Shown here one piece after another: positions 1 to 64,000 of a DNA stretch of 64,000 nucleotides. Source of the stretch: Rhodococcus ruber NBRC 15591 (GTDB taxonomy: Bacteria; Actinomycetota; Actinomycetes; Mycobacteriales; Mycobacteriaceae); NCBI RefSeq assembly GCF_001894945.1, contig NZ_BCXE01000023.1, positions 62,001-126,000 of the forward strand, given 5' to 3'. The position numbers were made by a program, and so were the translations under genes. Position 1 is the first letter of the stretch. Every line of letters starts with the position of its first letter. Below the pieces are notes generated by a model. The model saw only the letters and a program-made list of their open reading frames with translations. It did no database searches and was not told where the DNA came from.

Positions 1-92
1 TACGGCAACACATCTGGATGTCGGTGTACAACGAGGTCGCCGACGTCCAGGTTGCCGTGCCGGTGATTGATCAGAATGGGCACAGCGCATGA
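1..92 (+). CDS. 3' end of an upstream gene, possibly a condensation/PapA-type acyltransferase
   Basis: Reading from base 3, an open frame of 29 codons runs to a TGA at 90-92. That stop shares the ATGA overlap with the start of the MMPL gene, so the two are translationally coupled. The visible tail contains HIWMSVYNEV and VQVAVPVID, an alternating beta-strand pattern that vaguely resembles the last strands of condensation-type acyltransferases. PapA acyltransferases sit directly upstream of mmpL genes in mycobacterial lipid clusters, which makes this attractive, but 29 residues are too few to assign a family. The coding status is fairly secure because of the coupled overlap; the function is a guess. 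Confidence 0.5.
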   Translation, partial: RQHIWMSVYNEVADVQVAVPVIDQNGHSA

Positions 93-2335
93 TCCTTGGC
101 AGACTCGCCGAAGTGGCATGGCGTCTACCTCGCACCGTGGTCGGGGCGGCGATGCTGTTCCTCGTCGTCGCAGGTGTCTATGCAGCGCCGGCCGCAACCC
201 GGCTGCCGTCCGGTGGATACGATGTTCCGTCATCGGAATCAGCTCGGGCAGAACAGATTCTGGACGAAAGGTTCCGAACGGGTGGACTGCCGGTGGTGTT
301 CACGGTTACCGACCCTGCGGGAGCCGGCAGCGTGCGAGCGCGTGACGAATCCTCCATGATTGTTGCGGCACTGCAAGATTCGCCACACGCGGTCCAGATT
401 GCGTCGTACTGGACCGCACCCTCCCCGCTCGACCAGACCCTGCTGAGTGCGGACCGGAACACCGGGCTGGTCGTCGCACGAATCGCCGGCGACGATCGGG
501 AGGCACCGATCCGGGCGCACGAGATCGCGGCGTCCCTCGTCGGAACCCGCGACGGTGTGACCGTCACCGCCGGTGGTCAGGCCATCACGTACTACGAAGG
601 CACACAACAGTCCCGAAGTGATCTGATCCGGCTCGAGATCATTGCGGTACCGCTGACCTTCATCGCGCTGGTCTGGGTGTTCGGCAGTCTCGTCGCGGCG
701 CTGCTCCCGCTGCTCGTCGCGGCTATCGCTGTCGTCGGCACCGGTGCCTGCCTCTGGGCGCTGTACGCCGTCACCGACGTCTCGGTGTTCGCGGTGAACC
801 TGGCGACGGGCCTGTGCTTGGCTCTCGCGGTCGACTACACGCTGTTCATCGTCAACCGATTCCGTGAGGAACGGGATGCGGGGACCGACGCACACGCGGC
901 GCTGGTACGCACCATGCTGACGGCCGGCCGGACCGTGTTCTATTCGGCGCTGACCATGGCGGTGACCCTGGCGACGTTGCTGATCTTCGAACCGTATCTG
1001 CTTCGCTCCCTGGCATATGCCGGACTTGCGAGTGTCGGATTCGCGATGGCGGGTGCGCTGTGCGTCGCGCCGGCGCTGATCGTTCTCGCAGGAGATCGCA
1101 TCGACGCACTCGATGTGCGAAAGCCGCTGCGACGCTGGTTCCGTCGCGAAGCCGTGCCGATCCGCGCCGTCGAGGATTCGTTCTGGTACCGCACGTCGGC
1201 GGCGGTGATGCGACGACCGGTCGTCGTCCTGGTGACGCTCACGATCGCGCTGCTGACCCTCGCGTGGCCGTTCCAGGGTGTGCAGTTGGCGTATCCCGAC
1301 GACCGGGCGCTGCCGGAGTCGACGACTTCGCGGCAGACGGGCGACATTCTGCGAGCCGATTTCGCCCAGGACTTCGCCGGCTCGACCCCGATCGTTCTGA
1401 CCGGTGCAGTGACGACCGTGCCGCAGGTCGCGGACTACGCGAGGGAACTCTCGACAATCGACGGTGTCCTGTCGGTCAGCAGCCCCGGCGGGGTGTATGC
1501 GAAGGGCATGCAGATCAGCCCACTCCGAGTCGATTCGGCAATCTCCGGTGACAGCGCATACGTCACGGTCTCGACCACGAAGGACCCGTACTCGCAGGAG
1601 GGCAAAGAGCAGCTCGAACGGTTGCGCGAGGTCCGGTCGCCGGCACCCACACTCTTCGGCGGCCTCGCGCAGCGTGACCTCGACAACGTGCACGGCATCA
1701 CCGACCGCGTGCCCGTCGCAGTCGCGCTGATCGCTCTCGCGACGTTCGTGCTCATGTTCCTGATGACCGGCAGCGTGGTGCTTCCGGTCAAAGCGCTGGT
1801 CACCAACGCCCTCTCGCTCACAGCCGGATTCGGCGCCATGGTGTGGATCTTCCAGGACGGCAACCTCGGGGGTCTGGGTACCACCGCGACCGGACACGTC
1901 ACGGCGTTCGTTCCACCCCTGCTCGCTGCCATTGCCTATGCGCTCTCGATGGACTACGAGGTCTTCGTGTTGTCGCGCATCCGCGAGGAATGGCTGGCGA
2001 CCGGGAACAACCAGAGGTCGGTGTGTGCCGGCCTGGCGCGGACAGGTCGCATCGTCACGGCCGCCGCGGTCGTCATGACGGTGGTCTTCCTGGCGATCAC
2101 CGCCGGGGAGGTTTCGTTCATGCGCGGACTCGGCCTCGGACTGACCATCTGCGTGCTGGTGGACGCGTTCGTGGTGCGCACGTTCCTCGTCCCGGCCGTC
2201 ATGGCACTGACGGGCCGGTACAACTGGTGGGCGCCCGCGCCGCTGGCCCGATGGCACGCCAGACGCGGATTCCGCGAAGGGGAAGCGGTCCCGATCCCAG
2301 AACTACGAAAAGAGCAGTCGCTGTGGACAACCTGA
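89..2335 (+). CDS. MMPL/RND-family transporter
   Basis: A 748-residue inner-membrane transporter of the MMPL branch of the RND superfamily, which exports lipids or lipid-linked metabolites using the proton gradient. It has an N-terminal membrane helix at about residues 15-35, a periplasmic domain to about 175, a first helix bundle at about 180-335, a second periplasmic domain, and a second bundle at about 545-720. The Asp-Tyr pairs expected in helices 4 and 10 are present (ALAVDYTLFIVNRFREE near 249 and ALSMDYEVFVLSRIREE near 621); such pairs carry protons in mycobacterial MmpL3. It is shorter than the ~950-residue MmpL proteins. Being first among clustered tailoring enzymes, it probably exports the cluster product. 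The family is certain; the substrate is inferred. Confidence 0.93.
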   Translation: MILGRLAEVAWRLPRTVVGAAMLFLVVAGVYAAPAATRLPSGGYDVPSSESARAEQILDERFRTGGLPVVFTVTDPAGAGSVRARDESSMIVAALQDSPHAVQIASYWTAPSPLDQTLLSADRNTGLVVARIAGDDREAPIRAHEIAASLVGTRDGVTVTAGGQAITYYEGTQQSRSDLIRLEIIAVPLTFIALVWVFGSLVAALLPLLVAAIAVVGTGACLWALYAVTDVSVFAVNLATGLCLALAVDYTLFIVNRFREERDAGTDAHAALVRTMLTAGRTVFYSALTMAVTLATLLIFEPYLLRSLAYAGLASVGFAMAGALCVAPALIVLAGDRIDALDVRKPLRRWFRREAVPIRAVEDSFWYRTSAAVMRRPVVVLVTLTIALLTLAWPFQGVQLAYPDDRALPESTTSRQTGDILRADFAQDFAGSTPIVLTGAVTTVPQVADYARELSTIDGVLSVSSPGGVYAKGMQISPLRVDSAISGDSAYVTVSTTKDPYSQEGKEQLERLREVRSPAPTLFGGLAQRDLDNVHGITDRVPVAVALIALATFVLMFLMTGSVVLPVKALVTNALSLTAGFGAMVWIFQDGNLGGLGTTATGHVTAFVPPLLAAIAYALSMDYEVFVLSRIREEWLATGNNQRSVCAGLARTGRIVTAAAVVMTVVFLAITAGEVSFMRGLGLGLTICVLVDAFVVRTFLVPAVMALTGRYNWWAPAPLARWHARRGFREGEAVPIPELRKEQSLWTT

Positions 2336-2826
2336 ACAGATTCGAAACCGAGGCCACGCATGCGGTCGCGCGGGCCGAGTGGTTTCTCGCACTGGTGGTC
2401 GTCGTGGTGCTGGCCGTCGCCCATCTCGACGAGATCGACTGGGTGGCGTTCGTCGCGCTCTTTCTGATCATCGACATCATCGGCTACATTCCGGGCGCGA
2501 TCGCGTACCGGCGCAGCGCGGATCACGCGGTTGCGAAGGGCTACTATGTCGCCTACAACGTGATGCACAGCTTCCTCACGGCAGCCGCGATTGCGGCGGC
2601 ATGGTCGCTGATCTTCGGTCCGGAATGGGCGCTTCTCGCACTGCCGATCCATCTGTGCGGAGACCGAGCTCTGTTCGGAAACACCATGAAGCCGTTCGGA
2701 ATCTCGTTCGAACCGGTGAAGCATCCGGAGTTCGATGCCTTCGACCGTGCCTACCACCGCGTCGGTGTCCGCTCCGACGATTCCACGAACCACAGGGGGT
2801 TTCGACGTGCGCTTCCTCGCGCGTGA
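2323..2826 (+). CDS. Small four-helix membrane protein of unknown function
   Basis: A 167-residue protein that starts with GTG inside the last codons of the MMPL gene (13-base overlap). About four hydrophobic segments are visible: roughly residues 15-33, 38-60, 78-100 and 102-118, with a charged C-terminal tail of about 45 residues. I do not recognise the family. The overlap with the transporter and the next gene suggests an accessory subunit of the exporter or a membrane-bound cluster enzyme. The frame stays open far upstream of the GTG, but that part is antisense noise inside the MMPL gene and has no start signal. Confidence 0.7.
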   Translation: MDNLNRFETEATHAVARAEWFLALVVVVVLAVAHLDEIDWVAFVALFLIIDIIGYIPGAIAYRRSADHAVAKGYYVAYNVMHSFLTAAAIAAAWSLIFGPEWALLALPIHLCGDRALFGNTMKPFGISFEPVKHPEFDAFDRAYHRVGVRSDDSTNHRGFRRALPRA

Positions 2827-3937
2827 ACGTGCCGTACTCGAGCAGTTCCTGCCGGGACTCGACGACGCGCTGGCCGATGTCCCGCTCGCGGACCTCGAGG
2901 GCAGTGCGGCCCTCGGTATCCCGCTGCTGCGTGATGCCGGCGGAGCCGGACTCGTGATTCCGGTCGAATACAAGGGCAAGGGCGCGAATGCTCTCGATGC
3001 CGTCAGGATCCAGCGGGCACTGGGCTCGCGGTCGCCGTCCCTGGCCGTGGCGAGCACCATGCACCACTTCTCCGTGTCCAGCCTCGTGCTGCTCGCCGAG
3101 ACCGGGGGGAAGGAGTGGCTCGTCCTCGAAGCGATCTCCGCGAAGAACATGCTCGTCGCGTCCGGATTCGCGGAGGGCCGCCCCGACGGCCACATCCTCA
3201 CCCCGACCATGGACGCCACCGTGACGGCCGACGGGGTCCGGGTCAGCGGGACGAAACGACCGTGCAGTCTGGCGCGGTCCATGGACCTGCTCACGGCCAG
3301 TCTCCGGCTGCCCTCCCCGGACGGTCGCGGGGACCGGCTGGCCGTCGCCCTCATTCCCGCCGACGACCCGGGTGTGACGGTCGCTCCGTTCTGGTCCAGC
3401 TTCGCTCTCGCCGGCGCCGAGAGCGATCAGGTGACGATCGACGACGTCCTGGTGCCTGCGGATCTGGTGGTACTCACGGAGGTGACCGAGGACGGGCGGC
3501 TCGACGCCGTCCAGACCGCGGGTTTCGTGTGGTTCGAGCTGCTCATGGCCGCCTCGTACCTGGGTGCGGCCAGCGCACTGGTCGAGCGTGTGCTGTCGGT
3601 GGAACGATCCGCCGACGTCGAGCGGATGCAGCTCGTCTCGCGCACCGAGAGCGCGCACGCGGCGATCGAGAACATCGCCCGGCAGGTCCCGCACGCGCAG
3701 ACGGACGCGGGGCTCCTGGCCGACACCCTGTTGGTGCGGTACGCGGTACAGGACACGATCGCGTCGGTGGTACCCCGAGCGGTCGAACTGCTCGGTGGCA
3801 TGAATTTCATGACGTCGGACGACGTCGGATACCTCGCCGCGGCCGTCAACGGCCTCGGCTTCCACCCGCCGTCGCGCACGCGAATGGCGGGACCGCTGAC
3901 GCGCTATTTCGCGGGCAGCCCCCTCGAGATCGCATGA
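2807..3937 (+). CDS. Acyl-CoA dehydrogenase-family flavoprotein
   Basis: A protein of about 376 residues with an acyl-CoA dehydrogenase layout: helical N-terminal domain, a central beta domain (ATVTADGVRVSGTKRP, then PADDPGVTVAPFWSS) and a C-terminal helical bundle with LLGGMNFMTSDDVG. It probably introduces or removes a double bond on a thioester-bound chain, or acts as an acyl-ACP oxidase. I chose GTG 2807 because CAGGGGG lies about 8 bases upstream; ATG 2735 in the same frame would overlap the preceding gene by 92 bases. Its position next to a thioester reductase-like gene suggests an acyl intermediate held on a carrier or CoA. The exact substrate cannot be read from the sequence. Confidence 0.82.
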   Translation: MRFLARERAVLEQFLPGLDDALADVPLADLEGSAALGIPLLRDAGGAGLVIPVEYKGKGANALDAVRIQRALGSRSPSLAVASTMHHFSVSSLVLLAETGGKEWLVLEAISAKNMLVASGFAEGRPDGHILTPTMDATVTADGVRVSGTKRPCSLARSMDLLTASLRLPSPDGRGDRLAVALIPADDPGVTVAPFWSSFALAGAESDQVTIDDVLVPADLVVLTEVTEDGRLDAVQTAGFVWFELLMAASYLGAASALVERVLSVERSADVERMQLVSRTESAHAAIENIARQVPHAQTDAGLLADTLLVRYAVQDTIASVVPRAVELLGGMNFMTSDDVGYLAAAVNGLGFHPPSRTRMAGPLTRYFAGSPLEIA

Positions 3938-3947
3938 GGAGCGAAGA

Positions 3948-4988
3948 ATGACGTGGCGTAGAAAGACACTGTTGTTGACCGGCGGCTCCGGCGTCGTCGG
4001 ACGGGCACTGATCGACGAACTGTCGCACGACTTCGACGTGGTCTGCATGCGCAACCGCAACCCGGTCGACGACGTCCGGGTCAGCGAGTTCGCCGGGTCC
4101 TTCGCCGAACCGCGGCTCGGCCTGTCCGCCGGCGACTACGCCGTGCTGTCCCGCCGGGTGGATGTGATCGTGCACGCGGCGGCGGCAACCAGTTGGCGGG
4201 AGGACCCGCGACGGATTCGTGAGGTCAATCTCGGTGGCCCGACGGCATTGCTGGAGCTGGCGACGCAGGCATCGGCGCCGCTGTACTTCTTCAGTACCGC
4301 CTTCGTCGCGGATCCACCTTCGGCACAGGGACATTCGCCGGGAGCCGCGGCCTATGTGCAGTCCAAGATCGAAGCCGAGGCGCTCGTCCGGTCGCATGCC
4401 GTGCCGAGTGTGATCGTGCGGCCGTCGATCGTCATCGGTGATTCGGCGGACGGGCGGATGGCGGCGTTCCAGGGTCTGCACGCCGTGCTGGGAGCGATCG
4501 TGCGGGGCGCCGCACCGATGATCCCGATGCCGGCGAACGCTCTCATCGACTTCGTACCGCAGGACCTGGTTGCGGCCGTCATCGGCCGGCTCGTACGTCA
4601 GGAGGTCACCTCCGGCGAGTACTGGCTCACAGCCGGCGACCAGGCATTGTGTGCACGGCAGATCATGGACCTGTGCATGGGCCTGGCGGGTGACCTGGGT
4701 CTGTCGACGCGGGAACCGCGTCTCATCCCGACCGAAGCCGTGGACCGCCTGATCCTTCCGCTGCTGGAGGATTCGCTTCCGGCCCCGCTCCAGGCGAAGT
4801 TCCGCGATCTGCTCGAGTTCGCCTGGCTCTTCCAGAGCGCCGACCCGTTGCCGAACTCGCTGCCGGAACTGGGCTTCGCCGCGCAGGTCACCACGGAGGA
4901 GCTCCGGAAGACGGCCTACCTGTCGATGCGCTACTGGGCGCAGGTGAAGGGGCTCGTGGCCGGCGACGACGACGGGCGGGCGGCGTGA
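3948..4988 (+). CDS. NAD(P)-dependent reductase/epimerase, thioester-reductase-like
   Basis: A 346-residue extended short-chain dehydrogenase. The Rossmann nucleotide motif TGGSGVVG is at residues 11-18 and the catalytic YVQSKIEAEA (Y-x3-K) is near residues 135-144. VNLGGPTALLELA and the Thr/Ser-rich FFSTAFVAD strand match the NAD_binding_4 branch (thioester reductases and fatty acyl-CoA reductases) better than sugar epimerases. Such enzymes release a carrier- or CoA-bound acyl group as an aldehyde. The next gene is an aminotransferase that overlaps it by 4 bases, which would fit aldehyde-to-amine conversion. A role as a 3-beta-hydroxysteroid dehydrogenase-like enzyme cannot be excluded. Confidence 0.8.
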   Translation: MTWRRKTLLLTGGSGVVGRALIDELSHDFDVVCMRNRNPVDDVRVSEFAGSFAEPRLGLSAGDYAVLSRRVDVIVHAAAATSWREDPRRIREVNLGGPTALLELATQASAPLYFFSTAFVADPPSAQGHSPGAAAYVQSKIEAEALVRSHAVPSVIVRPSIVIGDSADGRMAAFQGLHAVLGAIVRGAAPMIPMPANALIDFVPQDLVAAVIGRLVRQEVTSGEYWLTAGDQALCARQIMDLCMGLAGDLGLSTREPRLIPTEAVDRLILPLLEDSLPAPLQAKFRDLLEFAWLFQSADPLPNSLPELGFAAQVTTEELRKTAYLSMRYWAQVKGLVAGDDDGRAA

Positions 4989-6226
4989 CCGCCTCGGGCG
5001 TCCGGACCGGGATCGAGGACCTCTGCCGTGCTCACCAGGGCAGCGGGCGGGCCGCTCTGGGCCGTCTGCTCGGGGGCATGGAGGAGATCGCGTCGGAGGG
5101 CGCCTGGGTCGTCGTCGCGGACGGTCGGCGCTTCCTGAACTTCGGCGGCCACGGGGTGTATCTGCTCGGGCACCGGCATCCGGAGGTGACGGCAGCGGTG
5201 CACCGGCAGATCGACACGCACCCGATGTCGACGCGCGTCTTCTTCGAACCCGCGGGCGTGCACGCGGCGGCGGCACTGTCCGCCGTCACGCCTGCGGGCC
5301 TGGACCTCGTGCACTTCGTCAACTCGGGCGCCGAGGCCACCGAGGCGGCGTTGAAGCTGGCGCGGGCACATGGCAAGACCGAGATCGTCACGACCGTCAA
5401 CGGCTTCCACGGCAAGACCCTGGGGGCACTGAGTGTCACCGCCCGCCCGGTCTTCCAGAGGCCGTTCGAGCCGCTGCTGCCGGGGGTGACCGCCGTGCGG
5501 TACGGGGACGCCGCCGAACTCGACGCCGCGCTCGCCCGGGTCGCGGGCCGGGGCGTCCTCATCGTCGAGCCGGTACAGGGTGAGGGAGGGGTGATCGTGC
5601 CCCCTCCCGGCTATCTCGCCGCCGCGGCCGATCTGTGCCGACAGCACGACGCGCTGTTGATCGTCGACGAGATCCAGACCGGTCTGGGGCGCTTGGGCAC
5701 GTGGTGGGGTATCGACGACGCTCGGATCGTTCCGGACATCATGCTCGTCGGTAAGGGACTCTCGGGCGGTGTCGTCCCGATCTCCGCGATGGTCGCCACA
5801 GCAGAGACGTATCAACCGTTCGCCAAGGACCCGTACCTGCATTCCTCGACCTTCGCGGCCTCGCCGATCGCGTGTGCGGCAGCCGCGGCGACGATCCGGG
5901 TCATGCGCGACGACGACATCGTCGGCAAGGCGGCGGATCTGGGCCGGCGCCTCGTCCACGCCGTCGGGAACGCCGTGGCGGCTCACTCCTCGGCGCACCG
6001 CATCGAGGTCCGCGGCCGCGGACTGCTGATCGGCATCGAGTTCGACGATCCTCGATCGGTCGGAGACCTGTACCTGAACCTCGTCGATCGCGGGGTTCTG
6101 GTCAACCACTCCCTGAATTCGCCGACAGTGCTACGTCTCACCCCGCCGGCCGTCCTTTCCGACGGTGAACTGGACTTCTTCCTGACCGCGTTCACCGACG
6201 CGCTGTCCGCTGCCTTTTTCGCCTGA
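4985..6226 (+). CDS. Class III PLP-dependent aminotransferase
   Basis: A 413-residue enzyme of the acetylornithine/ornithine aminotransferase fold. Visible signatures are the Gly-rich NSGAEATEAALKLAR, the conserved VDEIQTGLGRLG and the PLP-binding lysine in LVGKGLSGG (K257), followed by HSSTFAASPIACAAA. The start is GTG in a GTGA overlap with the reductase, so the two are likely made together. Class III enzymes commonly use ornithine, lysine or glutamate as amino donor and act on omega-amino groups or aldehydes. In this cluster it most plausibly aminates an aldehyde made by the neighbouring reductase. A housekeeping arginine-pathway role is unlikely because no arg genes are nearby. Confidence 0.9.
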   Translation: MTASGVRTGIEDLCRAHQGSGRAALGRLLGGMEEIASEGAWVVVADGRRFLNFGGHGVYLLGHRHPEVTAAVHRQIDTHPMSTRVFFEPAGVHAAAALSAVTPAGLDLVHFVNSGAEATEAALKLARAHGKTEIVTTVNGFHGKTLGALSVTARPVFQRPFEPLLPGVTAVRYGDAAELDAALARVAGRGVLIVEPVQGEGGVIVPPPGYLAAAADLCRQHDALLIVDEIQTGLGRLGTWWGIDDARIVPDIMLVGKGLSGGVVPISAMVATAETYQPFAKDPYLHSSTFAASPIACAAAAATIRVMRDDDIVGKAADLGRRLVHAVGNAVAAHSSAHRIEVRGRGLLIGIEFDDPRSVGDLYLNLVDRGVLVNHSLNSPTVLRLTPPAVLSDGELDFFLTAFTDALSAAFFA

Positions 6227-6249
6227 GCCCTACAGCAAGGAGAACCCCC

Positions 6250-6708
6250 ATGCGCAGTGTCACCATGTCGTTCGTCCTCCCCGGAATCGACCCGAGCGCC
6301 GCCTTCGACCGGATCGGCGACTTCGAGAGCTACCCCCGATTGACCGAGGCTGTGGTCGCGGTCGAGGTGGCCCCCGGGGACGCCGGCGAAGTCCGGTCCA
6401 GCTGGACCGTCAAGTTCCGCAAGGGGCTGCTGCGCTGGACCGAGCACGATGTGCTCGACCGCGACGCCGGAACGATCGCGTTCACGCAACTCGAAGGGGA
6501 CTTCGAGGTGTTCGACGGAACCTGGCGCATCGGCCGGACGGAAGACGGCGCGTCGGTGGTCTTCGACGCCCGGTTCGACCTGGGCATTCCGTCACTGGCC
6601 GACATTCTCGACCCGGTCGCCGAGGGTGCGCTGCGCGAGAACATCGCCCTCATCCTGTCCGGGTTGTTCGGCGAGATACGACAGCCGGCGCTGGCGGTCG
6701 ACGCGTGA
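6250..6708 (+). CDS. SRPBCC (polyketide cyclase/COQ10-like) protein
   Basis: A 152-residue single-domain protein with the SRPBCC/START pattern. It begins MSFVLPGIDPSAAFDRIGDF (residue 4 onward), has the typical SYPRLTEAVVAVEV segment near 35, then long antiparallel strands and a C-terminal helix. AAGGAG lies 8 bases before the ATG. Members include aromatases/cyclases in aromatic polyketide clusters and lipid-binding chaperones. Here it could cyclise an intermediate or ferry a hydrophobic intermediate between enzymes. I see no residue pattern that distinguishes these roles. Confidence 0.82.
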   Translation: MRSVTMSFVLPGIDPSAAFDRIGDFESYPRLTEAVVAVEVAPGDAGEVRSSWTVKFRKGLLRWTEHDVLDRDAGTIAFTQLEGDFEVFDGTWRIGRTEDGASVVFDARFDLGIPSLADILDPVAEGALRENIALILSGLFGEIRQPALAVDA

Positions 6709-7730
6709 CCACCACCCAGGACGCCGCGCAGCACCTCGCGCGGCGAGATGCGCTCGCCGTGCTGCGGGACTACGCCCGGAGTTCGTCCGCGTTCCTCGCA
6801 CTCAACGAGGGCAACCGGTACTTCACGGTGCCGGGTCGCACCGGGTTCGTCGCCTACCGGCCGGTCGGCCGACGTTACTGGATCCAGTTCACCGGTGCCG
6901 CCACCCCCGAGCACGATCGATCCGCCGTCGACCATGCCTTCGCCGAAGCGGCGAAGCGCGCCGGGAAACGGGTCGTGGCCGTGCAACTGGAGCGGTCCGA
7001 TGCCGAGCGCGCAGCCGCGAACGGATGGGTGGTCAATCAGTTCGGATCCTCGTACAGCATCGACCTCTCCGCATTCAGCCTGCGCGGCCGGAAGTTCGTC
7101 AAGACCCGCAACATGATCACCCGTTCGCGTCGTGAGGGGGTGACCGTGCGCGAGGCGACGCCGGAGCAGCTGACCGACCCCGCGTTCGCCACCCGACTGG
7201 ACCGGCTCGATGCCGCGTGGTTGCGGAACAAGGGGCGTCACGTCAAGGGACTCAGGCTGATGGTCGGGGAGCGCGGCGGCGAGGTCCAGGAGCAACGCCG
7301 GCTCTTCGTCGCCGAAGCCGCCGGCCGGATCGTCGCGTACATCTCCTACTCGCCCGTCTTCGGCGAGAAGGCCGGCTGGCTCTACGACTTGACGCGGCGA
7401 TCCCCGGACGCGCCACCCGGCGTTGTCGAGCACATCTTCGCCGAGGCGGCACAGGTGCTGCGCGAGGACGATGCGCCCTGGCTGCACCTGGGGCTCACAC
7501 CGTTCGTCGGCATCGACCCGGACGCTGCTCTTCCGGGTGCGTCCCGCATGCTGAGCACCGCAACAGGACTGATCGCGAAGCACGGTTCGGCCGTCTATCC
7601 GGCCGCGAGTCAGCTGGCCTTCAAGCTCAAATGGCGTCCCACCCTGGTGACGCCGGAGTACATCGCATTTCCCGGTCGTGTTCGCCTGCGAGACCTCTGG
7701 AGTCTCGCCCGGGCGACGAATTCGCTCTGA
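6705..7730 (+). CDS. DUF2156 / LPG-synthase C-terminal-like acyltransferase
   Basis: A 341-residue soluble protein resembling the C-terminal aminoacyl-transferase domain of MprF (DUF2156, tandem GNAT-like folds): NEGNRYFTVPGRTGFVAYRP near 33-52, the middle FVKTRNMITRSRREG, and the late GWLYDLTRRSPDAPPGVVE. In MprF this domain moves an amino acid from tRNA to a lipid. No flippase membrane domain is attached, so the protein is probably cytosolic and could acylate or aminoacylate the cluster product. It starts with GTG in a GTGA overlap with the SRPBCC gene. Family assignment is good; acyl donor and acceptor are unknown. Confidence 0.83.
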   Translation: MTTTQDAAQHLARRDALAVLRDYARSSSAFLALNEGNRYFTVPGRTGFVAYRPVGRRYWIQFTGAATPEHDRSAVDHAFAEAAKRAGKRVVAVQLERSDAERAAANGWVVNQFGSSYSIDLSAFSLRGRKFVKTRNMITRSRREGVTVREATPEQLTDPAFATRLDRLDAAWLRNKGRHVKGLRLMVGERGGEVQEQRRLFVAEAAGRIVAYISYSPVFGEKAGWLYDLTRRSPDAPPGVVEHIFAEAAQVLREDDAPWLHLGLTPFVGIDPDAALPGASRMLSTATGLIAKHGSAVYPAASQLAFKLKWRPTLVTPEYIAFPGRVRLRDLWSLARATNSL

Positions 7731-7741
7731 AAGGAGGAACA

Positions 7742-9142
7742 ATGGTCGATGCGACCCGGTGCCTGGACACGGCACCGATCTGGAAGCAACTGGCGGATTA
7801 CGTCCCCGATGCACCACGACTTCGCGGGTCGGCCGGGGCCGACCTCGTGGTCGTCGGCGCCGGACTCGCCGGACTCACCGCGGCCTACTACGCGGCCAGG
7901 GAACGGCCCGAACTGAACATCACCGTCCTGGAGGCCGGCCGGATCGGATCGGGGGCGACGGGCGCCAGCACCGGCATCGTCGGTCCCGGTCTGAAGATTC
8001 CGCTCGCGTCGCTGAGGAGGAAGTACGGCGACACCACGGCGCGCGCCGCCTTCGGCGCCTCCCAGCACGGGGTGAACCTGCTGCGCGAGCTCATCCGGAC
8101 CGAGCAGATCGACTGTGATGCGCGAGAGGAACCGCACACGCTCGCGGCGCTCACGCCTCGTCAGCGCGAGCGGATGGCGGCCCACCTGATGCACCTCGAA
8201 CAACTCGGCTACGGCGTCGAGTGGCTCGGTCCGCAGGACCTCGTCGAACGGGCGGGACCGGGATACGTGGCCGGATTCTCGTACGAGAACGTGCTGCTCG
8301 TGGATCCGTACCGCCTGCTGCTCGGCCTGGCCGACGCACTACGCCGCCGCGGTGTCGAGATCCACGAGCACAGTCGTGTCGTCGACATGCAGCCGGCACG
8401 AGGGGGCGCGACCAAGCTCTACACCGCGTCGGCCGACATCACCGCGGACCGTGTCCTGTTGGCCGTGGACGGGTACGCGCAGAAGCTCAATCCCTTCCCG
8501 AACTCGGTGGTGACGATCCGAGCTCACGTACTGGCCACCGACCCGCTGAGCTTCGAACAGCGCGCCGCCCTCGGCTGGAACGGTCGTGGCGGAATCATCG
8601 ACCAGCGAAACTATTTCAACTACTACCGAATGACCGCCGACCACCGGCTGGTGTTCGGCGGGGGACCGGTCGTCGTACCGACCGGCGATCCCGTCCCCGA
8701 CGCCCGCACCGCGGATGCGGTACAGCAGAGACTTCGTCGCGAGATCGGTGAGAGATTCCCGATTCTGAAGGATGTGCCGGTGGTGGCGAGATGGACTGCG
8801 CTGGCCGGGAGCACCGAGGACCGGCTGCCGGTCGTCGCTCCGGTGCCCGGACGGCCCGGTGTCCTCTACGCGGGCGCCTGGTGTGGTCACGGTCTGTCGC
8901 TCGCCGTGGATTCCGCCTGGCGCTTCGGGCGGACGGTGGGCGGCAGCGCGGCCGACAGCACCCTGCCGTGGACCCGCCTGCGGGGCCTGACACTGCCGAA
9001 GCCCGCGCTCGAGGCCGGCACGAGGGCATACCTGCGGATGCTCGACCTCGCCGATCGGCACGACCTGCGGACCGGATCGCCGAAGTCCCGGGAGGACGTG
9101 CCCGGGCGCGTCGCTCCGGCCGAGGAAGGAGTCTTCTCATGA
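7742..9142 (+). CDS. DAO-family FAD-dependent oxidoreductase
   Basis: A 466-residue flavoprotein of the glycine/D-amino-acid oxidase class. The dinucleotide motif GAGLAG is at residues 39-44 (VVVGAGLAGLTAAYYAARE), followed by the adenine-ribose acidic residue in VLEAG and the GATGASTGIVG flavin contact. The C-terminal RLPVVAPVPGRPGVLYAGAW and GHGLSLAV strings are typical of the FAD-binding end. AAAGGAGG is just upstream of the ATG. Such enzymes oxidise C-N bonds of amines or amino acids. With the nearby aminotransferase this points to nitrogen chemistry in the pathway. Its true substrate is unknown. Confidence 0.88.
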   Translation: MVDATRCLDTAPIWKQLADYVPDAPRLRGSAGADLVVVGAGLAGLTAAYYAARERPELNITVLEAGRIGSGATGASTGIVGPGLKIPLASLRRKYGDTTARAAFGASQHGVNLLRELIRTEQIDCDAREEPHTLAALTPRQRERMAAHLMHLEQLGYGVEWLGPQDLVERAGPGYVAGFSYENVLLVDPYRLLLGLADALRRRGVEIHEHSRVVDMQPARGGATKLYTASADITADRVLLAVDGYAQKLNPFPNSVVTIRAHVLATDPLSFEQRAALGWNGRGGIIDQRNYFNYYRMTADHRLVFGGGPVVVPTGDPVPDARTADAVQQRLRREIGERFPILKDVPVVARWTALAGSTEDRLPVVAPVPGRPGVLYAGAWCGHGLSLAVDSAWRFGRTVGGSAADSTLPWTRLRGLTLPKPALEAGTRAYLRMLDLADRHDLRTGSPKSREDVPGRVAPAEEGVFS

Positions 9143-10554
9143 GCGCGAAGATCGATTCGGCCGTCCTGGCGCCGCCGACGGACGACATCCCGCCCGGTGC
9201 CGGGACGCAGGATCCCGTGCCGCCGAGCGGTGCGGGATCCTGCGAGGGGGCGAGCAGCTCGAGCTCGACCGGTGAACCGTGCATCGAGACCGCCGACATC
9301 GTGATCGTCGGCGCCCGGATCGCGGGGTGTGCACTCGCCGTCCGCTTCGCGGAGGCGGGAAAGCGCGTGGCGCTGCTCGATCGTGGTGAGCGGGAAACGG
9401 ATGTGCTCTCCACCCACTACCTGCAGGACCTGCGGCTGTGGGACGAGCTGGGTGTGCTGCGTGAGTTGCACGAGTTCGGTGCTCCACCACTGCATTCCAC
9501 TCGAACGGTCATGGACGGAGTGGACATGTCCGTGCATCACCCGCAGTGGCCGCGGATGTGTGTGCGACGGTCGGGCCTCGACGAGCTCCTGCGCCGCAGG
9601 GTCGAAGCCGTCGGGGTGCCGGTGCGCACCGGCGTGACGGTGCGACGGCTGCTGAAGGAGAACAACGGACGGGTGCGGGGGGTGCTGGCGACGAGAGCCG
9701 ACGGCAGCGAGATCCGGATCCTGGCACCGCTGGTCGTGGGTGCGGACGGCAGGAACTCGACGGTTGCCAAGCTCGTGGGTTCCGCCAAGTACGCGGTCAC
9801 CACCAACGATCGTGATGCCGTCTGGCGGTACTACCGGAATCTGCCGGTGCCGCCCGAGTTCCAGCTGGTTCGTGACGGCCGCGACATCTACTTCATGGTC
9901 CCGTGCGACGACGGCCTGACCCTGGTGGTCGCCCAGCCGCCCCGCGACGACCCCCGCGACTACCGGAACAGGGAGGTGTTCGAGGAGAACGCGCAGCGCA
10001 TCATCCCCACGTTGCGCGGTCTCATGGCCGCCGCGGAACAGGTCGGTGACGTCCGCCAGGTACGTCGGATGGACGGCTACTTCCGGGAGGCGGCGGGACC
10101 GGGCTGGGTGCTGATCGGCGACTCCGGGCACTTCAAGGACGTCATCACCGGCCAGGGGATCTCCGATGCCCTGCGGCAGGTGCGGATGTTCACCCGCACG
10201 GTGCTGCCGGAATGGGGGAGCCCGCGCACCATCGACCGCGCTACCCGACGGTGGTGGAAGGAACGCGACGCCGAAGCGCGTCCGATGTACTACTTCTCCC
10301 GGTCGATCGGACTGGGTCTTCCGACCAATTCGGTGGACATCGAACTGTTCCGATACATCAGTGCGTCCCGGCGGCGCAGGGACAATCTCACGCTCATGCT
10401 GAGGCACGAGTACAACCCACGCAGGCTGATGGGTCTGCCCGCGGCGGTGTCCATGGTCCGTGCCGCGAGTCGGCCGCACAACTCGGTGGTCTCCGTCGTC
10501 GACGATGCGCGGGCATCGCTGTACCGGCAGTTCGGCCGGAAGCAGGCGAGGTGA
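9139..10554 (+). CDS. FAD-dependent monooxygenase (aromatic hydroxylase/GGR-like)
   Basis: A 471-residue flavoprotein of the p-hydroxybenzoate hydroxylase superfamily. The first 50 residues are a low-complexity Pro/Gly/Ser-rich leader not expected in the family. FAD binding is IVIVGARIAGCALAVRF (a G-x-R-x-x-G variant of the usual G-x-G-x-x-G), the second FAD motif is VVGADGRNS, and the third is GWVLIGDSGHFKDVITGQG. It likely hydroxylates or epoxidises an aromatic or olefinic intermediate using NAD(P)H and O2. It joins the preceding DAO gene by ATGA. An ATG further inside could in principle give a protein without the odd leader, but the coupled start is better supported. Confidence 0.87.
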   Translation: MSAKIDSAVLAPPTDDIPPGAGTQDPVPPSGAGSCEGASSSSSTGEPCIETADIVIVGARIAGCALAVRFAEAGKRVALLDRGERETDVLSTHYLQDLRLWDELGVLRELHEFGAPPLHSTRTVMDGVDMSVHHPQWPRMCVRRSGLDELLRRRVEAVGVPVRTGVTVRRLLKENNGRVRGVLATRADGSEIRILAPLVVGADGRNSTVAKLVGSAKYAVTTNDRDAVWRYYRNLPVPPEFQLVRDGRDIYFMVPCDDGLTLVVAQPPRDDPRDYRNREVFEENAQRIIPTLRGLMAAAEQVGDVRQVRRMDGYFREAAGPGWVLIGDSGHFKDVITGQGISDALRQVRMFTRTVLPEWGSPRTIDRATRRWWKERDAEARPMYYFSRSIGLGLPTNSVDIELFRYISASRRRRDNLTLMLRHEYNPRRLMGLPAAVSMVRAASRPHNSVVSVVDDARASLYRQFGRKQAR

Positions 10555-10555
10555 C

Positions 10556-11461
10556 GTGACGGTGCACAATCGATTCCAGCCCGGCTGGCGGCATCCCGAT
10601 CTCGGCGAACGCGGCGACGTGCGTATCGGGTCGGGGGCGGTACGCTACTTCGAACGCGGAGACGGCGAACCGATCGTCCTCGTCCACGGCGCGATGGTCA
10701 ACGCGAACCTGTGGCGCCGGGTCGTGCCCCCGCTGTCGACGCAGTTCCGGTGCGTGACGCTCGACCTGCCGTTCGGATCGCACGACGTCGGCGTGCCCCA
10801 CGTCGACCTGTCACTCCCCGGGCTGGCGCGACTGGTCGTCGACTCGATCGAGACGCTCGGGCTCAGTGGCGCAACCGTGCTGGCGAACGACACGGGCGGC
10901 GCGGTCGCGCAGCTCGTCGTCGCACAACGTCCCGATCTCGTCGGACGCCTGGTCCTCACCTCCAGTGATGCGTACGGTGACTGTCCGCCCGCGGCATTCG
11001 GCTTCTTCAAGCTCGCGGCGTCGGTGCCGGGAGGCCTGCTCCCGATTCTGGCGCCGATGACGGTGCGGTCCTTGCGGCGTCTGCCGATCGCTCAGGGCTG
11101 GCTCACCCGACGAGCACTTCCGCCCCACATCTCGGATTCGTATGTGCTGCCGGCGATCCGGAATCGCGGAGTGCGTCGGGACCTGGCGCGAGTGGTGACC
11201 GGTCTGCAGTCGCGGCACACACTGGAAGCAGCGCGGCACTTCGACAGGTTCGACGGTCCCGTCCTCGTCGCGTGGTCCCGGGAGGACCGATTCTGTCCGC
11301 CTGCCAATGCGCACCGGCTCACGAGGGACTTTCCGGATGCACGGCTGGAGTGGATCCAGGACGCCTACACCCTCGCACCCGAGGACCGACCCGAGCGGGT
11401 GGCCGCACTCGTCTCCCACTTCATCACCACGACCGAAACGAGAGTCCCACATGACCGATGA
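10556..11461 (+). CDS. Alpha/beta hydrolase-fold protein, copy 1
   Basis: A 301-residue alpha/beta hydrolase. The oxyanion motif VHGAMVNANLW is near residue 42, the nucleophile-elbow equivalent is LANDTGGAVAQL (Asp as candidate nucleophile, as in dehalogenase/epoxide hydrolase relatives), and the acid motif is WSREDRFCPP. The usual C-terminal catalytic His is not visible: the expected site reads DAYTLAPED. GTG 10556 was chosen because AGGCGAGG precedes it. It is a close paralogue of the next gene along its whole length, so the pair arose by tandem duplication. It may hydrolyse an ester, epoxide or carbon-halogen bond, or have a non-hydrolytic role. Confidence 0.85.
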   Translation: MTVHNRFQPGWRHPDLGERGDVRIGSGAVRYFERGDGEPIVLVHGAMVNANLWRRVVPPLSTQFRCVTLDLPFGSHDVGVPHVDLSLPGLARLVVDSIETLGLSGATVLANDTGGAVAQLVVAQRPDLVGRLVLTSSDAYGDCPPAAFGFFKLAASVPGGLLPILAPMTVRSLRRLPIAQGWLTRRALPPHISDSYVLPAIRNRGVRRDLARVVTGLQSRHTLEAARHFDRFDGPVLVAWSREDRFCPPANAHRLTRDFPDARLEWIQDAYTLAPEDRPERVAALVSHFITTTETRVPHDR

Positions 11462-12371
11462 TCGTCGCGCATGGTGGCGCCATCGCAGTCTCGGCACACG
11501 GCGCGAGCTCACACTGTCCACCGGCCGGCTCGCCTACTTCGAGGCCGGTGCCGGTGAACCGATCGTTCTCCTCCACGGTCCACTCACGAATGCGAACGTC
11601 TGGCGCAAGGTGGTTGCCGCTCTGTCCGGGCGCTTCCGCTGCATCGCGCTGGACCTTCCCTTCGGCGCCCATTCCGTCCCGATGCCCGACGCGGATCTGT
11701 CCTTCGCCGGATTGGCGGCGATCGTGACGGAGGCGCTCGAAGCACTCGATCTGCGTGAGGTGACGCTGGTCGGCAACGACGGCGGCACCCCCGTCGCTCA
11801 ACTGGTTGCCACGACGCGGCCGGACCTCGTCCGACGGCTGGTCCTGACGGCCGGCGGTGCGTACGACAACTGCCCACCGCGGCGGTACCGGGCGATCATG
11901 AAGGCCATCGCCTACGCGCCGGCGGCGCGTGAACTGATCCTCGGCCCGTTGCGCATCCGGGCCCTGCGGCGGCTCCCGATGTCCTACGGCTGGCTCGCGC
12001 GTCGACCGGTCGAACCGGCCACCTCCGACTCGTGGGTCCTCCCGGCCCTCGAGAGCGACGCTGTCTACGCAGACCTCCGCCGTATGCTCCGCAGCCTGGA
12101 ACCGAGCGCTGTCCTCGCGGCCGCAGAGTCGTTCGGCGACTTCCCGGGGCCGGTGCTGGTCGTGTGGTCCCGGGAGGATCGCGTGTTCCCACCCGAACAC
12201 GCCGAGCGTCTCGCCGGGGATTTCGCGGATGCCGGACTCGAGTGGATCGCCGACTCGTGTTCGCTGCTTCCCGAGGACAAACCGTTCGAAGTGGCACAGC
12301 TGCTCGCGGACTTCGTGCAGCGCACCAGCTCGGTGCCGGCTGCCGCAATCTCGACGAACCAGGAGAGCTGA
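11451..12371 (+). CDS. Alpha/beta hydrolase-fold protein, copy 2
   Basis: A 306-residue paralogue of the preceding hydrolase, starting inside its last codons (11-base overlap). It shares GEPIVLLHGP, LDLPFGAHS, the LVGNDGGTPVAQL elbow (Asp candidate nucleophile), CPPRRYR, LRRLPM and VWSREDRVFPPEHAERL. At the canonical catalytic-His position it has DSCSLLPED, again without His. The two copies differ most in the region between the elbow and the acid (about residues 145-215), the lid, which suggests distinct substrates. Family assignment is certain; activity is uncertain because of the missing His. Confidence 0.85.
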   Translation: MTDDRRAWWRHRSLGTRRELTLSTGRLAYFEAGAGEPIVLLHGPLTNANVWRKVVAALSGRFRCIALDLPFGAHSVPMPDADLSFAGLAAIVTEALEALDLREVTLVGNDGGTPVAQLVATTRPDLVRRLVLTAGGAYDNCPPRRYRAIMKAIAYAPAARELILGPLRIRALRRLPMSYGWLARRPVEPATSDSWVLPALESDAVYADLRRMLRSLEPSAVLAAAESFGDFPGPVLVVWSREDRVFPPEHAERLAGDFADAGLEWIADSCSLLPEDKPFEVAQLLADFVQRTSSVPAAAISTNQES

Positions 12372-12375
12372 GACG

Positions 12376-14166
12376 ATGCTGGAAATCAGTAGACCCGAGG
12401 TGGCCGACGACACCCGCACCTTCGACGTCGCCATCATCGGTGGCGGCATCGGCGGAACCGCGCTCGCGGCGATCCTCGCCCGCAACGGCGTCCGGGTCGT
12501 GATGATCGAAGCCGGCGGACACCCACGCTTCGCGATCGGGGAATCGACCGTGCCGGAGACGATCGTCGGGCTGCGGGTGCTGGCGCGTCGCTACGACGTC
12601 CCGGAGCTGGGATACCTGGCCGGGCACAACACACTTCGCCGGAAGGTCAGTGCCGCATCCGGTGTGAAACGCAATTTCGGATTCGCGTACCACCGCGAAG
12701 GAGAGCCGTTCGCGGCCGAGGAATGCACACAGCATCCGACGTGGAGCCCGCCCATCGGCCCGGATTCGCACTTCTTCCGGCAGGACGTCGACGCCTACAT
12801 GTTCCAGGTCGCGCTATCGTACGGTGCGACGGGTCTGACCTACACACCGGTCACCGCGGTCGACTTCGACTCCGACGGGGCGACCATCCGGACCGCGTCG
12901 AGCGGTGACTTCCGGGCCGGCTTCGTGGTGGACGCGGGAGGCATGCGCAGTCTGCTGGGCGAGCAGCTCGATCTGCGCATCGACCCGCCGTACCGGACCC
13001 GGTCCCGCACGATCTTCAACCACTTCGTGGGTGTCGAACCGTTCGACCGCGTGGCCCCGCCGCGCAAGCAGCATCTGATGCCGAGCCCGTTCTCCCAGGG
13101 AACGCTGCACCACCTGTTCGAGGGCGGGTGGGCGTGGGTTATCCCCTTCGACAACCACGTGGGCACCACCAGTCAACTGTGCAGTGTCGGAATCAATCTC
13201 GACATCGACGTGTATCCGAAACGAGACGGCGAGACGCCGGAGGAGGAGTTCTGGGCGCACGTCGATCGCTTTCCCACGATCCAGCGGCAGATGCGGGCGG
13301 CCAGGGCGGTGCGGCCGTACACGTCCTCGAACCGGAGCCAGTTCGCATCGAAGCAGATCGTCGGCGATCGCTGGGTCCTGCTCCCGCATGCCTCCGACTT
13401 CATCGATCCGCTGTTCTCCAGCGGTCTCGCGGTCACCATGATGATCCTGAACGCACTCGGTCACCGTCTGATCTCCGCCGTCCGGGAGGACGACTTCTCG
13501 GTGGAGCGGTTCGAGTACGTCCAGACCTGGACGAAGCGGTCGTTCCGGTACTACGACGATCTCGTCAGCTTCTCGTACACCTCCTGGGACCACTTCGACC
13601 TGTGGAATGCATGGCACCGGGTGTGGTGCCTGGCCACCATGTACGGCGCCAACGCGCAGATGCAGACCGTCATGGAGTACGAGAAGACCAGGGACAAGGC
13701 GGTGTTCGACCGGTTGGAGCAACCGCCCTACCGCGGGCTGCAGGCCGTCGACAATCCGCGGTTCGCTGCGATGTTCGATGCGGCGTGCGCGGCGATGCAG
13801 GCATACCGCGACAAGGAGATCGACGCGACCGAGGCCGGCCATCGCATCCACGTCGCGCTGAAGGAGAGCGAGCTGGTTCCGTCCGCGCGCTGGACCGGTT
13901 GGCGAGCGCTCGACCCGGACAATCGTCTGCCCACGGGTGAGTTCACGCTGTGGGACATGACCCGGCTTCTGTTGTGGGGCAAGTACGCCAGTCCGCCCCA
14001 CATCCGCGGAACCTACTTCACCAACGGATTCGCCGGAGTGGCGAAGGAAGCGGGCAAGTTGTATCTGTCGGAGCTGCGCCACGGCAGCGGGCTGAGCATG
14101 CAGGTGGCCCGCGACATGGTGTCGTATCGCAACCGGGACTGGCGTCGGGTCGGCGGACTCGACTAG
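12376..14166 (+). CDS. Flavin-dependent halogenase-like protein
   Basis: A 596-residue flavoprotein. FAD binding is VAIIGGGIGGTALAA (residues 18-32), followed by the halogenase-family GESTVPETI near 56 and, near residue 252, WAWVIP, an exact W-x-W-x-I-P, the hallmark used to tell flavin halogenases from monooxygenases. A conserved VLLPHASDFIDPLFSSG loop with the flavin contact lies near 336-352. Flavin halogenases use reduced FAD, O2 and halide to chlorinate or brominate activated carbons. A C-terminal extension of about 100 residues after FDLWNAWHRVW is helical. No partner flavin reductase is adjacent. The alternative is a non-halogenating member of the tryptophan-halogenase family. Confidence 0.78.
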   Translation: MLEISRPEVADDTRTFDVAIIGGGIGGTALAAILARNGVRVVMIEAGGHPRFAIGESTVPETIVGLRVLARRYDVPELGYLAGHNTLRRKVSAASGVKRNFGFAYHREGEPFAAEECTQHPTWSPPIGPDSHFFRQDVDAYMFQVALSYGATGLTYTPVTAVDFDSDGATIRTASSGDFRAGFVVDAGGMRSLLGEQLDLRIDPPYRTRSRTIFNHFVGVEPFDRVAPPRKQHLMPSPFSQGTLHHLFEGGWAWVIPFDNHVGTTSQLCSVGINLDIDVYPKRDGETPEEEFWAHVDRFPTIQRQMRAARAVRPYTSSNRSQFASKQIVGDRWVLLPHASDFIDPLFSSGLAVTMMILNALGHRLISAVREDDFSVERFEYVQTWTKRSFRYYDDLVSFSYTSWDHFDLWNAWHRVWCLATMYGANAQMQTVMEYEKTRDKAVFDRLEQPPYRGLQAVDNPRFAAMFDAACAAMQAYRDKEIDATEAGHRIHVALKESELVPSARWTGWRALDPDNRLPTGEFTLWDMTRLLLWGKYASPPHIRGTYFTNGFAGVAKEAGKLYLSELRHGSGLSMQVARDMVSYRNRDWRRVGGLD

Positions 14167-14175
14167 GCGACTCCG

Positions 14176-15519
14176 ATGACATTGGCACTCGACCTCACCG
14201 CGCCGCTGCCGGCGCACTGGTTGCTGGTGTTCCTGGTGCAGGTCACCGTGCTGTTGCTGGGTGCGCGGGTCCTCGGCGGCCTGGCGGTCAGGCTCGGCCT
14301 GCCCGCGCTTGCCGGGGAATTGCTGGCCGGAGTGCTGCTCGGTCCGTCCGTCCTGGCGCACGTTGCTCCCGGCGTGTGGGGGTGGCTGTTCCCTGCGGAG
14401 GGCGGGCAGGTCCACCTTCTCGACGCCGTCGGCCAGTTCGGCGTACTGCTGCTCGTCGGTCTGGCGGGAATGCACGTGGACGTCGGGCGTCTGCGACGAC
14501 TGGCCGGCCCGGCAGCCAAGATCAGCCTTGCCGGCCTGCTGATCCCCCTCGCACTCGGTGTCGGCATCGGTGCGATCGCGCCGCCCCCCATGCGCCCGGA
14601 GGGCACGAGCCCGGCAATCTTCGCGATGTTCGTCGGGGTGGCAATCTGCGTGACCGCAGTCCCGGTCATCGCCAAGGTGCTCATGGAACTCGGGCTGACC
14701 GACCGCAGGATCGGGCAGCTCGTCCTGTCCGCAGCGGTGATCGACGACGTCATCGCCTGGTTCCTGCTCTCGCTGGTGTCCGCGTTGGTGACGGCCGGGG
14801 CACTGGGGGTATCGGACGTGCTGGAGCCGGTCGGATGTCTCGCCGGTGTCGTGCTCTTCGCCGCGACGATCGGCAGGATGCTCGTGCGCCGCGCGGTGCG
14901 CCACGCCGAGGCGTCACGCGATTCGACTGCGATGGTGAGTACGGCGGTGATCCTCGTCCTCGGCGGTGCGGCGGCCACGCACGCCATGGGACTGGAGCCG
15001 ATCCTGGGCGCGTTCGTCGCCGGCGTCCTCATCGGCTCCGGCGGCGTGCGCGCGCCGGTCCTCGCACCCCTGCATGCGGTTGTCATGTCGGTCCTCGCCC
15101 CGCTGTTCTTCGCCACCGCTGGGCTCCGGATGGACCTGTCCGGTCTGCTCCGGCCCGGTGTCCTGCTGGCGACGGCCGGGCTCCTCGTCGTGGCCGTCGC
15201 CGGGAAGTTTGCCGGTGCGTTCGTCGGCGGCAGACTCAGCGGTCTCGACCGCGCGGAATGTATCGCCCTGGGGGCCGGGATGAACGCACGCGGTGTGGTG
15301 GAGGTGATCATCGCCACCGTCGGCCTGAGCCTGGGGGTGCTCGGCACCGAGGCGTACACGGCCCTGGTCCTGGTCGCCGTCGTCACGTCCGTCATGGCCC
15401 CGCCCATCCTGCGCCGCGCCGTCGGCCGCTCCGACCGCGCTGCCGCGGAGGAACCCGGCGCGCGACCCGCCGAGTCCCGGTCCGGGGCCGGCACCGTCTC
15501 ACTCGAGGAACCACGATGA
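14176..15519 (+). CDS. CPA2-family cation/proton antiporter (Kef-like)
   Basis: A 447-residue integral membrane protein with about 12 helices between residues 15 and 415. Family motifs include LAGELLAGVLLGPSVLA (32-48), FGVLLLVGLAGMHVD, the ion-site region LSAAVIDDVIAWFLLS (two adjacent Asp, near 195) and [19 protein letters not shown] near 370. It lacks the C-terminal TrkA-N domain of full KefB/C. It exchanges H+ for K+ or Na+. Antiporters of this type occur in some antibiotic clusters as accessory transporters. It begins 9 bases after the halogenase stop and overlaps the P450 start by ATGA, so it is part of the operon. Confidence 0.9.
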   Translation: MTLALDLTAPLPAHWLLVFLVQVTVLLLGARVLGGLAVRLGLPALAGELLAGVLLGPSVLAHVAPGVWGWLFPAEGGQVHLLDAVGQFGVLLLVGLAGMHVDVGRLRRLAGPAAKISLAGLLIPLALGVGIGAIAPPPMRPEGTSPAIFAMFVGVAICVTAVPVIAKVLMELGLTDRRIGQLVLSAAVIDDVIAWFLLSLVSALVTAGALGVSDVLEPVGCLAGVVLFAATIGRMLVRRAVRHAEASRDSTAMVSTAVILVLGGAAATHAMGLEPILGAFVAGVLIGSGGVRAPVLAPLHAVVMSVLAPLFFATAGLRMDLSGLLRPGVLLATAGLLVVAVAGKFAGAFVGGRLSGLDRAECIALGAGMNARGVVEVIIATVGLSLGVLGTEAYTALVLVAVVTSVMAPPILRRAVGRSDRAAAEEPGARPAESRSGAGTVSLEEPR

Positions 15520-16868
15520 CCCTGTCCCGATCCGAAACCTCGCATCCCCCGACATCGCTGCCGCCCGGCCCGAGGTTGCCCGCCGTGGTCCAGACCCTGC
15601 TGTTCACGCTGGCGCGGCATCGCATCTATCCCGTGCTGACGCGGCGCTACGGCGACACCTTCCTGATCGAGCCCACCGCGCCGTACCGGCCCATGGTGGT
15701 GCTCGGACGGCAGGAGGACATCCGGACGGTCTTCGCCGGCAGCCCCGAGATCTACCATGCCGGCGAGGGCAACGCCATCATGCGCCCGGTCATGGGCGAG
15801 CACGCCGTGCTGGTCACCGACGAGGACCGGCACAAGCGGGTCCGGCGGCTGCTCACGCCCGCGTTCAGTGCTCGGGCGCTGCAGGGCTACCGCGACGACG
15901 TGACCACGCTGGTCCGGCACGAGGTCGCGCACTGGCCCGTGGACCGCCCCTTCGCCACATTGGAGCGGCTGCAGGACCTCATGCTGGAAGTCATCCTCAC
16001 CGTCGTGCTGGGTGTCACCGCGCCCGACCGCCTCGCCGAGTTGCGACCCGCGATCCGGCACATCACGGAGATCGACCCGATCACGTTGATGGGACTGCAC
16101 AGCCCGAAGCTTGCGCGGATCCGGCCCTGGAGCACGCACTGGAAGCATCAGCGCAGATTCGACGAGATCGTCTACGCCGAGATCTCCGAACGTCGGGTCG
16201 CGGGCGACCTGCACGACCGAACCGACGTGCTCTCCCGGCTGGTGCAGGCCGCGGTGGACGACGCAGACGGTGGGCTCGGCGATGCAGAACTGCGTGATCA
16301 GCTCATCTCCATTCTCCTGGCCGGTCACGACACCACGGCCACGGGGCTGGCATGGGCCTTCCACGAACTGGTCCGCAACCCCGGCGTACTGGCAGACGCG
16401 CAGAAGGCGGCGGACGCGGGGGACGACGAGTATCTCGGCGCGGTGGCCAAGGAGGCGCTGCGCCTCAAGCCGGTGATCCAGGATGTGGCCCGCCAGCTCA
16501 CCGCACCCGTGGAACTGGGCGGATACCGGTTGCCCGCGGGCATCACCGTGCTCCCCGCGATCGGCATCGTTCACGCCGACCCCGAGCATCACGAATCACC
16601 GGGCGAGTTCCGGCCGGAGCGGTTCCTGGGCGTCCAGCCCGCGGCGAACACCTGGATTCCGTTCGGCGGCGGTGCACGCCGGTGTCCGGGTGCCGCGTTC
16701 GCGGCCATGGAGATGACGGTCGTCCTGCGGGAGGTGTTGCGCGCCTACGATCTCAGCCCGCCCGGCCGGCGTCCGGAGAAGCAGAAGGCACGCAACATCA
16801 CGACCGTTCCGTCGCGGGGAGCTCGCGTAGTGGCCCGGCGACGCACCACGAAGGCGGTGACGCTGTGA
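15516..16868 (+). CDS. Cytochrome P450
   Basis: A 450-residue P450 with all hallmark motifs: the oxygen-activating I-helix AGHDTTATG, the K-helix KEALRLKP (E-x-x-R), the PERF segment, and the heme-ligand loop FGGGARRCPG with Cys390. The N-terminus lacks a membrane anchor, as in bacterial P450s, and begins with a Pro-rich PPTSLPPGPRLP similar to the class including CYP110 and CYP138. It needs a ferredoxin and reductase, neither of which is encoded nearby. It probably oxidises a hydrophobic chain or ring of the cluster product. It is translationally coupled on both sides (ATGA upstream, GTGA downstream). Confidence 0.95.
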   Translation: MTLSRSETSHPPTSLPPGPRLPAVVQTLLFTLARHRIYPVLTRRYGDTFLIEPTAPYRPMVVLGRQEDIRTVFAGSPEIYHAGEGNAIMRPVMGEHAVLVTDEDRHKRVRRLLTPAFSARALQGYRDDVTTLVRHEVAHWPVDRPFATLERLQDLMLEVILTVVLGVTAPDRLAELRPAIRHITEIDPITLMGLHSPKLARIRPWSTHWKHQRRFDEIVYAEISERRVAGDLHDRTDVLSRLVQAAVDDADGGLGDAELRDQLISILLAGHDTTATGLAWAFHELVRNPGVLADAQKAADAGDDEYLGAVAKEALRLKPVIQDVARQLTAPVELGGYRLPAGITVLPAIGIVHADPEHHESPGEFRPERFLGVQPAANTWIPFGGGARRCPGAAFAAMEMTVVLREVLRAYDLSPPGRRPEKQKARNITTVPSRGARVVARRRTTKAVTL

Positions 16869-17710
16869 GCCCGACCGTGTTCATGGGAAAGACCTGTGTG
16901 GTCACCGGTGCCGGGTCCGGAATCGGCCGCGCACTCGCGGAGAACCTGGCCGGTCGGGGTGCGCGACTCGCTCTCTCCGACATCGACGGCAGCACTCTGG
17001 CCGAGACTGCGCGCCGATGCGAATCCCACGGTGCCTACGTGTCGACGGCACTTCTCGACGTGTCCGATCGAGACGCCGTCTCGCGGTACGCCGAGGAGGT
17101 GGTGGCGGAGTTCGGCATCGTGCACCAGGTGTACAACAACGCGGGCATCGCCTACTTCGGCAGTGTCCTGGAGTCGGACTTCGCCGACATGGAACGCGTC
17201 CTGGCGGTGGACTACTGGGGCGTCGTACACGGGACGAAGGCGTTCCTGCCGCACCTCGTCGCGTCGGGCGACGGTCACGTCGTCAACATCTCGAGCCTTT
17301 TCGGCTTGCTCTCGCTGGGCGGGCAGAGCGCGTACAACTCGGCGAAGTTCGCCGTCCGAGGGTTCACCGAAGCGCTGCGCCAGGAGATGATCGCCGAACG
17401 GCTTCCGGTCCGGGTCACGTGCGTGCATCCGGGTGGGATCAGGACTGCGGTGGCACGCAACGCGACGACGGCTCGGGGGATCGACGCGGCGTCGGTCGCG
17501 GAGATCTTCGATCGGCGGCTGGCGTTCCATTCACCGGAGATGGCGGCCCGGGCCATCGTCGCCGGGGTGCGACGTCGCAGGGCGCGCGTGGTGATCGGCT
17601 GGGAGGCGAAGGGGCTCGACATGTTTCAGCGGGTGACCGGAGCGGGGTATCAGCGGGTACTGGCCGTGACCAATCCGTTCACCGTCGCAGCGGATCGGAA
17701 CCGGAAATGA
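16865..17710 (+). CDS. Short-chain dehydrogenase/reductase (SDR)
   Basis: A 281-residue classical SDR. It has the cofactor motif TGAGSGIGRALA (residues 13-24), NNAGIAYFG, the catalytic Ser in NISSLFG and the catalytic YNSAKFAVRG (Y-x3-K). The acidic residue in ALSDIDG after strand 2 favours NAD(H) over NADP(H). It interconverts an alcohol and a ketone. Being between a P450 and a Baeyer-Villiger-type monooxygenase, it could oxidise the P450-made alcohol to the ketone that the next enzyme would use. It starts at GTG in a GTGA overlap. The substrate is inferred from order only. Confidence 0.92.
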   Translation: MSPTVFMGKTCVVTGAGSGIGRALAENLAGRGARLALSDIDGSTLAETARRCESHGAYVSTALLDVSDRDAVSRYAEEVVAEFGIVHQVYNNAGIAYFGSVLESDFADMERVLAVDYWGVVHGTKAFLPHLVASGDGHVVNISSLFGLLSLGGQSAYNSAKFAVRGFTEALRQEMIAERLPVRVTCVHPGGIRTAVARNATTARGIDAASVAEIFDRRLAFHSPEMAARAIVAGVRRRRARVVIGWEAKGLDMFQRVTGAGYQRVLAVTNPFTVAADRNRK

Positions 17711-19233
17711 CCGAGCACTTCGATGTCGTCATCGTGGGGGCCGGGCTGTCCGGTATCGGCGCCGCCTGTCGTCTCGGGCGGGAACTTCCGGACAAGACGT
17801 TCGCGATCTTCGAGGCACGCGCGTGCCTCGGTGGCACCTGGAGTCTGTTCACCTATCCGGGGGTCCGATCCGACTCCGACATGTTCACCCTGAGTTACCC
17901 GTTCAAGCCGTGGCGCGGCGCGGACGCGATCGCCGGCCGGCAGGCGATTCTGGACTATCTCGAGGAGGCCGCGGCGGAGGGCGGCATCGCCGGCAGGATC
18001 CGGTACAACAGCCGTGTCGTCGAGGCGTCGTGGGATTCGGCCCGCTCGCGGTGGAGTCTCACCGTCGAACAGCGGGTCGGCCCGGACGAGACGGCCCGCC
18101 GCACCGTGACGTGTGCGTTCCTCTACGCCTGTGCCGGGTACTACGACTACGAACGCGCGTACACCCCCGATTTCGAGGGCATCGAGTCGTTCACCGGAAC
18201 GGTGGTCCATCCGCAGTTCTGGCCCGGGGAACTGGACTACACGGGCCGACGCGTCGTGATCATCGGGAGCGGAGCCACGGCCATCACCTTGGCGCCGTCG
18301 ATGGCGGAGCGCGCCGAGCACGTGACGATGCTGCAGCGCTCACCGACGTGGGTGTTCCCGCTGCCGCGCCGGGACATCGCTGCGGACTGGGCGCGGGCGG
18401 TGCTGCCGCCGCTCGCAGCCCATCGGTTGGTGCGTGCGAAGAACATCGCCTTCACCGGCTCGCTGTACTGGTTCTGTCGACGGTATCCGCGGGCCGCACG
18501 GTCGCTGCTGACCCGTCTGGTCACCCGCTCCCTGCGGGATCGGGACACCGTCGCCGAGCACTTCACCCCCACCTATGCGCCGTGGGATCAGCGGCTGTGT
18601 GCCGTCGTGGACGAGGATTTGTTCACCGCGATCCGGCACGGCACGGTCACGATGGTGACCGACCACGTCGACCGGTTCGTCCCCGCGGGGATTCGTCTGC
18701 GGTCGGGGCGTGTCCTCGAAGCCGATATCGTCGTCACCGCAACCGGATTGCAGATGCAGGTGTTCGGCGGCATCGACTTCGTCGTGGACGGCCGGCCGGT
18801 GACGATGTCCGACGAGTTCCTCTGGCAGGGCACGATGGTGACCGGGGTGCCGAATTTCGCGGCGGGGATCGGATATGCGAATGCGTCGTGGACGTTGCGC
18901 GCGGATCTCAACGCACGCGTGATGTGCAGGGTGCTGAGCCATATCGACCGCAACGGGCAGGTGCCGGTGGTGCCGCGCCGGGAGGAGACGCTGGCGGCGC
19001 GTCCCTTCCTGGACCTGTCGTCGGGGTACATCTGCCGGTCGGTCGATCGGTTTCCGCGTCACGGAGATCGAGATCCCTGGCGGGCCAGGAACTATGTGCG
19101 CGACGCTCTCACCCTTCGGCGCACGTCGCTGCGGGGGTCACTCGTGCCGTTCGGGTCCACGGGAGCATCTCGTCGACGCGAAGACGTTCCGGGACAGAAT
19201 GTTTCGTCGTCCGCCCGGACCAGACTTGTGTAG
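17707..19233 (+). CDS. Flavin-containing (Baeyer-Villiger-type) monooxygenase
   Basis: A 508-residue class B flavoprotein monooxygenase related to EthA. FAD binding is VVIVGAGLSGIG (residues 7-18), the Baeyer-Villiger fingerprint F-x-G-x3-H-x3-W-P is present as FTGTVVHPQFWP near residue 162, and the second nucleotide site is VVIIGSGATAITLAP. These enzymes insert oxygen next to a ketone or oxidise N/S atoms using NADPH. As the last gene of the overlapping series, it would act on a ketone produced by the coupled SDR. The stop lies 28 bases before the MFS gene, where a separate promoter is possible. Confidence 0.92.
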   Translation: MTEHFDVVIVGAGLSGIGAACRLGRELPDKTFAIFEARACLGGTWSLFTYPGVRSDSDMFTLSYPFKPWRGADAIAGRQAILDYLEEAAAEGGIAGRIRYNSRVVEASWDSARSRWSLTVEQRVGPDETARRTVTCAFLYACAGYYDYERAYTPDFEGIESFTGTVVHPQFWPGELDYTGRRVVIIGSGATAITLAPSMAERAEHVTMLQRSPTWVFPLPRRDIAADWARAVLPPLAAHRLVRAKNIAFTGSLYWFCRRYPRAARSLLTRLVTRSLRDRDTVAEHFTPTYAPWDQRLCAVVDEDLFTAIRHGTVTMVTDHVDRFVPAGIRLRSGRVLEADIVVTATGLQMQVFGGIDFVVDGRPVTMSDEFLWQGTMVTGVPNFAAGIGYANASWTLRADLNARVMCRVLSHIDRNGQVPVVPRREETLAARPFLDLSSGYICRSVDRFPRHGDRDPWRARNYVRDALTLRRTSLRGSLVPFGSTGASRRREDVPGQNVSSSARTRLV

Positions 19234-19255
19234 ACCATAGTCAGCCGTTTAGAGT
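19226..19255 (+). promoter_or_regulatory. Candidate promoter for a leaderless MFS transcript
   Basis: TTGTGT (19226-19231) and TAGAGT (19250-19255) are 18 bases apart and the -10 ends 6 bases before the ATG. Transcription would begin at or next to the start codon. No ribosome binding site precedes that ATG. This suggests the exporter can be expressed separately from the cluster. Confidence 0.45.
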
Positions 19256-19261
19256 CGGGCC

Positions 19262-20695
19262 ATGGTCGAATCAAGTCGGACGATGGTCGGCGAGCAGACG
19301 GGTGACGCCCCGGTTCGGGACCGGTCCAATCTCATGTTGCTCGTACTGTGCTCGGCGGCGTTCATGGCGATGCTCGACGTGTTCGTCGTCAGCGTCGCCT
19401 TCGCCGCGATCGGGGAGGGGTATCCCGGATCGTCCCTGGCGGACCTGAGCTGGGTCCTGAATGCGTACACCATTGTGTATGCGGCCCTGCTCATTCCGGC
19501 CGGCCGGCTGGCCGACCGCTACGGTCGCAGAGCGGGGTTCGTCGTCGGGCTCGTGGTGTTCACGGTCGCGAGTCTGGCGTGCGCGCTCGGTCCGACGCTC
19601 TGGTGGCTCGTCGGATTCCGGGTCCTGCAGGCGGTCGGGGCGGCGGCCCTGACTCCCACGAGCCTGGGTCTGCTGCTGACGGCACTGCCGCCCGAGCGGC
19701 GCGCCACTGCGGTGAAGATCTGGGCCACGTCGACCTCCCTGGCCGCGGCGGTCGGGCCGGTGATCGGCGGGGCGCTCGTGAAGGTGTCCTGGCAGTGGGT
19801 GTTCCTGATCAACGTGCCGGTCGGCATCGCGGCGGTGGTGGGGGCCGTCGTGCTGCTGCCCGAGACGAAGGACGCCACCGTGACGCGGATTCCCGACGTC
19901 CTCGGCGCGGCGGTGCTCGCGGTGGCCCTGGGCTCGCTCGCCCTCGCGCTGGTGAAGGGGCAGGAGTGGGGCTGGTCGGGAACCGGCACCCTGACTGCCT
20001 TCGCGGTCGCCGTCGTCGGGCTCGCCGCAGTGGCCGTCCGGATGCGACGGCACCCGGCGCCGGTCGTGGATCCCGCGCTGCTGCGGGTGCGGTCCTTCTT
20101 CTGGTCGAACGTCACCGCCCTGCTGTTCTGCACGGCCTTCGGCGCGGTACTGCTGAGCGTGATCCTCCGCCTGCAGACGGGTGCGCACTACAGCGCCCTG
20201 GTCACGGGTCTGGCGGTGGCACCCAGCCCGCTGATGGTGCCGATCTTCGCGGCGGTGAGCCAGCGCCTGTCGAATCGTCTCGCGCCGTCCACCCTCGTTG
20301 CGATCGGCAACGTGCTCGTCGGCGTGGGCGTGATCATGCTGGCCGTCAGCGCCACCGAGGAGGTGAACTACGCCACGCAGGTGCTGCCGGGCTGGCTCCT
20401 CGTCGGTGTGGGCGTCGGGTTCTCGCTGCCCAACCTCCTGGCCAAGGCCACGGTCGATCTGCCGCCCGCACGAGTGTCCACGGGCAGTGCGGTGGTCAAC
20501 ACCAGCCGTCAGATGGGGTACGTGCTGGGCGTGTCCATGCTGGTCGCCATTCTCGGCGAGTTCGGTTCCGCCGACGCCGAGACGCTGGCGGTGTTCACGT
20601 ACGCATGGTGGGCGATCGCAGTGGTCGCGCTCGCGAGTGCCGCCACCGCGATGGGGATGAGGTCGCGCCGAGCGTCCGGCGAGGCGCTCCGGTAG
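19262..20695 (+). CDS. MFS drug/metabolite exporter (DHA2, EmrB/QacA type)
   Basis: A 477-residue permease with about 14 predicted helices. DHA2 signatures are visible: LDVFVVSVAFAAI in helix 1, the motif A region GRLADRYGRRAGFVVG between helices 2 and 3, and motif C-like GPVIGGALVKVSWQWVFLINVP. Proton-driven exporters of this type remove drugs and secondary metabolites. It follows the biosynthetic operon on the same strand and may export or confer resistance to its product. Its own leaderless-type promoter and absence of a ribosome site suggest independent control. A strong hairpin downstream marks the end of the transcript. Confidence 0.92.
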   Translation: MVESSRTMVGEQTGDAPVRDRSNLMLLVLCSAAFMAMLDVFVVSVAFAAIGEGYPGSSLADLSWVLNAYTIVYAALLIPAGRLADRYGRRAGFVVGLVVFTVASLACALGPTLWWLVGFRVLQAVGAAALTPTSLGLLLTALPPERRATAVKIWATSTSLAAAVGPVIGGALVKVSWQWVFLINVPVGIAAVVGAVVLLPETKDATVTRIPDVLGAAVLAVALGSLALALVKGQEWGWSGTGTLTAFAVAVVGLAAVAVRMRRHPAPVVDPALLRVRSFFWSNVTALLFCTAFGAVLLSVILRLQTGAHYSALVTGLAVAPSPLMVPIFAAVSQRLSNRLAPSTLVAIGNVLVGVGVIMLAVSATEEVNYATQVLPGWLLVGVGVGFSLPNLLAKATVDLPPARVSTGSAVVNTSRQMGYVLGVSMLVAILGEFGSADAETLAVFTYAWWAIAVVALASAATAMGMRSRRASGEALR

Positions 20696-20702
20696 CGGCA
20701 GC

Positions 20703-20721
20703 CCGGCGGCGGACCCGCCGG
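20703..20721 (+). terminator. Short GC-rich hairpin after the MFS exporter
   Basis: CCGGCGG (20703-20709) pairs perfectly with CCGCCGG (20715-20721) across a 5-base loop, 8 bases after the exporter stop. No T-run follows, as is usual for actinobacteria. Confidence 0.35.
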
Positions 20722-20730
20722 TCGCGTCGT

Positions 20731-20764
20731 GCGCCGCGGCATCGGATCCTCGATGCCGCGGCGC
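20731..20764 (+). terminator. Strong 14-bp hairpin, probable terminator
   Basis: A perfect 14-bp stem, GCGCCGCGGCATCG (20731-20744) with its complement at 20751-20764, closes a 6-base loop (GATCCT). It lies between two same-strand MFS genes and before the candidate start of the second transcript. The stem is long enough to terminate without a T-tract. It separates the biosynthetic region from the following genes. Confidence 0.6.
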
Positions 20765-20861
20765 CCGTCGCGCTCGGTTCGGGACGGCGCCCCCGCCGGA
20801 AAATCGCTCGTGCCGACCCCCGGGCTCCTGCTAGCGTCGCGGCACCCCCGCCTCCGAGTGA

Positions 20862-22127
20862 ATGCCGATCGACGTGACCGCCCTCGACCTGACCACCCGC
20901 CGCTTCGCGCCCCTGACCCTGCTCGGCGTCGCCACCCTGCTGTCCGCCACCGGCAACGGCATCGTGGTCGTCGCACTGCCGTGGCTGGTGCTCGAACAGA
21001 CCGGCCGGGCCACCGACGCGGCGATCGTCGCGGGTGCAGCCACCGTGCCGCTGCTGCTGGCGAGCCTGCTCACCGGGACCGTCGTCGACCGGTTCGGGCG
21101 CCGGCGCACCGCCCTGGTCTCCGATGCGCTCTCGGCGCTGTCGGTCGCGGCCATCCCGGTCCTCGCCGCGACCGTCGGACTCTCGGTGCCCCTGCTGGCC
21201 GCGCTCGCGGCCCTCGGCGCCGTCTTCGACCCGGCGGGCATCTCGGCGCGCGAATCGATGCTGCCGGCGGCGACCCGCGCCGCAGGGTGGTCACTGGACC
21301 GCGCCAACAGCCTCTACGAGGCGAACTACAACCTCGCCTACCTGATCGGCCCGGGTGTCGGCGGCGTCCTCATCGCCGCCGTCGGCCCCGAGAACACCCT
21401 GTGGGTGACGTCGGCGTGCTTCGTGCTCTCCCTCGTGACCGTCGCCTTCCTCCGGCTCGAGCACGCCGGCCGGCCCGACCGGTCCACCCGCCCGGCTTCG
21501 CTGTGGGCCGGCACCCTCGAGGGGCTGCGGTTCGTGTGGCGAGACCGGTTGCTGCGCACGCTCGCACTGGTCGACATGATCGTCGTGGCGTTGTTCCTGC
21601 CGATCGAGTCGGTGCTGCTTCCGACCTACTTCACCGGGATGGACGCGCCGGCCCGGCTCGGCTGGGTGATGATGTCGCTGAGTGTCGGTGGTCTGGTGGG
21701 TGCCCTGGCTTACGGCGCCTTCGCGTCGCGTCTGCGGCGCCGCACCCTGATGCTCGTCGCGGTCACGGTGCTGGGTGCGGCGACGATCGGCATGGCGTTC
21801 CTGCCGCCGCTGGGGGTCCTCGTGCTGCTGGGCATCCTCATCGGCCTGGCGTACGGTCCGGTGGGGCCGATCGCGAACTGGGCCATGCAGACCCGCAGCC
21901 CGGAGCACATGCGGGGCCGCGTCGTCGGTGTGATGACCTCGACCGCGTACGCGGCGGGCCCGGCCGGGATCCTGGTCGCCGGGCCCCTGATCGACGCGAC
22001 GGGTGTGCGCACGACGTTCTTCGCGCTGGCCCTGCCGATGGTCGGTGTCGCGGCGGTGTGCTTCGCGCTGCCCGTCCTGCGGGAACTCGATCCCGTCCCG
22101 GAGTCCCGTTCGTCCTATCGTCCGTAG
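20862..22127 (+). CDS. MFS transporter (DHA1/enterobactin-exporter-like)
   Basis: A 421-residue, about 12-helix MFS protein: [27 protein letters not shown] in helix 1 (given as the hydrophobic run at residues 17-43), motif [21 protein letters not shown], and [19 protein letters not shown]. It resembles macrolide- and siderophore-efflux MFS proteins. An extended -10 (TGCTAGCGT, ending at 20837) lies 24 bases before the ATG. The 3' end overlaps the convergent HyuA-HyuB gene by 13 bases. No neighbouring gene reveals its substrate. Confidence 0.9.
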
Positions 22128-25100
22128 CCGCCACCGCCCGGGGTCTCGACCACGAGCACGTCACCGGCCCCGACCTCGACGGAGTCGCAGCCGGCCATGC
22201 GGGTGACGGTGCCTTCGGCGCGTTCGATGCGGTTGCCGCCCAGGGCGCCCGGCTCGCCACCGGCCATCCCGTACGGCGGCACGCGCCGGTGTCCGGACAG
22301 CGTGCTGACGGTCATCGGCTCGAGGAACCGGAGCCGTCGCACGGCGCCGTCGCCGCCGCGCCACCGGCCGCCGCCACCGCTGCCGTGACGAATCGTGAAC
22401 GCCTCCAGCAACACCGGCAGGCGCCACTCCAGTACCTCAGGATCGGTCAGACGCGAGTTGGTCATGTGTGTCTGCACCACCGATGTCCCGTCGAAGCCCT
22501 CGCCCGCACCCGACCCGGAGCCGAGCGTCTCGTAGTACTGGTACCGCTCGTTGCCGAAGGTGACGTTGTTCATGGTCCCGGCACCCTCGGCCTGCACCCG
22601 CAGCGCCGCGTAGAGCGCGCCGGTGACGGCCTGCGACGTCTCGACGTTGCCGGCGACGACCGCGGCGGGGAATTCGGGGGCGAGCATCGACCCGTCGGGG
22701 ACGACGATGTGCAGCGGACGCAGACAACCGTCGTTGAGGGGGATGTCGTCGGCGACGAGCGTGCGGAAGACGTACAGCGTCGCGGCCCGCGCGACCGAGG
22801 CCGGCGCGTTGAAGTTCGACGCGAGTTGCGGTGACGTGCCGGTGAAGTCGATCGTCGCCGAGCGTGCCTGCCGGTCGACGGTGATCCGGACCGCGATCAC
22901 CGCACCGGAGTCCATCTCGTAGCGGTACTCGCCGTCGTGGAGACGGTCGACGACACGGCGCACTTCCTCCTCGGCGTTGTCCTGCACGTGCCGCATGTAG
23001 GCCTCGACGACGTCGAGACCGAAGTGGTCGATCATCCGGCCCACCTCGACCACGCCGCGCGCGTTGGCCGCGACCTGGGCGCGCAGGTCCGCGAGGTTGG
23101 TGTCGGGGTTCCGGGACGGGTACGGGCCGCCGCTGAGCAGCGCACGGGTCTCGGCCTCCCGGAAGGCTCCGTTCTCGACGAGCAGCCAGTTGTCGAACAG
23201 GATGCCCTCCTCGCGGATGTCGCGGCTGGCGGCGGGCATGGAACCCGGTGTGGTTCCGCCTATTTCGGCGTGGTGACCGCGGGAGGCGACGAAGAAGAGG
23301 ATGTGCTCGCCGGACCCGTCGAACACGGGCGTGATCACCGTGACGTCCGGCAGGTGGGTACCGCCGTGATACGGGTCGTTGACCGCGTACACGTCCCCGG
23401 GTTTCATCGACCCGTGCCGGCGGCGCACCACTTCCTGCACGCTCGTGCCCATCGAGCCGAGATGGACGGGGATGTGCGGCGCGTTCGCGATCAGGTTTCC
23501 GTCCGGATCGAACAGCGCGCACGAGAAGTCCAGACGCTCCTTGATGTTCACGGACTGCGCGGTGGACTCGAGAGTCGTGCCCATCTGCTCGGCGATCGAC
23601 ATGAACAGGTTGTTGAAGATCTCGAGCATGACCGGATCGGCGTGGGTGCCCACCTCCGCGCCGTCGTGGGCGCGCACCCGGGCCAGCACGAGATGACCCT
23701 GTTCCGACATCGCCGCCTCCCAGCCGGCCTCGACGACGGTGGTCGAGTTGTCCTCCGCGACGATGGCCGGGCCGGCCACGGAGTCGCCGGGGGCGAGGTG
23801 CTCGCGACGGTACAGCGGTGCCTCGCGCCACGACCCGTCGACGAACATCCGGACGGTGTCGGGGGACGGGCGGGTGGACCCGGTCGCGTCGCTGTCGGCG
23901 CGACCGAGCCCGGACAGATCGGGCCGGCGCGTGGCCCCGACGGCCTCGACCGCGACGGCATCGACGATCAGCGGCCGGTCCATGAGGAACGAGTAGGTGC
24001 GCCGGTGCACGGCTTCGAACTCCGCGGTCATCGTCGCCGGGTCGGCGAGCGCGACGGGCACGGAGGTGTCGGTGCCGTCGTAGCGCAGGTGTGCCCGGAC
24101 GGTCACGTCGATGCGCTCGGTGGGCACGTCCTCGTCGAGCAGTTCCGTGCGCGCCGCGGCCTCGAGTTCGGCGGCGACGTCGCGCAGCCGGGGCATCGCC
24201 TCGTCGTCCAGTTCGACGACGACGGACTGCTCGCGCATCGCGGTGGTGTCCGCGAGACCCATGCCCAGCGCGGACAGGACACCGGCCAGCGGCGGCACGA
24301 GGACGGTCCGGATGCCGAGCGCGTCGGCGACCGCGCAGGCGTGCTGTCCGCCGGCCCCGCCGAAGGTCGTCAAGGCGTACTCGGTGACGTCGTGGCCCTT
24401 CTGCACCGAGATGCGCTTGACGGCGTTGGCCATGTTCGCGACCGCGATCTGCAGGAAGCCCGCGGCGACCTCCTCGGGGCTGCGGTCGTCGCCGGTCGTC
24501 TCCCGGATCTCGGCCGCGAGCGCGGTGAACCGGGCCCGCACCGTCTGCTCGTCCAGCGGTTCGTCGCCGCCGGGACCGAACACGTGCGGGAAGTGGGCGG
24601 GCTGCACGCGCCCGAGCATGACGTTGGCGTCGGTGACGGTGAGGGGGCCGCCGCCCCGGTAGCAGGCCGGACCCGGGTCGGCGCCGGCGGAGTCGGGCCC
24701 CACCCGGTACCGGCTGCCGTCGAAGTGCAGAATCGATCCTCCGCCGGCGGCCACGGTGTGGATGTCCATCATGGGGGCCCGCAACCGCACCCCGGCGACG
24801 ACGGTGTGGAAGACGCGCTCGTATTCGCCGGCGAAGTGCGACACGTCCGTCGACGTGCCACCCATGTCGAACCCGATCACCTTGTCGAACCCGGCCAGGG
24901 CCGACATCCGGCTCATGCCGACGATGCCTCCCGCCGGCCCGGAGAGGATCGCGTCCTTGCCGCGGAAGTGCATCGCCTCGGTGAGCCCGCCGTTGGACTG
25001 CATGAACATCAGCCGGACACCCGGCAGCTGGTCGGCCACGCGATCGACGTAGTGGCGGAGCACGGGGGACAGGTACGCGTCGACGACGGTGGTGTCGCCG

Positions 25101-25750
25101 CGTGGCACGAGCTTCATCAGCGGGCTCGCGTCCGCGGACAGGGAGATCTGGCCGAAGCCGAGGCGCTCGGCGAGGTCGCCGACGGCGTGCTCGTGCTGCG
25201 GGTACAGGTGGCTGTGCATGCACACCACGGCGACGGAGTCGATCCCGTCGTCGCGCACCTGCCTCAGATCGCGCTCGAGCCGGTCCAGGTCCGGGGCCCG
25301 CAGCACCGTGCCGTCGGCTCGGATGCGTTCGTCGACCTCGATCACCCGCTCGTAGAGCAGCTCGGGCAGCACGATGTTGCGGTCGAAGATCCGCGGCCGG
25401 TTCTGGTAGCCGATGCGCAGCGCGTCTCGGAAACCTGAGGTGATCACCAGCACGGTCCGGTCGCCCGTGCGCTCGAGCAGCGCGTTCGTCGCGACGGTGG
25501 TGCCCATGCGCACCTGCTCGACGAGGCCGGGGGTGACGGGGTCGCCGGCCGGTACCCCGAGCAGTTCCCGGATCCCGGCCACGGCCGCGTCCCGGTATCG
25601 GGACGGGTTCTCCGACAGCAGCTTGTGGGTCACCAGGGTGCCGTCGGGCCGGCGGGCGACCACATCGGTGAAGGTGCCGCCGCGGTCCACCCAGAACTCC
25701 CAGCGCCCGGGTGCCCGGTCTCGTCCGCTCGTCTGCTCCGCTGTCGCCAT
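22115..25750 (-). CDS. Fused HyuA-HyuB hydantoinase/5-oxoprolinase
   Basis: A 1211-residue ATP-dependent cyclic amidohydrolase. The HyuA half (about 1-690) starts with [16 protein letters not shown] at 23-38 and has the ATPase motif [14 protein letters not shown] near 295. The HyuB half (about 705-1211) has [14 protein letters not shown], the glycine-rich [13 protein letters not shown] and ends TPGGGGYGR. Eukaryotic and some bacterial 5-oxoprolinases have the same single-chain order; many bacteria split the two. It probably opens 5-oxoproline or a hydantoin. A TAACCT hexamer (25757-25762) six bases upstream of the ATG suggests a leaderless transcript. Its substrate cannot be chosen from sequence alone. 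Confidence 0.93.
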
Positions 25751-25796
25751 GCCAGCAGGTTAGTCACCGCGGACGGGACGGACGGGACCGCGGGAC

Positions 25797-26711
25797 TCAG
25801 GCGGTGACGGCGCCGGCCGTCTCCGGGGCCGGCGCGACCTCCCCGCGTCCGATGCCGCGTCGGGTGCGGGCCGCGCCGATCCCGCGGCACGCCAGGTAGA
25901 TGACGAATGCGATGGCGGTGATGAACGCCGAGACCGGAACCCCGGGGGCGAGGGCGAGCAGGATGCCACCGACCGCGGAGACCTCCGCGAAGAGCACGGA
26001 CAGCACCGTCGCGGCCAGCGGGCCGCTCGCCACGCGGGCGGCTGCGGCGGCCGGGGTGATGAGCAGCGCCATCACCAGCAGCGCCCCGACGATCTGCACG
26101 CCCAAGGCGGCGGTGATTCCGACCAGGACGGCGAAGACGATGGACAGCGCCCGCACCGGCACTCCACGTGCCGCGGCGACCTCGGGGTCGGTGCTGGCGA
26201 ACAGCAGCGGCCGGTAGATGACCAGCATGGTGCCGATGACGCCGACGGCGCACGCGGCGAGCAACGCGATGCCGGTGCCGCCCGGCGCGACGATCTGGCC
26301 GGTGAGGAGGGAGAACGCGGCGCCGGTGCGGCCGTCGTAGGCCCACAGCAGCAGCACGGCCAGCCCGAGCCCGAACGCCATGACGACACCGATGACAGAG
26401 TCGCGTTCGCGGGCTCGGGTGCCGAGGACGCCGAAGAGGACGGCCGCCACCACAGCACCCGCCACGGCACCGAGCCCGACGGAGACGCCGACGATCAGGG
26501 CCGCGGCGGCACCGGTGAGGGAGAGTTCGGAGGTGCCGTGCACGGAGAACGCCATCTGCCGGCTGATCACCAGGGGGCCGATCACGCCGGCGAGCAGGCC
26601 GAGGATCGCGCCGGCGAGCAGCGCCTGCTGCACGAAGTCGTACTGGAGCAGGTCGACGGTGGCCTGCACGTCGAACATCCGGCCCATCGCGTCGGTGAAC
26701 TTGCTGCTCAA
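25797..26711 (-). CDS. znuB: Zinc ABC transporter permease (ZnuB/TroC type)
   Basis: A 304-residue ABC-3 family permease with about 8-9 helices. It starts LLQYDFVQQALLAGAILGLL, then has the GPLVISRQMAFSVHGTSE loop typical of zinc/manganese importers, and GALLVMALLITPAAAA near 225. The likely start is TTG at 26711, in a TTGA overlap with the ATPase stop; an in-frame ATG at 26687 is the alternative. It forms the membrane channel with the ATPase and the binding protein encoded just upstream. Metal preference for zinc rests on the His-rich binding protein. Confidence 0.9.
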   Translation of the reverse strand: MSSKFTDAMGRMFDVQATVDLLQYDFVQQALLAGAILGLLAGVIGPLVISRQMAFSVHGTSELSLTGAAAALIVGVSVGLGAVAGAVVAAVLFGVLGTRARERDSVIGVVMAFGLGLAVLLLWAYDGRTGAAFSLLTGQIVAPGGTGIALLAACAVGVIGTMLVIYRPLLFASTDPEVAAARGVPVRALSIVFAVLVGITAALGVQIVGALLVMALLITPAAAAARVASGPLAATVLSVLFAEVSAVGGILLALAPGVPVSAFITAIAFVIYLACRGIGAARTRRGIGRGEVAPAPETAGAVTA

Positions 26712-27625
26712 TGCTGATCCTCGTGATGGTCGTGGTGGACGCCCTCCCCGGGGCGCAGTCCGCCGGCGCTGCCGAGCGCGTCGATGGCGTCGCCGGTGCC
26801 GACGACTACGAGACGGCCGCGGATCTCGAGGACTTCGACGTCGGTCCGGTACAGCGCGGAGAGCACCTCGGAGGTCATGACCTCGGCCGGGGTGCCGATG
26901 CGGAACTGCCCGTCGACGAGATACAGCACGCGGTCGACCAGCGGCAGAATCGGGTTGATCTCGTGGGTGACGAACAGTACGGCGGTGCCGTGTTCGCGGC
27001 GGCGACGGTCGATGAGGGACGACACGAGGTGCTGGTTGGCCAGGTCCAGGCTGAGCAGCGGTTCGTCGCAGAGCATGACCCGGGGGTCGCCGACGAGTGC
27101 CTGCGCGATGCGCAGCCGCTGCTGTTCGCCACCGGAGAGGGAGCCGATCGGGGCGTTCGCGTAGGCCTCGGCGCCGACCTGCCGGATCGCGGCGTCGACG
27201 GCGCCCCGGCGGGTCTTCCAGTAGCGCAGGCCGGTGCCCCAACGGTGGCCGTCGACGCCGAGTCCGACGAGGTCGCGTCCGCGCAGCGGCACACCTTCGT
27301 CGAGCGACTTCTGTTGCGGCACGTAGCCGACGTGCGAGTTGCCCGTGCGCGCGGGCACGCCGGCGATCGTGGCGGTGCCGCCGCTGAGGGGGAGCTGACC
27401 GAGCAGGACCTTCAGCAGCGTGGACTTGCCCGCGCCGTTGGGGCCGAGCACTGCGACGAACTCGCCGGGCTCGACGGTGAGGTCGAGATCCCGCCACAGG
27501 ACGCGGTCGCCGAAGGCCATGCACGCGCCGCGGAGTTCGACGGCGGCGCTGTGTCCGGGGGTCGTCGCAGGCGCGCCCGGTGCCGCGGCGGTGCCGCCCG
27601 GGGTGACGTCGGCCGGTGTGGTCAC
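26708..27625 (-). CDS. znuC: Zinc ABC transporter ATPase (ZnuC type)
   Basis: A 305-residue ABC ATPase with Walker A GPNGAGKST (near 61), the signature LSGGEQQRLRIAQAL, Walker B VMLCDEPLLSLD and the switch His in VTHEINP. A Pro/Ala-rich leader of about 25 residues precedes the domain and probably inflates the start; no better start codon is clear. It powers the ABC importer. It lies 30 bases after the binding-protein stop and overlaps the permease start, so the three genes form one operon. Confidence 0.92.
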   Translation of the reverse strand: MTTPADVTPGGTAAAPGAPATTPGHSAAVELRGACMAFGDRVLWRDLDLTVEPGEFVAVLGPNGAGKSTLLKVLLGQLPLSGGTATIAGVPARTGNSHVGYVPQQKSLDEGVPLRGRDLVGLGVDGHRWGTGLRYWKTRRGAVDAAIRQVGAEAYANAPIGSLSGGEQQRLRIAQALVGDPRVMLCDEPLLSLDLANQHLVSSLIDRRRREHGTAVLFVTHEINPILPLVDRVLYLVDGQFRIGTPAEVMTSEVLSALYRTDVEVLEIRGRLVVVGTGDAIDALGSAGGLRPGEGVHHDHHEDQH

Positions 27626-27655
27626 GGAAGTGATGTCCTTGCCCTGCTCGAAGGG

Positions 27656-28762
27656 TCAGCGGGCGGCGTCGAGGGCGGCGGCGAGCGCCTCGGCCGTCTG
27701 CTTCTGCCACTGAATGTAGTCCACACCCTCGGGCAGGGTCTCCGTGACTTCGACGACGGGGATGCCCGCGGACTCCGCGGTCGCCCGCATGTCGCGGCTG
27801 ACCTTGTCCTCGGTCTGGGGGTTGTGGACCAGGACGTCGACCTGCTTGTCGAGGAGCAGCTGGCGGGTCGCGGCGATCGCGGCGGGCGACGGGTCGGTGC
27901 CGTTCTCGATCGCGTTCGTGAAGTCGGCGGGGGTGCGGTCCTCGAGCTTCGCGGACGTGACGAGGTAGTAGCCGATGGATTCGGTCTGCGCGACGGGGGT
28001 GTTCGCGTGTGCGGCGGCGATCGCGGCGGTCACGTCGGTGACCTCGTGCAGCTGCGAGTGGAACGCGTCGGCGTTGGCGCGGTAGGTGTCGGCCCCGGCC
28101 GGATCGAGCTCGGCGAGGCGGTCGGCGACGGCATGGGCGACGGCGTCGGCGGCGGCCAGGTCGTACCAGACGTGCTCGTTGATGCCGCTGTGGTCGTGAC
28201 CGGCGTGGGCGTCGCCTTCCTCGGCGGCATGGGACTCGGCCTCGTGTTCCTCGGTCGCATGGGTCTCGCCCTCGTGGGTCCCGTCTTCCGGTGCGCTGCC
28301 CGCCGAGTGGCTGCCCGCCGAGTGGTCGTGACCGTCGTCGAGGTCGCTGCCGGTGCCGGACTCGAACAGGGCCATGGCGTCGACCGTGGCGGCGCCGGCT
28401 CCGGTCGAGTCGAGGATGTCGTCGACGAACTGGTCGTAGCCGCCGCCGTTGTAGACGACGAGGGACGCGTCGCTGATCGCGGCCGCGTCGGCGGGGCTGG
28501 CCTCGTACGAGTGCGGGTCGGCGGACGGCTCGGTGATCAGCGACTGCACCTGGGCGCGGTCCCCGGCGACGGCCTGCGCGACCGAGCCCCACACGTTGGT
28601 GGAGGCGACGATGCGGATCTCGCCGGAGTCGCTGCCGCCCGAGCCGCTGCCGCCCGAGTCGCTGCCGCCCGAGTCGCTGCCGCACGCGGCGAGGGTGAGC
28701 GCGGCGGCGCAGGTCAAGCCCACGGTCGCGGTGGCGGCGCGCATTCGGCGGGGCAGTCGCAC
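27656..28762 (-). CDS. znuA: Zinc-binding lipoprotein ZnuA with His-rich loop
   Basis: A 368-residue cluster A-I substrate-binding protein. I prefer GTG 28762 because AGGAGA lies 7 bases upstream; GTG 28783 is the longer alternative. The lipobox LTLAACGSD places the lipidated Cys at residue 27, followed by a repeated Gly-Ser-Asp linker. Metal ligands fit the family: PHSYEASPADA, the NEHVWYDL His, IGYYLVTS and the late Asp. Between about residues 145 and 185 lies a long His/Glu/Asp-rich loop (HEGETHATEEHEAESHAAEE), typical of zinc rather than manganese binding proteins. It captures extracytoplasmic zinc and hands it to ZnuBC. Confidence 0.92.
   Translation of the reverse strand: MRLPRRMRAATATVGLTCAAALTLAACGSDSGGSDSGGSGSGGSDSGEIRIVASTNVWGSVAQAVAGDRAQVQSLITEPSADPHSYEASPADAAAISDASLVVYNGGGYDQFVDDILDSTGAGAATVDAMALFESGTGSDLDDGHDHSAGSHSAGSAPEDGTHEGETHATEEHEAESHAAEEGDAHAGHDHSGINEHVWYDLAAADAVAHAVADRLAELDPAGADTYRANADAFHSQLHEVTDVTAAIAAAHANTPVAQTESIGYYLVTSAKLEDRTPADFTNAIENGTDPSPAAIAATRQLLLDKQVDVLVHNPQTEDKVSRDMRATAESAGIPVVEVTETLPEGVDYIQWQKQTAEALAAALDAAR
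28626..28685 (-). repeat. Four 15-bp tandem repeats coding for the ZnuA Gly-Ser linker
   Basis: Four nearly identical 15-base units (GAGTCGCTGCCGCCC on the + strand) run head to tail inside znuA. They encode repeats of GGSDS directly after the lipidated Cys. Units differ by one or two bases. Copy number is expected to vary by slippage without changing the frame. Confidence 0.85.
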
Positions 28763-28812
28763 TGTTCCATCTCCTGTGATCACGTTCGGCCGGACGGCCG
28801 GGAGGGGCGCGG

Positions 28813-28843
28813 TTCCACCTTATTGGAAACCGTTACCGTTCCA
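28813..28843 (-). promoter_or_regulatory. Overlapping inverted repeats upstream of znuA, candidate Zur operator
   Basis: TTCCA (28813-28817), TGGAA (28824-28828) and TTCCA (28839-28843) make two overlapping inverted repeats with 6- and 10-base spacers, in an AT-richer patch upstream of znuA. Zinc importers are normally repressed by Zur at such a site. The spacing does not match the usual 7-1-7 Zur palindrome, so the regulator is a guess. Confidence 0.4.
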
Positions 28844-28917
28844 CTTTAGCGGATGTCCGGGTCGGCGCCCATCCGGCCCGATTCGTCGCCGCGGCGCCGA
28901 CCCGATACCGTCCGTTC

Positions 28918-30027
28918 ATGCCCAGGTCTCGTCAGCCGCGTCCCCAGGCCACCCTGGCGTCGATCGCTGCCGAGCTGAAGATCTCCCGCACCACCGTCTC
29001 CAACGCCTACAACCGGCCGGACCAGCTGTCCGCCGAGCTTCGCGAGCAGATCCTCGAGGTCGCCAAGCGCCGGGGCTACGCCGGCCCGGACCCGATGGCC
29101 CGTTCGCTGCGTACCCGCCGGGCCGGGGCGGTGGGCGTGCTGCTCACCGAAGCGCTGAGCTACTCGTTCCGGGATCCGGCCGCGATGAGTTTCCTGTCCG
29201 GCCTGTCCGAGTCCTGCGAGGCTGCCGGCGAGGGACTGCTGCTCATCCCCGCCGGGCCGGGCCGCGACGAGGAGGAGGCGGCCCAGGTCGTGCACGGCGC
29301 CGCGGTCGACGGCTTCGTCGTCTACTCGGTGCCGTCCGACGACCCGTATCTCGCGGCCGTCCTCGAGCGGAACCTGCCCCTGGTGGTGTGCGACCAACCC
29401 CGCGGCATCGCGAGCGCGCCGCTGGTCGGCATCGACGACCGCGGCGCGATGCGTGGGCTCGCCGAGCACCTCATCGGTCTCGGCCACCACCGGATCGGGG
29501 TGCTGTGCATGCGTCTCGGCCGTGACCGCCGCGACGGCGTCGTCGATCCCGCCCGCTTCGAGTCCGACCGCTTCCACGTCCAGCACGAGCGGATCATCGG
29601 CGTGCAGGAAGCCCTGCGGGCGGCCGGGCTCGACCCCGCGAGCCTCACCGTCGTCGAACGCTATGCGCACACCGCGGAGGACGGCGCCTCCGGTGCCGCG
29701 CAGGCGCTGGCGGCGGACCCGACGATCACCGCCCTGATGTGCACCACCGACGTTCTCGCGCTCGGCGCGCTGGCGTGGGCGCGCAGCGCCGGTCTCGAGG
29801 TGCCCGGACAGTTGTCGATCACCGGCTTCGACGGGATCGGCGAAGCCCTGCGCGAGGGCGTGACCACCGTGCGCCAGCCTCAGGAGGAGAAGGGCAGGCG
29901 CACCGGCGCCCTGCTCATGGCCGCACCGTCACACTCCGGGGTCGCGACGGTGGAGACGCTCCCGACGGAACTGCTCATCGGCCAGACCACCGGCGTGCAC
30001 GACGAGACGTCGATCTACGCCGAGTGA
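28918..30027 (+). CDS. LacI-family transcriptional regulator
   Basis: A 369-residue LacI-type repressor. The N-terminal helix-turn-helix is at about 12-35 (ATLASIAAELKISRTTVSNA), with the hinge helix NRPDQLSAELREQI following. A periplasmic-binding-protein-like effector domain runs from about 63 to 350 (GAVGVLLTEALSY, then TDVLALGALAWARSAG and GFDGIGEA). TACCGT (28906-28911) ends 6 bases before the ATG, so the transcript may be leaderless. It is divergent from znuA and convergent with the OtsB-GH15 gene, whose trehalose or glucose pool it could sense. The effector is unknown. Confidence 0.93.
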   Translation: MPRSRQPRPQATLASIAAELKISRTTVSNAYNRPDQLSAELREQILEVAKRRGYAGPDPMARSLRTRRAGAVGVLLTEALSYSFRDPAAMSFLSGLSESCEAAGEGLLLIPAGPGRDEEEAAQVVHGAAVDGFVVYSVPSDDPYLAAVLERNLPLVVCDQPRGIASAPLVGIDDRGAMRGLAEHLIGLGHHRIGVLCMRLGRDRRDGVVDPARFESDRFHVQHERIIGVQEALRAAGLDPASLTVVERYAHTAEDGASGAAQALAADPTITALMCTTDVLALGALAWARSAGLEVPGQLSITGFDGIGEALREGVTTVRQPQEEKGRRTGALLMAAPSHSGVATVETLPTELLIGQTTGVHDETSIYAE

Positions 30028-32609
30028 TCGACGGCCGACAGCGTCCGGTCCGCCTCCGCCGGTGCCGCCAGCAGCTGCGCGCACCGCAGCAGCCCGAGGT
30101 GGCTGTACGCCTGGGGGTGGTTGCCGAGTGACCGCTCGGCCACGGGGTCGTACTCCTCGCTGAGCAGGCCCGTGGGGCCTGCCGCGTCGACGAGCTGCGC
30201 GAACAGCGCCTCCGCCTGCGGACGGGCACCCACGAGGAGGTATGCCTCCACCAGCCACGCCGCGCACAGGTGGAAGCCGCCCTCGGTGCCGGGAAGGCCG
30301 TCGTCGTGCAGGTAGCGGTACACCGTCGACCCGCTGCGCAGTTCCGCCTCCGTGGCGACGACCGTCGCGTGGAATCGCGGGTCCTCGGGGTCGATGAGCC
30401 CGGACAGGCCGATGAACAGCGTCGCCGCGTCGAGGTCGGTGCCGTCGTAGGCCGCGGTGTAGGAGCAGACGTCCTCGTTCCAGCCCTTCTCCAGCACCTC
30501 CTCCGCGATCTCCGCGCGCAGGCCGGCCCAGCCGTCGCCGGCGGTGCGCCCGAAATTCTCGGCCAGTGTCAGCGCGCGGTCCACGGTCAGCCAGCCCATG
30601 ACCTTCGAGTAGACGTGGTGGCGCGGGTTGTCGCGGATCTCCCAGATGCCGTGGTCGGGCTCGAACCAGCGGCACTCCACGGCGGTGACCATGGCGCACA
30701 CCAGTTCCCAGTCCCGGTCGGTGAGGGCCCGGTCGTGCGGGACGCCGCGTTCCTCCCGGCGGTGTGCCAGCGCCGAGATCAGGTCCACGATCGGACCGAA
30801 CACGTCGAGCTGGACCTGCTGGCTCGCGGCGTTGCCGACCCGCACGGGCCGGGAGCCCGCGTAGCCGGGCAGCGTGTCGATGACTGCCTCGGGCGGCAGG
30901 GCACCACCCGCCAGCGTGTACAGCGGGTGCAGGCGCTCGGGGCCCGGAACGGTGTCGAGCACACGGTGCACCCAGTCCAGGTAGGCGTCCGCCTCGGCGA
31001 GCGACCCCACGCTCACCAGGGCATGCGCGGTCAGCGCGGCATCGCGCAGCCAGCAGTAGCGGTAGTCCCAGTTGCGGACGCCGCCGATCTCCTCGGGCAG
31101 CGACGTGGTCGCGGCCGCCATGATGGAGCCCGTCGGCGCGTGCACGAGGCCGCGCAGGGTCAGTGCCGACCGCTTCATCAGGTCCCGCTTGAGCGGCGGC
31201 AGGTCCAGGCCCGCCGCCCACTTCCACCAGTACTCCTCCGCGGATGCGCGCCGCTGCACCTCCGCGACGGGGTGTGGACCGATGTCGTCTGTGCCGCAAC
31301 GGAATTCGAGGATGATGTCGCCGTCCGACGGGTCGACGACGGCGTGCGCGGTCTGATGGGCGCCGTCGGTGGTGATGTTCCACTCGACGCCGGGGGAGCG
31401 CAGCACGTACGGCTCGTTGAAGCCCAGTACCCGCAGGCCGTCCGCCACGGGCTCGAGCCCGACCTGGCCCTGGCCGAACTCGGGGCGCGGGGCGAACGTC
31501 ACCACCGCCCGGGCCTTGCCGGTAATGACGCGGGTCAGGTCGGTGCGGCCCGGCTCGACGTCGTGCGGAAGGTAGTCGATCACCGCGAGGCTCGCCCAGC
31601 GGGTCACCACGGTCATGGTGCCGTCGATGTAGCGCTGGCTCAGGGGCAGGGCCTCACGGCTCGGCCCGATGGTGAAGTGCCCGGCGGGTTCGCCGCCGAG
31701 CAGGTGCGCGAACACGGCGGCGGAGTCCGGCTCGGGATGGCACAGCCACGTCACCGTGCCGTCCGGGGTCAGCAGGGCCTTCGCACGCGGGCTCGCGAGC
31801 ATCGTCAGCCGCTCGATCGGGCAGGCCGCCGCCCCCGAGAGCCATGTGCGGCGCTGCTCGAGCAGGAACGCCAGCGCGGCCGCGACATCCTCGACCGTGC
31901 CGATCCGGTATTGCGCGGCGGTCTCGCCGTCGCCGACCTTGACCCCCACGTCCGGGCCGTGGAGGGACGCGAAGGCCTTCTCGTCCGTCACGTCGTCGCC
32001 GAAGAAGACCGCGGCGCTCGCCGACTCCTGATGGCGGATGATGTCCAGCGCGTGGCCCTTGTCGGTGGGCACGACCGCCAGCTCGATCACGGCCTTGCCC
32101 TCGGTGACCTGCACCCCCGGGTGCCGGGCGAGATCGCCGCGGACCAGCGACAGTGCCTGCTCGGCATCCCCCGGGTCGGCGTTGCGCACGTGCAGCGCAG
32201 CACTCGCCGGCTTCGACTCGACGTGCACACCCTCGTAGCGGGCGGCGATCACTTCGAGCTCGGCGACGATGTCGCGCAGCAGCTGCCGGGCATCGCTGTC
32301 GATGGCGTGCACGAAGCCGATGTCGAACTCGGAGCCGTGGCTACCGACGAGCTGCACCTCGGCGGGCAGGCGGGACAGGGCGGCGAGATCCTTCAGGGCC
32401 CGGCCGGAGATCACGGCGGCGGCCGTGGACGGCAGACCGGCGAGCGCGCGCAGAGCGCGGACCGACTCGGCGTTCGGGAACGCCTTGTCCGGATCCGAGA
32501 CGATCGGCGCGACGGTTCCGTCGTAGTCGGAGGCCACGAGGAGTCGCGGGGTCCGCGCCAGCGCGACGAGGGCGCGGCGCAGGTCGATCGGGAGGTCTTG
32601 GGCGCTCAC
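30015..32609 (-). CDS. Trehalose-6-phosphatase (OtsB) fused to GH15 trehalase-like enzyme
   Basis: An 864-residue two-enzyme fusion. Residues 1-250 are an OtsB-type HAD phosphatase: LLVASDYDGTVAPIV with nucleophile Asp28 and Asp30, VISGRALKDL, the GSHGSEF cap loop and FFGDDVTDEKAF. Residues about 265-850 are a GH15 glycoside hydrolase of the bacterial trehalase type, with GGVRNWDYRYCWLRDAAL near 505, GWNEDVCSYTAAYDG, LLSEEYDP and GNHPQAYSHLGLL. It would dephosphorylate trehalose-6-phosphate and hydrolyse the trehalose to glucose. The start is GTG, with TACCTT seven bases upstream, possibly leaderless. The 3' end overlaps the LacI gene by 13 bases. Both halves look intact. Confidence 0.92.
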   Translation of the reverse strand: MSAQDLPIDLRRALVALARTPRLLVASDYDGTVAPIVSDPDKAFPNAESVRALRALAGLPSTAAAVISGRALKDLAALSRLPAEVQLVGSHGSEFDIGFVHAIDSDARQLLRDIVAELEVIAARYEGVHVESKPASAALHVRNADPGDAEQALSLVRGDLARHPGVQVTEGKAVIELAVVPTDKGHALDIIRHQESASAAVFFGDDVTDEKAFASLHGPDVGVKVGDGETAAQYRIGTVEDVAAALAFLLEQRRTWLSGAAACPIERLTMLASPRAKALLTPDGTVTWLCHPEPDSAAVFAHLLGGEPAGHFTIGPSREALPLSQRYIDGTMTVVTRWASLAVIDYLPHDVEPGRTDLTRVITGKARAVVTFAPRPEFGQGQVGLEPVADGLRVLGFNEPYVLRSPGVEWNITTDGAHQTAHAVVDPSDGDIILEFRCGTDDIGPHPVAEVQRRASAEEYWWKWAAGLDLPPLKRDLMKRSALTLRGLVHAPTGSIMAAATTSLPEEIGGVRNWDYRYCWLRDAALTAHALVSVGSLAEADAYLDWVHRVLDTVPGPERLHPLYTLAGGALPPEAVIDTLPGYAGSRPVRVGNAASQQVQLDVFGPIVDLISALAHRREERGVPHDRALTDRDWELVCAMVTAVECRWFEPDHGIWEIRDNPRHHVYSKVMGWLTVDRALTLAENFGRTAGDGWAGLRAEIAEEVLEKGWNEDVCSYTAAYDGTDLDAATLFIGLSGLIDPEDPRFHATVVATEAELRSGSTVYRYLHDDGLPGTEGGFHLCAAWLVEAYLLVGARPQAEALFAQLVDAAGPTGLLSEEYDPVAERSLGNHPQAYSHLGLLRCAQLLAAPAEADRTLSAVDHSA

Positions 32610-32703
32610 TCACTCAAAGGTAGGTGATCGGGCCGCCGGCGTCGTCTCCCATGTCCGGTTCGGGACGTGTTTCCCGTTACAGTTGCGCGACTCGCGGCGC
32701 AGG

Positions 32704-33366
32704 TCAGCCTTCCTGGACCGGAATCGAGGCCGGCCGGTGCGAGCCGTCGCCGAGCAGCAGCTCGACGGTCAGCTCCAGCCGCCGCGCGACGTCCGTCGCG
32801 GACGAACGCCGCGTCAGCCACGCCACGAGGTTCGACAACCACACGTCGCTGATCACCCGGGCGATCGCGAGCTCCTCTTCGGTGGGCTCGCCCTCGTTCA
32901 TCGCGCGGGCGAACAGCCGGTCCATGAGCAGGCCGACCTGATCGACCTCGGCGGCGGCGGAGGCGTCGGCGAACATGAACGCCCGGGTCATGGCTTCGGT
33001 GAGCAGCGGGTCGCGCTGCATGGCCTTGGTGATCAGGCTCAGGATCAGCTGCATCCGCTCGAGCGGGGTGTGACCGGGCGGGATCTTGCCCTTGCCTTCG
33101 ATGCGTGCGAACTCGCGACCGAGGGCGGAGACGAGCAGATGCACCTTCGACGGGAAGTACCGGTACAGGGTGCCGACTGCCACGTCGGCCTTCTCGGCGA
33201 CGGAGCGCATCTGCACGGCCTCGTACCCGCCCTTGGACGCGAGCGCCAGGGTGGCGTCGAGTATCCGCTTGCGGCGTTCCTTCTGGGCGTTGGAACTGAG
33301 GTCGTCCTCGGTGAGGGCGGTGAGAGTTCCGCTGCCGGTGGAACGCGAGCGGGACGATGTCGTCAT
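32704..33366 (-). CDS. kstR: KstR, TetR-family repressor of cholesterol catabolism
   Basis: A 220-residue TetR repressor that I recognise as KstR from its strongly conserved core: ERRKRILDATLALASKGGYE, VGTLYRYFPSKVHLLVSALG, then LLTEAMTRAFMFADASAA and VISDVWLSNLVAWLTRR. The helix-turn-helix lies at about 52-75. KstR binds T-N2-AAC-N2-GTT-N2-A operators and releases them when it binds a CoA thioester of a steroid side-chain intermediate. It is divergent from fadE34 with one such operator between them, as in Mycobacterium tuberculosis. The C-terminal GDGSHRPASIPVQEG tail is unlike that of M. tuberculosis KstR. Confidence 0.95.
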   Translation of the reverse strand: MTTSSRSRSTGSGTLTALTEDDLSSNAQKERRKRILDATLALASKGGYEAVQMRSVAEKADVAVGTLYRYFPSKVHLLVSALGREFARIEGKGKIPPGHTPLERMQLILSLITKAMQRDPLLTEAMTRAFMFADASAAAEVDQVGLLMDRLFARAMNEGEPTEEELAIARVISDVWLSNLVAWLTRRSSATDVARRLELTVELLLGDGSHRPASIPVQEG

Positions 33367-33409
33367 CGAGATGTCTTCCTCTGCCTTGACTCTGAACCGG
33401 CTGTCATAT

Positions 33410-33423
33410 TAGAACACGTTCTA
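33410..33423. promoter_or_regulatory. KstR operator between kstR and fadE34
   Basis: TAGAACACGTTCTA fits the published KstR consensus T-N2-AAC-N2-GTT-N2-A at every fixed position. It lies 43 bases upstream of kstR and 35 bases upstream of fadE34, where it can control both. An identical 14-mer occurs upstream of fadE28. Confidence 0.9.
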
Positions 33424-33458
33424 GGCATTGTGTCATTCCCGAAAGGCGGAAACCCGCT

Positions 33459-35603
33459 GTGAGCATCGCCACCACCGACGAACAGCTGGCCGCCCAGGCC
33501 TCTGTGCAGGCCTGGGCGCGCGCCACGCCGCCGATCCAGAACCTACGTGACCACCCGGCCGGAATGTGGCAGCCGGGGTGGGCGTCCCTCGCCGAACTCG
33601 GGATCTTCGCCGTCGCCGTGCCCGAGGCCGCGGGCGGCGCCGACGCCACCGTCGTCGACCTGGCGACGATGCTCGAACAGGCTGCGTACCACCTCGCGAC
33701 CGGGCCGGTGCTGCCCACCGCGCTGGCCGCCCTCGTCTTCGGGCGTGCCGCCGGTTCGGACGGCGCCAAGTGGGCGGAGCTGCTCGCCGAGGGCGCCCTG
33801 CCCACCGCGGTCGCGCTGGACGGCGCACTCACCGCGACCGCGCGGGAGGGCGGGTACGACCTCGACGGCGATGCGGGAACGGCGATCGGCGGCGAGCCCG
33901 GGGTCGCGGTCCTCGCCCGTATCGGCGCCGGCGACGGAGCCGAATGCTGGGCGCTGCTCGAGGCGGACACCCCCGGGCTGAGCCTCGAACCGCTCGACAC
34001 CCTCGACAAGTCCCGGGCCCTCACGCGAGTGCGGCTCACCCGCGTCGCAGTCCCGACCGACCGCGTCGTCTCCGTTCCGGCAGGTCTGGTCCGCGACCTC
34101 GCCGCCACCCTCGCCGCGGTCGAACTGGCCGGTGTCGCCGGCTGGGCACTGACCACGGCCGTGGAGTACGCCAAGATCCGCGAACAGTTCGGAAGGCCCA
34201 TCGGCTCCTTCCAGGCGGTCAAACACCTGTGTGCCGAGATGCTGTGCCGCACCGAGAAGATCCGGGCGACGGCCTGGGACGCCGCCGTGGCGGCCGATGC
34301 GGCGCCGCACGAACTGCCACTGGCCGCGGCCGTCGCCGCTGCCGTGGCTCTCGACGCCGCCGTGCAGAACGCCAAGGATGTCATCCAGGTGCTCGGCGGC
34401 ATCGGCTTCACGTGGGAGCACGACGCGCACCTGTACCTGCGCCGCGCCGTCGCCACCCGCCAGCTGCTCGGCGGCTCCGCGGCCTGGCGGGCCCGGGTCG
34501 CCGGCCTCGCCCGCTCCGGCGCGCGTCGGCACCTCACCGTCGATCTGAGCGCATTCGACGACGAACGCGCGCGTATCCGCGCCGAGATCGCACAGCACCT
34601 CGACCGGCCCGGACCGCAGCAGCGGGCCGCGCTCGCCGAGGCCGGGTTCCTGGCCCCGCACTGGCCGCCGCCGTACGGACGGGGCGCACACGCCGCGCAG
34701 CAGATCCTCATCGAGGAGGAACTCGCGTCCGCCGGGGTGGAGCGGCCCGATCTGGTCATCGGGTGGTGGGCCGTGCCGACCATCCTCGAGCACGGCACCG
34801 CCGGGCAGATCGAACGTTTCGCCGCACCGACACTGCGCGGGGAGATCGTCTGGTGCCAGCTGTTCTCCGAACCGGGCGCAGGATCCGATCTGGCGTCGCT
34901 GCGCACCACCGCGGAACGGGTCGACGGCGGCTGGCGCCTGCAGGGGCAGAAGGTGTGGACGTCGCTCGCGCAGGAGGCGGACTGGGCGATCTGCCTGGCC
35001 CGCACCGATCGTGACGCCCCGAAGCACAAGGGCATCACCTACTTCCTCGTCGACATGAAGTCCGCGGGCATCACCGTCTCGCCGCTCCGGGAGATCACCG
35101 GCGACGCGCTCTTCAACGAGGTGTTCCTCGACGGCGTGTTCGTCCCCGACGAGTGCGTCGTCGGTCCGCTCGGCGGCGGGTGGCGGCTCGCCCGCACCAC
35201 GCTCGCCAACGAACGGGTCGCGATGAGCGGCGGGTCCTCGCTCGGGAAGGCGGTCGAGCAACTGCTGGACCTGGTGGCGCCCGGCGACCCGGTGGCCGAG
35301 GACCGGATCGGCGGGCTCGTCGCCGAGGCCACGGCCGGCTCGCTGCTCGAGCTGCGGACCACCCTGGCGCAGCTCGACGGTCAGGATCCCGGTCCGGCAT
35401 CGAGCGTGCGCAAGCTGATCGGCGTGCGGCAGCGTCAGGACACCGCGGAGCTCGCGATGGATCTCGCCGGCGAGGCCGGCTGGGTCGAGGGGCCGCTGAC
35501 GCGCGAGTTCCTCAACACGCGTTGCCTGACGATCGCCGGCGGCACCGAGCAGATCCTGCTCACCCTCGCAGCGGAGCGCCTGCTGGGTCTGCCGCGCGGC
35601 TGA
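33459..35603 (+). CDS. fadE34: FadE34-type double-domain acyl-CoA dehydrogenase
   Basis: A 714-residue protein with two acyl-CoA dehydrogenase domains in tandem, about 1-360 and 365-714, like M. tuberculosis FadE34 (ChsE3, 711 residues). The first domain has VEYAKIREQFGRPIGSFQAV and VIQVLGGIGFTWEHD; the second has the active-domain string LFSEPGAGSDLASLRTTAE, WKVWTSLAQ-like FAD contacts and LANERVAMSGG. The fusion replaces the alpha2-beta2 heterotetramer seen in other steroid acyl-CoA dehydrogenases. It oxidises the CoA-activated cholesterol side chain. It is divergent from kstR and controlled by the operator at 33410. The start is GTG. Confidence 0.93.
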   Translation: MSIATTDEQLAAQASVQAWARATPPIQNLRDHPAGMWQPGWASLAELGIFAVAVPEAAGGADATVVDLATMLEQAAYHLATGPVLPTALAALVFGRAAGSDGAKWAELLAEGALPTAVALDGALTATAREGGYDLDGDAGTAIGGEPGVAVLARIGAGDGAECWALLEADTPGLSLEPLDTLDKSRALTRVRLTRVAVPTDRVVSVPAGLVRDLAATLAAVELAGVAGWALTTAVEYAKIREQFGRPIGSFQAVKHLCAEMLCRTEKIRATAWDAAVAADAAPHELPLAAAVAAAVALDAAVQNAKDVIQVLGGIGFTWEHDAHLYLRRAVATRQLLGGSAAWRARVAGLARSGARRHLTVDLSAFDDERARIRAEIAQHLDRPGPQQRAALAEAGFLAPHWPPPYGRGAHAAQQILIEEELASAGVERPDLVIGWWAVPTILEHGTAGQIERFAAPTLRGEIVWCQLFSEPGAGSDLASLRTTAERVDGGWRLQGQKVWTSLAQEADWAICLARTDRDAPKHKGITYFLVDMKSAGITVSPLREITGDALFNEVFLDGVFVPDECVVGPLGGGWRLARTTLANERVAMSGGSSLGKAVEQLLDLVAPGDPVAEDRIGGLVAEATAGSLLELRTTLAQLDGQDPGPASSVRKLIGVRQRQDTAELAMDLAGEAGWVEGPLTREFLNTRCLTIAGGTEQILLTLAAERLLGLPRG

Positions 35604-35639
35604 GCGGTACTTCCACGTGCCGCGCCGAGGTGATACAAC

Positions 35640-35653
35640 TAGAACACGTTCTA
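35640..35653 (+). promoter_or_regulatory. KstR operator upstream of fadE28 operon
   Basis: A second exact TAGAACACGTTCTA sits 37 bases after fadE34 and 15 bases before the GTG of fadE28. It would let KstR control the five-gene side-chain operon independently of fadE34. Confidence 0.88.
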
Positions 35654-35668
35654 ATCGAAGGTGGATCC

Positions 35669-36711
35669 GTGGACTTCGCTCGTGACGACACGCAGGAGGC
35701 CGTGGCCGAGGTCGCGGTGGGCCTGCTGGCCCGCGGCCTGGGCCCGGACGAACTGTGGCGTGCCCTCGCCGACGCCGACCTGCTCTCTCTCGCCCTGCCC
35801 GCGCGGCTCGGCGGTGACGATCTCGGTGTCGCCGAGGTCGCCGCTCTGCTCACCGAGATCGGACGCGGCGCCGCACCCGTGCCGGCCCTGGCCACCCTGG
35901 GCTTCGGCGTGCTGCCCGTCCGGACCCTCGCCACCGCGGCGCAGCAGGACGAGCTGCTCGCGGACGTCGGTGACGGCGCCGTCCTCACCGCCGCTCTCGC
36001 CGAGGCCGGCCGGGCCTTCCCGGCGTCGCCTACCGCCACGGCGGTACCCGACGGGGAACGCCACGCCGTCACCGGGCACTTCGTCGGCGTCCCCTACGCG
36101 GCGACGGCGCGACGGATCCTGGTGCCCACCGCCGCCGGTGTGATCGCCGTCGAGCCCACGGCGCCGGGCGTCACCCTCATCGAGAGCCCGTCGTCGGCCC
36201 GTGCTCCCGAGTTCTCCGTGCGGCTCGACTCCGCGCCGGGCCTGCGCCTCGGCGACGGCGCCGAGCCGGCCGCCGACGTCGCCGCCCTGTACCGTCTGGC
36301 GCTCGCCGCGGTCGGTGCCTACGCGGACGGACTGCTCTCGGGGGCAACGCAACTCACCGCACAGCACGTGAGCACCCGCCATCAGTTCGGCAGGCCGCTC
36401 GCCACGTTCCAGGCGGTGGCCCAGCAGATCGCCGACGTCTACGTCACCTCCCGCACCCTGCACGTCGCGGCACTCGCCGCGGCCTGGCGCGTCGCGCAGG
36501 ACGCCCGCAGCACCGCCGCGGACGACGACCTCGACGTCGCCGCGTACTGGATCGCCGCGGAGCTGCCGCCCGCGATGGGCGTGCTGCACCACTTGCACGG
36601 CGGTCTCGGCGTGGACGAGACCTACCCGCTGCACCGCTATTCCTCGACCGCAAAGGACCTGGCGCGCCTGCTCGGCGGCGCCTCGTACCGACTAGACCTC
36701 GTGGGGGCCCG

Positions 36712-36727
<16 letters not shown>
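35669..36727 (+). CDS. fadE28: FadE28-type acyl-CoA dehydrogenase subunit
   Basis: A 352-residue half of the FadE28-FadE29 heterotetrameric dehydrogenase that acts on the last, three-carbon (propionyl-CoA) steroid side chain. It begins MDFARDDTQEAVAEVAVGLL, and the C-terminal half carries STRHQFGRPLATFQAVAQQ and LHHLHGGLGVDETYPLHRYS. In this family the catalytic base is carried by the partner subunit. The GTG start is close behind the KstR operator. It overlaps fadE29 by 16 bases, fitting equal synthesis of the two subunits. Confidence 0.92.
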
Positions 36728-37863
<1,136 letters not shown>

Positions 37864-37877
37864 AGGAGGACGTGTCG

Positions 37878-38915
37878 ATGAGCACCGGCGTGCCGGGTCC
37901 CCACGACGAGATCCGCGCGGCCGGCGAGCGCGTCCGCGCCGACGGCCCGTCCGAGCCGCGGGCGGGCCGTGACCCGGTGAACCTGCCGCTGATCCGCAAC
38001 TGGCTCGAGGCGATCGGCGACGAGAACCCGATCTACACCGACGACGCCGCCGCGATCGCGGCCGGCCACGACGGCGCCGTCGCGCCGCCGGCGATGGCAC
38101 AGGTGTGGACCATGCGAGGCCTCGGCGCCAAGCGCGAGGAGGACGATCCGCTCCGCCGGATGACGGAGATCCTCGACGAGGCGGGCTACACGTCGGTCGT
38201 CGCCACGAACTGCGATCAGCTCTACCACCGCTATCTGCGCCACGGCGAGGAGGTGACCATCGAGTCCACCCTCGAGGACCTCGCCGGACCGAAGAAGACC
38301 GGCCTCGGCGAGGGCTGGTTCTTCACCACCCGCAGCGTGTGGAAGGTCGGCGACGAGGTGGTCGCCGAGATGCTCTTCCGCATCCTGAAGTTCGCGCCAC
38401 CTTCCCGCGCTACCGACCGAATGTCACATCCCGTCGATTCGATCGAACCGATGTCACATTCGGCCCTCACGGTTCCGGAGGATCTCGACCCCACCCGCAT
38501 GCTGCGGCCGTCCGCGTCGCAGGACACCCGGTTCTTCTGGGACGGTGTCGCCGCGCACGAACTGCGGATCCAGCGGCGCCCCGACGGCACGCTGCAGCAT
38601 CCCCCGGTGCCGGCCCTGTGGCTCGACAAGGACGAGACGACGGACTACGTCGTCGCGTCCGGCCGGGGCACCGTCTTCAGCTACGTGGTGCACCACGCGC
38701 CGAAGGTGCCGGGCCGGACGGTGCCGTTCGTCGTCGCCCTCGTCGAACTCGCCGAGGGCGTCCGGATGCTCGGGGAGCTGCGCGGGGTGGACCCCGGCGA
38801 CGTGCGCGTCGGGATGCCCGTCGAGGCAATCTTTCTCGATTTCCCGGGCGACGACGACACCGGCGGTGACCCCTGGACCCTGTACGCCTGGCAGTCGAGC
38901 GAGGAGCGCGCATGA
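37878..38915 (+). CDS. chsH2: ChsH2, MaoC-DUF35 subunit of the steroid enoyl-CoA hydratase
   Basis: A 345-residue two-domain protein. The N-terminal MaoC-like hot-dog domain has AIGDENPIYTDDAAA, where the usual catalytic His is replaced, consistent with a non-catalytic subunit. The C-terminal DUF35 (OB-fold) domain begins near residue 215 and includes TRFFWDGVAAHEL and FSYVVHHAP. In mycobacteria ChsH2 pairs with ChsH1 to hydrate the side-chain enoyl-CoA, and its DUF35 domain binds the aldolase Ltp2. AAGGAGG (37862-37868) fits the ATG at 37878; the upstream GTG at 37860, in a GTGA overlap with fadE29, is the alternative start. Confidence 0.92.
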   Translation: MSTGVPGPHDEIRAAGERVRADGPSEPRAGRDPVNLPLIRNWLEAIGDENPIYTDDAAAIAAGHDGAVAPPAMAQVWTMRGLGAKREEDDPLRRMTEILDEAGYTSVVATNCDQLYHRYLRHGEEVTIESTLEDLAGPKKTGLGEGWFFTTRSVWKVGDEVVAEMLFRILKFAPPSRATDRMSHPVDSIEPMSHSALTVPEDLDPTRMLRPSASQDTRFFWDGVAAHELRIQRRPDGTLQHPPVPALWLDKDETTDYVVASGRGTVFSYVVHHAPKVPGRTVPFVVALVELAEGVRMLGELRGVDPGDVRVGMPVEAIFLDFPGDDDTGGDPWTLYAWQSSEERA

Positions 38916-39313
38916 ACGTGGAAACGGCCGGACAAGCCCTGCCGCCGTTGACGATCCGGGCCGACCCGACATTCGTCGTCTCGACTGCCCTGGCCACCAG
39001 GGACTTCCAGGATGTGCACCACGACCGCGACAAGGCACAGGAGCGCGGCTCGAAGGACATCTTCGTCAACATCCTCACCGACACCGGACTGGTGCAGCGG
39101 TACATCACCGACTGGGCGGGCCCGCGCGCGGTGCTGAAGTCGATCTCGTTGCGGCTGGGGGTGCCCTGGTACGCGTACGACTCGCTCACGCTGACCGGAA
39201 CCGTCGCCGCCGTCGAGGACGACGGTCGCATCACCGTCGACGTCGTCGGGAGGAACGGTCTGGGCGATCACATCACCGCGAAGGCCGTCCTCGTGATCGG
39301 AGGCACCGCATGA
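38912..39313 (+). CDS. chsH1: ChsH1, catalytic MaoC-like hydratase subunit
   Basis: A 133-residue single hot-dog protein with the hydratase-2 type active segment TRDFQDVHHDRDKAQERG near residues 29-46, containing the Asp and His expected of the catalytic subunit. It forms ChsH1-ChsH2 with the preceding gene product and hydrates the three-carbon side-chain enoyl-CoA of steroid degradation. It overlaps chsH2 by ATGA and ltp2 by ATGA, matching the M. tuberculosis gene order Rv3542c-Rv3541c-Rv3540c. Confidence 0.92.
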   Translation: MNVETAGQALPPLTIRADPTFVVSTALATRDFQDVHHDRDKAQERGSKDIFVNILTDTGLVQRYITDWAGPRAVLKSISLRLGVPWYAYDSLTLTGTVAAVEDDGRITVDVVGRNGLGDHITAKAVLVIGGTA

Positions 39314-40482
39314 GCGAATTGTCCCGTCGCGCCGCCGTCGTCGGCATCGGCGCCACCGACTTCTCCAAGGACTCCGGCCGCAGTGAACTGCGCCTGGCCG
39401 CGGAGGCGGTGCGGGCGGCGCTGGCCGACGCCGGACTGCGCCCTGCGGACGTCGACGGCCTGACCTCCTTCACGATGGACACCAACACCGAGATCGCCGT
39501 CGCCCGTGCGGTGGGCATCCCGAGCCTGAAGTTCTTCTCGCGGGTCCACTACGGCGGCGGCGCGGCCTGTGCCACCGTGCAGCAGGCGGCAATGGCCGTC
39601 GCCACGGGGGTCGCGGAGGTCGTGGTGGTGTACCGGGCATTCAACGAACGCTCCGGTGCGCGGTACGGCCAGGTCAACACCGCGCTGTCCACACAGGTCA
39701 ATTCCTCGGGCACCGACTACGCCTTCTCCTATCCGCACGGTCTGGGTACCCCGGCGTCGTTCGTGGCGATGGCCGCCCGACGCTACATGCACGTCACCGG
39801 CGCCACCAGCGCGGACTTCGGGAAGGTCGCCGTCGCCGCGCGCAGGCACGCCGCGACGAATCCGCACGCCTTCTTCCACGGCAAGCCGATCACCCTCGAC
39901 GACCACCAGAATTCGCGGTGGATCGCGGAACCGCTGCACCTGCTCGACTGCTGCCAGGAATCCGACGGGGGTGTCGCGCTCGTCGTCACCACCACCGAAC
40001 GGGCCCGGGACCTGCCGCAGCCGCCCGCCGTGGTGGCGGCCGCCGCGCAGGGCAGCGGACCGGACCAGTACATCATGGCCAGCTACTACCGGGACGGGCT
40101 GACGGGGCTGCCCGAGATGGGCATCGTCGGCCGCCAGCTGTGGGAGCAGTCCGGTCTCGGCCCGCAGGACGTGCAAACGGCCGTGCTCTACGACCACTTC
40201 ACCCCGTACGTGCTCATGCAGCTCGAGGAACTCGGCTTCTGCGCACCCGGTGAGGCGAAGGACTTCGTCGCCGACGGCGCGATCGAGGTCGGCGGGCGGC
40301 TGCCGCTCAACACCCACGGCGGCCAGCTCGGTGAGGCGTACATCCACGGGATGAACGGCATCGCCGAGGGGGTGCGTCAGGTTCGCGGCACTTCCGTCAA
40401 TCAGGTTCCCGACGTGGAGAACGTGCTGGTCACCGCAGGCACCGGGGTGCCGACGTCGGGACTGGTGCTGACTCGGGGCTGA
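39310..40482 (+). CDS. ltp2: Ltp2, thiolase-fold retro-aldolase of the steroid side chain
   Basis: A 390-residue thiolase-superfamily protein of the SCP-X/lipid-transfer branch: AAVVGIGATDFSKDSGRSEL at the start, HYGGGAACATVQQAAMAV near 80-97, SYPHGLGTPASFVAMAARRY and the C-terminal NTHGGQLGEAYIHGMNG. With ChsH2's DUF35 domain it cleaves the beta-hydroxy side-chain CoA by retro-aldol chemistry, releasing propionyl-CoA and the 17-keto steroid. It is the last gene of the igr-type operon. An 81-base gap separates it from the next gene. Confidence 0.93.
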   Translation: MSELSRRAAVVGIGATDFSKDSGRSELRLAAEAVRAALADAGLRPADVDGLTSFTMDTNTEIAVARAVGIPSLKFFSRVHYGGGAACATVQQAAMAVATGVAEVVVVYRAFNERSGARYGQVNTALSTQVNSSGTDYAFSYPHGLGTPASFVAMAARRYMHVTGATSADFGKVAVAARRHAATNPHAFFHGKPITLDDHQNSRWIAEPLHLLDCCQESDGGVALVVTTTERARDLPQPPAVVAAAAQGSGPDQYIMASYYRDGLTGLPEMGIVGRQLWEQSGLGPQDVQTAVLYDHFTPYVLMQLEELGFCAPGEAKDFVADGAIEVGGRLPLNTHGGQLGEAYIHGMNGIAEGVRQVRGTSVNQVPDVENVLVTAGTGVPTSGLVLTRG

Positions 40483-40551
40483 GGGCGGTGACGCCGGCCC
40501 GGACCCGGAGGGATCCGGCGGGACATCACGGCCGGGAATCGAGCGGGACGG

Positions 40552-40557
40552 TATAAG
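40552..40557 (+). promoter_or_regulatory. Candidate -10 element for the TetR gene, leaderless
   Basis: TATAAG ends 6 bases before the ATG at 40564 within the only AT-rich patch of this gap. No convincing -35 element is present. Transcription would start at the first codon. Confidence 0.4.
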
Positions 40558-40563
40558 TAGGAC

Positions 40564-41280
40564 ATGAATTCCGCCTCACACTCAGGCCGCGGCGACGCGG
40601 GCCGCGACGCCGACTGGGACGGCCCGGCACCGTCCATGGCGCCGGCGGACCTGCTGCACGACCCGCCGGTCACCCAGCGCGGGGCGCGCCGCCGTGCCGA
40701 GCTGATCGCAGCGGCGCGGGTCGTCTTCGAACGGTCCGGGTTCCTCGACAGCAAGCTCACCGACATCACGCGTGAGGCCAAGTGCTCGACAGGGTCCTTC
40801 TACACCTACTTCAACAACAAGGAGGAGGTGTTCGCAGCCGTCCTCCAGGAGGCCCAGGAGGACATGTTGCACCCGGGGATGGGCCGGGTCGCCGGGACCG
40901 ACGATCCGTACGCGGTGCTCGAGGCCAGCAACCGGGCGTACCTCGAGGCGTACCGTCGTAACGCCCGTCTCATGGTGCTGCTCGAGCAGGTCGCCAGCAT
41001 CGATCCGCGGTTCCGCGAGCTGCGGCGCCGGCGCGGTGAGACCTTCATCCGCCGTAATGCGCGCAGCATCGCGGACCTGCAGAAGCGGGGCATCGCCGAT
41101 CCGGAGATCGATCCGATGCTCGCCTCGCGTGCCCTGTCGGGCATGGTCAGCCGCCTCGCCTACTCGACGCTCGCACTGGGCGACGGCGACGGCGTGGATT
41201 TCGATGTGCTGGTGTCCACTCTGACGCGGCTGTGGGCGAACGCCCTGCGGATTCCGGAGCGAGCCGCCGCAACCACTTGA
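40564..41280 (+). CDS. TetR-family transcriptional regulator
   Basis: A 238-residue TetR regulator. A disordered N-terminal leader of about 38 residues precedes the helix-turn-helix at about 61-85 (KLTDITREAKCSTGSFYTYF). The C-terminal domain has RRNARLMVLLEQVASIDPRF and ends with LTRLWANAL. It is not KstR2 by sequence. It is followed 58 bases later by an SDR gene, and an inverted repeat lies in that gap, so it may control the SDR. Next to a steroid operon it could respond to a steroid or a CoA thioester, but I see no direct evidence. Confidence 0.9.
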   Translation: MNSASHSGRGDAGRDADWDGPAPSMAPADLLHDPPVTQRGARRRAELIAAARVVFERSGFLDSKLTDITREAKCSTGSFYTYFNNKEEVFAAVLQEAQEDMLHPGMGRVAGTDDPYAVLEASNRAYLEAYRRNARLMVLLEQVASIDPRFRELRRRRGETFIRRNARSIADLQKRGIADPEIDPMLASRALSGMVSRLAYSTLALGDGDGVDFDVLVSTLTRLWANALRIPERAAATT

Positions 41281-41282
41281 AC

Positions 41283-41298
41283 TTGAAGTCTGATTCAA
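41283..41298. promoter_or_regulatory. Inverted repeat between TetR and SDR genes
   Basis: TTGAA (41283-41287) and TTCAA (41294-41298) flank a 6-base spacer, just after the TetR stop and 40 bases before the SDR start. It is the size of a TetR-type half-operator pair and lies where an SDR promoter would be. Confidence 0.35.
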
Positions 41299-41338
41299 CT
41301 AAACAGGGGGGACCATCCCGCGACGAGAGGAAAGCCCC

Positions 41339-42157
41339 GTGCACGTCGAAGACAAGGTTGCCGTTGTCACCGGAGCCGGGAACGGAATCGGCGCGGCACT
41401 CGCGGCCCGGCTCGTAGCCGCGGGCGCACGGGTGCTCGTCGCCGACCTCGACGGCGACGCCGCGTGCCGGGTGGCTCGCGAACTCGATCCGGAGGGCGCC
41501 GGTCTGGCCGTGGGCGTCGGTGCCGACGTCTCCGATCCCGACCGTATCCGTGCGATCGTCGACCGCGCCGAGACCGACCTCGGTCCCGTGGCGCTGTACT
41601 TCGCCAATGCCGGGATCGGGGGCGGGGCGGGACTCGACGCCGACGAAGCCGCCTGGGACCGCGCACTCGATGTGAACCTGCGCGCGCACGTGCGCGCCGC
41701 GCAACTGATGGTGCCGCGGTGGCTCGAGCGAGGGGAGGGCTACTTCGTGAGCACGGCTTCCGCCGCGGGGCTGCTCACCCAGATCGGATCGGCGACCTAC
41801 TCGGCCACCAAGCACGCCGCGGTGGGATTCGCCGAGTGGTTGTCGGTCACCTACGGCGGCAAGGGAATCCGCGTCAGTTGCGTGTGCCCCATGGGAGTGA
41901 ACACCCAGTTGCTGCACGAGGGCGAGACCGCCGGCGACGGCCTGGGCGCGGCGGCCACACGGGCCGTCACGTCCGCGGGCGCGGTCCTCGAACCGGCCGA
42001 CGTCGCGGAGGTGGTGCTCGCGGGCGTCGAGGCCGAGCAGTTCCTGATCCTCCCGCACCCCGAGGTCCTCGACATGTACCGGATGAAGGGAGCCGACTAC
42101 GACCGTTGGCTCGCCGGAATGCGGCGCTATCAGGAACGGTTGCTGGCCGGTATCTGA
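41339..42157 (+). CDS. Short-chain dehydrogenase/reductase
   Basis: A 272-residue classical SDR: cofactor motif TGAGNGIGAALAARL (10-24), LVADLDGDAA with Asp favouring NAD(H), NAGIGGGAG, the catalytic Ser in STASAAGLLTQ and Y-x3-K in YSATKHAAVGF. It oxidises an alcohol or reduces a ketone, possibly of a steroid ring or acyl chain given the neighbours. GAGAGGAAAG precedes the GTG start. The TetR gene just upstream is a likely regulator. Confidence 0.9.
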   Translation: MHVEDKVAVVTGAGNGIGAALAARLVAAGARVLVADLDGDAACRVARELDPEGAGLAVGVGADVSDPDRIRAIVDRAETDLGPVALYFANAGIGGGAGLDADEAAWDRALDVNLRAHVRAAQLMVPRWLERGEGYFVSTASAAGLLTQIGSATYSATKHAAVGFAEWLSVTYGGKGIRVSCVCPMGVNTQLLHEGETAGDGLGAAATRAVTSAGAVLEPADVAEVVLAGVEAEQFLILPHPEVLDMYRMKGADYDRWLAGMRRYQERLLAGI

Positions 42158-42234
42158 CGAGCCGGGAAAACCGCTCGAAACCTGTCGGAGGTCTGTAGCA
42201 CACTGGGGCGCACATCCGACGACGGGGAGGACTC

Positions 42235-43218
42235 ATGGCCGACGCCATAGTCGCCGAGGGGTTGATCAAGAGGTACGGACCGGTCACGGCCCTCGACGGA
42301 ATCGATCTGCGAGTCCCGGAAGGGACGGTGACGGCGCTGCTCGGGCCCAACGGCGCCGGCAAGACGACCACGGTGCGGGTGCTCACCACCCTGCTCGTGC
42401 CGGACGAGGGCCGGGCCACCGTAGCGGGACTCGACGTCGTCGCCGATGCACGCGCGCTGCGTGCGCGCATCGGCGCCTCGGGCCAGTACGCCGCGGTCGA
42501 CGAATACCTCACCGGCTTCGAGAATCTCGAAATGGTCGGCCGCCTCTATCATCTGGGCATCAAACGCAGCCGCGAGCGGGCACGTGAGTTGCTCGAACAG
42601 TTCGACCTGGTCGAGGCGGGGGACCGTCCGGTCAAGGGCTACTCCGGCGGCATGCGGCGCCGGCTCGACCTCGCCGGTGCGCTCGTGGCGCAACCACCCG
42701 TGCTGTTCCTGGACGAACCCACCACCGGTCTGGACCCGCGGGCCCGGCTGCAGCTGTGGGAGGTCATCGACCAGCTCGTCGCGCGAGGGACGACGCTGCT
42801 GCTCACCACCCAGTACATGGAGGAGGCGGAGCGGCTCGCGGACCGGATCGCGGTCATCGACCGGGGGGTCGTGATCGCCCGCGGTACCGCCGACGAACTC
42901 AAGCGCCTCGTCGGCGGGGAACGCATCGAGCTGGGGGTCGCGGACGCCGCCACGATCCCGGCCGTGCGCCGCGAGCTCGACGACCTCGCGGTCGGCGAGA
43001 TCCAGGCCGACGCGGGTTCCGGTCGCGTCACCGTGCCGCTCAGCGACACCGGCTCGACGGGCAGCGGCGCCGATGCGCTGGCCACGGCGCTCGGCCGCCT
43101 GTCCGCGGCCGGCATCCGCGTCACCGATGTGGCGCTGCGCAAACCGACACTGGACGACGTGTTCCTCGCCCTCACCGGGCACGAGGCGGACGAGAAGATC
43201 GAGGAGGCGGTGGGATGA
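42235..43218 (+). CDS. DrrA-like ABC exporter ATPase
   Basis: A 327-residue ABC ATPase of the daunorubicin-resistance type, with Walker A LLGPNGAGKTTTVRVL, the signature YSGGMRRRLDLAGALV, Walker B VLFLDEPTTGLDPRARL and the switch His-equivalent in LLTTQYMEEAE (Gln rather than His, as in DrrA). After about residue 220 comes the C-terminal DUF4162 domain of this family. It powers export of a hydrophobic compound or lipid with the permease encoded next. GGGGAGG precedes the ATG, and the ATGA overlap couples it to the permease. Confidence 0.93.
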   Translation: MADAIVAEGLIKRYGPVTALDGIDLRVPEGTVTALLGPNGAGKTTTVRVLTTLLVPDEGRATVAGLDVVADARALRARIGASGQYAAVDEYLTGFENLEMVGRLYHLGIKRSRERARELLEQFDLVEAGDRPVKGYSGGMRRRLDLAGALVAQPPVLFLDEPTTGLDPRARLQLWEVIDQLVARGTTLLLTTQYMEEAERLADRIAVIDRGVVIARGTADELKRLVGGERIELGVADAATIPAVRRELDDLAVGEIQADAGSGRVTVPLSDTGSTGSGADALATALGRLSAAGIRVTDVALRKPTLDDVFLALTGHEADEKIEEAVG

Positions 43219-44018
43219 ACACGGCTCAGATGATGGTGTCGGACGGCGTCACCATCGCCAAGCGCAACGTCATCAAGATCAAGCGGGTGCCCGATCTCAT
43301 CGTCTTCACGATGCTCTCGCCGATCATGTTCGTGCTGCTGTTCGCGTACGTGTTCGGCAGCGCGATCCAGGTTCCGGGGATGTCCTACCGCGAGTTCCTC
43401 ATCGCCGGCATCTTCACCCAGACGGTGATCTTCGGGGCGACCTGGACCGGTCTGGGCATGGTCGAGGACCTGCAGAAGGGCATCATCGACCGGTTCCGCT
43501 CGTTGCCCATGGCGCCGTCGGCGGTGCTGGTGGGCCGCACGTCCACCGACGTCCTCATCAACGTGCTCAGCCTGGTGGTCATGTCGCTGACGGGTCTGCT
43601 CGTCGGGTGGCGGATCCACTCGTCGTTCGGGGAGGCCCTCGCCGGATACGCGCTGCTGCTGTTGTTCGCCTACGCGCTGTCCTGGGTGATGGCGGTGGTG
43701 GGGATGTGGATCCGCACGCCGGAGGTGTTCAACAACGCGAGTTTCATGGTGATCTTTCCGCTGTCGTTCGTCGCCAACACCTTCGTCGACATCTCCTCGC
43801 TGCCACCGGTGCTGCAGACGATCGCGGAATGGAACCCGGTCTCGGCGCTGACGCAGGCGGTGCGGGAGCTGTTCGGCAACACCAATCCGACGATGCCCGT
43901 CTCGGATGCGTGGCCGTTGCAGAACCCGATCCTCGCGTCGCTGCTGTGGACGGCCGCCATGCTGATCGTCTTCGTGCCCTTCGCGATCCGTCGCTACCAG
44001 AAGGCCGTCAGCCGCTGA
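43215..44018 (+). CDS. ABC-2 type permease (DrrB-like)
   Basis: A 267-residue ABC-2 permease with six helices, for example at about 37-57, 70-90 and 115-137. The conserved NVIKIKRVPDLIVFTMLSP and the C-terminal PVSALTQAVRELFG (residues about 215-228) are typical of the DrrB group. It forms the export channel with the preceding ATPase. The substrate is not indicated by the neighbouring genes. Confidence 0.92.
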   Translation: MNTAQMMVSDGVTIAKRNVIKIKRVPDLIVFTMLSPIMFVLLFAYVFGSAIQVPGMSYREFLIAGIFTQTVIFGATWTGLGMVEDLQKGIIDRFRSLPMAPSAVLVGRTSTDVLINVLSLVVMSLTGLLVGWRIHSSFGEALAGYALLLLFAYALSWVMAVVGMWIRTPEVFNNASFMVIFPLSFVANTFVDISSLPPVLQTIAEWNPVSALTQAVRELFGNTNPTMPVSDAWPLQNPILASLLWTAAMLIVFVPFAIRRYQKAVSR

Positions 44019-44035
44019 GGGACCTTGGACCGGAG
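44016..44035 (+). promoter_or_regulatory. DosR-like box upstream of otsB1
   Basis: The 20 bases beginning TGAGGGACCTTGGACC match the mycobacterial DosR consensus TTSGGGACTWWAGTCCCSAA at about 13 positions, including GGGAC. It is 128 bases upstream of the otsB1 ATG. The M. tuberculosis orthologue Rv2006 belongs to the DosR regulon. It overlaps the stop codon of the permease gene, and one half-site is weak. Confidence 0.3.
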
Positions 44036-44163
44036 GCGCAGGTCCTCGGTCGACGCCGGATGTCCCAAGGAGCCGGAGCGAGGCCGGTCGGCGTGGGATA
44101 GTGGGCCTGCCGAGCCAGGACAGGGAAGCAGGCCGACATGGACGAATCGACCGGGAGAGAGCG

Positions 44164-47100
44164 ATGAGCGGGCCGGTGATCGACCCTCGCCGTCACGACG
44201 CGGTGATCTTCGACCTCGACGGAGTGGTCACCGACACCGCAGCGGTCCACGCCGCGGCATGGGCGGAGCTGTTCGACCGGTATCTCTCCCAGCGCCCCGA
44301 CCACGACGGTGAGAACCACCGCGAGTTCACCGACGAGGACTACCGCAAGTTCGTCGACGGCAAGCCGCGTGTCGACGGCGTCGCGGACTTCCTGGCCTCG
44401 CGCGGGATCACGTTGCCGTGGGGGAATCCCGACGACGGCCCGGACATGGAGACCGTGTGCGGTCTCGGTGCCCGCAAGGACGAGATGTTCCGGGAGCGCA
44501 TCCATCGCGACGGGGTCCCGGTGTTCGAGTCGAGCGTCGAGCTCGTGCGCCGGGTGCAGAAGGCCGGACTCGACACCGCGGTCGTCACCTCGAGCCGCAA
44601 CTGCACGCTCGTGCTCGAATCCGCCGGGCTCGCGGATCTGTTCGGCGTCCGAGTCGACGGCGTGGTCTCCGACGAACTCGGGCTGCCCGGCAAGCCCGAC
44701 CCCGCAGCCATGCTCGAGGCCGCCCACCGGCTCGGGGTCCGCCCGGCCCGGTCCGTCGTCGTCGAGGACGCGGAGGCGGGCGTCGCCGCGGGCCGACGCG
44801 GTGGATTCGGGCTCGTCGTCGGCGTGGACCGCGTCCACCATCGCGAGGAACTGCAGCGCCGCGGCGCCGACGTGGTGGTCGAGGACCTCGCCGAGCTGGC
44901 GGTGCGCACCGGCGACCGCCGGATGTCCCAGATTCCGGACGGCCTGGCCTCGTTCCAGCAGCTGACCGCACTGCTCGGCAAACGCCGGCCCGCGGTCTTT
45001 CTCGACTTCGACGGCACGCTCTCCGAGATCGTGAACGATCCCGCAGCCGCCACGCTTCTCGACGGCGCGTCGGCGGTGCTGTCCACGCTGGCGAGCGAGT
45101 GCACCGTCGCCGTCGTCTCCGGGCGGGACCTCGCCGATGTGCAGACCCGCGTCGGTCTCCCGGGACTGTGGTACGTCGGAAGCCACGGCTTCGAGCTGGT
45201 CGGCCCCGACGGGCAGCACCGGCAGAACGACGCGGCCCTGGCCGCCGTGCCCTGCCTCGAGCGGGCCGCCGCCGCCCTGCAGGAACGGCTCGACGACGTG
45301 CCGGGCGTCGTGATCGAGCACAAGCGGTTCACCGTGGCCGTGCACTACCGCAACGTCCCCCCGGACCGCGCCGACGGACTCGTCGCCGATGTGCGCGAGA
45401 TCGCCGCCGCCGAGGACCACCTCCGGGTCACGACCGGTCGCAAGGTCGTCGAGCTCCGCCCCGATGTCGACTGGGACAAGGGCCGCGCCCTCGAATGGGT
45501 GCTCGAGCACGTGCGCGACGAGGACGACCCGATGCCGGTCTACATCGGGGACGACATCTCCGACGAGGACGCGTTCGACGCGCTTGCCGGCACCGGGCTC
45601 GGAATCGTGGTGTGCCACAACGAGGACGGTGACCGCCGGTCGGCAGCGCAGTTCTCGTTGGACGGTCCCGAGCAGGTCCGCCGACTGCTGCAGCAGCTCG
45701 CCGAACTGTGGGGCGGGAACCAGGAGGTCGGTCCGCGCCACGACGCCTGGACGCTGTACTTCGAGGGTTACGATCCGCCGGCCGAGAAACTGCGCGAGGC
45801 CGTGTGCACCGTCGGCAACGGGTACTTCGCCACCCGTGGCTGCGCCCCCGAATCCCACGCCGGCACCGTGCACTACCCCGGCACGTACGCCGCCGGGATC
45901 TTCAACCGCCTGACGGACGAGGTGGCGGGTCGCACCATCGACAACGAGAGCATGGTGAACCTGCCGAACTGGCTGCCGGTCACCTTCCGCATCGACGGCG
46001 GTGAGTGGTTCGACATCGACGCCGTCGACGTGCGGGAGTACTGCCAGTACCTCGATCTGCGCCGGGCCGTGCTCACCCGGCGGTTGCGTTTCCGCGACGC
46101 TGCGGGCCGCAGCACGACGGTCGTGCAGCGACGGTTCGTCGCGATGCACCAGCCGCACGTGTGCGGCCTCGAGACGACGATCGTCCCGGAGGACTGGACG
46201 GGGCGGCTCGAGATCCGGTCGGAAGTCGACGGCTCGGTCCGCAACACGCTCGTCGAACGCTACCGGCACCTCGACGGCAACCATCTGCGGCTGCTGCACA
46301 CCGCCCGGCTGTCCGAGGACTCGGTGTGTATGACGGTCCTGACCAACCAGTCCCGGATTCCCGTCGCCGTGGCTGCCCGCAGCACGCTGTGGCGCGACGG
46401 CGAACGCGTCCCCGCCGAGTACACCCTGCTCGATTCGGGAGGACGGGTCGGACACATCATCGCGCTCGACGTGGCGGCCCACCAGCCCGTGACCCTGGAG
46501 AAGATGGCGACCCTGTTCACCGGGCGTGACCTGGCGGTGTCCGAGCCGTCGGAGGAAGCGGCCCGCTGGCTGGCCCGCACGGGACGCTTCGAGGAAACGC
46601 TCGAAGGACATGTTCTCGCCTGGGTGCACCTGTGGGACCGGGTGGACATCTACCTCGGGGGCGACGGCGAAGGTCTGCGCATCGTGCGGTTGCACCTGCT
46701 GCAGATGCTGCAGACGCTGTCGCCGAACACCGCGGAGCTCGACGTCGGCGTTCCGGCGCGGGGGCTGCACGGGGAGGCGTACCGCGGGCACATCTTCTGG
46801 GACGAGCTGTTCGTGCTGCCGGTGCTGAACCTGCGGTTGCCGGGACTGACCCGCTCCCTTCTGCGCTATCGGTACCGCCGGCTGGACGAGGCGCGCCGCG
46901 CGGCGCGGGAGGCCGGTCACACCGGCGCGATGTTCCCGTGGCAGTCCGGCAGCGACGGCCGTGAGGAGAGCCAGCAGGTTCACCTCAATCCGAAGTCGGG
47001 ACGGTGGAATCCCGACGCGAGCTGGCGCCAGCATCACATCGGGGTCGCGGTCGCGCACAACGTGTGGCAGTACTACCAGGTGACCGGGGACCTCGGGTTC

Positions 47101-48123
47101 CTCGCGGATTACGGTGCCGAGATGCTGGTGGAGATCGCCCGGTTCTTCGCCGACATCGCCACCTACGACCACGCCCGCGACCGGTACGTCATCCGGGGCG
47201 TCATCGGCCCCGACGAGTTCCATTCCGGTTATCCGGACGCGCCGTTCGACGGTATCGACAACAACGCCTACACCAACGTCATGGCGGTCTGGGTGATCCT
47301 GCGCGCCCTCGACGCGCTGGAGATCATCCCGCTGCGGATGCGCACCGAACTGGTCGACACCCTCGGTCTGACCGCGCGCGAGACCGCGCGCTGGGAGGAT
47401 GTCAGCCGGCGTATGTTCGTGCCCTTCCACGATCAGGTCATCAGCCAGTTCGAAGGCTACGGGGACCTCGCCGAACTCGACTGGGAGGGATACCGGCGCC
47501 GGCACGGCGACGTCCAGCGCCTGGACCGGCTTCTCGAGGCCGAGGGCGACGACGTCAACCGCTACCGCGCGTCGAAGCAGGCCGACGTGCTCATGCTGTT
47601 CTACCTGCTGTCGGCGGACGAACTGCGGGAGTTGTTCGAGAGGCTCGGCTACGAGCTGACTGGTGAGACCATCCCGCGGACGATCGACTACTACATGGCA
47701 CGGACGTCGCACGGGTCGACGCTGAGCGCGGTCGTCCACTCGTGGGTACTGGCCCGGGCACACCGCGGTCAGGCGATGGAATTCTTCGACCGCGTGCTGG
47801 CGTCCGACATCGCCGACATCCAGGGCGGCACCACGTCGGAGGGGATCCATCTCGCGGCCATGGCCGGCAGCGTCGACCTGCTGCAGCGTTGCTTCTCCGG
47901 TCTCGAAGCCCGCGGTGACCGCCTGGTCTTCGGCCCGCAGTGGCCGGAGGAACTCGGTGTGCTCGCCTTCCCGATCTTCTACCGGGGACACCACCTGCAG
48001 GTGCGGATCTCCGGCCGTCAGGTCGAGGTCAGTGCGGGCGCGGGCATCCAGCGGCCGATCGAGATCGAGTGCCGGGGCCGGGTCGAACGCCTGCATCCGG
48101 GCGACACGGTGCGGATGCTGTGA
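44164..48123 (+). CDS. otsB1: OtsB1-type HAD-OtsB-GH65 trifunctional protein
   Basis: A 1319-residue protein with the same plan as M. tuberculosis OtsB1 (Rv2006, 1327 residues). Residues 1-250: beta-phosphoglucomutase-like HAD domain with AVIFDLDGVVTDTAAVHAA (nucleophile Asp17). Residues about 270-515: OtsB phosphatase with FLDFDGTLSEIVNDP, VVSGRDLADV and YIGDDISDEDAF. Residues about 525-1319: GH65 phosphorylase/hydrolase with GNGYFATRG, FWDELFVLP and the catalytic acid in GVIGPDEFHSGYPD (Glu near 1018). The domains could dephosphorylate trehalose-6-phosphate, phosphorolyse trehalose and isomerise beta-glucose-1-phosphate. I chose ATG 44164 because GGGAGAGAG precedes it; a GTG at 44101 lacks one. 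Confidence 0.93.
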   Translation: MSGPVIDPRRHDAVIFDLDGVVTDTAAVHAAAWAELFDRYLSQRPDHDGENHREFTDEDYRKFVDGKPRVDGVADFLASRGITLPWGNPDDGPDMETVCGLGARKDEMFRERIHRDGVPVFESSVELVRRVQKAGLDTAVVTSSRNCTLVLESAGLADLFGVRVDGVVSDELGLPGKPDPAAMLEAAHRLGVRPARSVVVEDAEAGVAAGRRGGFGLVVGVDRVHHREELQRRGADVVVEDLAELAVRTGDRRMSQIPDGLASFQQLTALLGKRRPAVFLDFDGTLSEIVNDPAAATLLDGASAVLSTLASECTVAVVSGRDLADVQTRVGLPGLWYVGSHGFELVGPDGQHRQNDAALAAVPCLERAAAALQERLDDVPGVVIEHKRFTVAVHYRNVPPDRADGLVADVREIAAAEDHLRVTTGRKVVELRPDVDWDKGRALEWVLEHVRDEDDPMPVYIGDDISDEDAFDALAGTGLGIVVCHNEDGDRRSAAQFSLDGPEQVRRLLQQLAELWGGNQEVGPRHDAWTLYFEGYDPPAEKLREAVCTVGNGYFATRGCAPESHAGTVHYPGTYAAGIFNRLTDEVAGRTIDNESMVNLPNWLPVTFRIDGGEWFDIDAVDVREYCQYLDLRRAVLTRRLRFRDAAGRSTTVVQRRFVAMHQPHVCGLETTIVPEDWTGRLEIRSEVDGSVRNTLVERYRHLDGNHLRLLHTARLSEDSVCMTVLTNQSRIPVAVAARSTLWRDGERVPAEYTLLDSGGRVGHIIALDVAAHQPVTLEKMATLFTGRDLAVSEPSEEAARWLARTGRFEETLEGHVLAWVHLWDRVDIYLGGDGEGLRIVRLHLLQMLQTLSPNTAELDVGVPARGLHGEAYRGHIFWDELFVLPVLNLRLPGLTRSLLRYRYRRLDEARRAAREAGHTGAMFPWQSGSDGREESQQVHLNPKSGRWNPDASWRQHHIGVAVAHNVWQYYQVTGDLGFLADYGAEMLVEIARFFADIATYDHARDRYVIRGVIGPDEFHSGYPDAPFDGIDNNAYTNVMAVWVILRALDALEIIPLRMRTELVDTLGLTARETARWEDVSRRMFVPFHDQVISQFEGYGDLAELDWEGYRRRHGDVQRLDRLLEAEGDDVNRYRASKQADVLMLFYLLSADELRELFERLGYELTGETIPRTIDYYMARTSHGSTLSAVVHSWVLARAHRGQAMEFFDRVLASDIADIQGGTTSEGIHLAAMAGSVDLLQRCFSGLEARGDRLVFGPQWPEELGVLAFPIFYRGHHLQVRISGRQVEVSAGAGIQRPIEIECRGRVERLHPGDTVRML

Positions 48124-48138
48124 CGATCCGGGAGAAGC

Positions 48139-48609
48139 TCAGAGCGGGCTTTCGAGCCACGAGTAGTCGACCCCGACCCAGCCGCCGGCCAGACTGAGGG
48201 TGCCGAGCAGCCACAGGGTCATGACCACGATCGCGCCGGTCGTGAGCGCTCCCGCACCCCGTACCACCAGCGACTGTTGTCCGAACCAGTGCATGAAGCG
48301 GTCGTAGCGGCCCCGCGCGAAGTGCAGCAGACGGTGCGCCCAAGCGAACTCCGAGGCCAGGATCCCCAGGCCGGCGAAGACGATGAGCCAGCCCGGGCCG
48401 GGATAGGGGATGGCCACGATGCCGGCCAGGAACACCAGTGTTCCGAAGGTCCCGACGGTGATGCGGTACGTCAGGTTCAGGGAGGGACGCCGCTCGATGC
48501 GCCGCCGCCAGCGGAGCCATCGCTGCTTCAGCCGGCGCAACGGGGATACCGGGGTCCGGGCCTCGGCCCGGCCGGGCGAAACCGCGTGCCCACTCCGTCC
48601 TTCACTCAC
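48139..48609 (-). CDS. PGPGW (TIGR02611) membrane protein
   Basis: A 156-residue membrane protein with the diagnostic YPGPGWLIVFAGLGILASEF (about 79-98). About 50 cytoplasmic Arg-rich residues (RRLKQRWLRWRRRIERR) precede three helices at about 57-74, 82-97 and 123-142. The family is widespread in actinobacteria and of unknown function. The GTG start is the only good one. It converges on otsB1 with a 15-base gap. Confidence 0.85.
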   Translation of the reverse strand: MSEGRSGHAVSPGRAEARTPVSPLRRLKQRWLRWRRRIERRPSLNLTYRITVGTFGTLVFLAGIVAIPYPGPGWLIVFAGLGILASEFAWAHRLLHFARGRYDRFMHWFGQQSLVVRGAGALTTGAIVVMTLWLLGTLSLAGGWVGVDYSWLESPL

Positions 48610-48744
48610 GATCTACCGAGCCTGCTTCTCGTCATACCAGGTTGCCGTGCACGGCAGGGTCGACCTTCAGTCTACCGGTGACCGGCGGTCACGGCGGGGC
48701 CCGGGAACGCGGACCTGCACGTCGCGGGCCGGTCCGCCGGCCGG

Positions 48745-49092
48745 TCAGGCTGCCGCGACGTCCGTCGGAACGGGACCGGCGGCGGTGAGCCGGTCCAGGT
48801 AGGCGGTGAAGACGGCGCCGAGTGCCACCGCGGTGTCGATCGTGTCGAGCCCGTGTATCGCCCCGACGAAGCACTCGTAGACGAGGGCGGCCGCCTGCGA
48901 CGGGAACAACCCGCCCTCGTCGGCGGTCAGCGCCCGCGCCGCGTCGTCCACGCTGCTCGCCACCGTGCGGGCCACCGATCCGTGCAGCGGCACGTCGGCC
49001 GCCGCAGCGACCAGGGCGTCCGCGAGCGCGGAGGAGGGGAACGCCACCGCGGTCGGCGCGATCACCCGACGGAACATCGTTACGTTCACCAT
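48745..49092 (-). CDS. Hypothetical small protein behind a SigF/SigB-like promoter
   Basis: A 115-residue, mostly helical, Ala-rich protein (ALADALVAAAADVPL, then FPSQAAALVYECFVGAIHG). There is no signal peptide or clear membrane helix. It is not recognised. GGGAGG precedes the ATG and a GTGT-N15-GGGTAC pattern lies upstream (49135-49159). The reading frame is therefore credible even though no homologous family is evident to me. Confidence 0.55.
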   Translation of the reverse strand: MVNVTMFRRVIAPTAVAFPSSALADALVAAAADVPLHGSVARTVASSVDDAARALTADEGGLFPSQAAALVYECFVGAIHGLDTIDTAVALGAVFTAYLDRLTAAGPVPTDVAAA

Positions 49093-49134
49093 GTCGAACC
49101 TCCCGTGGAATCTCCCGAGCCGTTCGGTCGAGTG

Positions 49135-49159
49135 GTACCCGTACGGGCACGCTGTACAC
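49135..49159 (-). promoter_or_regulatory. Candidate SigF/SigB-type promoter
   Basis: Read on the minus strand: GTGT, 15 bases, GGGTAC. This matches the Streptomyces SigB pattern GNNT-N14-16-GGGTAY. It ends about 42 bases before the small gene's ATG. Confidence 0.4.
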
Positions 49160-49197
49160 AGTGCCGCAGGGGTCCGACAACTTCGGCTGCCGACGAG

Positions 49198-50271
49198 TCA
49201 TGCCGTCAGGACACGGCGGGCGGCGGCGCGTCCGGCGCGCATGAACTCCGGCCAGTCCCGGGTGCCGAGGAACTGCCGGTAGAAACCGACGCCCCGCACC
49301 TTCGCGTACGGCACCGGCTCGATCATCGAGACGCGCGAGGCCGCGCGCAGCCGCGCCAGGTTCTCCCGTGCCAGCTCGACCTGCTGGGACGTGCGGACCT
49401 GAGCGGCGATGTAGAGGATGCTCGCGCGGCGTTCAGCCCAGCCGGTGGCGTCCTCGCCTTCGAAGCCGGGCGGGTAGAAGCCGTTCACGGCGAGGGTGAC
49501 CTCGCACGGCTGCTCGAGGTCGAGCAGCGGGTGGACGGGGAAGATGTCGACGATCCCGCCGTCGCACCAGTGGAACCCACCGAGTGCGACGGGGGCGACG
49601 AACAGCGGCAGCGCGACCGCCATGTGCACGGCCCGGGCCACCGACAGGTCGGGATACGTTCGCGGCCCGAGGTACTCGAGGCGGTTCTGCTCGATGTTCC
49701 AGATCGGCGCGTAGGCGGGTACGGGCAGCGCGGCGAGCGTCATGTCGCCGAGCAGGCGCCGGTACGTGGCCTCGAGCGCGTCGCCACGCAGGATGCCGGC
49801 GAAGCCGCGGCCCACGGTCGGTGCGACGGTGAGCAGGCGTCGCCAGTCGACGTCGATGTAGTCCGCGGGGTCGAGTGCGAGGGTGAATGCTGCGACCTCG
49901 TCGGCGGGGACGCCCGCTGCGATCGGGAAGCCGAACAGCGCGGAACCGGAGCACAGCGAGACGACCGACGGCCGGATCCCGCCCTCCTCCAGTGCGCGGG
50001 CCACCCCGACCAGCGATGCGAGCGCTCCGCTGCCCCCGGTCGCGGCCAGCGCGATCCGATCGCCCTCCCGGACACGGACCCGGAAGGGCTCGAACGCGGG
50101 AAACGGATGCAGTTCCCGGTCCCGCGTGCCCGACGGCCGCTGCAGGGCCGCCCGCGCGACGTCGACGAGGAATCCGGTGTCGGTGCGCACGCCGTCGACC
50201 ACGTCCCGCCCGCGGGCGAGAACGTCGAAGTACTGGCGCACCCGGAAGATGTCGAGGACGGTGTCGAGCAT
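49198..50271 (-). CDS. Patatin-like phospholipase with atypical nucleophile motif
   Basis: A 357-residue patatin-fold protein. The oxyanion loop is AATGGSGALASLVGVARAL near 76-94 instead of the usual GGGxRG, the nucleophile elbow reads LCSGSALFG near 104-112 instead of GxSxG, and the catalytic acid motif is DGGIVDIFPVH (D-G-G retained). About 60 residues precede the fold. Patatins hydrolyse acyl chains from lipids. With both Gly-rich motifs altered, activity is uncertain. It follows the crtU-Rieske pair on the same strand after a 98-base gap with hairpins. Confidence 0.82.
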   Translation of the reverse strand: MLDTVLDIFRVRQYFDVLARGRDVVDGVRTDTGFLVDVARAALQRPSGTRDRELHPFPAFEPFRVRVREGDRIALAATGGSGALASLVGVARALEEGGIRPSVVSLCSGSALFGFPIAAGVPADEVAAFTLALDPADYIDVDWRRLLTVAPTVGRGFAGILRGDALEATYRRLLGDMTLAALPVPAYAPIWNIEQNRLEYLGPRTYPDLSVARAVHMAVALPLFVAPVALGGFHWCDGGIVDIFPVHPLLDLEQPCEVTLAVNGFYPPGFEGEDATGWAERRASILYIAAQVRTSQQVELARENLARLRAASRVSMIEPVPYAKVRGVGFYRQFLGTRDWPEFMRAGRAAARRVLTA

Positions 50272-50306
50272 GTCTCGACTGTGCGCGCGGGCCGCGGCGC
50301 GGACCA

Positions 50307-50330
50307 GGGTCCTCGGACCCGAATCCGAGG
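50307..50330 (-). terminator. Mutually exclusive hairpins upstream of the patatin gene
   Basis: GGGTCC (50307-50312) can pair with GGACCC (50315-50320), while CCTCGG (50311-50316) can pair with CCGAGG (50325-50330). The two stems overlap, so only one can form. It lies between the Rieske stop and the patatin start and could be a terminator or attenuator. Confidence 0.3.
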
Positions 50331-50369
50331 CGACCTACGGTGCGGCGGCGGGACGGGGATGCGGCGCAG

Positions 50370-51407
50370 TCAGCGTCCGGGCACGGGGCCCGGTGAGGTC
50401 GCGGCACGGAGCTGATAGCGACGCTCGGCGTAGTCCAGGTCGTCGCGCCACAGCCGGGTGGCCGTGCGCTGCATGAGGGGGCGGAGGGCGGCGGCCGCGC
50501 GCCGGGTGGCCATGCCGAACCCCGGGCGGGGGGAGTCGACGACGACGGCCTCGACGATCGCCGTCCGGGGACGGCCGTCCGGGCCGGTGCCACGCGGGGT
50601 CGCGTGGGTCTCGACCACGCTCCCGACGCCTTCGCCCGAGACGATGCGCATGACGACGGTGCGCGGTTCGGGGCTGGTGAATTCCGCGCGGACCGGAACC
50701 CCGATCCGGCCGGCGACCCGGAAGGTGACGTCGACGACGAACCGGTCCTCGTCGCCCGGGCTGCCGTGGGTGGAGGGTGCCTCGACCACCTCGAGGCGGG
50801 CGAACGAGTACGGATGGAACCAGGCGCCGTGCCACGGGTCGAGGCGGTTGGCGACGATGTCGGTGGGTTCGCACACCCCGACGAGGGTGGCGACGGCTGC
50901 GATGCGGGAGTCGGCGGTCGGACGCTCGGGGACGACGGGCAGTTCCGTCGGTGTCTCCCCGCCGACGTGGTCGAGCCGGACCCATACGAGCACCCCGTCG
51001 TCGTGACTCGGGAAGGGTTTCCAGCCGTACGCGCCTGCGGCGTCGATGCGTAGACCGTGCCAACGGCAGACCAGCGCACCGCAGTCCACCGCTGCCAGCG
51101 ACATCGGCGCGCCGAGGTGGGGGCACGCGCCGGGGCCGACGATCACCTGCTCGCCGTCGCGCCAGGCGACGAGTTCGACATCGGCGACGGTGACGCCGAA
51201 GGGACGCTCCGCACCGATGTCCCGGCTGGCGGCCACGACGTACCAGTTGCCGGAGGGGCGGCGCTGCGAGCGGTCGAGGACGGCGTTGATCAGCTCGGGG
51301 CGGGCACCCCGGTAGGTGGGCGCCTGTGCGGCCCAGTGGTCCGGATCCATGGGCTGGACGGGCCAGGTGGCGGGCCAGCGACGGTACAGCAGATCGAGCA
51401 CGCTCAT
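50370..51407 (-). CDS. Rieske 2Fe-2S protein (DUF5914-type) of the carotenoid pair
   Basis: A 345-residue protein. The N-terminal Rieske domain (about 50-145) has ligands C-x-H (ACPHLGAP) and C-x2-H (VCRWHG) with 16 residues between. Of the two likely starts, ATG 51407 is coupled to crtU by an ATGA overlap; the frame upstream is spurious. The C-terminal 200 residues are an alpha-beta domain of the type annotated DUF5914, rather than a catalytic mononuclear-iron domain with a 2-His-carboxylate triad, of which I see no clear sign. It probably passes electrons to, or works with, the preceding CrtU in modifying carotenoid end rings. Confidence 0.85.
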   Translation of the reverse strand: MSVLDLLYRRWPATWPVQPMDPDHWAAQAPTYRGARPELINAVLDRSQRRPSGNWYVVAASRDIGAERPFGVTVADVELVAWRDGEQVIVGPGACPHLGAPMSLAAVDCGALVCRWHGLRIDAAGAYGWKPFPSHDDGVLVWVRLDHVGGETPTELPVVPERPTADSRIAAVATLVGVCEPTDIVANRLDPWHGAWFHPYSFARLEVVEAPSTHGSPGDEDRFVVDVTFRVAGRIGVPVRAEFTSPEPRTVVMRIVSGEGVGSVVETHATPRGTGPDGRPRTAIVEAVVVDSPRPGFGMATRRAAAALRPLMQRTATRLWRDDLDYAERRYQLRAATSPGPVPGR

Positions 51408-52969
51408 GCGGGGCGCCTTTCCAGGGCGGCGAGCCGGCGCAGGACCGTCGAGCGGCCCCGGGTGGGAACCGTGTACAGGTCGTGGCCGGCAATGCCCCAT
51501 TGGGCGAGAAGGGCATTGGCGGCCTCCCACCCCGTGGTGGCCGCGCGTTCCATGAGGGCCACCGGCAGGTCGATGCGGATGCCGTCGCCGGCGAGCATCA
51601 GCCGCTCGTGCGGGGTGCGGACGGTGGGCCGGTGCGCGAAATCGCCCACCCCGAACAGGGGGCAGTCCTGGCGCCACAGCGTGCGTTCCTCGACGACGCG
51701 GGCGGCGGCGGTCTCGGGGTAGATCGCGTGCAGGCGCGCGAGCACCTGCGCCTGCACATCCTCGGGCGAACGCGATTCGCCGACTCCGTCGCCGGTGGCG
51801 GCGTACGCGTGCAGTTCCACGACCGAACCGCCCGTGCGAGCGGCCCAGCCGCGGGCCTCCTCCTCGTAGCGGTCGAGCACGCTGATGTTGTCGAGCGGGC
51901 GCAGGCCGCCGGTGCCGAGGAATGCCGGGCGGTCCGTGGCGACTGGGCTATCCAGCCAGAGCCGCTGCACCAGGAACGGGGGAGCGGACCGCAGGTGCTG
52001 CACCCGCGAGCGCCACCCGGAATCACCGAGATCGGGCGAGGCGTCGACGAGGGCGCGCAATCCGGCCACGTCGAGCGCGAGGACGAGGCCGTCGGCGTCG
52101 GTGCTGCCGCCGGTGTCGTCGTGGATGCGGAAGGTCCGGGTGCCGCCGGGTTCGATGCCGGTCACCGCGGTGGCGGTCCGGATGCGCGCGCCGTGGCCCT
52201 CGAGATACCGGCCGAGCGGTCCCCACAGGGCGGTGTCGAAGTTGCCGGTGGCGACGTCGAACAGCAGGCCCTCCGCGGAGCCGAGGAAGTAGATGTGGAA
52301 CATCGTGGCCAGCTCGGCGGCCGACATCCCGGCCGGGGGCGCGAAGAAGCTGCGCGAGAACACCTCGAACGCGAGGTGATTGGCCGCCTCCGGAAAACGG
52401 ATGCGCTGCAGGAAGGTCTGGGCGTCGACGTCGTCGAGCCGGTCGTAGATCTCCGGCACGGACACGGTCGCGAGCGGGGCCGCGGCCCGCACGTCGATGC
52501 GCACCAGATCCTGCAGCCGGAACGTGGGACTGCGCAGCGCGAACACCAGTGCGTTCCACGGTGGGGTGTTGGGAATTCCGCGAAAGGTGTCGCGCCGGCC
52601 CGCGCCGTCGACGAGCGGATAGTCGTCGACCGCCGTCAGCCGCTGCAGATCGGGGTCGGTCCGTCGCAACAACCGGCGCAGGTTGTAGTACTGCCGGAAG
52701 AAGGCGTGGAACCCGCGGTTCATGGCGAGCCCGGTGCCGTCGTCGAGACGTTCACGCCAGCCGCCGACCCGCCCGCCCAGGTACGCCTCGCGTTCGAGCA
52801 CCTCGACTTCCACGCCGCGCTCGGCGAGCGCGGTGGCGGCGGTCAGTCCTGCGATGCCGGCGCCGACGACCACCACGCGGGGCCGCTGCGGCAGATGCCC
52901 GGTGTCGGGCGCACCCCTGGAGGCGGGGTGGTGGGCGATCCGCGGGTCGCTGCCGACGGCACCGTTCAT
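51404..52969 (-). CDS. crtU: CrtU, carotene desaturase/methyltransferase (aromatic phi-ring formation)
   Basis: A 521-residue FAD-dependent carotenoid enzyme. The dinucleotide motif VVVGAGIAGLTAATALAERG begins near residue 33, followed by EREAYLGGRVGGW and the CrtU-typical MNRGFHAFFRQYYNLRRLL near 81. The C-terminal flavin site is LMLAGDGIRIDLPVALMERA. CrtU desaturates and migrates a methyl group to convert a beta-ring into the aromatic phi-ring of isorenieratene or chlorobactene. Chlorobactene-type carotenoids are reported in Rhodococcus. AGGAGG precedes the ATG. Other crt genes are not in the window. Confidence 0.9.
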   Translation of the reverse strand: MNGAVGSDPRIAHHPASRGAPDTGHLPQRPRVVVVGAGIAGLTAATALAERGVEVEVLEREAYLGGRVGGWRERLDDGTGLAMNRGFHAFFRQYYNLRRLLRRTDPDLQRLTAVDDYPLVDGAGRRDTFRGIPNTPPWNALVFALRSPTFRLQDLVRIDVRAAAPLATVSVPEIYDRLDDVDAQTFLQRIRFPEAANHLAFEVFSRSFFAPPAGMSAAELATMFHIYFLGSAEGLLFDVATGNFDTALWGPLGRYLEGHGARIRTATAVTGIEPGGTRTFRIHDDTGGSTDADGLVLALDVAGLRALVDASPDLGDSGWRSRVQHLRSAPPFLVQRLWLDSPVATDRPAFLGTGGLRPLDNISVLDRYEEEARGWAARTGGSVVELHAYAATGDGVGESRSPEDVQAQVLARLHAIYPETAAARVVEERTLWRQDCPLFGVGDFAHRPTVRTPHERLMLAGDGIRIDLPVALMERAATTGWEAANALLAQWGIAGHDLYTVPTRGRSTVLRRLAALERRPA

Positions 52970-53068
52970 GTAACTGCCTCCTGCGGCGCCGGTGGGACCG
53001 GCCGTCGTGGTCGAACAGTGGCGAGCCCGAGCCTACCGCGGTGATGTCCGCCGCGACGGCCGACGAGC

Positions 53069-53305
53069 TCAGCCGCGCAGGCGTGCCGCGTGGGACGCGA
53101 CAGCTTCGAGATGCTTGTCCGCTGTGCTCAGATCCAGATGGGCGTCGCTGAGGCTGTCGATGACCTCCCGCAGGTTGGCCTCGCCGGTGTCGTCGTCCGC
53201 CGCCGGCTCCACCATGTCGAACGCATCGGCGAGGGAGCGCACCCGCCGGTCCAGGGCCCGCAGATCCGTGCGCAGTTCGGCGACCTGCCGGAGGAGATCG
53301 TTCAA
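53069..53305 (-). CDS. Small coiled-coil protein
   Basis: A 78-residue, heptad-rich protein (LLRQVAELRTDLRALDRRVR, then DSLSDAHLDLSTADKHLE). No membrane segment or known domain. The preferred start is TTG 53305, with GGAGAGGGAG just upstream; an ATG at 53356 in the same frame would add 17 residues without a ribosome site. It may be a coiled-coil adaptor. The neighbouring crtU and DUF4038 genes give no clue. Confidence 0.5.
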   Translation of the reverse strand: MNDLLRQVAELRTDLRALDRRVRSLADAFDMVEPAADDDTGEANLREVIDSLSDAHLDLSTADKHLEAVASHAARLRG

Positions 53306-53609
53306 CGTGCTCCCTCTCCGTGTGTGTGCGGCCGGTGATCGTCCGGGCGCGAACATGCCGCCGCACGCTCACGGTAAGCCGGACCGGGTGGCGTTCGAGG
53401 CGGAACGGGCGCTCGGCTCACGGCACGGGGACCGCTCAGGACCGATCGGGCCGGTGTCCGGCACGGAAGGCTCAGGTCGGCCGGGTCGCGACGGCATAGA
53501 CTCGGCTGAGCGCATCCGGAGCCGAATCCGTACGGCCCCGGTGCCGGTGGAACGGCTGAAGTCTCGTCGGACGCGCACTCCGTCGAGCGCGCAGCCGGGT
53601 GGGAGAACC
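53306..53609. other. Intergenic region before the DUF4038 lipoprotein gene
   Basis: About 300 bases without a convincing gene. The only promoter-like element is CATAGACT around 53497-53505, with no good -35. Short open frames here have poor coding character and no ribosome sites. Confidence 0.5.
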
Positions 53610-55043
53610 GTGAACAGACACTCCGCCCTGTCTCTTCTGGTCCTGCTCTGCGTCGCCGGTTGCACGGACCGCGGCGGGCCGCGGGTTCCTTCGTCGCCGC
53701 CGGCGACCGTCCCGGCGGCCGCCGCGTGCGACGTCGCCGAGAGCGCCGGCCATCGCTACGTCTCCTCCGTCGGTCGCAACGGCCGCTACTTCGAGGATCA
53801 GCACGGTGACCCGATTCTGATCCGCGGGGACTCGCCGTGGTCCGGCATGGCGGACTGGTCGCCCGAGCAGGCCGAGCTGTACTTCGCGAATCGAGCAGCG
53901 CACGGGTTCGACGCGGCCCTCGTCTCCGTGATCGCCGACCCCGACAACGGCGGGCCGAACGAGAACGGAGCCACCTTCGACGGCATCGAACCGTTCGTCG
54001 GCGGCGACATCACCGCATGGAACGAGCCGTACTGGGAGCGCGTCGACGAGTACGCCCGAATCGCGTGCCGGTACGGAAACACGTTGTTCCTGTATCCGAT
54101 CGACGGGTGGAACCTCTCGGGCGTGTTCGCATCGGCCACTCCCGAACAGGCTGCGGTCTACGGCCGGATGATCGCCCAGCGATACGCCCGGTTCCCGAAC
54201 ATCGTCTGGCTGACCGGCGGTGACTATTCGCCCGACACGGACGACGCTGCCGCCGGGGCCGAATCGGACCGGGTACTGCGCGCCGTGCTCGACGGGATCA
54301 GGGCGGCCGGCTCGGACAGGCCGTTCTCGATACAGCTCGGCCCCCAGAAATCGCTCTCCACGGACAACCCGTTCTGGGAGCCACTGGTGGACTGGAACTT
54401 CGTCTACACCTACCTGCCGACCTACAAGGCCGTGCTGGACGGGTACGAGCGACCGGCAGGCGTCCGGGATCCGCGTCCTGCCGTGTTCGCGGAGGGCAAC
54501 TACGAGGGCGAGAACAACCAGCCCGAGACTGCGCCGACGACCGACGAGACGCTTCGCCGCCAAGCGCTGTGGGCGTTGACATCCGGCTCCCCGGGGGAGT
54601 TCCGCGGCTCCGACGACTGGGAGTTCCGGGACGGCTGGGAAGCGCGTCTCGATACCCCCGCCGTCACGCAACTCCGAGCCCTCCGTGACCTGTGGGCGTC
54701 GTGGGCGTGGTGGCAGTTGGTGCCGGACGTCGACGACCCGTTCGTCCTCGACGGGCGCGGGACCCGCGCGACGGACGACGAGACGGTGGACGTCCTGGAC
54801 AACGACTACGTCACCGCCGCACGTACGCCGGACGGCGCCCTCGCCGTCGTCTATGTGCCGACGGAGCGGACGATCCGGCTCGCGCTCTCCCTGATCCCGC
54901 AGGGAGCGAGCTACGCCTGGATCGATCCCGCCGATGCCGCAGCGCCCGCGTTGCCGGCGCAGGTGGGCCGGGACGGAAACGTGTCCACGCCGGGAACGAA
55001 CGTCGGTGGCGCGGAGGATTGGCTGCTGGTGGTCACCGGCTGA
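53610..55043 (+). CDS. DUF4038 (apiosidase-like) secreted lipoprotein
   Basis: A 477-residue lipoprotein. A signal peptide ends in the lipobox LLCVAGCTD (lipid Cys near residue 17), followed by a Pro/Ser linker. The TIM-barrel domain is DUF4038, as in GH140-like glycosidases: YFEDQHGDPILIRGDSPW, WSPEQAELYFANRAAHGFD, then VWLTGGDYSPDTDD and the acidic AEGNYEGENN, a probable catalytic Glu strand. The last 100 residues form a beta domain. It probably cleaves a polysaccharide or glycoside outside the cell. The GTG start has GGGAG upstream. No neighbouring sugar genes indicate a substrate. Confidence 0.88.
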   Translation: MNRHSALSLLVLLCVAGCTDRGGPRVPSSPPATVPAAAACDVAESAGHRYVSSVGRNGRYFEDQHGDPILIRGDSPWSGMADWSPEQAELYFANRAAHGFDAALVSVIADPDNGGPNENGATFDGIEPFVGGDITAWNEPYWERVDEYARIACRYGNTLFLYPIDGWNLSGVFASATPEQAAVYGRMIAQRYARFPNIVWLTGGDYSPDTDDAAAGAESDRVLRAVLDGIRAAGSDRPFSIQLGPQKSLSTDNPFWEPLVDWNFVYTYLPTYKAVLDGYERPAGVRDPRPAVFAEGNYEGENNQPETAPTTDETLRRQALWALTSGSPGEFRGSDDWEFRDGWEARLDTPAVTQLRALRDLWASWAWWQLVPDVDDPFVLDGRGTRATDDETVDVLDNDYVTAARTPDGALAVVYVPTERTIRLALSLIPQGASYAWIDPADAAAPALPAQVGRDGNVSTPGTNVGGAEDWLLVVTG

Positions 55044-55064
55044 TGCGAGCGCCGGTGCGGATAC

Positions 55065-55083
55065 TTCCGGCAGGCTGCCGGAA
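55065..55083 (+). terminator. Hairpin after the DUF4038 gene
   Basis: TTCCGGCA (55065-55072) and TGCCGGAA (55076-55083) form a perfect 8-bp stem with a GGC loop, 21 bases after the stop codon. It separates this gene from the stress-type operon downstream. Confidence 0.45.
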
Positions 55084-55119
55084 CTGCCCGAACCGTCGGT
55101 AATGCCGGATATGCGGCAC

Positions 55120-55144
55120 GTTTGCCTCTCCCGGACCCGGGTAA
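55120..55144 (+). promoter_or_regulatory. SigF/SigB-type stress promoter
   Basis: GTTT (55120-55123), 15 bases, GGGTAA (55139-55144) fits the mycobacterial SigF pattern GTTT-N15-17-GGGTA. It is about 130 bases upstream of a three-gene operon of the class usually controlled by that sigma factor. Confidence 0.55.
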
Positions 55145-55276
55145 GCGGGGGGCGTACGGCTGGTGGAGATCGACGACCATCGGCGACCGCCGGTGACACG
55201 GCGGGACGGCCCGGCACAGGCAGGACCGTGCAGAAGTGCCGGCCGTATTCCCGATCCCCTCGGAAGGACAACACTG

Positions 55277-56179
55277 ATGACGTACAGCGGATACCCGGAC
55301 CCGGGCGGACGGAGCACCGACCCGCTCACCGAGCAACCCTTCACCTCCCCGGACGGTCCGATACCGGAGCCCCGGCACCGTCTCGACGAGTATCGGACGG
55401 CACGCGGCGAACCGGACGATGCGTCGTCGGCGCAGGTCGCGCAGGAACAGGCCGGCCGGGTCGCCGGGCGAGCCGCGGACGCAGGCCGGGAGGTGGCCGG
55501 AACGGCCGGCGATCAGGCTGCCCGCGTGAAGAACGAAGCGACTGCGCAGGCCCAGGACGTGCTGCGGCGCACCCGGGACGAACTGACCGACCAGGCCGCT
55601 CGACAGCAGAAGAAGGTCGCCGAGGGGTTGCGCACGCTCGGAGCGCAGTTCGGTTCGATGGCGCGCGACTCGGAGCAGCCCGGCATGGCCGGTGACCTCG
55701 TCCGCCAGGCGGCCGACCGAGCCGACACCGTCGCCTCCTGGCTCGAACAGCGGGAGCCGGGTGGAGTCCTGCACGAGGTCAGCGGTTTCGCCCGGCGTCG
55801 GCCGGGGGCCTTCATCGCCCTCGCTGCGGGAGCGGGATTCGTCCTCGGCCGGCTCGGTCGCGGACTGAAGGACGCGGACTCCGGATCAGGTTCCGCGACA
55901 ACACATTCCTCCGACCCGACTTCTCCCGCGCCCCATTCGCCGGCGGCACAGTCCCCAGGGGTCGCGCACCCCGGGTTCACCGCCGCCGATCCCGGCGCCG
56001 GCGGGCCCGCCGGATACGCGTACCCGGCGCAGGGACCCGGCACGTCGGCGCCCGGAACGTATCCTGCGGGACCCGCGACGGGGGCTCCGATGCCCGGCGG
56101 CTACTCGGCGCCGGGGACGGGCACCCCGCCGCCCGGCGGATATGCACCGCCGCATCCCGGTGGGGAGGTGCGGCCGTGA
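55277..56179 (+). CDS. Amphipathic helical protein with Pro/Gly-rich tail
   Basis: A 300-residue protein of three parts: a disordered N-terminus, an Ala-rich amphipathic helix of LEA/YqjD style at about 52-130 (AGREVAGTAGDQAARVKNEA), a short membrane-anchor-like run at about 175-195 (IALAAGAGFVLGRLG) and a Pro/Gly/Tyr-rich tail. It is not a family I can name. It is the first gene of an operon with Hol-X and DUF3618 proteins, and follows a SigF-like promoter. AAGGAC lies 9 bases before the ATG. A role in membrane stress or osmoprotection is inferred. Confidence 0.72.
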   Translation: MTYSGYPDPGGRSTDPLTEQPFTSPDGPIPEPRHRLDEYRTARGEPDDASSAQVAQEQAGRVAGRAADAGREVAGTAGDQAARVKNEATAQAQDVLRRTRDELTDQAARQQKKVAEGLRTLGAQFGSMARDSEQPGMAGDLVRQAADRADTVASWLEQREPGGVLHEVSGFARRRPGAFIALAAGAGFVLGRLGRGLKDADSGSGSATTHSSDPTSPAPHSPAAQSPGVAHPGFTAADPGAGGPAGYAYPAQGPGTSAPGTYPAGPATGAPMPGGYSAPGTGTPPPGGYAPPHPGGEVRP

Positions 56180-56595
56180 CTCTTCCTCCCGCAGAACACA
56201 ATCGAGCCGGCGACCAGCGCTCGCTGGGCGAGTTGCTCGCCGATGTCAGCGGTGACCTGTCCACCCTGATGCGCCAGGAACTGGCACTGGCGAAGGCCGA
56301 GGCCACCCAGACCGCGACCCGTGCCCGCAAGGGCGCCGGCATGCTGGCCGGCGCCGCGGTGGCGGCGCACTTCGTGCTGCTGTTCCTGTCCATCGCCGCA
56401 TGGTGGGCGCTGGGCAATGCGATCGGCCGCGGCTGGTCGGCCCTCGTCGTGACCGTCGTGTGGGCGGTCGTCGCGACGCTGCTGGCCGTGCTGGGACGCT
56501 CGGAGCTGGCTCGCGCCAAAGGACTTCCCCGCACCACCGAAACCCTTTCCCAGGTGCCCGGAGCACTTGCCCCTCATCCCCAGGAGAAGCGATGA
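56176..56595 (+). CDS. Actinobacterial Hol-X membrane protein
   Basis: A 139-residue protein of the actinobacterial Holin-X family (PF07332). It has the conserved SLGELLADVSGDLSTLMRQE and LAKAEATQTATRARKG (about 16-52), then two helices at about 55-80 and 88-108. Despite the name it is not a phage holin here, as no phage genes are near. It starts at GTG in a GTGA overlap with the gene before and overlaps the next by ATGA, so the three are co-expressed. It may bind or shape the cytoplasmic membrane in stress. Confidence 0.85.
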   Translation: MTLPPAEHNRAGDQRSLGELLADVSGDLSTLMRQELALAKAEATQTATRARKGAGMLAGAAVAAHFVLLFLSIAAWWALGNAIGRGWSALVVTVVWAVVATLLAVLGRSELARAKGLPRTTETLSQVPGALAPHPQEKR

Positions 56596-57188
56596 CGAAC
56601 ACCGACGACCCGGATCGGATCCGCGCCGAAATAGACCGTACGCGACGCAGTCTCAGCGCCGACGTCGACACGCTCGCCGATCGGGCGCGGCCCTCGACGA
56701 TCGCCCGGCGCAAGGTCGGCGGGATCGGCGGCTCGCTGTCCCGGATGCGGGACAGGGTCATGGGCACGGCGCAAGACGCGACGTCGCAGTTGTCGGACAC
56801 CGGCCGTTCGGCCGTGTCGTCGGCGACCGACGCGGCACGCGGCGTGCCCGCCACCGCGCAGCAGCAGGCGCAGGGCAATCCCTTGGCGGTCGGGCTGATC
56901 GCGTTCGGCGCCGGCCTCGTGGCGGCCGCGCTGGTGCCCGCCAGCCGGTCCGAGCAGCAGGCCGCCGTCGCGCTGAAGGAGACCGCGGAGCCGGCATTGC
57001 AGGAAGCTACCGACGCTGCCAAGGACACCGCTCAGCGGCTCGCGCAGCCCGCGCAGGAGGCGGCGCACGCGGTCGCCGACACGGCTCGGGATGCCGCGAC
57101 GACCGTCGCCGAGGAAGGTGCCGGCGCCGCGCGCACGGTGCAGGGCGACGCACGCGACGCCGCACACACCGTCCGCGACCGGCGCTGA
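56592..57188 (+). CDS. DUF3618 protein with LEA-like tail
   Basis: A 198-residue protein. DUF3618 is at about 5-45 (DPDRIRAEIDRTRRSLSADV and DTLADRARPSTIARRKV), a single membrane helix at about 99-119 (VGLIAFGAGLVAAALVPAS), and a C-terminal amphipathic helix of repeated Ala/Asp/Thr with an 11-residue rhythm (ATDAAKDTAQRLAQPAQEAA). The family regularly accompanies Hol-X in actinobacterial stress operons. It ends 11 bases before a strong terminator. The function is unknown; a membrane-anchored protective protein is plausible. Confidence 0.85.
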   Translation: MTNTDDPDRIRAEIDRTRRSLSADVDTLADRARPSTIARRKVGGIGGSLSRMRDRVMGTAQDATSQLSDTGRSAVSSATDAARGVPATAQQQAQGNPLAVGLIAFGAGLVAAALVPASRSEQQAAVALKETAEPALQEATDAAKDTAQRLAQPAQEAAHAVADTARDAATTVAEEGAGAARTVQGDARDAAHTVRDRR

Positions 57189-57199
57189 GCTGAGCCCGA

Positions 57200-57232
57200 A
57201 ACGTCCCGCCCTCGGCCGGAGGGCGGGACGTT
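57200..57232 (+). terminator. Strong 14-bp hairpin terminator
   Basis: A perfect 14-bp stem, AACGTCCCGCCCTC (57200-57213) and its complement (57219-57232), with a 5-base loop. It lies 11 bases after the DUF3618 stop and before the convergent small membrane gene. Confidence 0.75.
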
Positions 57233-57340
57233 CGCCATGCAGGCCGGCGCGTCGTCGTCGCGGAAGAAGTCGTCGCGGAAGAACACGATCCGGATCGCCG
57301 TGCCGAGTCCTCGGCGCTCCCCGAGGCCGGCCCCGCGACG

Positions 57341-57556
57341 TCAGATCATGACGGCGGCGACGGCCACGGCCACCAGAACGGATACCGCGATCGCGAGTCC
57401 GAGCAGCACCGAACCGGTGACGGCGACCGTCATGGCTGCCGCTACCGCGCAGGCGACGCCCGCCGTGCCGGACGTGTGCCGCAGACGCGAGTGGGACTCG
57501 TCGGCCTCGTCGTTATCGGTCGGTAACCTGTGCCGACCCTCGAAGGTATGGATCAC
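57341..57556 (-). CDS. Small membrane protein under a CRP-box promoter
   Basis: A 71-residue protein: a polar N-terminus (HTFEGRHRLPTDNDEADESH) followed by a 40-residue, almost entirely hydrophobic Ala/Val/Leu stretch that can make two helices and ends AVAAVMI. AGGGGGT precedes the GTG by 6 bases. A consensus-like promoter (57596-57624) with a perfect CRP palindrome lies upstream. I do not recognise the family. Short length and Ala/Val bias leave some doubt, but the control region supports it. Confidence 0.6.
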   Translation of the reverse strand: MIHTFEGRHRLPTDNDEADESHSRLRHTSGTAGVACAVAAAMTVAVTGSVLLGLAIAVSVLVAVAVAAVMI

Positions 57557-57578
57557 GATGTACCCCCTGCCGTACCGC

Positions 57579-57598
57579 AATGTGATCGCTCTCACATT
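57579..57598. promoter_or_regulatory. Perfect CRP/GlxR-type operator
   Basis: AATGTGA (57579-57585), 6 bases, TCACATT (57592-57598) contains the exact TGTGA-N6-TCACA CRP consensus. It overlaps the -10 element of the minus-strand promoter, so binding would probably repress that gene, and lies 152 bases upstream of the + gene. Confidence 0.65.
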
Positions 57599-57624
57599 AT
57601 GCACTGATTTGTATCGCATCACAA
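57596..57624 (-). promoter_or_regulatory. Sigma-70-like promoter for the small membrane gene
   Basis: On the minus strand: TTGTGA (57624-57619), exactly 17 bases, CATAAT (57601-57596). This is close to consensus. TTTGT-N8-ACAAA (57608-57625) adds another inverted repeat between the elements. Confidence 0.55.
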
Positions 57625-57689
57625 AACGATGTCGCCAGTCGAACGCGTATCGCGTTCGTTGCGGCGCCTCCCGGGTTCGTGCACCCGGG

Positions 57690-57715
57690 GTGTGGATTCC
57701 GTCCGAGCGGGGTAT
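57690..57715 (+). promoter_or_regulatory. SigF/SigB-type promoter for the small membrane gene at 57750
   Basis: GTGT (57690-57693), 16 bases, GGGTAT (57710-57715) matches GNNT-N14-16-GGGTAY. It ends 34 bases before the ATG at 57750. AAAGGAG lies between. Confidence 0.45.
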
Positions 57716-57749
57716 CGGATACGGAGTCGGCAGGAAAGGAGACGGGCGT

Positions 57750-58025
57750 ATGGAGTCGGAACGGCAGGGCAACGACGAACCGCTGGTTGCACATCCCACG
57801 ATGGCTTTCGTGCTGGACGGCATACTGATTCTGGCCGTGGCGGTGGTGGGGCTGTGGATGTTCGGTTCGCTGCTGTGGGCAGTACTCGGTGGGATCTTCT
57901 GCGCGGCCACACACCTGGTGTGCCGGGCGACCGGGCATTGCGGTGCGCCCTCGGCGGCCGTCGCGCAGGCGGAATCGCAGCAGTCGATCCCGGTGACGAG
58001 CGCGGAGGTCGCACAGGCGGCCTGA
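57750..58025 (+). CDS. Small membrane protein
   Basis: A 91-residue protein with two close hydrophobic segments at about 19-38 and 42-62 (LILAVAVVGLWMFGSLLWAV), a Cys pair in HLVCRATGHC near 60-68 and a polar Ala/Gln/Ser tail. AAAGGAGA sits 10 bases before the ATG and a SigF-like promoter further up. It is divergent from the other small membrane gene. The Cys/His cluster might bind metal or heme, but there is no recognised motif. Confidence 0.6.
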   Translation: MESERQGNDEPLVAHPTMAFVLDGILILAVAVVGLWMFGSLLWAVLGGIFCAATHLVCRATGHCGAPSAAVAQAESQQSIPVTSAEVAQAA

Positions 58026-58167
58026 CGTTCGATACCCGTCTCGACGCGCACCCCGGCAACTGCTCCGACGGTTCCGCACCGGCAGCCCAGCTCGAGTTCC
58101 ACGCTCTCCCGTGAAGACGCCACACCCGTTCCCGTCGACCGTCATGGACGACACCGGCACGAACGCC

Positions 58168-58200
58168 GCGGCGCCTTCGCCTCCCGGCCGGCGGCGCCGC
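58168..58200. terminator. Candidate convergent terminator
   Basis: GCGGCGCC (58168-58175) can pair with GGCGCCGC (58193-58200) around a 17-base GC-rich loop. It lies between two genes that converge on it. The stem is short for the loop, so support is modest. Confidence 0.3.
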
Positions 58201-58228
58201 ACCGAGACCGCGTCCTGTGACCGGCGGT

Positions 58229-59170
58229 CTACCGGCCGGCGGCTCGCGCCGCGGCAAGACCGGTCGCGAATCCGGTGACGACGGCCGCGTCCGGCAGCAG
58301 CACCGCGGACGACCAGGGGATCTGCGTGAGCGCTGCCTCCGCGGACGGGAATCCGGCACCGAGCAGACCGCCTGCGAGGGCGGCGACCGTGTCGGTGTCC
58401 CCGCCGAGCGCGACGGCGGCGCGCATGGCGTCGATCGGCGACCGCGCCGTGACGATGCAGTGCAGCACGGCGGCGACGGTGTCGTACGGTTCGAGCGAAA
58501 CGCCCGACGGGGCGGCGCTCCAGCGGTCCGTCGCGACCGCGGCGAGGAGGTCCCCCAGACGACGGCCACCACCGAATTCCCCGGTCGCGATGCGCGCCTC
58601 GTCGCGGGCCACCTCGAGCAACCGCTGCGCGTCCGCGCCTTCCAGCGACCACGAGGCGCACGCCGAGATCACCGCTGCCGCGCACTGCGCGTCCGGTGAC
58701 GGATGCGTCACCCGGGACAGACCCAGGCTGAGTGCGCGCCGGCGATCCGGTTCGTCGACCGGAACCGCCCAACCGGCCGGAAGAGCCCGCATCGCAGCGC
58801 CGTTCGTGTCGCCACCGGTCTCGGGACGCCGGCCCGATTCGCGGAAGGCCCGGATCGCGGCCAGTGTGGAGGGCCCCAGGCCCGGGACGGTCTCGGCGCG
58901 CTCGCTGAGCAGGCGCAGGAACCTCGAGCCCGGGTCCTCGTTCGCGGCCGTCGTCAGCACCTCGGCCACGAGGAGGGTGAGCGCCGTGTCGTCGGACGTC
59001 GCGCCCCGGGGCCGGCCCGGCCGGACGGGCAGGGTTGCCGCCGTCCCGAGATCGATGTCCGCGGCGGCCGCGCCCTCCCAGGGGACGCCGAACGCGTCTC
59101 CGCAGGCGTACGTGGTCAGTGCGGCCGCGATCCGGTCGCGGTAGGAGGCTGCGTCGAGTTCGTCCGTCAC
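58229..59170 (-). CDS. ADP-ribosylglycohydrolase
   Basis: A 313-residue ADP-ribosylglycohydrolase (DraG/ARH family). Metal-binding motifs are seen: GDAFGVPWEGAA near 21, TSDDTALTLLVAEVL near 57 (the first metal triad S/T-D-D), and GGDTDTVAALAGGLLGA near 262 (the second). It removes ADP-ribose from proteins or cleaves ADP-ribose conjugates, using two Mg2+ ions. The likely start is GTG 59170; the frame stays open far upstream but that part is antisense to the flavodoxin gene. No ART partner is adjacent. Confidence 0.9.
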   Translation of the reverse strand: MTDELDAASYRDRIAAALTTYACGDAFGVPWEGAAAADIDLGTAATLPVRPGRPRGATSDDTALTLLVAEVLTTAANEDPGSRFLRLLSERAETVPGLGPSTLAAIRAFRESGRRPETGGDTNGAAMRALPAGWAVPVDEPDRRRALSLGLSRVTHPSPDAQCAAAVISACASWSLEGADAQRLLEVARDEARIATGEFGGGRRLGDLLAAVATDRWSAAPSGVSLEPYDTVAAVLHCIVTARSPIDAMRAAVALGGDTDTVAALAGGLLGAGFPSAEAALTQIPWSSAVLLPDAAVVTGFATGLAAARAAGR

Positions 59171-59248
59171 CGGTGCCGGTCCCTTCCCTGGGCCAGATGT
59201 TCCGCACGTTACCGGAGGTCGCCGGCAGCAGGACGGACGCGGAACCGC

Positions 59249-59277
59249 TTCCGTGGGCAGTCGTCGCGGTCTATCGT
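59249..59277 (+). promoter_or_regulatory. Candidate promoter for the flavodoxin-like gene
   Basis: TTCCGT (59249-59254), 17 bases, TATCGT (59272-59277) lies 29 bases upstream of the ATG at 59307. The -35 is moderately conserved. Confidence 0.35.
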
Positions 59278-59306
59278 GGGCGTGCGGATCTCGTGTGGGA
59301 GGACCC

Positions 59307-60053
59307 ATGACCGAACCGGCTTTCGAGGGGTTGCAGGGCACGGACGGATCGCGCCGGTTCGAGGGGCTGCGCGCCATGTTCGTCAACTGCACACTCAAAC
59401 GGTCGCCCGAGACCAGCAATACGCAGGGGCTGATCGATCGCAGTGTGGCGCTGATGGAACGGGAAGGCGTCAGGGTGGACCAGATCCGGGCCGTCGACCA
59501 CGACATCGCGACGGGCTTGTACCCCGACATGACGGAGCACGGGTGGCCGAGCGACGAATGGCCGCAGTTGTTCGAGCGCATCCTCGCCGCGCACATCCTC
59601 GTCGTCGCCGGCCCCATCTGGCTGGGTGACAACTCGTCGGTCACCAAGAAGGTCGTCGAACGTCTCTACGGCTGTTCGTCGCTGCTCAACGAGCACGGCC
59701 AGTACGCGTACTACGGTCGCGCCGGCGGTTGCCTGATCACCGGCAACGAGGACGGCGTCAAGCACTGCGCGATGAACATCCTCTACAGCCTGCAGCACCT
59801 CGGATACGTGATCCCGCCGCAGGCCGACGCCGGCTGGATCGGGGAGGCCGGTCCGGGCCCGTCGTACCTCGATCCGGGGTCGGGCGGTCCGGAGAACGAC
59901 TTCACCAACCGCAACACCGCCTTCATGACCTACAACCTCATGCACACCGCCGCGCTGCTCGTGCGGGCCGGTGGTTTTCCAGTCGGGGGCAATCAACGCT
60001 CCCTGTGGGATGCCGGTTGCCATCCCTCGTTCGAGAATCCCGAGCACCGGTGA
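59307..60053 (+). CDS. Flavodoxin-like NAD(P)H-dependent FMN reductase
   Basis: A 248-residue flavodoxin-fold protein of the NADPH-dependent FMN reductase family. The phosphate-binding loop is in FVNCTLKRSPETSNTQGLID near 24-43, and GPIWLGDNSSVTKKVVERLY near 101-120 forms the second flavin contact. The long YLDPGSGGPENDFTNRN insert is characteristic of this subgroup. It could supply reduced flavin to other enzymes, or reduce quinones. GGGAGG precedes the ATG. It overlaps the next lipoprotein gene by GTGA. Confidence 0.87.
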   Translation: MTEPAFEGLQGTDGSRRFEGLRAMFVNCTLKRSPETSNTQGLIDRSVALMEREGVRVDQIRAVDHDIATGLYPDMTEHGWPSDEWPQLFERILAAHILVVAGPIWLGDNSSVTKKVVERLYGCSSLLNEHGQYAYYGRAGGCLITGNEDGVKHCAMNILYSLQHLGYVIPPQADAGWIGEAGPGPSYLDPGSGGPENDFTNRNTAFMTYNLMHTAALLVRAGGFPVGGNQRSLWDAGCHPSFENPEHR

Positions 60054-60556
60054 CTGCGCGACTCGGCGGGCGTGCCCCTGCCGCCGCGCGGTGCGCGATC
60101 CTCCCGCTCGCGATGCTCGTCGCCACCGCCTGTGCGGCGACGGACGACAGCACCGACGATGCCGCCCCGGCGTCGGGCCCCGCGGTGACCGCGGCCGGAG
60201 AGTCGACGGTGGTCACCACGGCGAACGGTCCCCTCGGTGAGATGCTCTTCGACCGGACGGACCAGGCGATCTACATCTTCGACCGGGAGGTGGGCACGGT
60301 TCCCGACTGCTACGGGGACTGCGCTGTGGCGTGGCCGCCGGTCCTCACCGTCGGCGCCCCCGTCGCGGCCGGCGACGCAGACCAGGCACTGTTGGGGACC
60401 ACGGCGCGCTCCGACGGGACCACCCAGGTCACGTACGCCGGGCATCCGCTGTACTTCTATGCCGACGAGGAACCCGGGCAGGTGCTGTGCCACCGGGTCG
60501 AGGAGTTCGGCGGGCTGTGGCTGGCGGTCGACGAGGCCGGCGTGCCACTCCCGTGA
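60050..60556 (+). CDS. Secreted-repeat (Lipoprotein_15, COG4315) lipoprotein
   Basis: A 168-residue exported protein. The signal peptide has PLAMLVATACAATDD with a probable lipidated Cys near residue 28. Two copies of the COG4315 (PF03640) repeat follow: GEMLFDRTDQAIYIFDRE with CYGDCAVAWPPVL, then VTYAGHPLYFYADEEPGQV. The W-P-P and paired-Cys features define the family. Function is unknown. The GTGA overlap with the flavodoxin-like gene indicates a shared transcript, possibly linked redox function at the cell surface. Confidence 0.87.
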   Translation: MTARLGGRAPAAARCAILPLAMLVATACAATDDSTDDAAPASGPAVTAAGESTVVTTANGPLGEMLFDRTDQAIYIFDREVGTVPDCYGDCAVAWPPVLTVGAPVAAGDADQALLGTTARSDGTTQVTYAGHPLYFYADEEPGQVLCHRVEEFGGLWLAVDEAGVPLP

Positions 60557-60615
60557 CCCGAGGTCACCACCGGCCGCCGTGACGGTGGACGACGCGTCCG
60601 GGAGATCCCGCGGCG

Positions 60616-61593
60616 CTACGGCAGCGGCGGAACCAGGATCTCGTCCGGCTCCTTGTCCGGTCGCAACCCCTTCCAGCTGGGGTGCCGGAGACTGTCGCCC
60701 GTGAACTCCCGGTACTCGACGTCGCCGACCAGTACGGGTTCGGCCCACCGGGCGGCCCGGACGACGGGGGCCGGCGGCGTGACGTCGAACGGATAGGTGG
60801 GCCGCTCGAGTTCGTCGAGCCGCTCCCACAGGGCTCGTCGCCCCACGGTGGTGAAGCCCGTGCCGAGGTTGCCGATGTGGACGAGACGACCGTCGTCGTC
60901 GTGGGCGCCGAGGACCAGGGACCCGAAGGTGGCGCGGTGCGGACCGGTGCCCGGCAACCACCCGGCGACGATGGCCTCGGTGTTCCTGCGCAGCGCCGTC
61001 TTGATCCATGCCGGGGACCGGCGTCCCGGCTGATAGGTCGAGTCGGTCCGCTTGCAGACGATGCCTTCGAGACCGTGATCGCGGGCGAGGTCGAGCAGGA
61101 TCTTCGTGTCCGTGCCGATCCAGTGCGGTGGGGTGCGGACCAGAGGACCGGACATCGACAGGTCGACCAGCCGGCGACGGCGTTCGAGGTACGGCAGCCC
61201 GGTCGTCGGTGCGCCGTCGAGCGCGAGCAGGTCGAACGCGTAGAACTCCACGGGTGTGGTCCTGATCAGCGCGGCCGTCGGTTTCGCCACGTGGATGCGG
61301 CTCTGCAGCCGGGGGAACGACGGCGCCCCGGTCCGCGGGTCGGGCGCGACGATTTCCCCGTCGACGACCATCGGACGGCCGCGAGCCAGCGCCGACAGCG
61401 CGATCGTCAGTTCCGGGTAGATCCCGGAGACGTCCCTGCCGTTGCGGCTGTGGAGCCGGCACCGCTCGCCGTCGCACATCGCCACCGTGCGTGCGCCGTC
61501 CCACTTCATCTCCACCGCCCATCCGGTGCCGATCGGCGGGCGGCCGGCGGTGGCGAGCATCGGCGCCGGGACGGAGGCGCGGGCTGGGGGCAT
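60616..61593 (-). CDS. ATP-dependent DNA ligase (LigC/LigD-ligase type)
   Basis: A 325-residue ligase. Motif I is VEMKWDGAR with the adenylated Lys30, followed by SRNGRDVSGIYPEL (motif III-like), MVVDGEIVAPD, GLEGIVCKR (motif IV) and PAWIKTALR (motif V). The C-terminal OB domain is at about 200-325. It is a stand-alone ligase, not joined to polymerase or nuclease domains as in LigD. It may act in end joining or nick sealing; Ku or a LigD polymerase is not encoded here. ATG 61593 was chosen because the frame upstream is non-coding. Confidence 0.92.
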   Translation of the reverse strand: MPPARASVPAPMLATAGRPPIGTGWAVEMKWDGARTVAMCDGERCRLHSRNGRDVSGIYPELTIALSALARGRPMVVDGEIVAPDPRTGAPSFPRLQSRIHVAKPTAALIRTTPVEFYAFDLLALDGAPTTGLPYLERRRRLVDLSMSGPLVRTPPHWIGTDTKILLDLARDHGLEGIVCKRTDSTYQPGRRSPAWIKTALRRNTEAIVAGWLPGTGPHRATFGSLVLGAHDDDGRLVHIGNLGTGFTTVGRRALWERLDELERPTYPFDVTPPAPVVRAARWAEPVLVGDVEYREFTGDSLRHPSWKGLRPDKEPDEILVPPLP

Positions 61594-61664
61594 GGTAGGG
61601 ATTATCCGGTGCGGCAGCGCGACGTGCAGCCCTCGAGTGCAGAATTGCGCTGGGCCACAGAGAA

Positions 61665-62717
61665 TTACACCGATGTACTCTGCTGTGCGCCGCGGCGTGC
61701 CCCCAGGTCGGCGGGTGGGCACACGGCGCGGGGGCGGGTGGATAACGAGATGGGATCGATCTGTGCGGGTGGCGCCTGCCGGCCGTGCCGCTCGGGGGTC
61801 GCCGGTGCGCGGCTGACGAACCAGACGGCAGCGACCACGACCGCGCATCCGATCGACTGGACGAGAGTGGGGCGCTCGTGCACGAGGGCGATCGCCACCC
61901 CCATCGCCAGCACGGGCTGAGCGAGCAACAGCGTCGCGCCGACCTCGGACGGGAGCCGGGGGAGGCCGATTCCGATCAGGACCCAGCCGAGCACCTGGCC
62001 GGTCAGCGCCAGCATCGCCAGCCATCCGAGGGCGGGCCAACCGGGGGTGAGGTCGACCGGGCCCCACAGCGAGCCGACGGAAGTGCCGACGACGCCGGCG
62101 ACGAGAGTCGACACGAACACCTGCGAGGAGGCTCTTCGTTCCGAACCCGCCCGACCGGCGACGAAGAGGTAGGTGCCGTACGCGAGGCCTGCGGCCAGTG
62201 CCAGCAGTGTTCCCCACATCGACCGATCGGTCTCGCCGCCGCCGAACAGGGCTCCACCGGCGAGCGCGACACCGGCGAACAGGAAGGGGACCGCCAGGAC
62301 GAAGCGCACCGGGACCCGTTCGCGGAAGACCAGCCACGCCAGCAGCGGGACGACGACGACCTGGACGTTGACGACGACCGTGGCGATTCCGGCACCGATC
62401 ATCTCGATCGATCGTGCCCACAGCGCGAAGTCGATGCCCAGCATCGCGCCGCCGAGCGCCTGGGTGGCGAGCACGCGGCGCGAAATGCCTCCGTGTCGCC
62501 GAATCTCGTGCAGGGCAAGAAGGCCCAGTACGGGAAGAGCGAATGCGCACCGGAAGAGGGTCGATGTCGCCGGCGACACCCCGGAGAGCTTGATCAGGCC
62601 GGCCGTCAGCGACGTCGCCGCGGCACCTGCCAGCACCGTCACCCGCGGATCCACGGGGGTGACGGTGAAGCGGGGGCGGGCGACGAGCACAGGTGGCAGG
62701 CGCGGTCCGGAGGTCAT
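61665..62717 (-). CDS. EamA-family transporter
   Basis: A 350-residue drug/metabolite transporter with ten helices and two EamA repeats (about 28-160 and 175-305): AGLIKLSGVSPATSTLFRCA, then LLAWLVFRERVPVRFVLAV at the end of the first and ALVHERPTLVQSIGCAVVV at the end of the second. It exports amino acids or similar metabolites. A Pro/Arg-rich 35-residue tail follows. GAGAAT (62729-62724) ends 6 bases before the ATG, so it may be leaderless. The divergent LysR gene probably regulates it. Confidence 0.9.
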   Translation of the reverse strand: MTSGPRLPPVLVARPRFTVTPVDPRVTVLAGAAATSLTAGLIKLSGVSPATSTLFRCAFALPVLGLLALHEIRRHGGISRRVLATQALGGAMLGIDFALWARSIEMIGAGIATVVVNVQVVVVPLLAWLVFRERVPVRFVLAVPFLFAGVALAGGALFGGGETDRSMWGTLLALAAGLAYGTYLFVAGRAGSERRASSQVFVSTLVAGVVGTSVGSLWGPVDLTPGWPALGWLAMLALTGQVLGWVLIGIGLPRLPSEVGATLLLAQPVLAMGVAIALVHERPTLVQSIGCAVVVAAVWFVSRAPATPERHGRQAPPAQIDPISLSTRPRAVCPPADLGARRGAQQSTSV

Positions 62718-62723
62718 GCTCGA

Positions 62724-62783
62724 ATTCTCGAGGGGCCGACCCGTGAGCACAAGTAAATATTCGTGCCGATGAATCGGTAGAGT
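62724..62783. promoter_or_regulatory. Divergent EamA/LysR control region
   Basis: The 73-base gap contains a -10 for each direction (GAGAAT, minus, 62729-62724; TAGAGT, plus, 62778-62783) and the inverted repeat ATTC-N8-GAAT (62759-62774), which has the T-N11-A form LysR proteins bind. Both transcripts would be nearly leaderless. Confidence 0.5.
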
Positions 62784-62790
62784 TACTACC

Positions 62791-63693
62791 GTGTTGAGCG
62801 TCGAGCGCCTCCGGGCCCTGTGTGCGGTCGCCGAGTACGGTTCGATCAGTGCGGCGGCGCAGGCCCTGCATGTGACCCCGTCGGGGGTATCGCAGCAGTT
62901 GCACAAGTTCGAGCGCGAGGTCGGTGTGGCGCTGCTGGTGCCGTCCGGTCGCGGAGTGCAGCTCACCGATGCGGGCCGCCTGCTGGCGCGCCGTGGGCGA
63001 GAGGTGATATCCCTTCTGGCGCAAGCAGAATCGGAGGTCGTGTCTCTCGAGCGCGACGTGGTCGGAGACCTGCGGATCGGGTCGTTCGCGTCGGCGAGCC
63101 GGGTCGTCGCTCCGGCGGCGATCGCCGCCCTGCAGCGCCGCCACGCCGGACTCCGGATCGGTTTCGTCGTCGGTGAGACCGAGGAACTCGTCCCTGCGGT
63201 TGTTCGGCGTGAGTTGGATCTGGCCGTCGTCGACAGCTGGGTCACGATGCCGTTCCAGCTCCCCGAAGCGGCGGTATGCACGCTCGTGCACCGTGATTCC
63301 GCCGACGTTGCGCTTCCGATCGATCATCCTCTGGCGCACCGGGACTACGTCGATCTCGACGAGATCGCGCAGATGCCGTGGACGACCTGGACGAAGGGTG
63401 CCGTCTTCCACACCTGGCTGGTCCAGACGCTGCGCAAGCGGGGCGTCGAGCCCCGGGTCCGTTACGAGGTGCCGGAGTTCGCTGCCCAGCTCGAGTTCGT
63501 CGCGCACGGCCTCGCCGCCGCACTGGTGCCGCGCCTGGCTCGGGTGTGGGTGCCGGAGACGATCGCGATCGTGCCGGTACGGCCGACGTTGGAGCGGGAG
63601 ATCTACGCCCTCCGGCGCCGGGACAACGACCGGCCCGCGGTGCGCGCCGGTATCGCGGCGCTCAGCGAGTCGTTTGCCGGGATCGGTACCTGA
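62791..63693 (+). CDS. LysR-family regulator
   Basis: A 300-residue LysR-type regulator with the helix-turn-helix at residues 18-37 (SISAAAQALHVTPSGVSQQL) and the periplasmic-binding-like effector domain at about 88-290 (GDLRIGSFASASRVVAPAA, then VRRELDLAVVDSW and FVAHGLAAALVPRL). It is divergent from the EamA transporter gene, the usual layout for a LysR controlling its neighbour. The start is GTG with no ribosome site. The effector is unknown but may be an exported amino acid. Confidence 0.93.
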   Translation: MLSVERLRALCAVAEYGSISAAAQALHVTPSGVSQQLHKFEREVGVALLVPSGRGVQLTDAGRLLARRGREVISLLAQAESEVVSLERDVVGDLRIGSFASASRVVAPAAIAALQRRHAGLRIGFVVGETEELVPAVVRRELDLAVVDSWVTMPFQLPEAAVCTLVHRDSADVALPIDHPLAHRDYVDLDEIAQMPWTTWTKGAVFHTWLVQTLRKRGVEPRVRYEVPEFAAQLEFVAHGLAAALVPRLARVWVPETIAIVPVRPTLEREIYALRRRDNDRPAVRAGIAALSESFAGIGT

Positions 63694-63759
63694 GTGTGCC
63701 AGTGGACCGCCTCCGCGATCCCGGTGCATCCACCTCCGGTTCTCGCCTGCCGCAATCGA

Positions 63760-64000
63760 TTACGTGCGCGTGCATCCGCAGGTGCCGACGTCCCGCTCGG
63801 GGCGCAGGCCCCGGAGGAACACCGCGATCGGCCGGGCCAGTAGCGCGACGCTCTCCTCCGTGCCGGCGGTGACACCGTCCAGCGACCGGGCGCCGAGCAG
63901 CCGGTCCGCGGTCAGTCCCTCGGCCAGGCTCACGAGATCGGCGGCTGCGGCGTCGGCGTCCTCGGCTTCGCAGGCGAGCGCGAGGCCGCGCGCGGCCTCG
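63760..64000 (-). CDS. 3' end of an unidentified gene, possibly a TetR-type regulator
   Basis: The last 79 codons of a minus-strand gene extend past the right edge. They encode an Ala-rich helical segment (LALACEAEDADAAAADLV, then ESVALLARPIAVFLRGL) that resembles the C-terminal helices of some TetR regulators, and end in a Cys-rich TCGCTRT. Coding use of codons supports the frame. The family cannot be fixed without the N-terminus. Confidence 0.5.
   Translation of the reverse strand, partial: EAARGLALACEAEDADAAAADLVSLAEGLTADRLLGARSLDGVTAGTEESVALLARPIAVFLRGLRPERDVGTCGCTRT

Follow-up and report, generated by a model that had tools for sequence, protein, structure and literature searches.

A probable fatty N-N bond pathway of the VlmO type, with a candidate flavin branch, in an accessory island of Rhodococcus ruber

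We analysed a 64,000-nucleotide stretch of the Rhodococcus ruber genome (hereafter the window) and found that its first part holds a long co-directional operon, located in an accessory island, whose product, judging from its predicted proteins, is very probably a fatty compound containing a rare nitrogen-nitrogen bond. The presence of an N-N core of the VlmO type among these proteins is well supported. Our fuller reading, to which we assign a probability of about 0.6, is that the island encodes a VlmO-type pathway to a fatty N-N compound that branches through a flavin enzyme. Within it, a DAO-family FAD oxidase would be the branch-point enzyme that acts on the VlmO product, the most likely outcome being a hydrazone or hydrazine and not an azoxide. 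Natural products seldom contain N-N bonds, and few N-N bond-forming enzymes have been characterised.

The operon over 89-19233 is real: sixteen genes fill this interval on the forward strand, and an MFS transporter gene (19262-20695, forward strand; PF07690), the final gene of the inserted segment and within the part missing from the equivalent site of congener G001, forms the seventeenth. This agrees with the initial annotation, which had counted about seventeen co-directional genes that overlap or nearly touch; predicted neighbours overlap or sit no more than 28 bases apart. It gave seven ATGA/GTGA junctions; we counted five such 4-base overlaps, or six should the GTG at 16865 be the start of the SDR. 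The families that it named were all recovered by Pfam, namely MMPL, thioester-reductase-like NAD_binding_4, class III aminotransferase, SRPBCC, LPG_synthase_C (DUF2156), DAO, FAD_binding_3, Trp_halogenase, P450, SDR, and FMO-like; its list, however, omitted five genes, comprising the key gene at 2323-2826, an ACAD-fold gene at ~2807-3937, two alpha/beta hydrolases at 10556-12371, and an antiporter at 14176-15519.

The key gene (2323-2826) has a GTG start and encodes a small membrane protein with a weak DUF4260 match, a VlmO homologue and a predicted iron-dependent N-N bond-forming enzyme. Its Asp51, His82, His110, and Asp114 (D51, H82, H110, D114) occupy positions identical to those of essential VlmO residues, and all four are invariant in 145 of 145 aligned VlmO loci. 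VlmO is the N-N bond-forming enzyme of valanimycin, for which these four residues were reported as essential (PMC11705231). Adjoining this gene are two others that were identified through fold family and neighbourhood: (i) a VlmH-like gene (2807-3937), predicted to encode an ACAD-fold flavin N-hydroxylase, whose nearest solved sequences are DszC monooxygenases and then the FAD-dependent oxidoreductase 3m9v, and whose start near 2807 is an estimate within a longest ORF beginning at 2735; and (ii) a VlmA-like gene (6705-7730; PF09924, E=2.9e-55; LpiA/MprF relatives in the PDB), predicted to encode an aminoacyl-tRNA-dependent transferase with an LPG_synthase_C domain. Between the two lie genes for a thioester-reductase-like fatty-acyl reductase, predicted to form an aldehyde (3948-4988; PF07993, E=1.6e-33), a class III aminotransferase, predicted to form an alkyl amine (4985-6226; PF00202, E=1.8e-89), and an SRPBCC/polyketide cyclase-like conserved accessory protein (6250-6708; PF03364). 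Given the VlmH-like, VlmA-like, fatty-acyl reductase, and aminotransferase genes next to the VlmO homologue, the operon appears to encode the route known from valanimycin and azodyrecin, which leads to an N-alkyl-hydrazino acid. Across 99 distinct sampled VlmO loci, homologues of VlmH (93), the aminotransferase (86), SRPBCC (87), and VlmA (85) lie near VlmO; a thioester-reductase-like gene is found in 24 and an ALDH-family enzyme in 56, with both in none and neither in 19. The leading gene of the operon, for an MMPL-family exporter of 748 aa (89-2335; PF03176, E=3.4e-77), has counterparts at 14 of these 99 loci. No VlmR flavin reductase was found within the island, and Flavin_Reduct gave 12 matches elsewhere in the genome.

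The core is followed by the DAO-family FAD oxidase (7742-9142; PF01266, E=1.8e-57), the proposed replacement of VlmB, whose structural model is nearest to glycine and sarcosine oxidases, and by an oxidative set. This set comprises an FAD_binding_3 oxygenase/reductase-like flavoprotein (9139-10554; PF01494, E=3.9e-22), with relatives near a DAO in loci L153 and L037; alpha/beta hydrolase 1 (10556-11461, start inferred; PF00561), in which a motif scan found no G-x-S-x-G; hydrolase 2 (11451-12371; PF00561), a tandem relative that aligns with it end to end; a Trp-halogenase-like flavoprotein (12376-14166; PF04820, E=1.5e-16); a Na+/H+ exchanger-family antiporter (14176-15519; PF00999, E=6.2e-50); a cytochrome P450 (15516-16868; PF00067, E=2.2e-58) with the heme motif FGGGARRCPG; a short-chain dehydrogenase with an inferred GTG start (16865-17710; PF00106, E=4.8e-47), which carries TGAGSGIG and YNSAK motifs and is 61% identical to an SDR in locus L073; and an FMO/Baeyer-Villiger-like monooxygenase (17707-19233; PF00743, E=2.5e-11) with the motif FTGTVVHPQFW. 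The halogenase-like protein contains GGGIGG, WAWVIP, and a lysine in a KRNF segment that is invariant in the three sequences aligned; GxGxxG, WxWxIP, and a catalytic lysine are motifs of FAD-dependent halogenases, and halogenation by the island is possible.

The island covers positions 1-20792 of the window (no strand assigned), and its flanks lie 663 bp apart in congener G001. As a whole it measures 22.67 kb (~G000:C23:60121-82792, where G000 is the window's own genome), reaching leftward past the window, where TetR and GDSL esterase genes lie upstream (L006:18112-19691), and rightward to ~20792; its G+C is ~68%, compared with 71% in the remaining window. An empty site was observed directly in three congeners (G001, G004, and G017), and of 18 genomes of the genus searched for VlmO, 2 gave a match, including the window's own. 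These results uphold the proposal of a specialised, accessory biosynthetic cluster whose enzymes form amines and carry out oxidations, and they rule out a housekeeping locus.

Such a cluster had been thought to lack a core synthase, so that the operon would be the tailoring part of a PKS, NRPS, or PapA cluster with its core upstream. Exporters and tailoring genes do suit such clusters generally, but the proposed upstream check, run over the nearest 20 kb, yielded no PKS or NRPS among the 19 ORFs scanned of 21 picked, the cluster itself contains none, and the nearest scanned upstream ORFs outside the island are common to congeners that lack it. The core is instead the VlmH/VlmA/VlmO set inside the operon, and an upstream synthase is barely credible. 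It is also improbable, albeit less so, that two unrelated operons adjoin here, an N-N core (89-9142) and an oxidative lipid-modifying set (9139-19233). P450/SDR/FMO/hydrolase sets occur alone in actinobacteria, as in the mymA operon of mycobacteria; against such a division stand the continuity of the gene series, whose members overlap or almost touch, the joint absence of the entire segment from the site in the three congeners, the co-occurrence of DAO, halogenase-like, and antiporter genes in loci L124 and L149, and that of FAD_binding_3 and alpha/beta hydrolase relatives in L153.

In known VlmO pathways, the diiron enzyme VlmB oxidises the N-alkyl-hydrazino acid to azo and azoxy products, whereas the island has no VlmB match. 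A VlmB encoded elsewhere was also considered, and the one query used found no match anywhere in G000. VlmB, which was recognised in a relative through PDB 6d9f ("Putative VlmB homolog"), is described as highly conserved around VlmA (PMC9379638). We compared VlmO loci, drawing on the best 80 of 233 relatives, those nearest to the window's own VlmO. In the discovery set (one DAO and two VlmB queries; 99 distinct loci after 11 of 110 had been removed beforehand as duplicates), VlmB was present in 59 and DAO in 31, with both in 0 and neither in 9. A fresh replication set (seven DAO and two VlmB queries; 14 of 60 loci and five further places set aside as already sampled) comprised 46 loci plus one more, a second locus of genome G1217 added later that has VlmB and no DAO, while a split match in G1148 was left out; among these 47, VlmB was present in 26, DAO in 15, both in 0, and neither in 6. 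The mutual exclusion was thus observed directly, with combined totals for 146 distinct sampled loci of 85 VlmB, 50 DAO, 0 both, and 11 neither within the sequence covered; these totals include DAOs found just outside four loci first scored as neither. Among 23 genomes that carry VlmB-less VlmO loci, VlmB was found in one, where it belongs to a second VlmO locus (L092). Both VlmB and the window-type DAO are absent from the genomes of the intact-looking loci L145 and L157, indicating that neither enzyme is strictly required. VlmH/VlmA-type clusters have already been genome-mined (PMC9379638), so the earlier description of the cluster as unrecognised does not hold for its general type; it does hold for the DAO-for-VlmB type as far as the papers listed by our literature searches go, none of which was seen to describe it, VlmO in the enzyme sense appearing only in PMC11705231 and PMC9379638 among the matches listed.

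On a tree of the core proteins, the distribution of VlmB and DAO needs 6 changes, or 4 after removal of eight long branches, the program having warned of long branches joining. Independent pairs on this tree go opposite ways in 6 of 6 cases (p=0.031; p=0.0625-0.125 when rows with neither enzyme are kept), which lends modest support to repeated swapping, and the exchange is seen on both thioester-reductase and ALDH backbones. The DAO tree gave a count of two changes, explained by the labelling of three cluster-linked DAOs (L164-L166) as "other"; its root and some long branches are weak. Random amine-utilisation paralogues were rejected as the source of the cluster DAOs, as a branch with support of 98 separates seven paralogues, drawn from six genomes, from every cluster DAO. 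Several DAO paralogues adjoin apparent ABC-transporter or aldehyde dehydrogenase genes, as read by eye.

From the gene content and the catalytic residues, both observed directly, we infer each reaction and the product as follows. The acyl reductase and the aminotransferase would convert a fatty acyl thioester to an alkyl amine, which the VlmH-like enzyme, aided by a flavin reductase encoded at another genomic site, would oxidise to an N-hydroxylamine. The VlmA-like enzyme would then add an amino acid from aminoacyl-tRNA, and VlmO would rearrange the resulting ester to an N-alkyl-hydrazino acid. Here and in related VlmB-less clusters that carry a DAO, this oxidase would act on the hydrazine, most likely by C-N oxidation; the resulting hydrazone may hydrolyse and release a free hydrazine, in the manner of the DAO homologues Spb39 and Apy10 from other hydrazine pathways. 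Tailoring of the product may fall to the halogenase-like enzyme, P450, SDR, FMO, and hydrolases, and the MMPL and MFS pumps may export it. Of 34 DAO loci, 13 contain a methyltransferase family, represented in L050 by PF04072, to which Ady1, the azodyrecin carboxylate methylator, belongs; this speaks against full loss of the amino-acid part in that group.

In fold, the DAO comes closest to amino-acid oxidases (glycine and sarcosine oxidase, for example), which act on C-N bonds. Its homologues Spb39 and Apy10 were reported to cleave hydrazine intermediates, at a C-N bond (PMC11705231). Both points weigh against DAO as a plain VlmB substitute, which would oxidise the hydrazine to an azo compound for another flavoprotein to oxygenate, the product still being an azoxide. 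Mutual exclusion and recurrent exchange around a core that otherwise stays constant do resemble substitution, and several flavin oxygenases adjoin DAO in the window; in compact DAO loci of Streptomyces, L050 among them, however, no further oxygenase was recognised from VlmO to the acyltransferase after DAO, the flanking genes there being partly annotated, and we consider such a substitution unlikely. DAO may also act at another step, on the amine or in late tailoring, the exclusion then marking two ecological or chemical cluster subfamilies, and relatives of the window's P450 follow the split too (12 of 34 DAO-type loci, 0 of 59 VlmB-type). At the clustering threshold, among families represented at five or more such loci, DAO is nevertheless the sole one found in most DAO-type loci (27 of 34) and in no VlmB-type locus (0 of 59), and this, together with the exchange on both backbones, makes another step rather improbable. 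Returning to DAO as the branch-point enzyme, we propose tentatively, at slightly less than even odds, that DAO-type VlmO clusters (50 of 146 sampled) provide tRNA-dependent N-N biosynthesis with a second outlet, leading to lipid hydrazones or free alkylhydrazines, with diiron and flavin outlets repeatedly swapped on one core. If so, a lipid hydrazine/hydrazone class would be missed by azoxide searches, the presence of a VlmB or a DAO gene predicts azoxide or something else and is usable in genome mining, and both a straightforward assay with two enzymes and a possible alkylhydrazine route follow.

Streptomyces atratus is a source of hydrazidomycin, and the locus of S. atratus JCM 3386 (L072) is of the VlmB type. 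S. atratus NRRL-16927 is listed for elaiomycins, which are azoxides (PMC11705231). A hydrazide of the hydrazidomycin/geralcin type was set aside as the product, given this VlmB-type locus and the accessible part of PMC6344404, which gives no gene cluster.

Among described systems, azodyrecin (ady; Streptomyces RM72 and A1C6; PMC9379638) shares with the island an acyl-derived aldehyde, a PLP transaminase, VlmH-like and VlmA-like enzymes, a VlmO homologue, and a cluster without an aminoacyl-tRNA synthetase; VlmB (Ady8), VlmR (Ady10), a desaturase, and a methyltransferase are found only in ady, whereas DAO, the halogenase-like enzyme, P450, SDR, FMO, hydrolases, and the antiporter are found only in the island. 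Valanimycin (vlm) follows the same VlmH/VlmA/VlmO logic, with the four VlmO residues identical, but has a valine-derived amine, a cluster seryl-tRNA synthetase, VlmB, and VlmJ/VlmK of its own. The s56-p1 and actinopyridazinone pathways (Spb38-40, Apy9-11), likened here by family description, resemble the predicted route in joining a hydroxylamine to an amino acid to give a hydrazine, which a DAO-family FAD oxidase then meets; they rely on a cupin/MetRS hydrazine synthetase, for which no Pfam match was found among the island proteins, whereas the island has the VlmO membrane protein and a predicted tRNA-derived amino acid. Two uncharacterised clusters, L124 from Nocardia pseudobrasiliensis and L149 from G550 in the window's family, share with the island the halogenase-like protein (59-68%), the antiporter (56-63%), MMPL (56%), and a DAO, but have an ALDH in place of the thioester-reductase-like gene, and no relatives of the FAD_binding_3, hydrolase, SDR, or FMO genes were seen within the stretch. 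In both of these loci, as in the window, the antiporter gene lies directly 3' of the halogenase-like gene.

The head-to-tail, co-directional run of genes described in the initial annotation was borne out, with 16 genes occupying window positions 89-19233 and a 17th, encoding an MFS transporter, ending at 20695. The ATGA/GTGA overlaps it reported are real 4-base overlaps at five junctions, while a sixth hinges on the start chosen for the SDR gene. Pfam confirmed the families that it named and added an ACAD-fold protein, two alpha/beta hydrolases, and one antiporter. Absent from that list was a key member, a VlmO homologue, which is a 167-residue membrane protein with a GTG start, encoded at 2323-2826 between the MMPL gene and the ACAD-fold gene. 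Its sole Pfam match is a weak one to DUF4260 (E=0.008); weak DUF4260 homology has also been described for Ady6, the VlmO homologue of the azodyrecin cluster (PMC9379638). VlmO forms the hydrazine in valanimycin biosynthesis and has four essential residues, D51, H82, H110, and D114, according to the review PMC11705231. The window protein has the same residues at the same numbers, and all four were invariant, first among 16 aligned sequences and then across 145 loci.

Among solved structures, the ACAD-fold protein is nearest by sequence to the DszC flavin monooxygenases, in keeping with a VlmH-type N-hydroxylase. For the LPG_synthase_C protein, the matches are LpiA and MprF, from the family that served as the VlmA model (PMC9379638), and the acyl reductase and class III aminotransferase fit the proposed roles of Ady2 and Ady4 in azodyrecin biosynthesis (PMC9379638). 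In our discovery set (110 loci, reduced to 99 distinct ones by VlmO, and including the best 80 of 233 relatives of the window VlmO), the 99 distinct loci contained homologues of VlmH in 93, SRPBCC in 87, the aminotransferase in 86, and VlmA in 85 cases. The aldehyde-forming enzyme was thioester-reductase-like in 24 and of the ALDH family in 56, with both in 0 and neither in 19, and this split corresponds to one change on the core tree. The cluster had been called unrecognized, which does not hold for the route up to the hydrazine, a known kind (PMC9379638); that study surveyed 3,146 actinobacterial genomes and reported 179 VlmA/VlmH pairs, describing VlmB/O/R as highly conserved and pointing to Trp-halogenase-like genes close to some of the pairs. 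The term may hold for the exchange of VlmB for a DAO-family flavin oxidase, of which our literature search, whose reach ended short of subscription papers and the PMC9379638 supplement, found no description.

VlmB, the diiron azoxy-forming enzyme, was recognized via a relative's match to PDB 6d9f, "Putative VlmB homolog" (E=5.8e-99). No VlmB match was found in the window cluster or elsewhere in the draft genome (G000, 5.33 Mb, containing the window as G000:C23:62001-126000), and the island is therefore not classed as an azoxy cluster. Of the 15 relatives considered first, 11 had VlmB, and the other four, like the window (DAO gene, 7742-9142), had a DAO-family oxidase. The 99 discovery loci comprised 59 with VlmB only, 31 with DAO only, 0 with both, and nine with neither. 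Three of these nine (L049, L051, and L058) are cut by contig ends, three (L077, L080, and L096) have, by coordinates, a DAO ∼0.4-1.5 kb beyond the fetched stretch, and in L145, L148, and L157 neither gene was found. L148:10002-10514 (genome G511) is a lone VlmO homologue; the stretches fetched around it contain no match to VlmH, VlmA, VlmB, or DAO. A replication draw from the family of genome G841 yielded 60 loci, 14 of them already sampled; the 46 new ones comprised 25 with VlmB only, 15 with DAO only, 0 with both, and six with neither, and one further locus, added later, has VlmB and lacks DAO. Among these six, the flank of L215 has a DAO, L191 lies close to the start of its contig, and L184, L218, L220, and L225 showed neither gene in the fetched stretches. 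The combined 146 loci thus comprise 85 with VlmB, 50 with DAO, 0 with both, and 11 with neither. Among 23 searched genomes with VlmB-less VlmO loci, 22 had no VlmB; the exception, Streptomyces violens, has its match in another locus, L092, which is of the VlmB type. Exclusion applies to clusters and not to whole genomes, because both G841 (L151, L155) and Streptomyces violens (L053, L092) have a DAO-type cluster alongside a VlmB-type one.

On a tree of concatenated core proteins from the 85 of 99 loci with a VlmA match, the VlmB and DAO types require six changes, and six independent pairs all ran in opposite directions (two-sided p 0.031). The exchange is recurrent, but its formal test is modest, because four changes remain when eight long rows are left out, and p becomes 0.0625-0.125 when the "neither" rows are kept. 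In the DAO tree, a branch with support of 98 separates the cluster DAOs from seven paralogues, and the L149 DAO is the sister of the window's (support 99). The L149 core groups instead with L124, on the other backbone (support 97, with a warning from the tree program that L124 and L149 are meeting long branches), which suggests that DAO genes move from one core to another.

The predicted structure of the window DAO (mean pLDDT 79, pTM 0.83) has as its nearest folds glycine oxidase, L-amino acid deaminase, sarcosine oxidase, L-proline dehydrogenase, and N-methyltryptophan oxidase, all of them amino-acid oxidases and several of them active on N-substituted amino acids. The predicted VlmO product, an N-alkyl-hydrazino acid, is itself an N-substituted amino acid. 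We propose that the DAO would oxidize this product to a hydrazone, which may hydrolyze. According to PMC11705231, Spb39 and Apy10, which are DAO homologues, break C-N bonds of hydrazine intermediates, with Apy10 cutting at the alpha carbon and releasing pyruvate, and Tri27 is placed in the same DAO family. Full cleavage by DAO appears disfavored in at least one group of loci by two gene families, each found in 13 of 34 DAO loci, whose L050 members are a PF04072 methyltransferase (Ady1 family) and a WS/DGAT-like acyltransferase.

Among DAO-type loci, 12 of 34 have a relative of the window P450, as against 0 of 59 VlmB-type loci, and the window FMO has the motif F-x-G-x-x-x-H-x-x-x-W; together with the SDR and the hydrolases, these enzymes could oxidize and cut the alkyl chain. 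The tandem alpha/beta hydrolases (10556-12371), just 5′ of the halogenase-like gene, have N-D-T-G-G or N-D-G-G in place of G-x-S-x-G, as in Asp-nucleophile dehalogenases and epoxide hydrolases. The halogenase-like protein has GxGxxG at its start, WAWVIP, and a Lys that is invariant among three aligned sequences. In L124 and L149, too, the DAO gene is grouped with halogenase-like and antiporter genes. The antiporter, of the Na+/H+ exchanger family, comes after the halogenase-like gene in each of the three loci where the latter was seen (window 14176-15519, L149:14076-15443, and L124:15239-16591); one guess is that it affords self-protection from a reactive product.

Within the genus, 2 of 18 genomes had a VlmO match; at wider ranks the figures were 8 of 401 (family), 16 of 397 (order), and 8 of 394 (class), the window's genome being counted in each. 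Among 394 genomes drawn from G841's family, 61 had a match. A congener (L033, G004) and a family member (L144, G504) harbor a divergent VlmO cluster that includes MMPL and DAO genes of its own, and neither copy has an SRPBCC, thioester-reductase-like, or ALDH match. Outside the actinobacteria, the betaproteobacterium Paraburkholderia phenoliruptrix HU18 has VlmO, VlmA, VlmH, and DAO relatives together (L091:10001-13994); the other 79 of the best 80 of 233 relatives bear actinobacterial names. In the congener G001, the flanks of the island (C135:58517-60949 upstream and 61613-64687 downstream) are separated by 663 bp, and the same two points lie 22.67 kb apart in the window's genome. Congeners G017 and G004 are likewise contiguous across the site (gaps of 97 bp and 782 bp), with the downstream match beginning beyond the second MFS gene. 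The inserted segment runs from a GDSL esterase and a TetR gene (locus L006, upstream of the window) through MMPL to MFS, and its cluster has a G+C content of ∼68%, against 71% in the remainder of the window. The core synthase that the initial annotation placed upstream did not materialize: of the 21 ORFs selected within the 20 kb upstream, 19 were scanned, and none encodes a PKS or NRPS. Relatives of the GDSL esterase (L006:18112-18969) are present in eight further VlmO loci, which include both types. Farther out, ∼15-20 kb upstream of the window and outside the island, L006:2-5461 encodes a BTAD-domain regulator, a DUF1990 protein, and an ABM-domain protein.
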